Positions 1-32,200 of a stretch of DNA of 32,200 nucleotides are shown piece after piece; the first letter of the stretch is position 1; every line of letters begins with the position of its first letter. The DNA is taken from the NCBI GenBank assembly GCA_947382875.1, contig CANDBG010000032.1, forward strand, positions 1 through 32,200, written 5' to 3'. The position numbers and the translations under genes were made by a program. Origin of the DNA: an uncultured Oscillibacter sp. (GTDB lineage Bacteria; Bacillota; Clostridia; Oscillospirales; Oscillospiraceae). A model generated the notes under the pieces. It was given only the letters and a program-made list of their open reading frames with translations, did no database searches and was not told the origin of the DNA.

Positions 1-796
1 TGTAATTTGCTTTTTTGCGCCGGCCCTGTACCATTGTACCGGTATACATTTCATTGTGGAGAATCCGCCAGACGGTGGTTTTATTCCAGAGACCAGGACC
101 GTTTTTGGCGCACGTCAAGCCGTGCTCTGCCTTGTAGCGTGACGGGCTTGGCACGCCGCGCTCGTTGAGCATATGAGCAATGTTCTGTTTGCCATGTCCT
201 TCCAGGGACCATTGGAAAATCCGGCGTACGATTTCAGCGGCTTCAGGGTCAATGAGAATATGGTTTTTGTTGGCAGGGTCTTTTATGTAGCCGTAGACGG
301 GAAAGCCTCCAATGTATTGCCCTTCCCGACGTTTCAGGTCAAAGACCATGCGGACGTTTTCAGACAGGTCCTCCAAGTACCATTCGTTTATTAAGCCGTT
401 GATCTGACGGGCTTTTTTGTTGCCTTTGATCTCTGTGTCGGCGTTGTCTGCCACCGCGATAAACCGAATGCCCCAAGTGGGAAATAAGCCGTGAATGTAC
501 TTCTCCACCAGTTCCATGTCCCGCGTGAAGCGGGATTGCGATTTGCAGAGGATAATCTGAAACTTTTTTTGCTTCGCTGCCGCCAGCATACGGTTGAAGT
601 CCGGACGAAGACGGTCAGCGCCGGAGTAATCTTCGTCGCAATAGATGGAGTAAATCTTCCAGCCGTGGTCAACGGCGTAGCTGGTTAACAGAGATTTTTG
701 GTTCTGGATACTTTCGGATTCCGATTGCTGCTTGTCTTCGTCCTCTTTGCTTAAACGTACATAAATTGCACAGAAAGTGAACGGTTCTTCCTTCAA
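1..796 (-). CDS. Serine recombinase (resolvase/invertase type), N-terminal part, cut by window edge
   Basis: The reverse strand is open from a TTG codon at 796 to the window edge (265 codons, no stop). The N-terminus reads CAIYVRLSKEDEDK, the catalytic Arg-x-Ser motif of large serine recombinases (R14, S16), followed by SESIQNQ and DEDYSGADRLRPDFNRML, then SRFTRDMELVEKYIHG. Past residue about 160 comes a recombinase-domain-like stretch (KRREGQYIGGFPVYGY, then LNERGVPSPSRYK). TTG is chosen because AGAGGTGA lies 4 bases upstream and no other in-frame start precedes it. Such enzymes cut and rejoin DNA at short sites and drive integration or excision of transposons and ICEs. The family is usually about 500 residues, so roughly half lies to the left. 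It marks the edge of a mobile element whose cargo is outside the window. Confidence 0.85.
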   Translation of the reverse strand, partial: MKEEPFTFCAIYVRLSKEDEDKQQSESESIQNQKSLLTSYAVDHGWKIYSIYCDEDYSGADRLRPDFNRMLAAAKQKKFQIILCKSQSRFTRDMELVEKYIHGLFPTWGIRFIAVADNADTEIKGNKKARQINGLINEWYLEDLSENVRMVFDLKRREGQYIGGFPVYGYIKDPANKNHILIDPEAAEIVRRIFQWSLEGHGKQNIAHMLNERGVPSPSRYKAEHGLTCAKNGPGLWNKTTVWRILHNEMYTGTMVQGRRKKANY

Positions 797-840
797 AAAA
801 TCACCTCTGTCAACCTTATGAAGTCTTGCGCGGCAATATG

Positions 841-874
841 AAAGAGCAGGTACGGCTGAAAGTACCTGCTCTTT
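841..874 (-). terminator. Hairpin terminator after the HAD-IIA gene
   Basis: A perfect 13-bp stem (841-853 with 862-874, arms AAAGAGCAGGTAC and its complement) encloses an 8-base loop. It lies 22 bases past the stop of the minus-strand phosphatase gene. The U-tract is weak (CTCTTTCAT), so it may be partial. It also marks the last chromosomal feature before the recombinase. Confidence 0.6.
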
Positions 875-896
875 ATGGCTTGAGGGCTTTTGGCGG

Positions 897-1673
897 TCAG
901 TCTCCCGGAATTTCTCCGACGCCCTTCAAAATGAACTTCGGACGGTAGGGATATTCCTTGCAGGTCTCCCGGTCCGAAACGCCGGAAAGCACCAGTACGG
1001 TGTCCAAACCGGTCTCAATTCCTGCAATGATATCAGTGTCCATCCGGTCTCCAATCATAACCGCGTTTTCCGAATGCACTCCCAGCATACGTAAACCGGT
1101 ACGCATCATCAGAGGGTTCGGCTTGCCGACAAAATAGGCGTTTTTGTCTGTAGCCAGTTCAATGGGCGCGATCAACGCCCGGCACGCCGGAACAATCCCT
1201 GCCTCCGCCGGAGCCGTCAGGTCCGGGTTCGTTCCAATGAGCTTTGCACCGGCGTTCACCAGCCGAATTGCTTTCGTGATCTGTTCCAGGTTGTACGCCG
1301 ACGATTCGCCTACTACCACGTAGTCAGGGTTTACGTCGTTGTACGTAATGCCTTTATCGTACAGCGCGTTGGTGATGCCGTGCTCGCCGACGACATAGGC
1401 GCTGCATCCCGGCGCCTGACTGTCCAGGAAATGCGCCGTTGCCAGGGCGCTTGTGTAAAAGTGCGACTCGTTTACCTCCAGACCCATCCGCGCCAGCTTT
1501 TGCTGAAGCTCTTTCGGCGTGTACTGACTCGAATTGGTCAGAAACAGAAAGTTCTTTTTCTCCTTCGTCAGCCACTCCACAAACTTTTTTACCCCGGGCA
1601 AAAGCTGGTTGCCGTGATAAATCACGCCGTCCATGTCGCATATAAAACCCTTTTTCTTCCTTAATTGTTCCAT
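897..1673 (-). CDS. HAD-IIA family sugar-phosphatase (NagD-like)
   Basis: A 258-residue cytosolic phosphatase of the HAD superfamily, subclass IIA. It carries the nucleophile motif DMDGV (D13, D15), the second motif TNSSQ (residues 46-50), the lysine motif GKPNP (183-187) and the acidic motif GDRMDTD (208-214), with the type IIA cap between motifs two and three. Relatives hydrolyse sugar phosphates, nucleotides or p-nitrophenyl phosphate; the actual substrate cannot be read from the sequence. The ATG at 1673 has AGGAG six bases upstream. It has its own promoter (1736-1764) and a hairpin after its stop, so it appears monocistronic. Length and motifs are typical of the family; assignment to the family is secure, substrate is not. 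Confidence 0.9.
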   Translation of the reverse strand: MEQLRKKKGFICDMDGVIYHGNQLLPGVKKFVEWLTKEKKNFLFLTNSSQYTPKELQQKLARMGLEVNESHFYTSALATAHFLDSQAPGCSAYVVGEHGITNALYDKGITYNDVNPDYVVVGESSAYNLEQITKAIRLVNAGAKLIGTNPDLTAPAEAGIVPACRALIAPIELATDKNAYFVGKPNPLMMRTGLRMLGVHSENAVMIGDRMDTDIIAGIETGLDTVLVLSGVSDRETCKEYPYRPKFILKGVGEIPGD

Positions 1674-1735
1674 GACCTACTCCTGCGGTTCCCAGGGTCC
1701 GACGCCCTGTGTAATTTTTGGGGGTTCCTTTCTAG

Positions 1736-1764
1736 AGTATCCCACATCTCTCCGGATTTGTCAA
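1736..1764 (-). promoter_or_regulatory. Sigma-A-type promoter of the HAD-IIA gene
   Basis: On the minus strand TTGACA (1759-1764) is followed after 17 bases by GATACT (1736-1741). The -35 is perfect and the -10 matches 4 of 6. It overlaps the stop codon of the preceding methyltransferase gene, and the leader to the ATG at 1673 is about 55 bases. Confidence 0.6.
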
Positions 1765-2396
1765 AGGAAATCTGGGGGAATTCTTCCTCCTCCGGATTTT
1801 TTCGGGGAGAACTTCTGCCGTTTGCACCCGAAATAGCGGCCTGCTTTTTTTCGATACGCCACATACTCCTCGCCAAAGGCCGCGGTCAAAAAATCTTCTT
1901 CCACATTCACGATCTGCAAATGGAGTATAATGACAGCGAACAAAGTGATCGTAAATAAAATCCAGTTGAAAAACATGAAAAGTATTCCGATGTAAATGAA
2001 ATCAAACCCTAGAAATGCAGGATTCCGGCTGTAAGCATATATTCCCGACGAAATCAGTTCGGTCTTTTCACCATTTGGAATCCCCGCCCGCCAGCTGTCA
2101 CGCATGGTTACTGCCGACACAAAAAATATTCCAACTCCCGCGATGCCTAATATTGCGCCGGACATTCTCAGCCATACGGAATTTATGTATGTATTGAGAA
2201 AAATGCTGGCTGCTTCCACCGGCGGAACAACGCAGGTTATGATTTTTAGGGTAATTTCAATCCATTTTGGAAATCCCGATGTTCCCTTGCCTAACAGATT
2301 GGTTTGGATTCCCTGCCTGCGTTGAAGAAACATCTTTGTAAAATAAACGCCGTAAAATGCAAGCATCGTCAGTACGGCAATGATTTGGTATGTCAT
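1761..2396 (-). CDS. Membrane methyltransferase of the isoprenylcysteine carboxyl methyltransferase (ICMT/PEMT) type
   Basis: A 211-residue integral membrane protein with about five hydrophobic segments (near residues 4-22, 48-65, 76-97, 128-160). The C-terminal half has the family signature: GIYAYSRNPAFLG (118-130), equivalent to the RHPxYxG SAM-binding motif, and the EEDF...AFGEEYVAYRKK block (166-184). Bacterial members methylate small or lipid-like acceptors with SAM; none is indicated here. The ATG at 2396 is chosen over a longer reading (to 2492) because GGAGG lies seven bases upstream and the longer version starts inside the rpsU terminator. The C-terminal tail after residue 190 is basic and polar, unlike the conserved core. 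The stop overlaps the next gene's -35 box. Confidence 0.8.
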   Translation of the reverse strand: MTYQIIAVLTMLAFYGVYFTKMFLQRRQGIQTNLLGKGTSGFPKWIEITLKIITCVVPPVEAASIFLNTYINSVWLRMSGAILGIAGVGIFFVSAVTMRDSWRAGIPNGEKTELISSGIYAYSRNPAFLGFDFIYIGILFMFFNWILFTITLFAVIILHLQIVNVEEDFLTAAFGEEYVAYRKKAGRYFGCKRQKFSPKKSGGGRIPPDFL

Positions 2397-2446
2397 ATCC
2401 AGACCTCCAAACGGTGATTTTTCATCACATTCCTGTCGGGACTGCG

Positions 2447-2480
2447 AAGAAAAAGCGCCGTGCCAACGGCACGACGCTTT
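2447..2480 (-). terminator. rpsU intrinsic terminator
   Basis: A 13-bp stem with one mismatch (2452-2464 with 2468-2480) and a 3-base loop, followed on the minus strand by TTTTTCTT. It starts nine bases beyond the rpsU stop codon. Confidence 0.8.
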
Positions 2481-2488
2481 CCAGGAAA

Positions 2489-2671
2489 TCAATAAAAACG
2501 CTTCTTGTTCTTGCGTGCAGCCTCCGACTTCTTGCGGCGCTTGACGCTGGGGCTTTCATAATGCTCTCTTTTCCGAACCTCGGCCAATACGCCGGACTTC
2601 GCACAGCTCCGCTTAAAACGTTTCAGCGCGCTGTCGATGGATTCGTTTTCTTTCACATGAATCTCTGACAT
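2489..2671 (-). CDS. rpsU: 30S ribosomal protein S21
   Basis: Sixty residues, matching the usual length of bacterial S21. The N-terminus [20 protein letters not shown] and the lysine/arginine-rich tail ([20 protein letters not shown]) are diagnostic. S21 binds the 30S platform near the 3' end of 16S rRNA and helps initiation. The ATG at 2671 has GGAGGG upstream at normal spacing. The gene stands alone between a near-perfect promoter and an intrinsic terminator instead of in the rpsU-dnaG-rpoD arrangement of other phyla; single rpsU transcription units are common in Clostridia. Very secure. Confidence 0.97.
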
Positions 2672-2722
2672 CTATATTTCCCTCCCTCCGAAACATCCGG
2701 TTTCATCCAGGATGCTTTAAGG

Positions 2723-2737
2723 GCCATAATTTATGGC
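2723..2737. repeat. Palindrome in the rpsU leader
   Basis: GCCATAATTTATGGC is a perfect 7+1+7 palindrome lying between the rpsU -10 box and the ribosome site. It could fold as a small leader hairpin or be a protein-binding site; nothing further can be said. Confidence 0.5.
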
Positions 2738-2749
2738 TTTATCATGTTT

Positions 2750-2778
2750 ATTATACAGATTCCGTCCCTTCTTGTCAA
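2750..2778 (-). promoter_or_regulatory. Consensus sigma-A promoter of rpsU
   Basis: The minus strand carries TTGACA (2773-2778), a 17-base spacer and TATAAT (2750-2755): a perfect match to the housekeeping consensus, fitting a highly expressed ribosomal protein gene. Confidence 0.9.
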
Positions 2779-2847
2779 GGGAATTTCCGAAATCTTCACA
2801 GAAAAATCGGCTGATTTCTCTTTACAGTCTTTGCAGCTTTTCCGGAA

Positions 2848-3591
2848 CTATGCCTCCCGGTTCCTGGAAAGCGCTATCACAGATTCTAACACAAATTCCG
2901 AAAAATGACGGCTTTTTGGACAAATTTGTATGTTTTTCTTCCCAGGAAGACCGGGTATTCCTGGGTAGGGAATGAAGGCCGTTTCTGCGCGGCATAACAT
3001 GGGTATGTCCAGGGTACTGTCCCCGGCCGCCGCTTCTGGAAGTGAATAACGCGTCAGAGCGGTCCCTTTGTCCAGGCCCGGCGGGAACAGGTACAGCTTC
3101 CGGCCGGACGCCTCTACTGTTAAATTTGTCCGGGTGCGGTATGCCGCCGCGCTGATTGTCGGGTCGTCCTCACAGACTGCAAACAAATACAAGCCGTCCA
3201 CCTGCTTCCAGCGCAGACACCAAGGTTCTTTTGACAGCTCGTCGGAAAGACGATCTATCTCTGCTTGGTGCGGTTCTGCCAGCGCCTGCGATTCCTGGAG
3301 CCATCCTGCATCTGGCTTCCCGTTTTGCAGCAGGATTCCGCCGTTTGTCGTAATCGCCTGAGCTGGTTCGACTGGAAGGTGAATCCGTTGGTACTGTTCT
3401 ATGGAACGGGTTGTCACCGGCAGGAATTCTACAGCGGACGCCGCTTCTTGCAGCAGTTCCCACGCCCGGGGCGTCATAAAGCTCTGTTCGCGGCCCTCGT
3501 ACCACTCGACGCAAATGTCACCAGGCTGACGGTGTTTGTGGGAAAAAATCAGCGTGTTGTCCAGGTCGCTCGCAAATAACAGCCGCTTCAT
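2848..3591 (-). CDS. HAD-family phosphatase of the Ter-associated metabolite module
   Basis: A 247-residue HAD hydrolase with all four motifs: SDLDNTL (residues 8-14), T60 in LPVTTRS, K175 in LDKGTA and GDSTLD (190-195), with a type IIB (Cof-like) cap between motifs two and three. It should remove phosphate from a small molecule in the cytosol. It is the last gene of the island: its ATG at 3591 is ten bases past the stop of the StiP/PELOTA gene, with GGGGGAAGC immediately upstream. In known Ter loci a HAD protein accompanies the HpcH-like, PRTase/TRSP and StiP/PELOTA genes, so it probably dephosphorylates their product (inference). No convincing terminator follows; transcription may run towards the rpsU promoter region. 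Confidence 0.88.
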   Translation of the reverse strand: MKRLLFASDLDNTLIFSHKHRQPGDICVEWYEGREQSFMTPRAWELLQEAASAVEFLPVTTRSIEQYQRIHLPVEPAQAITTNGGILLQNGKPDAGWLQESQALAEPHQAEIDRLSDELSKEPWCLRWKQVDGLYLFAVCEDDPTISAAAYRTRTNLTVEASGRKLYLFPPGLDKGTALTRYSLPEAAAGDSTLDIPMLCRAETAFIPYPGIPGLPGKKNIQICPKSRHFSEFVLESVIALSRNREA

Positions 3592-3600
3592 GCTTCCCCC

Positions 3601-4650
3601 TCAATTGTCCGCCAGACGTCGGATAAGTCCGCACGCACGGTAGTTTTGCAGCGGATATGTCTCTATGGCTGCGCCTTTTTCCCGCGCCAGCTGGTATAAA
3701 TGACCCAGATGCGCCTCGTCGTTCAGTGAACTTACCAACAGCTTCCACGGAACCCGCCGCAGCAGAACCCGCGTTGCCTCACCAATGCCTGGTTTTACTA
3801 AGTTGATATCCGTAACCTGAAATTTTTGACGTATTTCTTCGGCTTCCTCCAAGCCCGTCCGGCCAGAGCGGCAAGGCTTGAAAACCGTAGGCGTTTGGGG
3901 AAATTGCGCTGACACCGTATCCAAAAATTCATAGGTTAAATCCTGGTTTAACAGTTCCCGGTAAAACGCCGCGCCGTGAAACTCGCCGGGACCTATGAGA
4001 TCCGCTCGATAAAATGTGCGACTCAAGAGTCCGGAAACCGTGGAGTTCAAGCAGGAACTCGCGATTAAAAAATCTTCCTGTGTGCCGCTGACCGCTGCGA
4101 TATGTGCCGGGTCCGACAGCACCGCAAGACCTGGGTCTGTGCCTGGGTAGTTCTTTATCGCATGGTTCAGCTCGCGCTGAATAGCGCCTTTGCCGGTCCA
4201 GCCGTCCACAAACTGAAGCTGTGACGCCGAATGGCGCGATAATATGAAATCCATTGCTGTTCGGTCAATTCCGCGGTCACGTATGATCGAAATGGTATAA
4301 TGCGGTACGTCTGCGCCGTAATAGTGTTGGAAGCAGCGTTTCAGCAAAATACCCGCCGATGTGCCTGCCCGCGCCAGCGATACCAGTACGACTTCCGGAC
4401 CCTTGCGGGACCAAATCTGCGCCGCTGCGGATGCGGCAGCTTGGGCCGTCAGGCCGGCGCAGCGCGACAGAGCGTCCTGGTAGGCGTTCAGATAGGCCGG
4501 AGATGGTTCGTACTCCAACGGCAGCATCTCTGAATAGTGTGTTCCCTGTTGGATGCGTGTTTCCCGTTCCTGTGTGCCTAACGGTTCTACCAGACCTGTG
4601 ATGTCTTTCAGAAGAATCGTTACATCCTCTTTTCGATATGTGCTGAACAT
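3601..4650 (-). CDS. StiP/PRTase-like protein with C-terminal PELOTA RNA-binding domain (Ter module)
   Basis: A 349-residue cytosolic protein of the Ter-linked family usually labelled cysteine protease StiP. Residues about 1-255 form the main domain and about 260-349 the PELOTA-type domain, a fold related to L7Ae that binds structured RNA (INLVKPGIGEATRVLL, 282-297; LVSSLNDEAHLGHLYQLA, 305-322). In the main domain VVLVSLARAGTSAG (87-100), SIIRDRGID (121-129) and FVDGWTGKGAI (147-157) resemble the successive loops of a phosphoribosyltransferase, the last like a PRPP loop. A conserved-looking block SSCLNSTVSGLLSR (198-211) holds C200. ATG at 4650 overlaps the upstream stop by one base (TGATG) with AGGAGG nine bases before it. 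Family membership is secure; chemistry is open. Confidence 0.85.
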   Translation of the reverse strand: MFSTYRKEDVTILLKDITGLVEPLGTQERETRIQQGTHYSEMLPLEYEPSPAYLNAYQDALSRCAGLTAQAAASAAAQIWSRKGPEVVLVSLARAGTSAGILLKRCFQHYYGADVPHYTISIIRDRGIDRTAMDFILSRHSASQLQFVDGWTGKGAIQRELNHAIKNYPGTDPGLAVLSDPAHIAAVSGTQEDFLIASSCLNSTVSGLLSRTFYRADLIGPGEFHGAAFYRELLNQDLTYEFLDTVSAQFPQTPTVFKPCRSGRTGLEEAEEIRQKFQVTDINLVKPGIGEATRVLLRRVPWKLLVSSLNDEAHLGHLYQLAREKGAAIETYPLQNYRACGLIRRLADN

Positions 4651-5771
4651 CAAAGGCCCCCTCCTATGAAATACAATTTACATTCGCCGTCAATGCAGGC
4701 GTTCAGCGCCCGGGACACGGTGTTCAGACCGGTTTCGTTGCTTCCGTCGGAAACAATAAGCGCTGCATCATAGTTTTCCAGATTATAAAGAAAGGTTTTG
4801 CGGCTTTCGTTATAGAGGCTTTTGAGACGAAAACCTTTTTGAATCGGATACCCCTCCTGTCCGGAAATGCCGATAGGACTCCGAGTTGTAGCGTGACAGC
4901 GAACATGAGAAAACCCGCCTGTTTGTTCCAATTCTGCCCCTAAAATTAATGCCGGAAACATACATTCCTCCGTTCCCAGAACCAGAATTTTTCCGGATGG
5001 GTCCAGCTCTTTGCGGAAACGGGTGAGCAGTTCCCCGGCTTTGCGGCGGCAGGCGTCCAGGTAATCGTAAGCCAAAACGCCAAGGCGTGGATTGTAAAGA
5101 CTGGTGGGAATATACTTCCATTCCAGCGGTGAGGACTCCGGTTCTGCTGCCTCTGCAACACAAAAACGCGATGCCATGGCCGTATAATCCTCATCCGGCA
5201 ATTTCACCAGATACCGGCTGGTAATTCCGATGGACGCGAAACGAGCTTCGTTTTCCGGCGTCAGACGGTTCAGAATGGACGCCGCTACCAGCTTCTTTTC
5301 CCGCAGAGCCGGGAATCTCGCCGCCAGCTGCTCTATTATGTTAATAAGCGTTTTTCCGGTGGAGAGTTCGTCGTCGATGAAAATAACCGTTTCCGTCCAC
5401 TTCAGCCAGCTTTCCATTTCCTGGCAGTATAAAGCCTGCTCTACGGCATGGCTGTGCTCCTCCTGGAACAAAACCGCAGTCCCTTCCGGAAGCGGTTCCC
5501 GGGTGGTGTGAATGTAAACGCAGTCAGGACCAAAACAGGCCGCCGCCATCGCGCCAATCGCCGTTGCCGTTTCCGCAAAGCCAATGATTAAACCGGTTTC
5601 CGGGAATTCCTCCGACAAACGACGCCCCAGTTCCCACATCATTTCCAGTGAAGCCCGCGGACGAACTGGCAGATGTTTTCCCTGCAAAGGGTTCACCAGC
5701 AAATAGTTCCGCTTCGGATTGCTTACGCGCCGGGCTAAACGCAAGGTGTTCGCTGCCGTGTATTCCGTCAT
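4650..5771 (-). CDS. Phosphoribosyltransferase with C-terminal TRSP domain (Ter module)
   Basis: A 373-residue cytosolic enzyme. Residues about 20-215 are a type I phosphoribosyltransferase domain (PRTase_2 family) with LIIGFAETATAIG (61-73) and the PRPP-binding loop VIFIDDELSTGKT (129-141). Residues about 220-373 form the TRSP domain, named for the motif seen here as TTRSPI (295-300), followed by GxxIQKGFRLKSLYN. The family is known almost only from Ter loci and is predicted to join ribose-5-phosphate to an unknown base or acid. The ATG at 5771 is chosen because it follows the upstream stop by 17 bases with AGGGGA before it; a longer in-frame reading would run back into the HpcH-like gene and adds residues of no known similarity. 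Confidence 0.9.
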   Translation of the reverse strand: MTEYTAANTLRLARRVSNPKRNYLLVNPLQGKHLPVRPRASLEMMWELGRRLSEEFPETGLIIGFAETATAIGAMAAACFGPDCVYIHTTREPLPEGTAVLFQEEHSHAVEQALYCQEMESWLKWTETVIFIDDELSTGKTLINIIEQLAARFPALREKKLVAASILNRLTPENEARFASIGITSRYLVKLPDEDYTAMASRFCVAEAAEPESSPLEWKYIPTSLYNPRLGVLAYDYLDACRRKAGELLTRFRKELDPSGKILVLGTEECMFPALILGAELEQTGGFSHVRCHATTRSPIGISGQEGYPIQKGFRLKSLYNESRKTFLYNLENYDAALIVSDGSNETGLNTVSRALNACIDGECKLYFIGGGL

Positions 5772-5788
5772 AAACCTGGAATCCCCTT

Positions 5789-6760
5789 TCACTCCGGCTT
5801 TACGCCGTAAATGGCCGCCAGCTTGCTGATGCGTCCGGCCCACTTGCTATGGCATTTTATTTCGTTCATTCGTCTGCCGCCCGCGGTTCGTGCGACGCCG
5901 TAATCTCCGGCGTTCCAGCCTAAAAGCTGTTGCGCGTCCTCATAGTCTTCTCGGCTGACCTGCAAGCCTTCGTAAATTACCGGCAGCTGAGACGGATGTA
6001 CCGCCGTCTTGCCGGTAAAGCCGTTGAGACGGTCCAGCGCCAGCTCCGCACGCAGTCCGTCGGCCCAGGCCCCAGACGGGTCCTCGCCAAAGTATTCCCA
6101 AACCGGACCCGATACCACGTAGTCCGCCGAAAATACACGCAGTATGTCTACCAGAATGTCACGCACAACCCCAACCTCATAAATGTTCTGTTCAACGGAG
6201 CGCCGCAGACCATAAACATTACAAAAGTCATTTCCGCCAACCCGAACGTTCAATACCCATTTCTTTACACCGTTCAGAACTTCCTTGATTCGAAGCAGCA
6301 CGCTGTCCCGACCGCCGGGAAGCGCAATCATCCGGCTCTCTAATGTTGGCATGATGTACAGCGGCGCAGAACGGCCCGCGTTGTATTTCTCAATCATTCC
6401 TGCGTATTCGCTGCAGTTTGCTAAGTCGAATTTCGGCAGGACATAGCCCGTCAGCAGATTTTCCAACGCCCCAAGCTGACTGTGTACCCGCTCCATGTGC
6501 CGGGGATTTCGTATCCGTACAAACAACAGCGGACGCTCCGGCACAGCCGTAAGCGTCTCCAATGTCCGCAGCAGCGTCTGCTCTGCCTGCGGCAGCGCTG
6601 CATCTTGTATGGAATCTTCCAGACAAAATGCGACCGAAGTCAGATGCCTGTACGCCTTTTTCTGAATCTTCCGCGCTATTCCTGTGTTCAGCGCGGGCGT
6701 GTACAACAACCCGCCTACCTGATACGGAAGCAGTTCCTCTGCCGTCCACATCGTTTTCAC
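5789..6760 (-). CDS. HpcH/HpaI-CitE-like TIM-barrel C-C lyase (Ter module)
   Basis: A 323-residue protein of the citrate lyase beta/HpcH superfamily, the Ter-linked subfamily. Visible are FCLEDSI (45-51) with the acidic pair, the arginine motif FVRIRNPRH (80-88), IMPTLES (about 135-141) supplying the metal-binding glutamate, VGGNDFC (about 173-179) and GKTAVHPSQLPVI near residue 260, the standard C-terminal strand of CitE relatives. Such enzymes make or break C-C bonds of CoA-thioesters or keto acids with Mg2+. In this cluster it presumably supplies the acceptor for the phosphoribosyltransferase (inference). Start is GTG at 6760, with GGAG seven bases upstream; the ATG three codons later is too far from it. 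It begins four bases after the TerD-fusion stop. Confidence 0.88.
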   Translation of the reverse strand: MKTMWTAEELLPYQVGGLLYTPALNTGIARKIQKKAYRHLTSVAFCLEDSIQDAALPQAEQTLLRTLETLTAVPERPLLFVRIRNPRHMERVHSQLGALENLLTGYVLPKFDLANCSEYAGMIEKYNAGRSAPLYIMPTLESRMIALPGGRDSVLLRIKEVLNGVKKWVLNVRVGGNDFCNVYGLRRSVEQNIYEVGVVRDILVDILRVFSADYVVSGPVWEYFGEDPSGAWADGLRAELALDRLNGFTGKTAVHPSQLPVIYEGLQVSREDYEDAQQLLGWNAGDYGVARTAGGRRMNEIKCHSKWAGRISKLAAIYGVKPE

Positions 6761-6764
6761 TCCG

Positions 6765-7973
6765 TCACTCCACTTCCACCCCGTAGCTCTCGCACAGCCG
6801 ACGCAGGCCGTCCCGATAGCCAGAGGCTACAAAATTTACCTTCCATTGGCCCTTGTGCCGGTAGATTTCCACCGCTACCAATGTCCGTTCAATACTTAAA
6901 TGCTCCAGCTTCATCCGGCAAAGCTCCCGCTGTCCCGCAAATAAACGCAATAATGGTTCCTGTACCTGGGAAAAATTTTTGCTCGGTTCTTCGCCGTAGA
7001 TCGAATAACAGACTGCAATGCGCTCCACGGAGGGCTCTACCTCCGAAAGAGACGCCAGCGCCAAGGGCTGAAGTCCGCCTGTTCCCAGACGAACCGCATG
7101 GTCCCGGGACTCCGGGTTTCCGAAAAACACGAAGTCTGCGTCACCCCGCACTTTTCCGTTTTTTTGCAGCAGAAACAAATAGCTGTCCAGTTCCATAGGC
7201 ACCCGGGTGCCCTGATACTCCAGCGCTACCTTTAATATGCCCTGTTCCAGTTCTGGAAAACCCGTCCGCTGGCCGCGGGCCATGTACGGAATACTTGCGT
7301 CCGGCGCCGCCGGAGGAAGCGCTTCCATCGGAACAACCGGCGGATTTACCTCCTGGCCTCCAGGGGCCGGCGCCAGGTCGCCGCGGCGTACCGGTGCGCC
7401 TGTCCGCGCTTGCCCGGTTACACAAATATGTCGGATGACCCGGCTCTTTACCAGAATTTCTCCATACAAAACCGTATGGTCCCGCAGAGCTTCCATTTTC
7501 AGGGAAACCGTATGGCGTCCCGCCGGCAGCCGCGCCGGTGAAATGGACATACCATGAATCGTGCATTCCAGCTCCACTGGACCAGCCAATGAAAGTACCA
7601 CCGAAAACATATTCTCTGTTCCGGCGGCGAATTCCCCTAACGCGATCAGCAAAGGCAGGTTCCAGTGGGACGGCTCGCCGGGAATGTTCTCCACATCGCC
7701 ATTTACTGTTACCCCTTCCAGCGTTACCCCGCGGGTTTCCGCACGTATGGCCGTCCGGTTGGACGCCCCTGGCTCTGTGACCTCGACCCGCAGATTTTTC
7801 AGCGTCACACCCGAGGACGCCACCCGGAAAACCGGGCCATGCGCTGCCCATACCGTCGCTCCGCTGCCGTCAATCTCACAGGGCCGCGTTACCTGAACCG
7901 GTCCTTCGTATTCGCCGGGCGTCAGGCGCAGCCGGCCCCCGCATTCGTCCAGCTGCCGCTGTAATGCGTTCAT
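6765..7973 (-). CDS. Beta-helix domain fused to a degenerate TerD domain
   Basis: A 402-residue protein. Residues about 1-110 have short repeating strands typical of a right-handed parallel beta-helix (LRLTPGEYEGPVQV, CEIDGSGATVW, GVTLKNLRVEV, GVTLEGVTVNGDV). Residues about 120-190 look like a beta-sandwich, a proline/alanine-rich linker follows (about 195-230), and from about 240 to the end is a TerD domain (RVPMELDSYLFLLQKNGKV, then GDADFVFFGNPES, ending LRRLCESYGVEVE). The acidic glycine loop that binds Ca2+ in TerD (GDNLTGxGxGDDE) is absent; GTGGLQPLALASL stands there. No signal peptide. Start ATG 7973 has GGAGG nine bases upstream; an ATG at 8000 has none. The beta-helix may bind a ligand or surface while TerD pairs with its paralogues; this is inference. 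Confidence 0.82.
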   Translation of the reverse strand: MNALQRQLDECGGRLRLTPGEYEGPVQVTRPCEIDGSGATVWAAHGPVFRVASSGVTLKNLRVEVTEPGASNRTAIRAETRGVTLEGVTVNGDVENIPGEPSHWNLPLLIALGEFAAGTENMFSVVLSLAGPVELECTIHGMSISPARLPAGRHTVSLKMEALRDHTVLYGEILVKSRVIRHICVTGQARTGAPVRRGDLAPAPGGQEVNPPVVPMEALPPAAPDASIPYMARGQRTGFPELEQGILKVALEYQGTRVPMELDSYLFLLQKNGKVRGDADFVFFGNPESRDHAVRLGTGGLQPLALASLSEVEPSVERIAVCYSIYGEEPSKNFSQVQEPLLRLFAGQRELCRMKLEHLSIERTLVAVEIYRHKGQWKVNFVASGYRDGLRRLCESYGVEVE

Positions 7974-8008
7974 CTTCCCCCGCCTCCATCCGTCATCCAT
8001 GCAGGAAC

Positions 8009-8040
8009 GGGCGCGGGGATGTTTTGTCTCCCCCGCGCCC
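8009..8040. repeat. Strong GC-rich hairpin between terD and the TerD fusion gene
   Basis: GGGCGCGGGG (8009-8018) and its exact complement (8031-8040) form a 10-bp all-GC stem with a 12-base loop. No T-tract follows on either strand, so it is more likely an mRNA-stabilising or processing structure that sets the ratio of TerD to downstream products than a full terminator. Confidence 0.55.
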
Positions 8041-8063
8041 TGCCTGCGCTGTTGTTGTTTGAT

Positions 8064-8648
8064 TTACACGTTTACGCCGTAGCTCTTGCACAGCGCTTCC
8101 AGGCCGCCCTGGTAGCCCGCGCCGACGGCATTGAACTTCCAGTCCGCGCCGTTGCGGTAAATCTCACAGACCACCAGCGCCGTTTCAATGGAGAATTCTT
8201 CCATCAGGTCAAATTTCAGAACTTCCGTGCCAACCATGTCCTCGGGACCTGCCATCCGGGCCACGCGTACATAGGCATTCGACACCTGTCCGAAATTCTG
8301 ACGGCGGGCCTGCGCTTCGTGAATCGTTACCGTGATGGCAATTTTCTGCACGTCCGCAGGAACCTTGGTGAAGTCAATAATCAATACTTCGTCGTCGCCG
8401 TCGCCCTCGCCGGTGAGGTTGTCGCCTGTGTGACGGATGGAACCATCCACGCTTTCCAGATTGTTATAGAAAATGAAGTCCTCGTCACAGCGAACCTTGC
8501 CGTTCGCGCCCAGTACAAACGCACAGGCGTCCAGGTCGAAATCCGCGCCGCCGTCGTACTGGTTCACGTCCCAGCCCAAGCCAACCAGAGCCATGGTCAT
8601 CGTCTTGTCCAGACTGACGCGCTGGCCTTTTGCTAAATTCACTGCCAT
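8064..8648 (-). CDS. terD: TerD-family Ca2+-binding stress protein
   Basis: A 194-residue TerD protein of canonical length. Both family signatures are intact: FDLDACAFVLG (around residue 40) and [15 protein letters not shown] (around 75-90), the acidic loop that binds Ca2+, then [14 protein letters not shown] and a C-terminal GGLEALCKSYGVNV. TerD proteins are cytosolic beta-sandwich proteins linked to tellurite, phage and envelope stress, probably Ca2+-dependent scaffolds at the membrane. The start is ATG 8648 (MAVNLAKGQ) with GGGAGGAAA upstream; a longer in-frame reading to 8798 enters the preceding gene. Closest paralogue in the window is the TerD at 10728-11306, with which it shares its ends. 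Confidence 0.95.
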   Translation of the reverse strand: MAVNLAKGQRVSLDKTMTMALVGLGWDVNQYDGGADFDLDACAFVLGANGKVRCDEDFIFYNNLESVDGSIRHTGDNLTGEGDGDDEVLIIDFTKVPADVQKIAITVTIHEAQARRQNFGQVSNAYVRVARMAGPEDMVGTEVLKFDLMEEFSIETALVVCEIYRNGADWKFNAVGAGYQGGLEALCKSYGVNV

Positions 8649-8697
8649 TTTGAATTTCCTCCCTGTTTCAAAATTTCTCGGAAGACAGCCGGACCCC

Positions 8698-9288
8698 TTA
8701 ACGGAACCGGTTCGCCAGCTCACTGACGCTGTTATCCCGGGTCGCCTGCCCAACCGCGTTGAATTTCCACTGCCCCTTGTACAGATACAACTCGCCAAAT
8801 ACCATTGCCGTCATGCCTTCGTAGTTCTCTGACAGGTTGTATTTGCAAAGTTCCTGATTTGTCTCGCCGTCGCAAATGCGGATGAACGCATTCTTAATCA
8901 GTCCAAAATGCTGCTTCCGCTGGGTCGCCTGATAAATGTTGACCACAAAAACGATCTTGTCAAACTGACCCGGCAGCGCCGACAGGTCTACCAGAATCTG
9001 CTCGTCATCTCCTTCACCCGCGCCAGTGAGATTGTCTCCCATGTGTACCACCGCGCCGCTGCTGTGCCGGAGATTGCCGAAATATACCACGTCGTTGTTT
9101 CCCGCCAGTTTTCCCGCCGTACACACAAACGCAGAGGCGTCACAGTCGATATCCTGCTTCCTGGGGGCGAAAAAACCGCCCTTTTGCTCTGCTTCGTCCC
9201 AGCCTAAGCCGACCATCACTCGACGCAGCGTTCCGCCGTCGTTCTTGCGAAGATCGACCTTCTGGCCCTTCTGGAGATTGACCGACAT
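8698..9288 (-). CDS. TerD-family protein, second paralogue type
   Basis: A 196-residue TerD-superfamily protein beginning MSVNLQKGQKVDLRKND. It keeps IDCDASAFVC and the acidic Ca2+ loop [15 protein letters not shown], then RKQHFGLIKNAFIRI. It differs from its neighbours in an inserted KGGFFAPRKQDI segment after the first strands and an ending without YGVNV, a pattern also seen in the TerZ/TerE-like branch and partly in the TerA-like gene here (KKRGFFSPKPKAIDL). ATG 9288 has GGGAGA at seven bases. It sits 31 bases after AIM24 and 49 bases before the next terD start. Family certain; the exact branch name is not. Confidence 0.92.
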   Translation of the reverse strand: MSVNLQKGQKVDLRKNDGGTLRRVMVGLGWDEAEQKGGFFAPRKQDIDCDASAFVCTAGKLAGNNDVVYFGNLRHSSGAVVHMGDNLTGAGEGDDEQILVDLSALPGQFDKIVFVVNIYQATQRKQHFGLIKNAFIRICDGETNQELCKYNLSENYEGMTAMVFGELYLYKGQWKFNAVGQATRDNSVSELANRFR

Positions 9289-9319
9289 TTGTTATCTCCC
9301 TTCGTGAAAAATCGTTTCC

Positions 9320-10000
9320 TCAACTGCTCGGAATCATGCCCCGAATCCATCCTGCAAAGCTGCCCGGGTTTCGGGTCTGAATCAACACCACGCCCGGTCC
9401 GCGGAACCGGCACACCAGACATTCCCCCGACGCAATGCTGGAAAACCAGCCGCTGGACGCCTTCTCAATTTTATAATTCATATAATCCGGCCAGGCTACC
9501 AAATGGCCGTTGTCTATCACAACTTCTTCATTCGGTTCCAGGTTGATTGCATGAATCGCCCCGTAGCTGCTCAAAAACACGGTGCCGCTTCCATGGACGT
9601 TCAGAACGAAAAAACCTTCCTTCGAGAAAATTCCCTTGGCCAGATTTTGAACGGCGGTGTCAATCTCCACGCTCTCCTCCGCCGCCAGAAAGCCACCCTT
9701 CTGAACCATCATGCCATAGGAACCGTCCAGCTTTACGTCGACGATTCCACCCGGAATCGGATGACCAAGCAGAGCGTAGCCCGGACCGCGGGAGGCCGTC
9801 AGACGCTGGAAGAAAAAGCTCTCGCCTGTGAACATCTTCCGGGCAAGACCGCCCAGAAGCCCACGCTCCATGCTGCCGGTTACATCCACCGTCGCAGACA
9901 TCGCTACCATGGCGTCCGATTCCGCTTTTACCGTCTCCCCTTTGTTCAGATTTACCTGCACAACTGGAAAGGCATCCTGATATAAAATTTTGTAATCCAT
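9320..10000 (-). CDS. AIM24 family protein
   Basis: A 226-residue all-beta protein of the AIM24 family (TIGR00266 type). Typical features are the early GETVKAESDAMVAMSATVDV, the glycine-rich run LLGGLARKMFTGESFFFQRL (about 48-67), FLAAEESVEIDT, and the GSGTVFLSSYGAIHAI strand near residue 145. No signal peptide or membrane segment. Bacterial AIM24 proteins often occur beside TerD genes; their biochemical role is unknown, and the yeast namesake acts in mitochondrial membrane organisation. ATG 10000 follows the TerA-like stop (10002-10004) by a single base, so translation is likely coupled, with only a weak AAGTAAG site before it. Confidence 0.9.
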   Translation of the reverse strand: MDYKILYQDAFPVVQVNLNKGETVKAESDAMVAMSATVDVTGSMERGLLGGLARKMFTGESFFFQRLTASRGPGYALLGHPIPGGIVDVKLDGSYGMMVQKGGFLAAEESVEIDTAVQNLAKGIFSKEGFFVLNVHGSGTVFLSSYGAIHAINLEPNEEVVIDNGHLVAWPDYMNYKIEKASSGWFSSIASGECLVCRFRGPGVVLIQTRNPGSFAGWIRGMIPSS

Positions 10001-10001
10001 C

Positions 10002-10592
10002 TTACTTGGACCCCGCTACCCAGCGCAGTCCCCAGCCAAAGGCCGCGTCCATGTCCGGATGGCTCTTGAAAAACCGAACCACCTTCTCTACGCTGAACGT
10101 TTCATTGTTCTGGTTCTCCAACAGCGCAATCGCACACATTCCCAGCTTGGAACCATATTCGTCCATACGAACCACAATGTCCTCGCTGCCGGGACACTTT
10201 ACCGTAACCACGCCGTCGGCCTGCTGCCAGTTCGCGACGCCCTCATAAATGAACGTATAAACCAAAATGCGCCGGATAGCTGCAATCTGTCCGCCGTTTA
10301 CACGCAGATTCTCGCCGCCTTCGGCCTCGCCGGTGCGGTCGTCTCCGTCCAGAGCGATGAACGGAGGCTGCTGGAGACTGCCAAAAGCATTCCCTAACGC
10401 CTGGACACAGCCTTTCGCGCCGTTGGTCAGCTCAAAGAGACAGCCCAGGTCCAGGTCAATTGCCTTGGGCTTCGGAGAGAAAAATCCGCGCTTCTTGGGT
10501 TGGCTCCAGTTCAGGTTGATCAGAATTTCTCCCAGGTCCGGACCCTTCTTCTGTAAACTTACCTTTTGCCCCTTTTTCAGTTCGACAGCCAT
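10002..10592 (-). CDS. TerA-like member of the TerD superfamily
   Basis: A 196-residue protein starting MAVELKKGQKVSLQKKG, a standard TerD-type N-terminus. It then diverges: KKRGFFSPKPKAIDLDLGCLFE and a modified acidic loop IALDGDDRTGEAEGGENL (around 78-95) in place of GDNLTGxGxGDDE, and it ends in a longer tail (VEKVVRFFKSHPDMDAAFGWG). This pattern matches TerA-like proteins, which are thought to associate with TerD partners. The loop keeps several acidic residues, so Ca2+ binding is possible but altered. ATG 10592 has AGGAGGAAATAAAA directly upstream, almost the same leader as the terD at 11306. Confidence 0.85.
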   Translation of the reverse strand: MAVELKKGQKVSLQKKGPDLGEILINLNWSQPKKRGFFSPKPKAIDLDLGCLFELTNGAKGCVQALGNAFGSLQQPPFIALDGDDRTGEAEGGENLRVNGGQIAAIRRILVYTFIYEGVANWQQADGVVTVKCPGSEDIVVRMDEYGSKLGMCAIALLENQNNETFSVEKVVRFFKSHPDMDAAFGWGLRWVAGSK

Positions 10593-10660
10593 TTTTATTT
10601 CCTCCTGTTTATGTCTTTTCCTCCAGCAAGACCAAAGCCTCGCCTGTGAAAGCTCTTTTG

Positions 10661-10722
10661 CTTACTTTTCTCTCGAGAAAAGTAAGTCCTTTTTCGGTTC
10701 CTTTTTCTGACAGAAAAAGGAA
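10661..10722. repeat. Two tandem near-perfect hairpins between terD and the TerA-like gene
   Basis: First palindrome: CTTACTTTTCTC (10661-10672) and its complement (10675-10686), two bases between. Second: TTCCTTTTTCTG (10698-10709) and its complement (10711-10722), one base between. The second lies five bases after the terD stop. Neither is followed by a normal T-tract on the minus strand, so partial termination or 3'-end protection of the terD mRNA is more likely than full termination. Confidence 0.6.
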
Positions 10723-10727
10723 TAACC

Positions 10728-11306
10728 TCACACGTTTACACCATAGTTCAGACAGAGCGCGTGCAGGCCGCCCTGGAAGCCGCTGCCAATCGCGTTGAAC
10801 TTCCATTCGCCGTTGTTGCGGTAAAGCTCGCCAACGACAACCGCTGTCTCAATGGAGAAATCTTCACCTAAATCGTAGCGGATAAGCTCGGCGCCCGTGG
10901 TCTCGTCAACTACGCGGATGAAGGCGTTAGACACCTGTCCAAAGTTCTGACGGCGCTCCTCCGCTTCGTAAATCGTTACCGTGAAATCAATCTTTTCCAC
11001 GCTCGCCGGAACCGCAGACAGGTCTACCTTGATCTGTTCGTCGTCGCCTTCACCCTCGCCGGTGAGGTTGTCGCCCAAGTGCTCCACACTGCCGGAGGCG
11101 TGCTTCAGATTGCCGTAGAATACGAAGTCCGCGTCGCCGGCCACCTTGCCCGAACCGCCCAGCAGAAACGCTGCGGCGTCCAGGTCAAAGGCAGAACCGC
11201 CGTCGTACTTGTTTACGTCCCAACCCAGGCCGATCAGCAGCTTGCTCAAACCGGGATTGCCTTTCGTCAGATCTACCTTCTGACCCTTTGTCAAACTGAC
11301 TGCCAT
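10728..11306 (-). CDS. terD: TerD-family Ca2+-binding stress protein
   Basis: A 192-residue canonical Ter[36 protein letters not shown], the intact Ca2+ loop [30 protein letters not shown] and the ending [13 protein letters not shown]. The start is ATG 11306 because AGGAGGAAATAACA lies directly before it; an in-frame ATG eight codons further upstream has no ribosome site. It follows the Ca2+ ATPase gene by 42 bases and is the first Ter structural gene after it, with a double hairpin downstream that could make it the best expressed of the group (inference). Confidence 0.96.
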
Positions 11307-11348
11307 TGTTATTTCCTCCTGAATTTTCATTTTATTCCAAACCGGTGA

Positions 11349-14003
11349 TTATCCGTTGTTCTTCATCACCAGCTTGCGCACCAAGTCTACCGGGATAATC
11401 GTAAACGCCATTACCAATACAAATACCCATTCGCTTGCCGTCAGACCATAGCACCGAAGAATTACGCCGCCCATATACGTCATGATAACCTGTACCACCA
11501 CAATCAGACCCATTACACGGAGAAATCCGGGGTTGCCGCCCAGGTTGTCAAACAGGTTCAGCTTGTCCGTGCGGGCGTTAAAGGCGTTGAATACCGCAAT
11601 GAATATGAAGAAGGCAAAATAGCCGGTCAGAAGATAAGCGTCCTGGCCTGCCTCGGCGGGGCGGAAGAACGTATGCGCAAAGGGCGTGAGAATAAACACC
11701 ATGCTTAATGCGAAGGTCCAGCCTGCGCCAATCAAAATCGAACTCCACATATTGCGGCTGACAATGTGTTCGTCGCGGCGCTTGGGTTTTTCCTCCATGT
11801 AACGCTGAAGCGCCGGTTCGCCGCCAAAGGCCAGGGCCGCCAGGGTGTCCATCACCAGATTTACCCACAAAATCTGTGTGATCGTCAGAGGATTTTCAAT
11901 GTGCAGCAGCGGGCACACAAACGATACCAATACCGCTGCTACGTTGATCGTCAGCTGGAATACAATGAATTTGCGGATGCTGTTGAAAATGGTGCGGCCG
12001 TACAGAATCGCTTTTTCAATCGAATTGAAATTGTCGTCCAGAATGACAATCTCACTGGCTTCCTTGGCAACTTCCGTGCCTCCGCCCATAGCAAAGCCTA
12101 CATCCGCCCGCTTGAGCGCCGGAGAGTCGTTTACGCCGTCGCCGGTCATGCCGACCACTAAGTTCAGTTCCTGCGCTACGCGCACAAAACGGCTCTTGTC
12201 ACTCGGCAGCGCACGCGCTACAACGCGAATCGACGCTAATTTCTTCTTCAATTCTTCGTCGCTTAACTGCGCCAGCTCGTCGGAGGTCATTACCAAATCC
12301 GAGGCGTTTTTCAGCAGCCCCGCTTCTTTTGCAATCGCCATGGCCGTGTCTTTCCGGTCGCCCGTGATCATAACCACCTGTACGCCCGCCCGCTGTACCT
12401 GCGCAATCGCTTCCACCGATTCCGGACGCACTTCATCCCGGATGCCAATAACGCCTACCAGCGTCCATTCGCCCTCGGGGAGCGCGTTATCTTCAAAATT
12501 CCGGTCGCTGACCGCCAGCGCCAAAACGCGAATCGCACGGCCCGCCAGCTCGTCAATCTTGGCCTCTACGTCCGAACCGCCGCTCTGGAAGGGTTTGCGG
12601 GTTCCGTCAATGTCGTAGTAGCAACTGCACTTGCTCAGAATTTTTTCCGGCGCGCCCTTGATCAGTGACAGGCTGTAATCGCCTTCTACACGGGCCGCGG
12701 AATACTTATTCTGACTGTTGAAGGGAATGCTTCCCGTTACCTCTACATTTGCTGCTGCGTCAGCAGCGGCAAAGCTCAAAATCGCCCGTTCGGTGGCGTT
12801 GCCGCCTACGGCGCGGGCGGAGACCCCTTCGCCGGTGATTACAGCGCTGGTGTTGTACCGTACGCCCAGAGACAACAGCCGTCCAAGCTCGCCGGGAACT
12901 TCTGCACGGGTCTTGTAGGCCCGGCCTTCGCCGTCTACAAACGCTACGGCCTCCAGCTGGCCCTTCGTGATGGTGCCGGTCTTGTCGCTGAACAGAATGT
13001 TCAGGCTTCCGGCGGTCTCAATGCCGGAGACCTTGCGTACCAAAACGTTATCTTTCAGCATTTTTCCCATGTTCTGCGCGGACACAATCGCAATCATTAA
13101 AGGCAGACCCTCGGGAACCGCCATGACAATGATGATGACCGCCAGCATGACCGCTTCTACGAGGTCATTCAGCAGAGGCATCCAGCCATGCAGGTTTATG
13201 AGGAGTTCAAATTGGGGAAAGAAGGAGATATCGACAATACGCTGGAACATGAAAGCCACTGCAATCGCTACGCCGCCGATATAGCCGAATTTGCTGATTT
13301 GTCCCGCCAAGTGGCCCAGTTTCAGCTTTAACGGCGTGTCGCGGTCGTCGCCGGCCTGCAGCTCGCTTGCGATCTGACCATAAACCGATTTGTCGCCGAC
13401 CGTGGTCACTTCCATGACTGCGTTGCCGGAGCAGACCACAGAGCCGCGAAACACCTTATACGGATTCAGAAAGTCCATGGAGGTTTCCGTTTCCTGGTAA
13501 TCCTTCGGCATAACGATCTTGGCGGCCTCTTTCGCCTCGCCATTCAGAACCGACTGATCTACCTGAATCGTTCCTTCTGCAAGTATGCCGTCGGCGGGCA
13601 CCTTGTCGCCGGATTGCAGCAGAACCCAGTCGCCTGCCACGATATCCTGAATCGCAATTTCCGTCAGCTCGTTGTTTCGGTAGACCTTGCACTTGATTTG
13701 AGACGCTTCCTCCTGGAGCTTCTGGAAAGCGTTCTCATTCTTGTACTCGGAAAAGGTGGAAACAAACGTTGCCAGCAACACCGCCAGGGCGATACCGACC
13801 GATTCGTACCACTCCGTTTGCCCCAGGAACGCAAACACCACATTGATGATCAGCGCCACACAGAGAATTTTGATCATCGGGTCCCCAAAATTCCCCCGCA
13901 GTTTTTCCCAAAAACTTTCGGTGGCCTGTTCGGTCAGATGGTTGTCGCCGTGCTGTTCCCGCGACGTGCGGACTTGCTCGTCTGTCAAACCGCGTGTACT
14001 CAT
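11349..14003 (-). CDS. Ca2+-transporting P-type ATPase, PMCA-like (P2B type)
   Basis: An 884-residue integral membrane cation pump. In order: N-terminal cation-ATPase domain (1-60), actuator domain (about 100-215), VPEGLP in M4 (296-301), phosphorylation site DKTGT (340-344), nucleotide-binding domain, MITGD, the hinge TGDGVNDSPALKRADVG, and six C-terminal membrane segments with NLVMDTLAALA in M6. The M4 glutamate and M6 Asn/Asp match Ca2+ site II of plasma-membrane type pumps; no CPC or heavy-metal domain is present, so this is not a Cu/Cd pump. The actuator loop reads LNGEAK in place of TGES, keeping only Gly-Glu. ATG 14003 has AGGAAG upstream. It replaces TerC as the membrane member of the island. 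A CsoR-like palindrome precedes it. Confidence 0.92.
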   Translation of the reverse strand: MSTRGLTDEQVRTSREQHGDNHLTEQATESFWEKLRGNFGDPMIKILCVALIINVVFAFLGQTEWYESVGIALAVLLATFVSTFSEYKNENAFQKLQEEASQIKCKVYRNNELTEIAIQDIVAGDWVLLQSGDKVPADGILAEGTIQVDQSVLNGEAKEAAKIVMPKDYQETETSMDFLNPYKVFRGSVVCSGNAVMEVTTVGDKSVYGQIASELQAGDDRDTPLKLKLGHLAGQISKFGYIGGVAIAVAFMFQRIVDISFFPQFELLINLHGWMPLLNDLVEAVMLAVIIIVMAVPEGLPLMIAIVSAQNMGKMLKDNVLVRKVSGIETAGSLNILFSDKTGTITKGQLEAVAFVDGEGRAYKTRAEVPGELGRLLSLGVRYNTSAVITGEGVSARAVGGNATERAILSFAAADAAANVEVTGSIPFNSQNKYSAARVEGDYSLSLIKGAPEKILSKCSCYYDIDGTRKPFQSGGSDVEAKIDELAGRAIRVLALAVSDRNFEDNALPEGEWTLVGVIGIRDEVRPESVEAIAQVQRAGVQVVMITGDRKDTAMAIAKEAGLLKNASDLVMTSDELAQLSDEELKKKLASIRVVARALPSDKSRFVRVAQELNLVVGMTGDGVNDSPALKRADVGFAMGGGTEVAKEASEIVILDDNFNSIEKAILYGRTIFNSIRKFIVFQLTINVAAVLVSFVCPLLHIENPLTITQILWVNLVMDTLAALAFGGEPALQRYMEEKPKRRDEHIVSRNMWSSILIGAGWTFALSMVFILTPFAHTFFRPAEAGQDAYLLTGYFAFFIFIAVFNAFNARTDKLNLFDNLGGNPGFLRVMGLIVVVQVIMTYMGGVILRCYGLTASEWVFVLVMAFTIIPVDLVRKLVMKNNG

Positions 14004-14052
14004 TCCGCTTTTCTTCCTTTCGTTTTCCTTCGTAAAGGGATATCAATTCATA

Positions 14053-14069
14053 TTACCCCGTAGGGGTAA
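14053..14069. promoter_or_regulatory. CsoR-like palindrome upstream of the P-type ATPase
   Basis: TTACCCC (14053-14059), GTA, GGGGTAA (14063-14069): a perfect 7+3+7 palindrome in the 137-base gap between the kinase stop and the ATPase start, 50 bases before that start. As remembered, operators of the CsoR/CstR family have the form TACCC-n-GGGTA around a short centre. No clean -35/-10 pair is seen around it, and a terminator reading is disfavoured because no T-tract follows. Confidence 0.5.
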
Positions 14070-14140
14070 AAGAAATATGAACAAATTATGAACCTTCTAT
14101 GGCGAATCGTTAAATTCTTCAATTTTTTCCAAAAACGCCG

Positions 14141-15619
14141 TCACCGCCCGCAAGAAACTTTGACCAAATAGCCGCCTTCCCCGCCGGAAACCCGGAACAG
14201 CGTCCCGTCTTGCAGCCAGACCGCTTTTCCCGCCGGTACGACAGCCCCGCCGGGAGTGGTCATTCCGTGGATTCTCTGGTTTACCAGAAGCCATTGGCCG
14301 CCTTGCCGGTAAATGTATGCCTGCATGGAGGCATCTGTCTTTTCGTCCGGGAATGTGTTGGCTTGTATGTGCCACCTGAACAGCGGCATTTTGTGGAAAA
14401 CATCCACTTCCCCCGCCGGTACCCATTGCCCACGGCGGCCCCGGACCGGACTTTTCAGGTGCAGCCGGACGATGTTTTCCCGCTTTACCGGCGTTCCGCA
14501 GAACGGGCACACCGGATGCTTTACGTCGTGCAGAACAAACCATTTCGCGGCGCAGTCAGGGTTCTCGCACGGATGCAGCAGGTCCCAGGTCTTAATTAAA
14601 CCCTTCTCCCACTCCATCGCCGCCGGACGGCGCTCCGGACAGTGCAGACCGTCCACAAAGGCGCGGAGAAACAGGTCCTCCAAATACGGTCCCATGTCGT
14701 GGATCGTCAGGGGGAGGTCCGGCGGACGGTTGCTGGTGTCGCGGGGATCCTCAATGAACGTCGCGCGGGGACCGAAGGCAAGATAGTCGTCCTCCTCCGG
14801 CGAATTGGCAGAGTAGATTTTGGGACCCTCCAGCGGGTGCCGCATCAACAGATATTCATACAACAGCACCGCCAGCGCGTGCAGGTCTGTATAAGCGCAG
14901 GGAGACTTTCGGTCGGGACTGTCCGCAGGAAGGTCCAATGTTTCCAGAACCTCCGGCGCAATGTAACCGTGGGTTCCCACCACCTCCGGAGGAAACAGGC
15001 CCGGTACGACCAATGAGTCAATGTCAATTACCACGCAGCGTCCGGAACGCGGGTCAATCAATACGTTGTTACAGCTTAAATCTGAATGGGCAAGCCCTGC
15101 CTGGTGCATCCGCCGGACGGAACGCGCCAGTGACATTGACAGTTCCAGCATTGCCCGAAAATCGCCTACTTCGTCCGGTTCCAGGTACTGCCGGTTCCGC
15201 ATGGATGTGAACCATTTGCTTCGTTTGTCCCGGCCCTTCAGCGGCAGCACGACGGAGGCTTCTTCCGTAAAGAAAAAATTCTCCGGGTACGCCGGACACA
15301 CAATCCCGAATTCCGGCGACTGCACCGTCGCCACCGGCCAGCAGAACCGGTCCGCAAAATATGCCGCCATCGCCGGACTGTTGCCGGGTGCGCCGCCCTC
15401 GGACTCCGGACGCGTGGGATTGTATTTCCCGATAATCGCTTCCAGACGCTTGTGCGTGTCCGGGTCGGCGGCAATCATGGGATTGTTGAAAAATTGGACG
15501 ACATAAGACTTGTCTGGAGCGAAATAGGTGTATTTCATGCCGCCCCTGGGAGGATTGTCCTGAATCACATAGGGCAGCTTCCGGCCGTCCGACAACACCG
15601 CTTCCACTGTGACCGGCAT
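14141..15619 (-). CDS. Ser/Thr protein kinase-like protein with zinc ribbon (TerY-P triad kinase)
   Basis: A 492-residue cytosolic protein. Residues about 1-340 form a divergent protein kinase domain: a glycine-type loop near PPRGGMKY (23-30), catalytic loop HSDLSCNNVLID (178-189), DID (199-201) in place of DFG, and GYIAPE (218-223). The usual VAIK lysine position appears to be Gln (YVVQFF, 39-44). A four-cysteine zinc ribbon follows (C351, C356, C371, C374), then a beta-rich C-terminal domain (about 390-492) of unknown type. ATG 15619 lies three bases after the PP2C stop with GAGGGG upstream. With the adjoining PP2C and TerY it forms the TerY-P triad, predicted to signal by reversible phosphorylation; targets are unknown. 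Confidence 0.88.
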   Translation of the reverse strand: MPVTVEAVLSDGRKLPYVIQDNPPRGGMKYTYFAPDKSYVVQFFNNPMIAADPDTHKRLEAIIGKYNPTRPESEGGAPGNSPAMAAYFADRFCWPVATVQSPEFGIVCPAYPENFFFTEEASVVLPLKGRDKRSKWFTSMRNRQYLEPDEVGDFRAMLELSMSLARSVRRMHQAGLAHSDLSCNNVLIDPRSGRCVVIDIDSLVVPGLFPPEVVGTHGYIAPEVLETLDLPADSPDRKSPCAYTDLHALAVLLYEYLLMRHPLEGPKIYSANSPEEDDYLAFGPRATFIEDPRDTSNRPPDLPLTIHDMGPYLEDLFLRAFVDGLHCPERRPAAMEWEKGLIKTWDLLHPCENPDCAAKWFVLHDVKHPVCPFCGTPVKRENIVRLHLKSPVRGRRGQWVPAGEVDVFHKMPLFRWHIQANTFPDEKTDASMQAYIYRQGGQWLLVNQRIHGMTTPGGAVVPAGKAVWLQDGTLFRVSGGEGGYLVKVSCGR

Positions 15620-15622
15620 TTC

Positions 15623-16828
15623 TTACCCCTCCTTGATCATAATGACGGTTAACGTCCGGTCGTCGAACGAACCGCGCTCTACATAGTTATCCAGCCAGCG
15701 CAGAAGACGCGCTTCCGGCGTATCCAATGCCAGTTGCCCCGGCAGGTCCTGACGGGCCCGACGCAGAATTTCACGCGCATTCCACAGGTCTTTCAGCGTT
15801 CCTCCCGTATGCTCCAGAATCCGACGGGCATAATGCAGAGGCACCAACACCGTCTGGTCGTTGACCCAGGGGTAGCTGAGAGGTTCCGGCAGGGTTTTGG
15901 CCCCTTCCCCGGCGTGCCCGGACGCTTCCGTTAAAACCCCGTTTGCCGTCAGGTCGCAGTACAGACGGCACAGCTCCGTTTCATACGGGAAATAGTCGTC
16001 TGCCACGCCGTCGGTCATCAACAGAAGCCGGTCCGAATGACCGCGGGAGATTTTTGTACGGCGCTGTAAGGCGTCCAGGGACTTCATGCGCGGAGAGGTG
16101 AGAAATTCCGTCTCACCGGAAAAAATGCCGCTGTCCGCTGAGCCCAGCAGCTTTACCGCCGTTTCAAACGGGGCCTTCGTGTCCAGAAGGGCAATCATGC
16201 CGTCGCCAATTTGACAGGCGGCCGTCAGGGTTCCCTCCGGCCCTGCGGGAATGACGGCCGTTACCAGCAGCGTTGCAGAAAAGTCCTCCAGTTCCAGTGG
16301 ACGGCCCAATGCCGCTTCATAGGCCGAAACCTCTGAACGGCTGCGAAACGCCGCCTCTACCGCCTCCTGCGCCGCCCGCACGGACTGCTGTACTGTCTCC
16401 GCCATAACCCGAAACGCCTCTTTGCATTGCGGGTCGTCAAAGGACCGGGCGATGTGGCCGGAAAGCTCCGGACGCTCCTTCCAAAGCGTCTCAAAGGCTT
16501 GCGACAAAAACGCCACTGCCGCGCGGCAGGACTCCCGTGCGCCAATACGGGAAAATTTCCGGGACCCCGCGCCGTCGGAAACCGCGGCAAAGAGCAGATT
16601 CCCGGCGGCGGCCTCCGCGTACCAGTCGTCACTGTTTTGGCCCTCATGTTTGTGCTTTTTTCCGCGTACCTGCGCGGCCAGTATCGTTCCACCTGGGTGC
16701 TCCCGGCAGCTGGATCGGTATTCCGGAAACGGCTCCGGTTCGTCCAGCGGAACGGGGTGATACTTCCACAGCCGCGCCGTGTGTTTGGTAACGGCCCCGT
16801 CTTCCAGGGGCGCGGGACGGGCCGTCAT
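15623..16828 (-). CDS. PP2C-family Ser/Thr phosphatase (TerY-P triad)
   Basis: A 401-residue cytosolic metal-dependent phosphatase. Motifs: GQNSDDW (63-69), VSDGAGS (83-89), CQIGDGMI (205-212), LMTDGVADDY (270-279) and FDDRTLTVI near the C-terminus; the aspartates that hold two Mn2+/Mg2+ ions are present. An inserted helical region (about 110-180) separates the first and second motif blocks, as in other TerY-linked phosphatases. ATG 16828 is chosen because it overlaps the terY stop as ATGA, a translational-coupling arrangement; a longer in-frame reading to 16930 would overlap terY by 100 bases with no ribosome site. It probably reverses the phosphorylation laid down by the downstream kinase. 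Confidence 0.92.
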   Translation of the reverse strand: MTARPAPLEDGAVTKHTARLWKYHPVPLDEPEPFPEYRSSCREHPGGTILAAQVRGKKHKHEGQNSDDWYAEAAAGNLLFAAVSDGAGSRKFSRIGARESCRAAVAFLSQAFETLWKERPELSGHIARSFDDPQCKEAFRVMAETVQQSVRAAQEAVEAAFRSRSEVSAYEAALGRPLELEDFSATLLVTAVIPAGPEGTLTAACQIGDGMIALLDTKAPFETAVKLLGSADSGIFSGETEFLTSPRMKSLDALQRRTKISRGHSDRLLLMTDGVADDYFPYETELCRLYCDLTANGVLTEASGHAGEGAKTLPEPLSYPWVNDQTVLVPLHYARRILEHTGGTLKDLWNAREILRRARQDLPGQLALDTPEARLLRWLDNYVERGSFDDRTLTVIMIKEG

Positions 16829-17472
16829 GGCACTACGACAAAGCCGTCGGGGGGCGGCGGAAGCTGGACCGGACCGCCTGGCTTTGCGTCCATACCCTTG
16901 GAGGACATTCGGATGGAACCGGATACCCATGCGAAAAAGCGCGCCAGGTCTCCGGCGGACAGGGTGTTCATCATTAACACGTTATCTGTAATCTGTTTCA
17001 GACAGGCTGTATCCGCTTTGGCGCCCGCCGCACACGCCACGATGTTGGCCGCTTTCATCTCCCGGATCGCACGGGACGCCTTGCCAAAGGTCTCCACGTC
17101 GGTAGGCGAGCCGTCGGTCAGGAGAAACACCAAGGGGCGCCAGTCCCCTTTCTGGGTCTCCGTACACTGCCGTACCTCCCGCTCCACGCACTCCATCAGC
17201 ACGTTCAGCGCACCGCCCAGGGCCGTCGCGCCGCCCGCATTTACCTGCGGTTCCTGAAACTGCATCAGCTCCGTCAAGGGCATGACCTGCCGTGCGGAAC
17301 TGTCAAAGGTAATTACAGAGAGATATGCCGTTTCCAATGCCTGGGGGTCCCCCTTCAGCTCGGAAAGCAGCGCTTTCACGCCCTGGCGGACCGCTTCAAT
17401 CGGTTCCCCCATCATGGACCCGGAACAGTCCAGCAGCAAATAAACCGGCAGTCTGCGGGTGTAATCTGCCAT
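16825..17472 (-). CDS. terY: TerY-type von Willebrand A domain protein
   Basis: A 215-residue single vWA domain. The metal-ion-dependent adhesion site is complete: DCSGSM (15-20), a threonine in GGATALGG (80-87) and LLTDGSPTD (117-125). The C-terminus is a short proline-rich tail (VQLPPPPDGFVVVP). vWA proteins of this type act as protein-protein switches in the cytosol and pair with the kinase and phosphatase encoded directly after. The ATG at 17472 has AAGGAGA ten bases upstream. A longer in-frame start at 17568 lies upstream of the promoter's -10 box and cannot be used from it. It is the first gene of the island. Confidence 0.93.
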   Translation of the reverse strand: MADYTRRLPVYLLLDCSGSMMGEPIEAVRQGVKALLSELKGDPQALETAYLSVITFDSSARQVMPLTELMQFQEPQVNAGGATALGGALNVLMECVEREVRQCTETQKGDWRPLVFLLTDGSPTDVETFGKASRAIREMKAANIVACAAGAKADTACLKQITDNVLMMNTLSAGDLARFFAWVSGSIRMSSKGMDAKPGGPVQLPPPPDGFVVVP

Positions 17473-17558
17473 ATTGACCCATCTCCTTTTTTCGTTCGGA
17501 CACCGTTTGGCATCTGCGGGAAAACGCCGGATTTCCCCAGCATATGTATCGTACGCCA

Positions 17559-17587
17559 ATTCTAGCACGTTTTCCTGCTTTTGACAA
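17559..17587 (-). promoter_or_regulatory. Promoter of the Ter island (upstream of terY)
   Basis: On the minus strand TTGTCA (17582-17587) is followed after exactly 17 bases by TAGAAT (17559-17564); each box matches 5 of 6. The leader to the terY ATG is about 80 bases. This is the only good sigma-A-type promoter found for the island. Confidence 0.75.
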
Positions 17588-17631
17588 GTGGTATTTGCAA
17601 TATCTTTGATCCGTCCGCCGGCAAAAAACGC

Positions 17632-17660
17632 TGGACGCTTCCGGGTTCCCGTGCTATAAT
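17632..17660 (+). promoter_or_regulatory. Divergent promoter of the zinc-ribbon/CDF genes
   Basis: TGGACG (17632-17637), 17 bases, then TATAAT (17655-17660) preceded by TGC, making an extended -10. The perfect -10 with TG motif compensates for a 4-of-6 -35. It points away from the Ter promoter, 45 bases from that promoter's -35. Confidence 0.75.
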
Positions 17661-17691
17661 GACTGGGATACAGCCGTTGGACGCTTCGGGT
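17632..17691 (+). repeat. Direct repeat flanking the divergent promoter
   Basis: TGGACGCTTCCGGGT (17632-17646) recurs as TGGACGCTTCGGGT (17678-17691), differing by one base deletion, 46 bases apart. The first copy covers the -35 and the second lies just past the transcription start. An inverted repeat CAGCCG/CGGCTG (17671-17676, 17695-17700) encloses the second copy. Looks like paired regulator sites. Confidence 0.45.
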
Positions 17692-17762
17692 CTGCGGCTG
17701 TAAAATGACTGTTAAAATTCCGGCGGCGCAGCAGGCCCGCCGGTCTGTGAGGTGTTTTTTCT

Positions 17763-18362
17763 ATGCGCGAGGAAATGCGCTCGTTCGGCTACCTTTGCCC
17801 CAGCTGTAAGAAAACCGTTCAGGCGGCCCGGTCCGTTTTTGCCCTGGAAGCGGCGGGGGCCGAAGTGGAATGCAGCTGCGGCGGTTCCGTCCTCCGGGCG
17901 GTGTTCGACGGAGAACGTTATCATATGCAAGTCCCCTGCGGAATCTGCGGAGAAACCCACTCTGCCCGCTGTATGCCCTCCCAGTTGTTGGAAGGGGCGT
18001 CGGCGCTGGCCTGCGTCAAGACCAAGCAGTTTTGCTGCTTTATCGGTCCGGAAGGCGCTGTTGAAAAAAATTTGCGGGAACTCGCGGTTCTCGCTGAAAA
18101 GGAACAGCGCGGCGAGTCCGAGGCGTTCCTGGACAGCGTGATTATGTACGAAGTTCTCTCCGAGCTTCGGGACATCGCCGCCCGGCCGGATGGACTTTCC
18201 TGCGGCTGCGGAAGCAAGGGCATACGTATGGAGGTCCGCCGCTCCGCCGTGGACCTGATCTGCGCAGAATGCGGCGCAAAGCTCCGTATCCCTGCCGCTG
18301 CAGACCAGGACCTGGACGACCTTTGCTGCCGTATGAAGCTCGTTCTTCCGGGGCGCCCGTAA
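17763..18362 (+). CDS. Cysteine-rich zinc-ribbon protein of unknown function
   Basis: A 199-residue cytosolic protein I do not recognise. It has five paired-cysteine motifs: CPSC (12-15), CSC (37-39), CGIC (59-62), a second set at the C-terminus with CGC and CAEC, and several single cysteines, a layout of two or three zinc ribbons flanking a central helical part (about 95-140, rich in Glu/Ala). No catalytic motif, signal peptide or membrane segment is visible. ATG 17763 has GAGGTG about eight bases upstream; an ATG four codons later lacks spacing. It is read from the divergent promoter and is followed after 81 bases by the CDF exporter, so a metal-sensing or metal-chaperone role is possible but only by association. 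Confidence 0.8.
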   Translation: MREEMRSFGYLCPSCKKTVQAARSVFALEAAGAEVECSCGGSVLRAVFDGERYHMQVPCGICGETHSARCMPSQLLEGASALACVKTKQFCCFIGPEGAVEKNLRELAVLAEKEQRGESEAFLDSVIMYEVLSELRDIAARPDGLSCGCGSKGIRMEVRRSAVDLICAECGAKLRIPAAADQDLDDLCCRMKLVLPGRP

Positions 18363-18443
18363 ACGGTTCGGCATATCCTGGCGCTCCCGGCATATACTGA
18401 ATACGATCCCCCTTTTCGAGTTTACCCTTTTGGAGCTGATTCC

Positions 18444-19610
18444 ATGATTTCTCTGCTTGCGCGGATCTTCCTCAAACCGGAAGGCCGCTCCGAAGCCGCT
18501 CTGCGGCAGGGTTACGGCGTCCTTTGCGGCGCGGCGGGCGTCGTTTTAAATCTTTTCCTGTTCCTTGTAAAACTTCTGACAGGACTCGCCGCCGGTTCCA
18601 TCGCCATTGTAGCCGACGCCGTGAACAACCTTTCCGACGCCGCGTCCTCCGTTGTGACGCTGGCGGGGTTTCTCCTGGGCGGACAGAAACCCGACGGACA
18701 TCATCCCTTCGGCCATGGGCGGATGGAGTATCTGTCCGGACTGGCCGTCTCTGTTTTGATTCTGCTGATGGGCCTGGAACTTGGTAAATCCTCCCTAATA
18801 CGCATCATGTCTCCTCCGCCCCCGGCGGCGGGCAGCGGCTGGACCGTTCTTCTTTTATGCACTGCAATCGGCGTGAAATTTTACATGGCCTGTTATAACC
18901 GGCGTTACGGAAAACAGTATCACTCCACTGCTCTGGAAGCTGCCGCCGCCGATTCCCTGGGCGACTGCGCCGCAACGGCTGCCGCGCTGGTTCCCGCTTT
19001 GGCCGGACGCTTTATCAGCCTCCCGCTGGACGGCTGGTGCGGTTTTCTGGTGGCCGTATTGATTTTTCGGTCCGGCTGCAAAGCGGCAAAATCCACCATC
19101 GATCCCCTTTTGGGGACGCCGCCCTCCCCGGAATTCGTGGAGCAGATTCGGGAACTGGTTTTGGCGTGTCCGGCGGTGTCTGGGCTGCATGACCTGATTG
19201 TTCATGACTACGGTCCCGGACGCGTCATGATCTCCCTGCATGCCGAGGTTTCCTCTGAGGGCGACTTACTGGCGCTTCATGAGGAAATTGACCGCGTGGA
19301 ACGCGCCCTCCGGGAAAAACTGGGCTGTGAAGCCGTCATTCATATGGACCCCGTGATCACCGGAGACGGCCCTGCCAAGGAAACCCACCGCCGTGTGGAG
19401 TCCATCATTCACTGTATCGACGACAGCATCGCGATTCATGATTTCCGCATCGTTCCCTGCGGAGAGATCTCTAACGTGATTTTTGACGCGGTGGTTCCCT
19501 TCCGCTTCCGGCTTTCGGATCAGGAAGTTGAAAATAAAATCAAAACCGCCGTCCAGGCTCTGGACGGCAGTTTCCATGCCGTGGTCAATGTTGAACGCTC
19601 TTATACCTGA
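18444..19610 (+). CDS. Cation diffusion facilitator metal exporter, Mn2+-type site
   Basis: A 388-residue inner-membrane metal/H+ antiporter of the CDF family. Six membrane segments occupy about residues 25-215, followed by a cytosolic ferredoxin-like domain (about 220-310) and an extra C-terminal region (310-388) that resembles a second copy of that domain. The transport site is NNLSD in TM2 (N61, D65) and DSLGD in TM5 (D170, D174); the HHPFGHGRMEYL loop (86-97) is standard. An N/D-D/D-D site without histidine is the pattern of Mn2+ exporters such as MntE, where zinc exporters have HxxxD. GGAG lies eight bases before ATG 18444. A terminator follows. Confidence 0.92.
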   Translation: MISLLARIFLKPEGRSEAALRQGYGVLCGAAGVVLNLFLFLVKLLTGLAAGSIAIVADAVNNLSDAASSVVTLAGFLLGGQKPDGHHPFGHGRMEYLSGLAVSVLILLMGLELGKSSLIRIMSPPPPAAGSGWTVLLLCTAIGVKFYMACYNRRYGKQYHSTALEAAAADSLGDCAATAAALVPALAGRFISLPLDGWCGFLVAVLIFRSGCKAAKSTIDPLLGTPPSPEFVEQIRELVLACPAVSGLHDLIVHDYGPGRVMISLHAEVSSEGDLLALHEEIDRVERALREKLGCEAVIHMDPVITGDGPAKETHRRVESIIHCIDDSIAIHDFRIVPCGEISNVIFDAVVPFRFRLSDQEVENKIKTAVQALDGSFHAVVNVERSYT

Positions 19611-19616
19611 TCGGAA

Positions 19617-19650
19617 CCGCTGCCGGTTTTTCGGCGGCGGTCTTCTTTTT
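19617..19650 (+). terminator. Intrinsic terminator after the CDF gene
   Basis: CCGCTGCCG (19617-19625) pairs with CGGCGGCGG (19632-19640) with one G-U, 6-base loop, followed by TCTTCTTTTT. It starts seven bases after the CDF stop. Confidence 0.85.
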
Positions 19651-19737
19651 GCGCGGATCGAAATGTCCGTCAAAGGGTACTGTCATTTTTTATAAAAATA
19701 AAGTAGATTTTTGGCAAATTATACAAAAGATGAAAAT

Positions 19738-19766
19738 TTGCAAAGTTAATTTCCAAAAAATAAAAC
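19738..19766 (+). promoter_or_regulatory. Candidate promoter of the SLH surface-protein gene
   Basis: The stretch 19680-19800 is strikingly AT-rich against its surroundings. The best pair is TTGCAA (19738-19743), 17 bases, TAAAAC (19761-19766), each 4 of 6. An alternative using TTGGCA at 19711 lacks a -10. Weak support. Confidence 0.3.
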
Positions 19767-19849
19767 CCAAGCGCGCCCAAATGGAACTTTCTATATGGAC
19801 GGGTGAATCATGAGAGGAAATCATGCCCTGAAATGAAAGGAGTTTTTCT

Positions 19850-22800
19850 ATGAAACAAAAACCGCATCTTCCGAAACGCCTTGCGGCGCTCCTCTGCGCC
19901 CTGGCGTTGCTGATGACGCTTGTGCCGGCTGCCTCCGCCGCTGGTACGCCGGCCATTTCCAACAACATCAACAAACAAGATTACATTACCGCCGCTTCCC
20001 CCGTTACCTCCTACCTCTACGCAAACGGACAGGGCGGCCTGACCCGGGTGGAGTACATCTCCGGCAAAGTCGTTGTTGAAGATTATGACAGCTCTTACCA
20101 AATGGTCAGCAGTCGTACCATCGAGATGGAGCTTCCCAAGTGGGGCGGTTTCTTCGCCGGAGAAGACGCCAACTTCCTCATCTTCGGTCAGGACAACATG
20201 AACGAAAGCTCCAGCGTCGAAGTGTACCGCGTTGTGAAGTACAGCAAAGACTGGGAACGCCTGGGTCATACCAGCGTCGAGGGCGCCAATACCCAGTGCC
20301 CCTTCAACGCCGCGTCCCTTCGCTGCGACGAGTACGGCGGCTATCTCTACATCCATACCGGACGTACGATGTTCAAAACCTCCATAGATGACTACCAGTA
20401 TAACCATCAGGCAAACCTGCTCTTCTGCGTCAAGGAAAGCGATATGACCCTCTCGGACATCTATGCCGATATCTGGAACGAGGAATACGGCTATGTCAGC
20501 CACTCCTTCAACCAGCATATTCTCATTGACCGGGACGGCAAAATCGTCACCCTCAACCACGGCGACAGCGACACTACCCGCGGCGTCACCTTCATGAAGT
20601 ATTATGCCGACGCCGGAAGCGGCAAATTCCAGGGTGCGCAGTATCAGCGGTGGGGTGCATGGATGAACATGATGCCCTTTGCGGGAGCCTCCGGCAACAA
20701 CACCACCGGCGCTTCCATCGGAGGACTCGCCGAAACCAGTTCGCATTACCTGTACGCCTTCAACTACGACGGCAAAGCCTCCGCCTCCGCAAACCGCACC
20801 ATCTACCTGGGCGCGATGCAGATTTCTGACGGTACAGGCAAGATGTACAAGATCGAGCCGCCGTCTGGTTTGAACACCACAACCCCCGTCCTAGTTACCC
20901 TGGGCGACGGCGGTTTCCTGCTCTGGAACGAAAAATCCGGCTACTCCGCCAATGATACGCTGGATTACGTTTCGTTCGGCGCGGACGGCGCGCCCCAAAG
21001 CCTTCCGAAAACCGCCAAAGCGTCTCTGTCCGATTGCCAGCCGATTGTTTTCGATGGCAAAGCCGTCTGGTATGTCACCAAGAATTCCGCTCCCGTCTTC
21101 TATGGCCTGGACAGCTCCGGCGTGACGGTCCTGGGCGGCGCGGTGAAACCGGAAGAACCGCCTGTGGAACCCGAAAAACCGGTGGAGCCGGAAAAACCGC
21201 CCGTGGAGCCAGAGAAACCGGTAGAGCCGGAAAAACCGCCCGTGGAACCAGAAAAACCGGTGGAGCCGGAAAAACCGCCCGTGGAACCAGAGAAACCGGT
21301 GGAGCCGGAAAAACCGCCCGTGGAACCCGAAAAACCGGTAGACCCCGAAACGCCGCCCGCCGAACCGGAAACACCTGTGACGCCCCCCAGCACCTCCGGC
21401 AAGCTGACGGTGGAAACCTCTATGTACAATCTCGCCTACGAAGGCAGCAATATGAATGGCGCCGCTGCGGCCGCAGACGGAACACTGTATATTTGGGAGC
21501 TGAACTTTGACGAGAAGCCCTCGGTCTTCAAGATTGGACAGGGTTACACTGCCGCTGGACTGGATTGGGGTCTTAACTCGAACCATGAGCTGTATTCTTG
21601 GTCGAGCATCAGCGCTGCCACAAGCCCCGCAAAGGTGCCGTTGACCGGAAACATTCTTTATGCCGATGGAGTCCACAAATGGGAGAATGTCCTTGCCTTG
21701 AAAACCGATGGAACGCTTTGGAAGTTCGACAGAGATACCCCTTCAAGCGCCCGTCAGGTTCTGACCAACGTCAAGCAGATCGATGCCGGATGGACGCACA
21801 ATGATGATATGTTTGCCGTTACCAAAGACAACAAGCTGTATTTTTGGGACAGCTATGATGAAACGGATACCTTCAAGGAAATCATGAACGACGTTGCCGC
21901 GATTTCTTACGGTGCGGCGAATCTGGCGATTAAGACAGACGGAACCCTTTGGGCTTGGGGAATTATGGATTCAACGTACGATTATATTGAGCCCAACAAT
22001 GCAAGGCAGATCCCGAATCTTTCCAATGTGGTCAGTGTTGATGCAAACGAACATTTGGCCGTAACTGCTGACGGTTCTATGTATTTCCTGGGTATGGCTG
22101 GGGACAACGACCTGTTTTCCAAGCTCACGAAGGTTATGGACGGCGTTGTTTCCGTTCACGGCGGCGTGTTCCTGAAGCAAGATGGTTCCCTTTGGTATTA
22201 TAACAACAATAAGCCCCTGAAAATTCTGGACGCTGGCACAATGAAAGTTCCTGGCACGTCTGCCACCTCGCCGGACAAGCCGTCCACAGACAAACCATCT
22301 ACGGACAAACCGTCCACGGACAAGCCATCCACGGTCAAACCGTCCACAGACAAGCCATCCGCGGGCAAACCGTCCATAAACAAGCCGTCCGCCCCGCAGA
22401 AGCCCACCACACCGACAACGCCTGCTGCGCCGAATAAGCCCTCCACCCCCAGCACCGCGAAGGACCATCCCTTCACGGACGTGCCGGACAGCGCCTATTA
22501 CAAGGATGCCGTGGTTTGGGCGCTGAAAAACGGCATTACCACCGGTGTGACCGCTACGGAGTTCTGTCCGGAAGCCACCTGCACCCGGGGGCAGGTTGTC
22601 ACCTTCCTTTGGCGCGCCAAGGGCTGCCCGGAACCCAAATCGAAATCCAATCCCTTTACCGATGTTTCTTCTTCCAGTGCGTTCTATAAGGCTATCCTCT
22701 GGGCCGCCGAAAACGGCATCACCTCCGGAACCACCGCCACAACCTTCAGCCCCGGCGGTACCTGCACCAGCGGTCATGTTGTCACCTTCCTCTGGCGCGC

Positions 22801-22990
22801 CAACGGTAAACCGGAGGCCCAAGGCAAAAGCGGCCTCGGCTATACCTTCCGCGGCAAGTATTATTCCGACGCCATCGCCTGGGCCGATGTCGAGGGCTTG
22901 ATGGATCAGAACTGGTCAGGGTTCAATCCCGTTAATCTTGCGCCCCGGGCCGAAATCGTCAATTACCTTTACATCGATAGCATGAAATAA
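19850..22990 (+). CDS. SLH-anchored secreted surface protein with beta-propeller and RCC1-like regions
   Basis: A 1046-residue exported protein. A signal peptide (about 1-31: basic start, hydrophobic core, cleavage near ASAAG) leads to a beta-propeller-like domain (about 40-425). A Pro-Glu-Lys repeat linker (about 436-505) follows, then a second propeller-like part (about 515-800) with RCC1-style repeats (TDGTLWAWG, TADGSMYFLG, KQDGSLWYY). A DKPST linker (about 807-850) precedes three S-layer homology domains at the C-terminus: FTDVPDSAYYKDAVVWA, FTDVSSSSAFYKAILWA and a degenerate third (YYSDAIAWADVEGL). SLH domains bind pyruvylated wall polymer, so it sits on the cell surface; the two propellers probably bind a ligand, unidentified. 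AAAGGAG at seven bases fixes the start. Confidence 0.9.
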   Translation: MKQKPHLPKRLAALLCALALLMTLVPAASAAGTPAISNNINKQDYITAASPVTSYLYANGQGGLTRVEYISGKVVVEDYDSSYQMVSSRTIEMELPKWGGFFAGEDANFLIFGQDNMNESSSVEVYRVVKYSKDWERLGHTSVEGANTQCPFNAASLRCDEYGGYLYIHTGRTMFKTSIDDYQYNHQANLLFCVKESDMTLSDIYADIWNEEYGYVSHSFNQHILIDRDGKIVTLNHGDSDTTRGVTFMKYYADAGSGKFQGAQYQRWGAWMNMMPFAGASGNNTTGASIGGLAETSSHYLYAFNYDGKASASANRTIYLGAMQISDGTGKMYKIEPPSGLNTTTPVLVTLGDGGFLLWNEKSGYSANDTLDYVSFGADGAPQSLPKTAKASLSDCQPIVFDGKAVWYVTKNSAPVFYGLDSSGVTVLGGAVKPEEPPVEPEKPVEPEKPPVEPEKPVEPEKPPVEPEKPVEPEKPPVEPEKPVEPEKPPVEPEKPVDPETPPAEPETPVTPPSTSGKLTVETSMYNLAYEGSNMNGAAAAADGTLYIWELNFDEKPSVFKIGQGYTAAGLDWGLNSNHELYSWSSISAATSPAKVPLTGNILYADGVHKWENVLALKTDGTLWKFDRDTPSSARQVLTNVKQIDAGWTHNDDMFAVTKDNKLYFWDSYDETDTFKEIMNDVAAISYGAANLAIKTDGTLWAWGIMDSTYDYIEPNNARQIPNLSNVVSVDANEHLAVTADGSMYFLGMAGDNDLFSKLTKVMDGVVSVHGGVFLKQDGSLWYYNNNKPLKILDAGTMKVPGTSATSPDKPSTDKPSTDKPSTDKPSTVKPSTDKPSAGKPSINKPSAPQKPTTPTTPAAPNKPSTPSTAKDHPFTDVPDSAYYKDAVVWALKNGITTGVTATEFCPEATCTRGQVVTFLWRAKGCPEPKSKSNPFTDVSSSSAFYKAILWAAENGITSGTTATTFSPGGTCTSGHVVTFLWRANGKPEAQGKSGLGYTFRGKYYSDAIAWADVEGLMDQNWSGFNPVNLAPRAEIVNYLYIDSMK
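21158..21342 (+). repeat. In-frame 39-bp tandem repeat coding Pro-Glu-Lys linker
   Basis: Nearly five copies of a 39-base unit encode PPVEPEKPVEPEK, with synonymous drift (GTG/GTA, CCA/CCG, AAA/AAG). It forms a rigid spacer between the two propeller regions. Copy number could vary by slippage. Confidence 0.9.
22272..22391 (+). repeat. In-frame 15-bp tandem repeat coding DKPST linker
   Basis: About eight copies of a 15-base unit encode DKPST with variants (VKPST, GKPSI, NKPSA). It is a Thr/Ser/Pro-rich wall-spanning spacer before the SLH domains and could carry O-glycans. Confidence 0.85.
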
Positions 22991-23053
22991 GCGTCCATCT
23001 CCTTTGACGCGCTGCAAGGACTGTTTCCCGCCCCGGAGAAAGGATGTGCTTTT

Positions 23054-23251
23054 ATGACGTTTTTTCGTTGGATTCAACGCTGTCTGATGGAAGAAGCTGC
23101 CTCCTTGAACGTGGGGGAAAACCTAGTTCAATCCCTCCTGCATGACCCGGACAATCCCCCGGATTGTCCGCCGCCCTCCGACGAACACCCTAACGACTCG
23201 GACGCGGCCCCCTCTTTCCTCTCAAAATTTGATTTCCCGCCGCAGTCGTGA
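23054..23251 (+). CDS. Small hypothetical protein, 65 residues
   Basis: An unrecognised short ORF 63 bases after the SLH gene and before a strong terminator, so it would share that transcript. AAAGGA lies nine bases before its ATG. The first 30 residues could be an amphipathic helix (MTFFRWIQRCLMEEAASLN); the rest is proline/aspartate-rich and low in complexity (DPDNPPDCPPPSDEHP). No signal or family features. Position and ribosome site favour a real gene, but the composition leaves doubt. Confidence 0.5.
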   Translation: MTFFRWIQRCLMEEAASLNVGENLVQSLLHDPDNPPDCPPPSDEHPNDSDAAPSFLSKFDFPPQS

Positions 23252-23281
23252 GGCTGTGCAGAAGGACAGCGCTCTTGAAAC

Positions 23282-23325
23282 CGCAGAAGGGTTCCCGTTT
23301 TGGGAACCCTTCTGCGTGTTTTTTT
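23282..23325 (+). terminator. Strong intrinsic terminator
   Basis: A perfect 15-bp stem (23282-23296 with 23302-23316), 5-base loop, then TGTTTTTTT. It ends the SLH transcription unit and lies four bases from the stop of the convergent beta-galactosidase gene. Confidence 0.92.
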
Positions 23326-23328
23326 CGC

Positions 23329-25269
23329 TTAGAGCGTCTCAATTTTGCAGCTGTACGGCTCGAGGCTTACGCCCCCTGTCTGCATGGGATATGCGTTGTG
23401 ATTCAGATAGATCCGGATTTTTTGAGACGTGTTTCCCCGCGTGATTACCTCCACGTTTTCGGGTGATTCGATGGTCTCGATTCCTGTTTCGAAAAGAATC
23501 CGCCTGAGCAGTTTTTCCGTCGCTGTTGCGGACAGGCCGCAGCCAAGGTAGTACGCGGCGCCATCGCCCCAGCGTTTCCGCGTGACCGCCGCGTATTCGG
23601 TATAAAACGCGTCGCCGTAGCGGTACAGAACTTCCGCGTCACGGCTTTTCAGCATATCACGGAAGATACCGCCCGTTTCCCTTTCGCCGTTTGGTCCGGT
23701 TAACGGGAACGCGTCCGGCTCTTGCAGGCTCTCCGTTTCAACGACCGTTACGCCTGTCAGGTCTTGGAAACCGACCGGAACCGGTTCCCCAAACGGCAAA
23801 TTGTTGTTTTCGTCCTTGACCGCCGTCCGGTAGGTCAAAACCAAGGTTCCGCCGCCCTTGACGAACGCCTCCGCTTTTGTCCGGAAGGACGGTTTTACAA
23901 TCATCATTTGCGGTGCAAGCACAATCTTATAGGTGGAAAAATCTGCCTCTGACGGAAGTACGTCGACGGGAACGTTGGCGTCGAAAAACACCTTGTAAAG
24001 CTTTTTCATTTCGCCTGGAGCGTCCAGCAGCAGACTCTGGCGCTGAATGCGCAATGCCGCCAGGGAGTCGTAATCGTAGAGAATGGCCACGTCGCTTTGG
24101 ACAGGCGCGGACAGAGCTTTTTCGTACTGCCTGATGTCCGCAAAAAAGCTCTGCACCTCCCGGAACTTCCGGCCCTTTACGTTGTCTGCGTCGAGGATGC
24201 CGTAACAGAACTGCTCCGCGCCCTTGGACGCGCCCCGGTAGCGGAAGTACAACAGAGATTCGCACCCGTGGGCCATCCCTTGGTAAGACCACATTTTCGC
24301 CTGGTTTGGGCGGGGCAGATAGCCCGTTATGTCGTGGCCCTGCGCGCCCATGATCGCCTCGGTAATCCAGAAGTTCCGACCCTTCAACCCCCGGATGTAG
24401 TCCAGACCAAACGCAATTTCATGCGGAGGAAGCGGGTTCTTCTGCCCGCCCCAGACGGGATAATGATTGTAGGACACCACGTCCAGGTTTCGGGCAACGT
24501 CTGCGTACTGGACGTGTTTTTCCAGACCGCCGCCGGGAAAATCATGGGTGATGGTCGCGTCTGGGATGATCTCTTTGAGCAGATGAACCTGGAAGTCTGC
24601 AAAATCGGAAATGCTTTTGCTGCGGAACCGTTCCCAGTCCAGACGCAGAGCCGGGTTATGCGCTACGGTGGATGCCTCCGGAATTGGAACTTCCCCAAAA
24701 CGGTTGTATTCCTGAGACCAGAAGGTTGTGCCGTAGGTTTCGTTTAGCGCATCGATTTCGCCCTGGAATTTCCGCGCCAGGTAAAGCTGGAAAGCTTTGC
24801 GGCAGTTCCGGCAGAAACAGAGATCGCTTCCCTCGTGCCCCAGTTCGTTGTCGATCTGCCACGCGGCAATGGCATCCTCATTCTTGTAATGCTCCGCCAT
24901 GGCGCGGATGATTTTTTCTGAATAGGCATACATCTCCGGACTGTTGAAGCAGTAAACCCGGCGGCTGCCGAAAGCACGCGTTCGACCGTCCTCCCCGACT
25001 GCGAGAATGTCCGGATGCTTTGCCGCTAACCACGCCGGAATGGCGGCGGTCGGCGTGCCCAGAAGAATTTTCAGCCCTCGTTTTTTTGCTTCCGCAATTA
25101 CGCGGTCAAAGAAGGAAAAGTCATAATTTCCCTCTGTTTTTTCCATCAAATGCCAGGAAAATTCTGCAATGCGAATGATGTTGCATCCCATCTCTGCAAT
25201 GGTATCCAAGTCGGATTCCAGCAGCGCAGGGGCCCACTGTTCAGGGTAATAGTCAACGCCCAGCCACAT
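23329..25269 (-). CDS. Beta-galactosidase, glycoside hydrolase family 42
   Basis: A 646-residue cytosolic GH42 enzyme that releases terminal beta-galactose from short oligosaccharides. It begins WLGVDYYPEQW, the GH42 hallmark. The (beta/alpha)8 barrel (about 1-380) has acid/base E142 in WQIDNELG, nucleophile E304 in WITEAIMG, and the zinc-site cysteines C107, C151, C153 and C156 in the family's usual spacing; a trimerisation domain (about 385-590) and a small C-terminal beta domain follow. No signal peptide. ATG 25269 has AAAGGAAC about ten bases upstream. It has its own promoter with an operator-like repeat and no transporter or regulator beside it. Family and catalytic residues are clear. 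Confidence 0.96.
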   Translation of the reverse strand: MWLGVDYYPEQWAPALLESDLDTIAEMGCNIIRIAEFSWHLMEKTEGNYDFSFFDRVIAEAKKRGLKILLGTPTAAIPAWLAAKHPDILAVGEDGRTRAFGSRRVYCFNSPEMYAYSEKIIRAMAEHYKNEDAIAAWQIDNELGHEGSDLCFCRNCRKAFQLYLARKFQGEIDALNETYGTTFWSQEYNRFGEVPIPEASTVAHNPALRLDWERFRSKSISDFADFQVHLLKEIIPDATITHDFPGGGLEKHVQYADVARNLDVVSYNHYPVWGGQKNPLPPHEIAFGLDYIRGLKGRNFWITEAIMGAQGHDITGYLPRPNQAKMWSYQGMAHGCESLLYFRYRGASKGAEQFCYGILDADNVKGRKFREVQSFFADIRQYEKALSAPVQSDVAILYDYDSLAALRIQRQSLLLDAPGEMKKLYKVFFDANVPVDVLPSEADFSTYKIVLAPQMMIVKPSFRTKAEAFVKGGGTLVLTYRTAVKDENNNLPFGEPVPVGFQDLTGVTVVETESLQEPDAFPLTGPNGERETGGIFRDMLKSRDAEVLYRYGDAFYTEYAAVTRKRWGDGAAYYLGCGLSATATEKLLRRILFETGIETIESPENVEVITRGNTSQKIRIYLNHNAYPMQTGGVSLEPYSCKIETL

Positions 25270-25312
25270 ATATTTACGTTCCTTTCTGCCCGCGCCTTTT
25301 TGCTGCCGCGGT

Positions 25313-25328
25313 AAGTGCTTTCACACTT
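25313..25328. promoter_or_regulatory. Operator-like inverted repeat over the beta-galactosidase promoter
   Basis: AAGTG (25313-25317), six bases, CACTT (25324-25328). It overlaps the proposed -10 box, the position expected for a repressor site of an inducible sugar gene. The regulator is not in the window. Confidence 0.4.
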
Positions 25329-25353
25329 TACTTTATTTTTACTAAAAAATCAA
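25325..25353 (-). promoter_or_regulatory. Promoter of the beta-galactosidase gene
   Basis: Minus strand TTGATT (25348-25353), 17 bases, TAAAGT (25325-25330); 4 of 6 in each box, in an AT-rich stretch about 55 bases before the start codon. Confidence 0.45.
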
Positions 25354-25391
25354 TCGCTTTTGAAAAATTTTCCCGCAGATGCATTTTTTCA

Positions 25392-25682
25392 TTATTCAGC
25401 GCCTTTCAGATAATTTACTGCGGCATCATGCAGCTCTATAGAAGGATTTTGTTTCAATGGTTTGCCGGTTTTCTCGCATACGATGGACAAACTGCCCGAC
25501 GTCATCCTGGCATACCCGTCGAAGATTTCCAGAACGGAGAGAATTACATCCGCTGTAACGTCGTAGAGCTGTTCCTGCAGCGAGCAATCACCATTTCGAC
25601 ACAGGGCGCTTTGTACGCTGAACTCCTGAATAGCTGCTAGCTGCTCCATAAATTCCCGCTGCACCGGATTGAGTCTTTTCAT
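25392..25682 (-). CDS. Small hypothetical helical protein, 96 residues
   Basis: An unrecognised short cytosolic protein, mostly predicted helix: MKRLNPVQREFMEQLAAIQE, then a Cys-containing turn (LCRNGDCSLQEQLYDVTADV), a hydrophobic helix (ILSVLEIFDGYARM) and a basic end. GGAGG seven bases before the ATG and an extended -10 promoter support it strongly as a real gene. It has no clear operon partner; the beta-galactosidase downstream has its own promoter 40 bases on. Confidence 0.8.
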   Translation of the reverse strand: MKRLNPVQREFMEQLAAIQEFSVQSALCRNGDCSLQEQLYDVTADVILSVLEIFDGYARMTSGSLSIVCEKTGKPLKQNPSIELHDAAVNYLKGAE

Positions 25683-25715
25683 GCTGTTACCTCCAAATTT
25701 CTGGCTGACGCCCCG

Positions 25716-25744
25716 ATTTTACCATAGATATTACTTGGATGCAA
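25716..25744 (-). promoter_or_regulatory. Extended -10 promoter of the 96-residue gene
   Basis: Minus strand TTGCAT (25739-25744), 17 bases, TAAAAT (25716-25721) preceded by TGG, giving an extended -10. The leader is about 27 bases. Confidence 0.6.
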
Positions 25745-25770
25745 GATCGCTGCGGCAGGCTTCGTTTTTC

Positions 25771-25799
25771 TTGACGCGGGCAGCGGAATGAAGTATGAT
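25771..25799 (+). promoter_or_regulatory. Promoter of the methionine operon
   Basis: TTGACG (25771-25776), 17 bases, TATGAT (25794-25799); 5 of 6 in each box. Only about 40 bases separate the expected transcript start from the first start codon, too short for a SAM or cobalamin riboswitch. Confidence 0.75.
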
Positions 25800-25846
25800 T
25801 ATGGAAATTCTTTTGTCCATGCAGTAAACGGAAAGGGGTGCCGTCT

Positions 25847-26503
25847 TTGAAACCGGATGTCAGCGAGGCGCTGCGTTACTTGGGCGCACAGAATGCGCCG
25901 GAAAATCTTTGCAGGCAAACCGCCGAAATGGCGGAAACTATTGCATCCTCCATACAGCCGCGGTATACTTACAGGATATACGGACTGGAATTTCAATCCG
26001 GCGGCGTTGCTTTGTGCGGGACAAATATCGTATTAACTGGTGCTTCTGCATCGAAAATGCTGGGAGAATGCCAACAGGCTGCGCTGCTGGCCTGTACCCT
26101 GGGAACCGTCTTTGATCAGCGTCTTACGGCGTTTCAGGCGCGGGACATGGCACAAGCCGTTCTTTATGACGCCTGCGGCAGCGCATTTGTCGAGGCGGGC
26201 TGCGACGCCGCCGTCGCCGAACTCGCCGCCCGATTCCCGGACCGTTTTCTCACCGACCGCTTCAGCCCCGGTTACGGCGATTTGCCTTTGTCGCTTCAGC
26301 CGGACATCTGCGCCGCCCTGGATGCGTCGCGACGGCTGGGACTCCATGTGACGGAAAGTCTTCTGCTCAATCCGGTGAAGTCGGTCACAGCGGTCATCGG
26401 GCTGTCGGACCGGCCCCAGAAAGCGCGTATTCGAGGCTGTGCCTATTGCCAAATGCGGAATACCTGCGCACTGCGTAAGGGAGGGAAAAATTGTGCAACT
26501 TGA
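25847..26503 (+). CDS. Stand-alone methionine synthase reactivation domain protein
   Basis: A 218-residue homologue of the C-terminal activation domain of MetH (Met_synt_B12), which binds SAM and remethylates cobalamin after it oxidises. The core motif SPGYGDLPLSLQPDI (about 141-155), then LHVTESLLLNPVKSVTAVIGL, matches the SAM-binding region (normally GYGxxP and ESxxMxPxxS). It ends in a cysteine-rich tail (GCAYCQMRNTCALRKGGKNC) absent from the classic domain. TTG 25847 is preferred to GTG 25838 because GGAAAGGGG lies seven bases before TTG but directly abuts the GTG. It overlaps metH by 11 bases, which itself lacks this domain, so the two work in trans. Confidence 0.9.
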   Translation: MKPDVSEALRYLGAQNAPENLCRQTAEMAETIASSIQPRYTYRIYGLEFQSGGVALCGTNIVLTGASASKMLGECQQAALLACTLGTVFDQRLTAFQARDMAQAVLYDACGSAFVEAGCDAAVAELAARFPDRFLTDRFSPGYGDLPLSLQPDICAALDASRRLGLHVTESLLLNPVKSVTAVIGLSDRPQKARIRGCAYCQMRNTCALRKGGKNCAT

Positions 26504-28847
26504 TATTTTTCAGAACAAAATCGTCCTGTTGGATGGAGCCATGGGAACCGTCCTGCAGCAAAAGGGCTTGCCGCCCGGCGGGCACCCTGAACTGCTGAAT
26601 CTTACGAACCCGGATTTTATCCGTTCCGTTCATAGGGCTTACTTCGATGCCGGAAGTCAGATCATCTACGCCAACACCTTCGGGGCGAACGCCCTCAAGC
26701 TTGACGGAACCGGATACACCGTTCAAGAGGTCATCGCCGCTGGGGTTCGTCTTGCAAAGGCCGAGGCCGGACCAGAACAGTATGTGGCCTTGGACGTCGG
26801 ACCGCTGGGGACTCTGCTGGAACCAATGGGCAGTCTCTCCTTTGAGCGGGCGTATGAGCTGTTTGCTGAAATGGCCGTATGCGGCGAAAAGACCGGGGCC
26901 AATCTGGCGGTTATCGAAACCATGACGGACCTTTACGAAGCCAAGGCGGCTCTGCTGGCTGTGAAGGACTGCACAAATTTACCGGTTTTTGTCACTATGT
27001 CCTTTGACGAAGGAGGGCGTACCTTTACCGGCTGTACGGTGTCTTCCATGGCCCGGACGCTGGAGGGCTTGGGCGCGGACGCCATTGGTCTAAACTGTTC
27101 CCTGGGGCCGGACAAACTGGCCGGACTCCTGAAAGAGTTATGTGAAAACACCCGTCTGCCGGTGATTGCCAAGCCTAACGCAGGACTGCCGGACCCGGTG
27201 GACGGTCATTACGACATGGACCCGGAAGCCTTTGCGGAAGCGCTCCTCCCCTGCCTGGAAGCGGGCGTCACATTGTTTGGAGGCTGCTGCGGCACTTCGC
27301 CGGAGTACATTCAGGCGGTCCGGCGGGCTTTGGAGGGCAGATCCCCCGCCCCGCGGCATTTCTGGAGCGGCGGGTTTGTCTGCACCCCTACAAACCCCTT
27401 GCGTCTGGACGACATACGGGTAATCGGGGAGCGGATCAATCCTACCGGAAAAAAGAGATTCCAGCAGGCGCTTCTGGAAGATGATCTGGACTACATTCTC
27501 GACGTTGCCATTCAGCAGGAAGACGCAGGCGCGGAAATTCTGGATGTAAACGTAGGTTTTCCCGGCGTGGACGAGGTAATGATGCTTCCGCGGGTGGTCA
27601 AAAAAATCCAGAGCGCGGTCTCTCTTCCTCTGCAGCTGGACTCCGCCAACCCCGACGCCTTGGAAGCCGCTTTGCGGGTTTACAATGGCAAGGCGGCAGT
27701 GAATTCCGTCAATGGCAAGCCGGAGGTTTTGACGCGGCTTCTGCCGGTTGTGAAAAAATACGGGGCCAGTGTTGTGGGCCTGACGCTGGACGAGGCCGGA
27801 ATTCCACAAACTGTTGAGGCCCGTCTTGAGATTGCGCGGAAAATTCTGGAAACCGCTTTGTCTTACGAAATCCCGCGGGAAGATGTATGGATTGACTGCC
27901 TTACCCTCACGGTGTCCGCCCAGCAGGAACAGGCCGTCGAAACCTTGCGGGCAGTACGGGCCATCCGGCAGGAACTGGGACTGCAAACGGTTTTGGGTGT
28001 ATCAAATATTTCCTTTGGGCTTCCAAACCGGGGATTGGTCTCTCAGAGCTTTTTGACACAGGCTCTGTCAGCGGGACTTACGCTGCCTATCCTCAACCCC
28101 AATCAAACCGAAATGATGGACGCCGTCTTCGCTTTTCGGGTCCTTTCCGGCGCAGATGTCCAATGTCGGGATTACATCGCCCGTTTTTCTGACGTAGCGA
28201 CTGCGGCGCAACCAGTTCAAAGCGCAGGGATAACATTGGAGGACGCCATCTGCAAGGGCCTGAAGGCCGACGCCGCCAAATTGGCAAAAGCTGCGCTGGA
28301 AACCGGCGATGAACTCTCTCTGGTTGAAAAACGCCTGATTCCCGCCCTGGACCGTGTAGGCGAGGGCTACGAAAACGGTCTCATTTTTCTGCCGCAGCTT
28401 CTCAGCGCAGCCCAGGCAGCCCAGGCGGTCTTTGAGGCGATTCGCGCTTCTATTGCGGAAAAGGGCGGCGCGCCGGTGAAAAAGGGGACGCTGATTGTCG
28501 CCACCGTGCAGGGCGATATTCATGATATTGGTAAGAACATTGTGAAAACGGTGCTGGAAAATTACGGTTATGAAGTCCTCGATTTGGGGCGGGATGTGCC
28601 GCCGGAAACCATCGTACAGGCTGTTGTAAAACAAGGGGTGTCGTTAGTCGGCCTCTCGGCCCTCATGACTACGACCCTCCCGGCAATGGAGGAGACTGTT
28701 CGTCAACTGCGGACACTTCCGGAACCGCCGGTTACGTTCGTTGGCGGTGCGGTGGTCACGCCGGAGTATGCGCGTCAAATCCATGCGGATTACTACGCAA
28801 AGGACGCCCGGGAATCCGTGGAAATTGCGAAGAAGGTGTTGGAATGA
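26493..28847 (+). CDS. metH: Cobalamin-dependent methionine synthase lacking its activation domain
   Basis: A 784-residue cytosolic enzyme that moves a methyl group from methyltetrahydrofolate via cob(I)alamin to homocysteine. Domains: homocysteine binding (about 1-295; zinc cysteines in GLNCS near 203 and GGCCG at 266-267), pterin binding (about 310-560, starting GERINPTGKK), B12 cap (about 575-665) and B12 Rossmann domain with DIHDIGKN (675-682), H677 being the lower cobalt ligand. The fourth (activation) domain of the 1200-residue E. coli type is missing and supplied by the upstream gene. Start GTG 26493 has GGAGGG at seven bases; a longer reading starts within the upstream gene. The stop overlaps the next start (ATGA). 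Confidence 0.96.
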   Translation: MQLDIFQNKIVLLDGAMGTVLQQKGLPPGGHPELLNLTNPDFIRSVHRAYFDAGSQIIYANTFGANALKLDGTGYTVQEVIAAGVRLAKAEAGPEQYVALDVGPLGTLLEPMGSLSFERAYELFAEMAVCGEKTGANLAVIETMTDLYEAKAALLAVKDCTNLPVFVTMSFDEGGRTFTGCTVSSMARTLEGLGADAIGLNCSLGPDKLAGLLKELCENTRLPVIAKPNAGLPDPVDGHYDMDPEAFAEALLPCLEAGVTLFGGCCGTSPEYIQAVRRALEGRSPAPRHFWSGGFVCTPTNPLRLDDIRVIGERINPTGKKRFQQALLEDDLDYILDVAIQQEDAGAEILDVNVGFPGVDEVMMLPRVVKKIQSAVSLPLQLDSANPDALEAALRVYNGKAAVNSVNGKPEVLTRLLPVVKKYGASVVGLTLDEAGIPQTVEARLEIARKILETALSYEIPREDVWIDCLTLTVSAQQEQAVETLRAVRAIRQELGLQTVLGVSNISFGLPNRGLVSQSFLTQALSAGLTLPILNPNQTEMMDAVFAFRVLSGADVQCRDYIARFSDVATAAQPVQSAGITLEDAICKGLKADAAKLAKAALETGDELSLVEKRLIPALDRVGEGYENGLIFLPQLLSAAQAAQAVFEAIRASIAEKGGAPVKKGTLIVATVQGDIHDIGKNIVKTVLENYGYEVLDLGRDVPPETIVQAVVKQGVSLVGLSALMTTTLPAMEETVRQLRTLPEPPVTFVGGAVVTPEYARQIHADYYAKDARESVEIAKKVLE

Positions 28848-30607
28848 AAGATATCCGCGCTTTTCTCGCGGAGGAAGCCCCGCTGCTCTTTGACGGCGCA
28901 ATGGGCACCTATTTCACCTCCCACCCTGGCCGGGCGGCGGAACGCTGCGAAACCGCCAATCTGACAGACCCGGCGTCCATTGCCGCGATTCACCGCACTT
29001 ATCTGGAAGCCGGGTGCCGTGCTATCAAAACCAATACCTTTACCGTCGGCGTTGACCTGGCGAGCGGAAACGAAGAAACTGCGCAGCAGATCATTGGGGC
29101 CGCCTGCCGTCTGGCGCGGGAGTGCGCCGGGCCTTACGACGCTTACGTTTTTGCGGACCTTGGCCCTGCTCCTGCAGGCGGCGCGCTCTCCCGTGCAGAG
29201 AATTACTGCAAACAGGTTAGCCTGTTTTTGGAACAGGGAATCACCCATTTTTTGGTGGAAACGCTGCCTTCCTGCGAGGGAATCCCAGAGCTTGCCCGAC
29301 ACCTGAAAACCTGCTGCCCCAATGCATTCCTGATTGTCTCCTTCGCAGTTGCCATGGATGGAAGCACGCGGGAAGGATATGCCGGAGAGACGCTTTTTCA
29401 GGACGCCGCGGCCCTGCCGGAAATCGACGCCGTAGGTTTCAACTGTGTTTCCGGCCCCCGGCACCTTCTGGAGTACATTCGCAAATTTCAGCATCAGGGC
29501 GTACGGCTTTCCGTCATGCCAAACGCCGGATATCCCGCTGTCCTGGGCCGCCGGATTGTCTACCAGGGCGAACCGGCCTATTTCGGTGAAAAACTGGCGG
29601 AAATCGTCCAGGCTGGAGCGCAGATTGTAGGCGGCTGCTGCGGCACAACCCCGGACCACATCGCCAAAACTGCCAAAGCGTTGACGAAGCCTCTCCAAGT
29701 TTTCGTACAGCCCCGACGGGAACCGGTTTCCGTTCCGTCTGCGCCGCAGGCGAATCCGCTGTCGGAAAAGCTGGATGCCGGACGCCGGGTGATTGCCGTG
29801 GAGCTGGACCCGCCTGCCGATGACGACATCTCTTTTTTTCTCGACGGCGTACAGGCCCTGCGGAACGCGGGCGCGGATGTGGTAACGATTGCCGATTGTC
29901 CCATCGGACGGCCCCGGGCGGACAGCTCCCTTTTGGCCTGTAAAATCAAGCGGGAACTTGGCGTGGAACCCCTCCCTCACATGACCTGCCGGGACCGAAA
30001 CCTCAACGCCGCCAAAGCGCTTCTGCTGGGACTGTCCATGGAGGGCGTACATAATGTATTGTTGGTCACAGGAGACCCGATTCCCTCGGAAAGCCGGGAC
30101 GAGGTAAAAAGTGTATTCAATTTCAATTCCCGTACCCTCGCACGCTACGTCACCGGATTGAACGAAACGGTTTTGCGGACACCGTTCCGCTTATTCGGCG
30201 CACTGAACCTGAACGCGAAAAATTTTGCGATGCAGCTGAAGATCGCCCGGGAAAAAGAGGAAAACGGTATCACTGGTTTTCTTACGCAGCCGGTGCTTTC
30301 CAAAGAGGCCCTGGATAACCTCAAGCTGGCCCGGCAGACTTTGCAGGGGAAAATTCTCGCCGGAATTTACCCCGTCGTCAGCTACAAAAACGCCTGCTTC
30401 CTCAATAATGAAATCGCCGGGATGCGCATTTCCAGCGAGATCACCGCGCGTTACGAGGGCAAAGACCGCGGTGCGGCGGAAGATTTGGCTGTCCGGGTTT
30501 CCGCTGCCATCGCCGGAGAGACGGCCCCCTTTTCCGACGGCTTCTATCTTATGACGCCTTTCAAACGGGTCCCGCTTATGGTACGGATTCTGGAACAGCT
30601 TTCATAA
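28844..30607 (+). CDS. Fused homocysteine S-methyltransferase / methylenetetrahydrofolate reductase (YitJ type)
   Basis: A 587-residue bifunctional protein. Residues about 1-290 are a homocysteine methyltransferase domain with LLFDGAMGT (13-21) and the zinc cysteines in GFNC and GGCCGT. Residues about 310-587 are a FAD-dependent MTHFR domain (VIAVELDPP, then ADVVTIADCP, HMTCRDRN, VLLVTGDP, and EITARYEG). The same fusion is B. subtilis YitJ (about 610 residues). The reductase makes the methyl-THF used by MetH; the other half may methylate homocysteine or act with MetH. It starts by ATGA overlap with metH, so the three genes form one coupled operon, closed by a terminator. Confidence 0.95.
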   Translation: MKDIRAFLAEEAPLLFDGAMGTYFTSHPGRAAERCETANLTDPASIAAIHRTYLEAGCRAIKTNTFTVGVDLASGNEETAQQIIGAACRLARECAGPYDAYVFADLGPAPAGGALSRAENYCKQVSLFLEQGITHFLVETLPSCEGIPELARHLKTCCPNAFLIVSFAVAMDGSTREGYAGETLFQDAAALPEIDAVGFNCVSGPRHLLEYIRKFQHQGVRLSVMPNAGYPAVLGRRIVYQGEPAYFGEKLAEIVQAGAQIVGGCCGTTPDHIAKTAKALTKPLQVFVQPRREPVSVPSAPQANPLSEKLDAGRRVIAVELDPPADDDISFFLDGVQALRNAGADVVTIADCPIGRPRADSSLLACKIKRELGVEPLPHMTCRDRNLNAAKALLLGLSMEGVHNVLLVTGDPIPSESRDEVKSVFNFNSRTLARYVTGLNETVLRTPFRLFGALNLNAKNFAMQLKIAREKEENGITGFLTQPVLSKEALDNLKLARQTLQGKILAGIYPVVSYKNACFLNNEIAGMRISSEITARYEGKDRGAAEDLAVRVSAAIAGETAPFSDGFYLMTPFKRVPLMVRILEQLS

Positions 30608-30611
30608 AAAC

Positions 30612-30639
30612 AGCCCAGGAGTTTCATCACTCCTGGGCT
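30612..30639. terminator. Bidirectional terminator between the methionine operon and rpoN
   Basis: A perfect 11-bp stem (30612-30622 with 30629-30639), 6-base loop. Plus side is followed by TGTATGTTTT, minus side by GTTTTTATG, so it can end both converging transcripts. Confidence 0.85.
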
Positions 30640-30647
30640 TGTATGTT

Positions 30648-31988
30648 TTACCGCTTCCGGGTGGAGGAAGAACCGATGCCTAATTCCATCCGGTATTTGG
30701 CGATGGTGCGGCGGGCCACCTGCACGCCGTTTTCTGCCAGCAGTTCGCAAAGCCGCTGGTCGCTCAAAGGACGCTGGGGGTTCTCATCCTTTACCAGCAG
30801 CAGCAATTTCTGCTTTACCGCCTGCCGCGACGGTCCCTGAATTCCTACGGCCCGGCTGAAAAAATACCGCAGCGGATATGTGCCCTGACGGCATTGTAAG
30901 TACTTGTCCCGAACGGCGCGGGAAATCGTGGACGGATGCAGCTCCATTCCATCCGAGAGCGTGGACAGACTCATAGGCAGCAGTTCGCTGGTTTTCCCGG
31001 TAAAGAAAGGCCGCTGCGCGTCCAGCACCGCTTCTGCACAGCGCCGAAGCGTACTGCCCCGGCGGTCCAGACTGTTCAGCACCCACCGGGCTTGCTGTAA
31101 TTTCTCACGCAAATAGTCCTTGGTCTCCTTTTCGTCGGAGTCCTTCAGCAGACGGGTGTAATAGGTGCTGATGGAAAGTTTTGGAAGGTAAAAGTCATTC
31201 AGCACCACCTTTAATTCTCCGTCCAGTTCTACGATGAACATATCCGGACGCACATAGACCGTCCGCTCCTCCGGCGCAAACGCCCGGCCCGGATGCGGCT
31301 CCAACGCTGCAATTTCCCGCTCGGCCCGCCGCAGTTCATCCGGGGAAATTCCCAGCTCCCGGAAAATCGGTCCATAGTGCTTTCGCCCCAGCTCCGGCAA
31401 AAAACGTTCCGCAATTTCCAGCGCGGCTCCGCTGGACGTTCCCTTCCTCCGCAGCTGCAACACCAGACATTCCGACAGACTCCGCGCCCCCACGCCCGCC
31501 GGCTCCAGGGACTGCACCATTTCCAGCGCCTGACTGATCAACGCCTCCGGGATTTTCAGCTTCCGTAGGCCGTCCAGGTCTTCCCCGTCCAGACGCCCAT
31601 CCTCGTCCAGAAGCTCCGCTATGTATTTGGACAGCGCCAGAAGCGGCTTTGACAGCCGTTTTCGTTCCAGCTGGTCGCACAAAAACCCTGCAAGACTTTC
31701 CGTCTCCCGGTCCAGAGCCCCGCGTTCCGGATAAAATTCTTCTTCATCGTGGCGGAGCGTCGCGCCCCGGACGCCGCCATCTAACCAGCTTGCCTGACGC
31801 CGAAGTTCCTCGTAGCTGCTGTACAGGTTGGATGCGTCATCCTGTTCCAAAACCGGATTTTCTTCCGTTAAACGTTCTAAATGCTCCAAAAGCTCCTGGG
31901 AATTCATCTGTAAAATTTCGATGGATTGCAGCAGTTGCGGCAGAAGCCGGACCTCCTGCCGCAGCTCCGGCTTGAGAGAAACACTCAT
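30648..31988 (-). CDS. rpoN: RNA polymerase sigma-54 factor
   Basis: A 446-residue sigma-54 protein. Region I is glutamine/leucine-rich (LLPQLLQSIEILQMNSQEL, 15-33), an acidic region II follows (about 50-90), then the core-binding domain (about 100-250), a DNA-binding region (about 330-410) and the RpoN box ARRTIAKYRM (425-434). It recognises -24/-12 promoters and needs AAA+ activators; none of these activators or clear -24/-12 sites is in the window. ATG 31988 has GGAGG eight bases upstream. Length is slightly below the usual 460-490. Strong call. Confidence 0.96.
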   Translation of the reverse strand: MSVSLKPELRQEVRLLPQLLQSIEILQMNSQELLEHLERLTEENPVLEQDDASNLYSSYEELRRQASWLDGGVRGATLRHDEEEFYPERGALDRETESLAGFLCDQLERKRLSKPLLALSKYIAELLDEDGRLDGEDLDGLRKLKIPEALISQALEMVQSLEPAGVGARSLSECLVLQLRRKGTSSGAALEIAERFLPELGRKHYGPIFRELGISPDELRRAEREIAALEPHPGRAFAPEERTVYVRPDMFIVELDGELKVVLNDFYLPKLSISTYYTRLLKDSDEKETKDYLREKLQQARWVLNSLDRRGSTLRRCAEAVLDAQRPFFTGKTSELLPMSLSTLSDGMELHPSTISRAVRDKYLQCRQGTYPLRYFFSRAVGIQGPSRQAVKQKLLLLVKDENPQRPLSDQRLCELLAENGVQVARRTIAKYRMELGIGSSSTRKR

Positions 31989-32025
31989 ATGCGCAGCCTC
32001 CAGCGTTCAAAATCGATTCCTGTCC

Positions 32026-32054
32026 ATCATAACACACTTGAGGCCGCAAGTCCA
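32026..32054 (-). promoter_or_regulatory. Promoter of rpoN
   Basis: Minus strand TGGACT (32049-32054), 17 bases, TATGAT (32026-32031); 4 and 5 of 6. About 35 bases of leader precede the rpoN ATG. Confidence 0.55.
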
Positions 32055-32063
32055 TTAGAACGC

Positions 32064-32098
32064 AAAAAAAGGGAACCCCAAATTTCTTTGGGATTCCC
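32064..32098 (-). terminator. Terminator of the gene entering from the right
   Basis: GGGAACCCCAAA (32071-32082) pairs with 32087-32098 with one mismatch, 4-base loop; on the minus strand a run of seven T follows. It closes the gene whose stop codon is at 32151. Confidence 0.85.
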
Positions 32099-32150
32099 AG
32101 CTTTAGGGGGAGCGGCATAAAAAACACCGCAGAATGTTGGTTTGCGTTTC

Positions 32151-32200
32151 TTACAGGAAGATGCCCCAAACCAGAGCCAGCAGCAAAGAGCCAATGACCG
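32151..32200 (-). CDS. C-terminal end of a membrane protein (partial)
   Basis: The last 15 residues read VIGSLLLALVWGIFL before TAA at 32151-32153. They are entirely hydrophobic, as in a final membrane helix. The terminator 50 bases downstream supports a real gene end. Too short to identify. Confidence 0.5.
   Translation of the reverse strand, partial: VIGSLLLALVWGIFL

Follow-up and report, generated by a model that had tools for sequence, protein, structure and literature searches.

The ter locus examined here encodes a calcium-type ATPase and lacks TerC, raising the question of whether its genes form one system and, if so, which ion that system handles. Within the window (the whole 32,200-nucleotide stretch analysed), 14 open reading frames, all on the minus strand, form an island spanning positions 2848-17472. 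The features are as follows.

17559..17587, minus strand: putative sigma-70-type promoter TTGTCA-N17-TAGAAT, upstream of terY
16825..17472, minus strand: TerY-type vWA protein of 215 aa, DxSxS present (PF00092)
15623..16930, minus strand: PP2C phosphatase (PF13672, E=1.2e-32), start uncertain
14141..15619, minus strand: Ser/Thr kinase with HxDLxxxN and DID motifs (PF00069)
14076..14092, minus strand: TTCATA-N5-TTCATA, a direct repeat of 17 bases between the kinase and ATPase genes; possible operator
11349..14003, minus strand: PMCA-type (P2B) Ca2+-ATPase with DKTGT, PEGLP and NLVMDT (TIGR01517 and motifs)
10728..11306, minus strand: TerD1, canonical, all ten Ca-site positions (PF02342, ligand map)
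10661..10686, minus strand: inverted repeat between TerD1 and TerDx, its two 12-bp arms separated by 2 bases
10002..10592, minus strand: TerDx, a standalone TerA C-terminal domain (similarity to P. nitroreducens TerA)
9320..10000, minus strand: AIM24 family protein (PF01987, E=2e-70)
8698..9288, minus strand: TerD2, canonical, with L41 to C as the sole change at the Ca-site positions (PF02342)
8064..8648, minus strand: TerD3, canonical, all ten Ca-site positions (PF02342)
6765..7964, minus strand: TerA-like fusion of an N-terminal region and a degenerate C-terminal TerD domain (PF02342, residues 241-406 of the ORF)
5789..6760, minus strand: HpcH/CitE-like C-C bond lyase (PF15617, E=4.5e-94)
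4650..5843, minus strand: PRTase_2 plus TRSP, with PRPP motif FIDDELSTGKT (PF15609, PF12500)
3601..4653, minus strand: StiP plus PELOTA (PF11202, PF15608)
2848..3591, minus strand: HAD phosphatase, last gene (DxDxT and GDSxxD motifs; HAD-IIB below cut-off)

With the chosen starts, neighbouring genes lie -55 to +49 bases apart, with three exceptions: the ATPase is preceded by a gap of 137 bases, the first terD is followed by one of 135, and the TerA-like gene is preceded by one of 99. The start of TerY was set from four relatives, in which the protein is likewise 215 aa long; that of the PP2C gene is uncertain, as its longest ORF overlaps terY and its length varies in relatives. The preliminary description had proposed a compact one-strand island of 14 genes with the 137- and 135-base gaps, and the ORF calls and recomputed distances bear this out; its edge at 17587 holds for the putative promoter but not for the gene, terY occupying 16825-17472. 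All 14 genes recur in identical order, at 51-96% identity, in four other genomes of the genus (five of 37, own included). Because this order is kept, the arrangement is more than chance, independent neighbours can be ruled out, and the 14 genes constitute one conserved cassette. The three genes that follow the island downstream in the window were not found near any of the other four islands.

Upstream of TerY, the promoter pattern TTGTCA-N17-TANA(A/G)T occurs once in each of the five genus islands, at 102-212 bases, and was recovered in 0-1 of 2000 shuffles for each. The direct repeat is a possible operator only: the pattern TTMAYA-N5-TTMAYA, derived from these same sequences, is exact in four of the five genus islands with one mismatch in the fifth, and at that strength it was not found upstream of the pump in other loci tested. 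A Pho box was considered for this repeat and rejected (four exact matches in the genome versus seven for a reversed-pattern control, none adjoining phosphate genes by eye). The inverted repeat, with a comparable one seen in G030, is a possible processing or attenuation site. Riboswitch control of the island was also rejected, Rfam giving no match in the window at the gathering threshold; in six relatives its matches were limited to three tRNAs and a cobalamin riboswitch that lies outside the island.

Pfam matches over cut-off were obtained for vWA, PP2C, kinase, P-type ATPase, five TerD domains, AIM24, C-C bond lyase, PRTase_2/TRSP and StiP/PELOTA, in agreement with the families first assigned to the locus. 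The last gene, initially called HAD, has no Pfam match and matches HAD-IIB only below cut-off, but its DxDxT and GDSxxD motifs uphold the call. The adjacent vWA, PP2C and kinase genes, with catalytic motifs, form what we take to be the arrangement named the TerY-P triad, while the C-C lyase, PRTase/TRSP and StiP/PELOTA proteins provide the metabolite arm of a broad Ter system. As had been remarked, the locus contains no dedicated ATP-grasp enzyme. In the own genome the ATP-grasp model hits a single frame, of 1,356 aa, which by its size only is taken for carbamoyl-phosphate synthase; the same model has matches in 56 of the 60 genomes and in 13 of the 14 controls.

Five TerD-type proteins had been counted. 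There are indeed five PF02342 matches, but only three are canonical TerDs, the other two being TerA-type. In TerD1-3 the residues that make up both Ca2+ sites in Klebsiella TerD are conserved, with one Leu-to-Cys change, and the three proteins are predicted to bind Ca2+; Klebsiella TerD itself does so, according to excerpts of PMC8779313. Across pump loci, eight Ca-site positions are kept in 166 of 166 TerD copies, except N79, which is kept in 165. TerDx matches residues 212-402 of Pseudomonas nitroreducens TerA (52.6% over 194 aa); it keeps Ca site 1, with N79 changed to D, and has lost two site-2 positions. In the TerA-like fusion six of the ten Ca-site positions are changed or missing, and the partial loss of Ca sites in both TerA-type proteins counts against a Ca2+ reading.

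The ATPase scores 612 bits against TIGR01517 (cut-off 507), the PMCA-type Ca2+ model being the only one of the specific transporter models whose cut-off it passes; the general P-type model is also passed. DKTGT, PEGLP, NLVMDT and GDGVND are kept in the pumps of all five genus islands. By family model and by catalytic and ion-site motifs the protein is a PMCA-type Ca2+-ATPase, and Ca2+ transport is predicted. ACA8 and PMCA1/2 align with it over most of its length and share DKTGT, PEGLP and the M6 N/D motif, whereas the pump is shorter (884 aa versus chains of 1054-1274 aa) and its A-domain reads NGE rather than TGE. Six of seven further Ter-linked or viral pumps pass the PMCA-type cut-off, the seventh falling 4 bits short. 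In an ATPase tree, which came from a quick search, has a single support value and raised long-branch warnings, the main clade consists of Ter-linked or viral sequences in 55 of its 56 rows, and G334 and G357+G429 fall outside it.

TerC was said to be missing from the locus, and it also has no match elsewhere in the own genome (87.5% complete), so the TerC of a classical terZABCDE system was not found there; none was found in the 37 genus genomes. The island had been viewed as a TerC-less variant with a PMCA-like pump in the membrane role. The pump does take the place of TerC in TerD clusters, but a missing TerC is the rule for such clusters in the class and is not special to this locus, since 20 of 26 TerD-bearing genomes have a pump homologue in the cluster and one has TerC. 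Five have neither, which speaks against a general pump-for-TerC exchange: G003 (at a contig edge), G099, G202, G385 and G393. In G393, where both are absent, a Na+/Ca2+-exchanger-family gene lies between TerD genes; this single case is over the Pfam cut-off and half a bit short of the antiporter cut-off, and BLAST with the exchanger found no second case beside TerD. A 430-aa polytopic protein of G202 was considered as a calcium transporter and rejected, resembling by eye a purine permease.

The same alternation was observed beyond these genomes. Among TerD-containing named loci, the pump adjoins TerD in 38 of 55, TerC in 2 and both in none, counts that lean to kin because they derive from the top 80 among at least 584 confirmed matches. 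Among 32 viral-contig loci the pump was present in 14, TerC in 11 and both in none (the non-overlap figure of 0.00025 treats related loci as independent and is only indicative). Adjacency of pump and TerD recurs in Oscillospiraceae, Lachnospiraceae, streptococci and viral contigs, and in two viral cassettes tested the pair is followed by a PspA/IM30-like protein. The PMCA-type pump thus occupies a membrane slot that is filled by TerC, or once by an exchanger-family protein, in other TerD clusters. A plasmid search with TerD1 returned 2631 records, chiefly from enterobacteria and pseudomonads; two matching stretches were examined, one of them without annotation. Searching a phage collection with the pump gave 133 records, all below 60% identity, and 17 of the 20 listed were without annotation.

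The island is not the whole system. A YceG-TelA pair lies at a second locus in the own genome (G000:C31), so the Ter system is split; it is through this pair that the TelA/YceG components of a broad Ter system are present. YceG was found in 8 of 12 TerD carriers versus 0 of 48 other genomes (60 in total), a figure of 2e-7 that treats related loci as independent and is only indicative.

Comparison with known systems places the island among the stress-response systems that depend on Ter (Anantharaman, Iyer and Aravind 2012, as relayed in excerpts of PMC7824862), with which it shares TerD, vWA/PP2C/kinase, lyase, PRTase/TRSP, StiP/PELOTA and HAD. It differs in that the Ca2+-ATPase replaces TerC, TelA/YceG sit at a second locus and no TerB was found in the locus (none among the 14 genes by Pfam; a single-sequence phmmer search with Pseudomonas TerB, in a set without the window, found nothing among the loci compared beyond the locus of that TerB and G224). 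The ter locus of Pseudomonas nitroreducens plasmid pPniHBP1_1 (L238) likewise has PRTase, StiP, lyase, HAD, TerD-family and TerA genes in one run, but carries TerB and TerC, encodes TerA as one protein and has no pump; the stretch shown includes a VWA gene, with neither a kinase nor a PP2C annotated. In two loci of the Bacillus type (L162, Lysinibacillus; L163, Bacillus sp. V3B) TerD is likewise followed by lyase-PRTase-StiP-HAD, but TerC lies between TerD and the lyase and there is no pump. The Jug huge gut phages have terD genes, one beside a pspA-like gene, plus a calcium P-type ATPase; in excerpts of PMC12363816 the terD and ATPase regions are described as transcribed separately, and no connection between them is made. 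Among the matches listed in open-library searches, none tied TerD gene clusters to a calcium ATPase, and such a link may already be in print (e.g. Anantharaman et al. 2012). The island belongs to the known Ter kind.

We regard the island as probably a calcium-pump variant of the Ter stress-response system. Stress would be read through the vWA/PP2C/kinase triad, and the lyase, PRTase, StiP and HAD proteins would make a nucleoside-like signal. The TerD, TerA-type and AIM24 proteins may form a Ca2+-dependent layer under the membrane, its Ca2+ loading set by the pump and the layer completed by TelA/YceG; the output would be membrane protection against phage, toxic oxidants or envelope damage.

That the island is chiefly anti-phage, with the metabolite as alarm, the membrane layer blocking DNA entry and calcium as one trigger, seems somewhat unlikely and is compatible with, not exclusive of, the calcium-pump reading. 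According to extracts of PMC12054061, phage inhibition is lost when classical ter genes carry insertions, and deletion of Klebsiella terC lowers phage resistance; the four-part model in the available portion of PMC7824862 and the pump-TerD cassettes on viral contigs, with the PspA/IM30-like protein, point the same way. However, a PADLOC scan of 10 of the 14 island proteins yielded only weak kinase and PRTase matches, and a match to a described defence model was rejected.

Less probable is a role of the pump in the export of Mn2+, or of a different divalent metal, for the metalation of exported proteins, as with the TerC proteins of B. subtilis; Ca2+ binding by TerD would then be incidental. 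As the pump replaces TerC, it may move the same ion, and the cation may not be Ca2+ because the B. subtilis TerC protein MeeF (formerly YceF), like the TerC protein MeeY, is linked to Mn2+ export in the portion of PMC12096827 available. Against this, PMCA-type Ca2+ was the only specific transporter cut-off passed, with PEGLP and NLVMDT kept, and the third occupant of the slot is a Na+/Ca2+-exchanger-family protein. Moreover, in extracts of PMC4608589 the highest LysE-superfamily comparison score of TerC is with the Ca2+/H+ antiporters CaCA2, and the absence of Rfam matches at the gathering threshold leaves no known Mn riboswitch in the window. It is very unlikely that the pump serves as the general calcium exporter of the cell and merely shares an operon with Ter genes. 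In its favour, a single match reaches E<=1e-40 in each of the own genome, G020 and G033, and G014 has a 48% identical PMCA-type pump without TerD, a case that also weighs against the calcium-pump reading; but adjacency to TerD recurs across the groups and viral contigs named above and extends to pumps outside the main clade.

The finding bears on the function of Ter systems and on the ion moved by TerC within them. The exchange of TerC for a pump in related bacteria and viral contigs suggests that Ter systems handle calcium; that calcium transporters repeatedly stand in for TerC next to calcium-binding TerD proteins indicates that calcium may be the ion at work. Tentatively, the Ter membrane slot could be one for Ca2+ exporters that proteins of unrelated origin (TerC, PMCA-type ATPase, Na+/Ca2+ exchanger) occupy in turn, although we consider this short of likely. 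If so, TerC at TerD loci would move Ca2+ too, phages would carry a minimal version consisting of pump, three TerDs and a PspA-like protein, and Ter systems would be bacterial calcium-operated membrane-protection devices.

Translation of the window places 14 genes on the minus strand between 2848 and 17472, in the order TerY, PP2C, kinase, pump, TerD1, TerDx, AIM24, TerD2, TerD3, TerA-like, lyase, PRTase, StiP/PELOTA and HAD. Thirteen are named by Pfam, and the exception, the last gene, contains HAD motifs. The membrane and TerD-type genes are:

11349-14003, minus strand, PMCA-type Ca2+-ATPase (the pump)
10728-11306, minus strand, TerD1
10002-10592, minus strand, TerDx (sixth gene)
8698-9288, minus strand, TerD2
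8064-8648, minus strand, TerD3
6765-7964, minus strand, TerA-like

With the gene starts chosen here, intergenic spacing ranges from -55 to +49 bases, except at three junctions (137, 135 and 99 bases). The TerY start was set at 17472 because it is fixed by relatives; the preliminary description had extended the island to 2848..17587, and while its 14-gene run was recovered, 17587 marks the edge of promoter-like sequence. The pattern of this sequence, TTGTCA-N17-TAGAAT in the window, occurs a single time upstream of TerY in all five islands of the genus and no more than once among 2000 shuffles of each. All five islands also have a 17-base direct repeat (window 14076-14092) in the gap between kinase and ATPase, and one further genomic match, judged by eye, adjoins a response-regulator/sensor gene pair (locus L233). 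An inverted repeat (window 10661-10686; 12-bp arms, 2-base centre) lies in the gap that follows the first terD, before the TerA-type gene, and is possibly an mRNA processing site.

TerD matches were observed in 10 of 37 genus genomes (own included), and five of the 37 (the window's own, G000, with G001, G020, G030 and G033) contain the entire island, 14 genes in identical order, at 51-96% identity to the window genes in the other islands. This retained order bears out the earlier proposal that the island is a single unit. Two genomes (G018, G023) carry the pump, TerDs, lyase and YceG-TelA arranged differently, two (G009, G019) have a short run of pump-TerD-TerD-AIM24-TerA, and similar, non-identical runs occur in other Bacillota (e.g. 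loci L095, L101, L092, L091, L116, L099 and L107).

We looked for twelve of the window's genes that lie beyond the island in the sequence (26-34 kb) surrounding the four other islands; upstream, this covered only 2.4 kb in G001, and the G030 contig begins 0.3 kb before TerY. The three window genes downstream of the island were found in none of these four surroundings. Upstream, G020 keeps both the cation efflux gene and, near the island, a 199-aa gene (17763-18362), which G033 also has, a few kb off. The 199-aa protein is cysteine-rich and without a Pfam match. A serine recombinase (Resolvase and Recombinase domains; window 2-796), cut by the contig end, lies ~2 kb downstream of the island.

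TerC was detected in none of the 37 genus genomes; in the window's own (87.5% complete) there was no match on the island, as first described, or elsewhere. Among 26 TerD-bearing genomes, drawn from 60 relatives and 391 class genomes, two encode TerC: within the TerD cluster, without a pump there (G224), or on a different contig from TerD (G356). In 19 of the 25 others (20/26 with the window), a pump homolog (33-93% identical) lies no more than two genes from a TerD-family gene; in G338 and G058 it adjoins a large TerD-domain gene, not the canonical TerDs. The six genomes lacking a pump near TerD are G224 (TerC), G393 (Na_Ca_ex), G003 (contig edge), G099, G202 and G385. In G393 a Na+/Ca2+-exchanger-family gene (L036:14395-15408) sits between TerD genes in a cluster without pump or TerC; the protein scores 179.2 against the calcium/sodium antiporter model (cut-off 179.65).

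A lyase scan gave at least 584 loci, and because the best 80 were kept, this named set leans to kin. Fifty-five of the 80 contain TerD: a same-strand neighboring pump was found in 38, TerC in 2, neither in 15 and both in 0 (39, 2, 14 and 0 under a 3-kb rule). Loci with 3 kb on both sides (n=25) divided into 19 pump, 2 TerC and 4 neither. Among the 15 scored as neither, a pump adjoins a TerA-type gene in L113, is truncated at the edge in L169 and lies at a greater distance in L137. Loci on viral contigs (n=32, several being near copies) showed a pump-TerD run in 14, TerC in the locus in 11, neither in 7 and both in 0. The cassettes are:

Pump-TerD cassettes on putative viral contigs: L200, L202-L205, L207, L208, L210, L211, L213, L214, L223, L224, L230

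Close to the L207 cassette are genes for HNH endonucleases and a Sak-like annealing protein, and L210 has an integrase gene near its cassette; tested flanking proteins of L200, L202 and L208 gave PHROGs matches of metabolic or unknown kind. In L207 and L210, the two tested, a PspA/IM30-like protein scoring below the Pfam cut-off follows the TerDs.

The window pump scores 612 bits against the PMCA-type model (cut-off 507) and passes no other equivalog cut-off, the general P-type subfamily model also being passed. Six of seven Ter-linked or viral pumps, divergent ones included, pass the PMCA-type cut-off; the seventh, L207, scores 503 against 507. At E<=1e-40, neither the window's own genome nor G020 or G033 gave any match besides the island pump. 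A quick tree was made for 79 ATPases; of the 56 rows in one of its clades, 42 are Ter-linked, 13 are viral and one (G014) is unlinked. The G334 pump sits just outside, and those of G357 and G429 pair up beside pumps of G099 and G202 that are not Ter-linked. On this tree the Ter label requires five changes, versus 25.8 in shuffles. The topology is consistent with more than one recruitment of pumps to Ter loci, gains and losses being inseparable and the branches long.

Ca2+-site positions described for Klebsiella TerD (40, 41, 42, 78, 79, 89; 29, 82, 84, 88; PMC8779313) are retained in TerD1, TerD2 and TerD3, with a single change, Leu41 to Cys, in TerD2. TerDx retains site 1 with Asn79 to Asp and has lost two of four site-2 positions; in the C-terminal domain of 6765-7964, six of ten positions are changed or missing. 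TerDx is 52.6% identical over 194 aa to the C-terminal half of a Pseudomonas ter-locus TerA, indicating from sequence that it is this half as a separate gene, and 6765-7964 resembles the N-terminal TerD of that protein (30% over 158 aa). The N-terminal half of 6765-7964 is a conserved region with a weak NosD-type match. We surveyed 208 TerD copies (170-300 aa, >=40% identity to TerD1-3), a selection by identity that favors conservation; in the 166 from pump loci the eight checked positions were invariant, bar N79 in one. Given this selection, and since TerDs of TerC loci (n=7) keep the same residues, the Ca2+ site does not distinguish pump loci.

The YceG-TelA pair of the window's genome lies on another contig (G000:C31, L086, 7575-10812), unlinked to the island, and G020, G030 and G033 likewise encode YceG and TelA at separate loci; YceG had no match in G001 (83% complete). 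YceG occurs in 8 of 60 genomes, all within the 12 TerD carriers, and in many other loci the pair lies within a TerD cluster. The Ter system of this genome is thus split, with the island as its larger portion and the distant YceG-TelA locus as a second one.

The data show which genes are present, how they are ordered, which motifs they keep and which of them occur together; from this we infer every step of a model in which the island would couple a sensor and kinase switch to a metabolite pathway and to a calcium-binding layer of TerD/TerA/AIM24 proteins, with the pump setting the calcium that this layer sees. The main rival ion is Mn2+, because B. subtilis TerC proteins have been linked to Mn2+ export (PMC12096827). 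Faster synthesis of two TerD paralogs by C. difficile under metronidazole (PMC6262375) agrees with a stress role for Ter and is silent on mechanism.

The literature matches listed contain no statement of a TerD-pump link, though the 2012 founding Ter paper may; an account of Jug phages reports both terD and calcium ATPase genes and, in the part available, draws no link between them (PMC12363816). The pump-bearing island is a variant of the known Ter kind, and the variant appears new. To the four-part model of signal synthesis, TerD-type sensors, membrane component and sub-membrane structures (PMC7824862), it would add what the membrane component is and that it can be exchanged.
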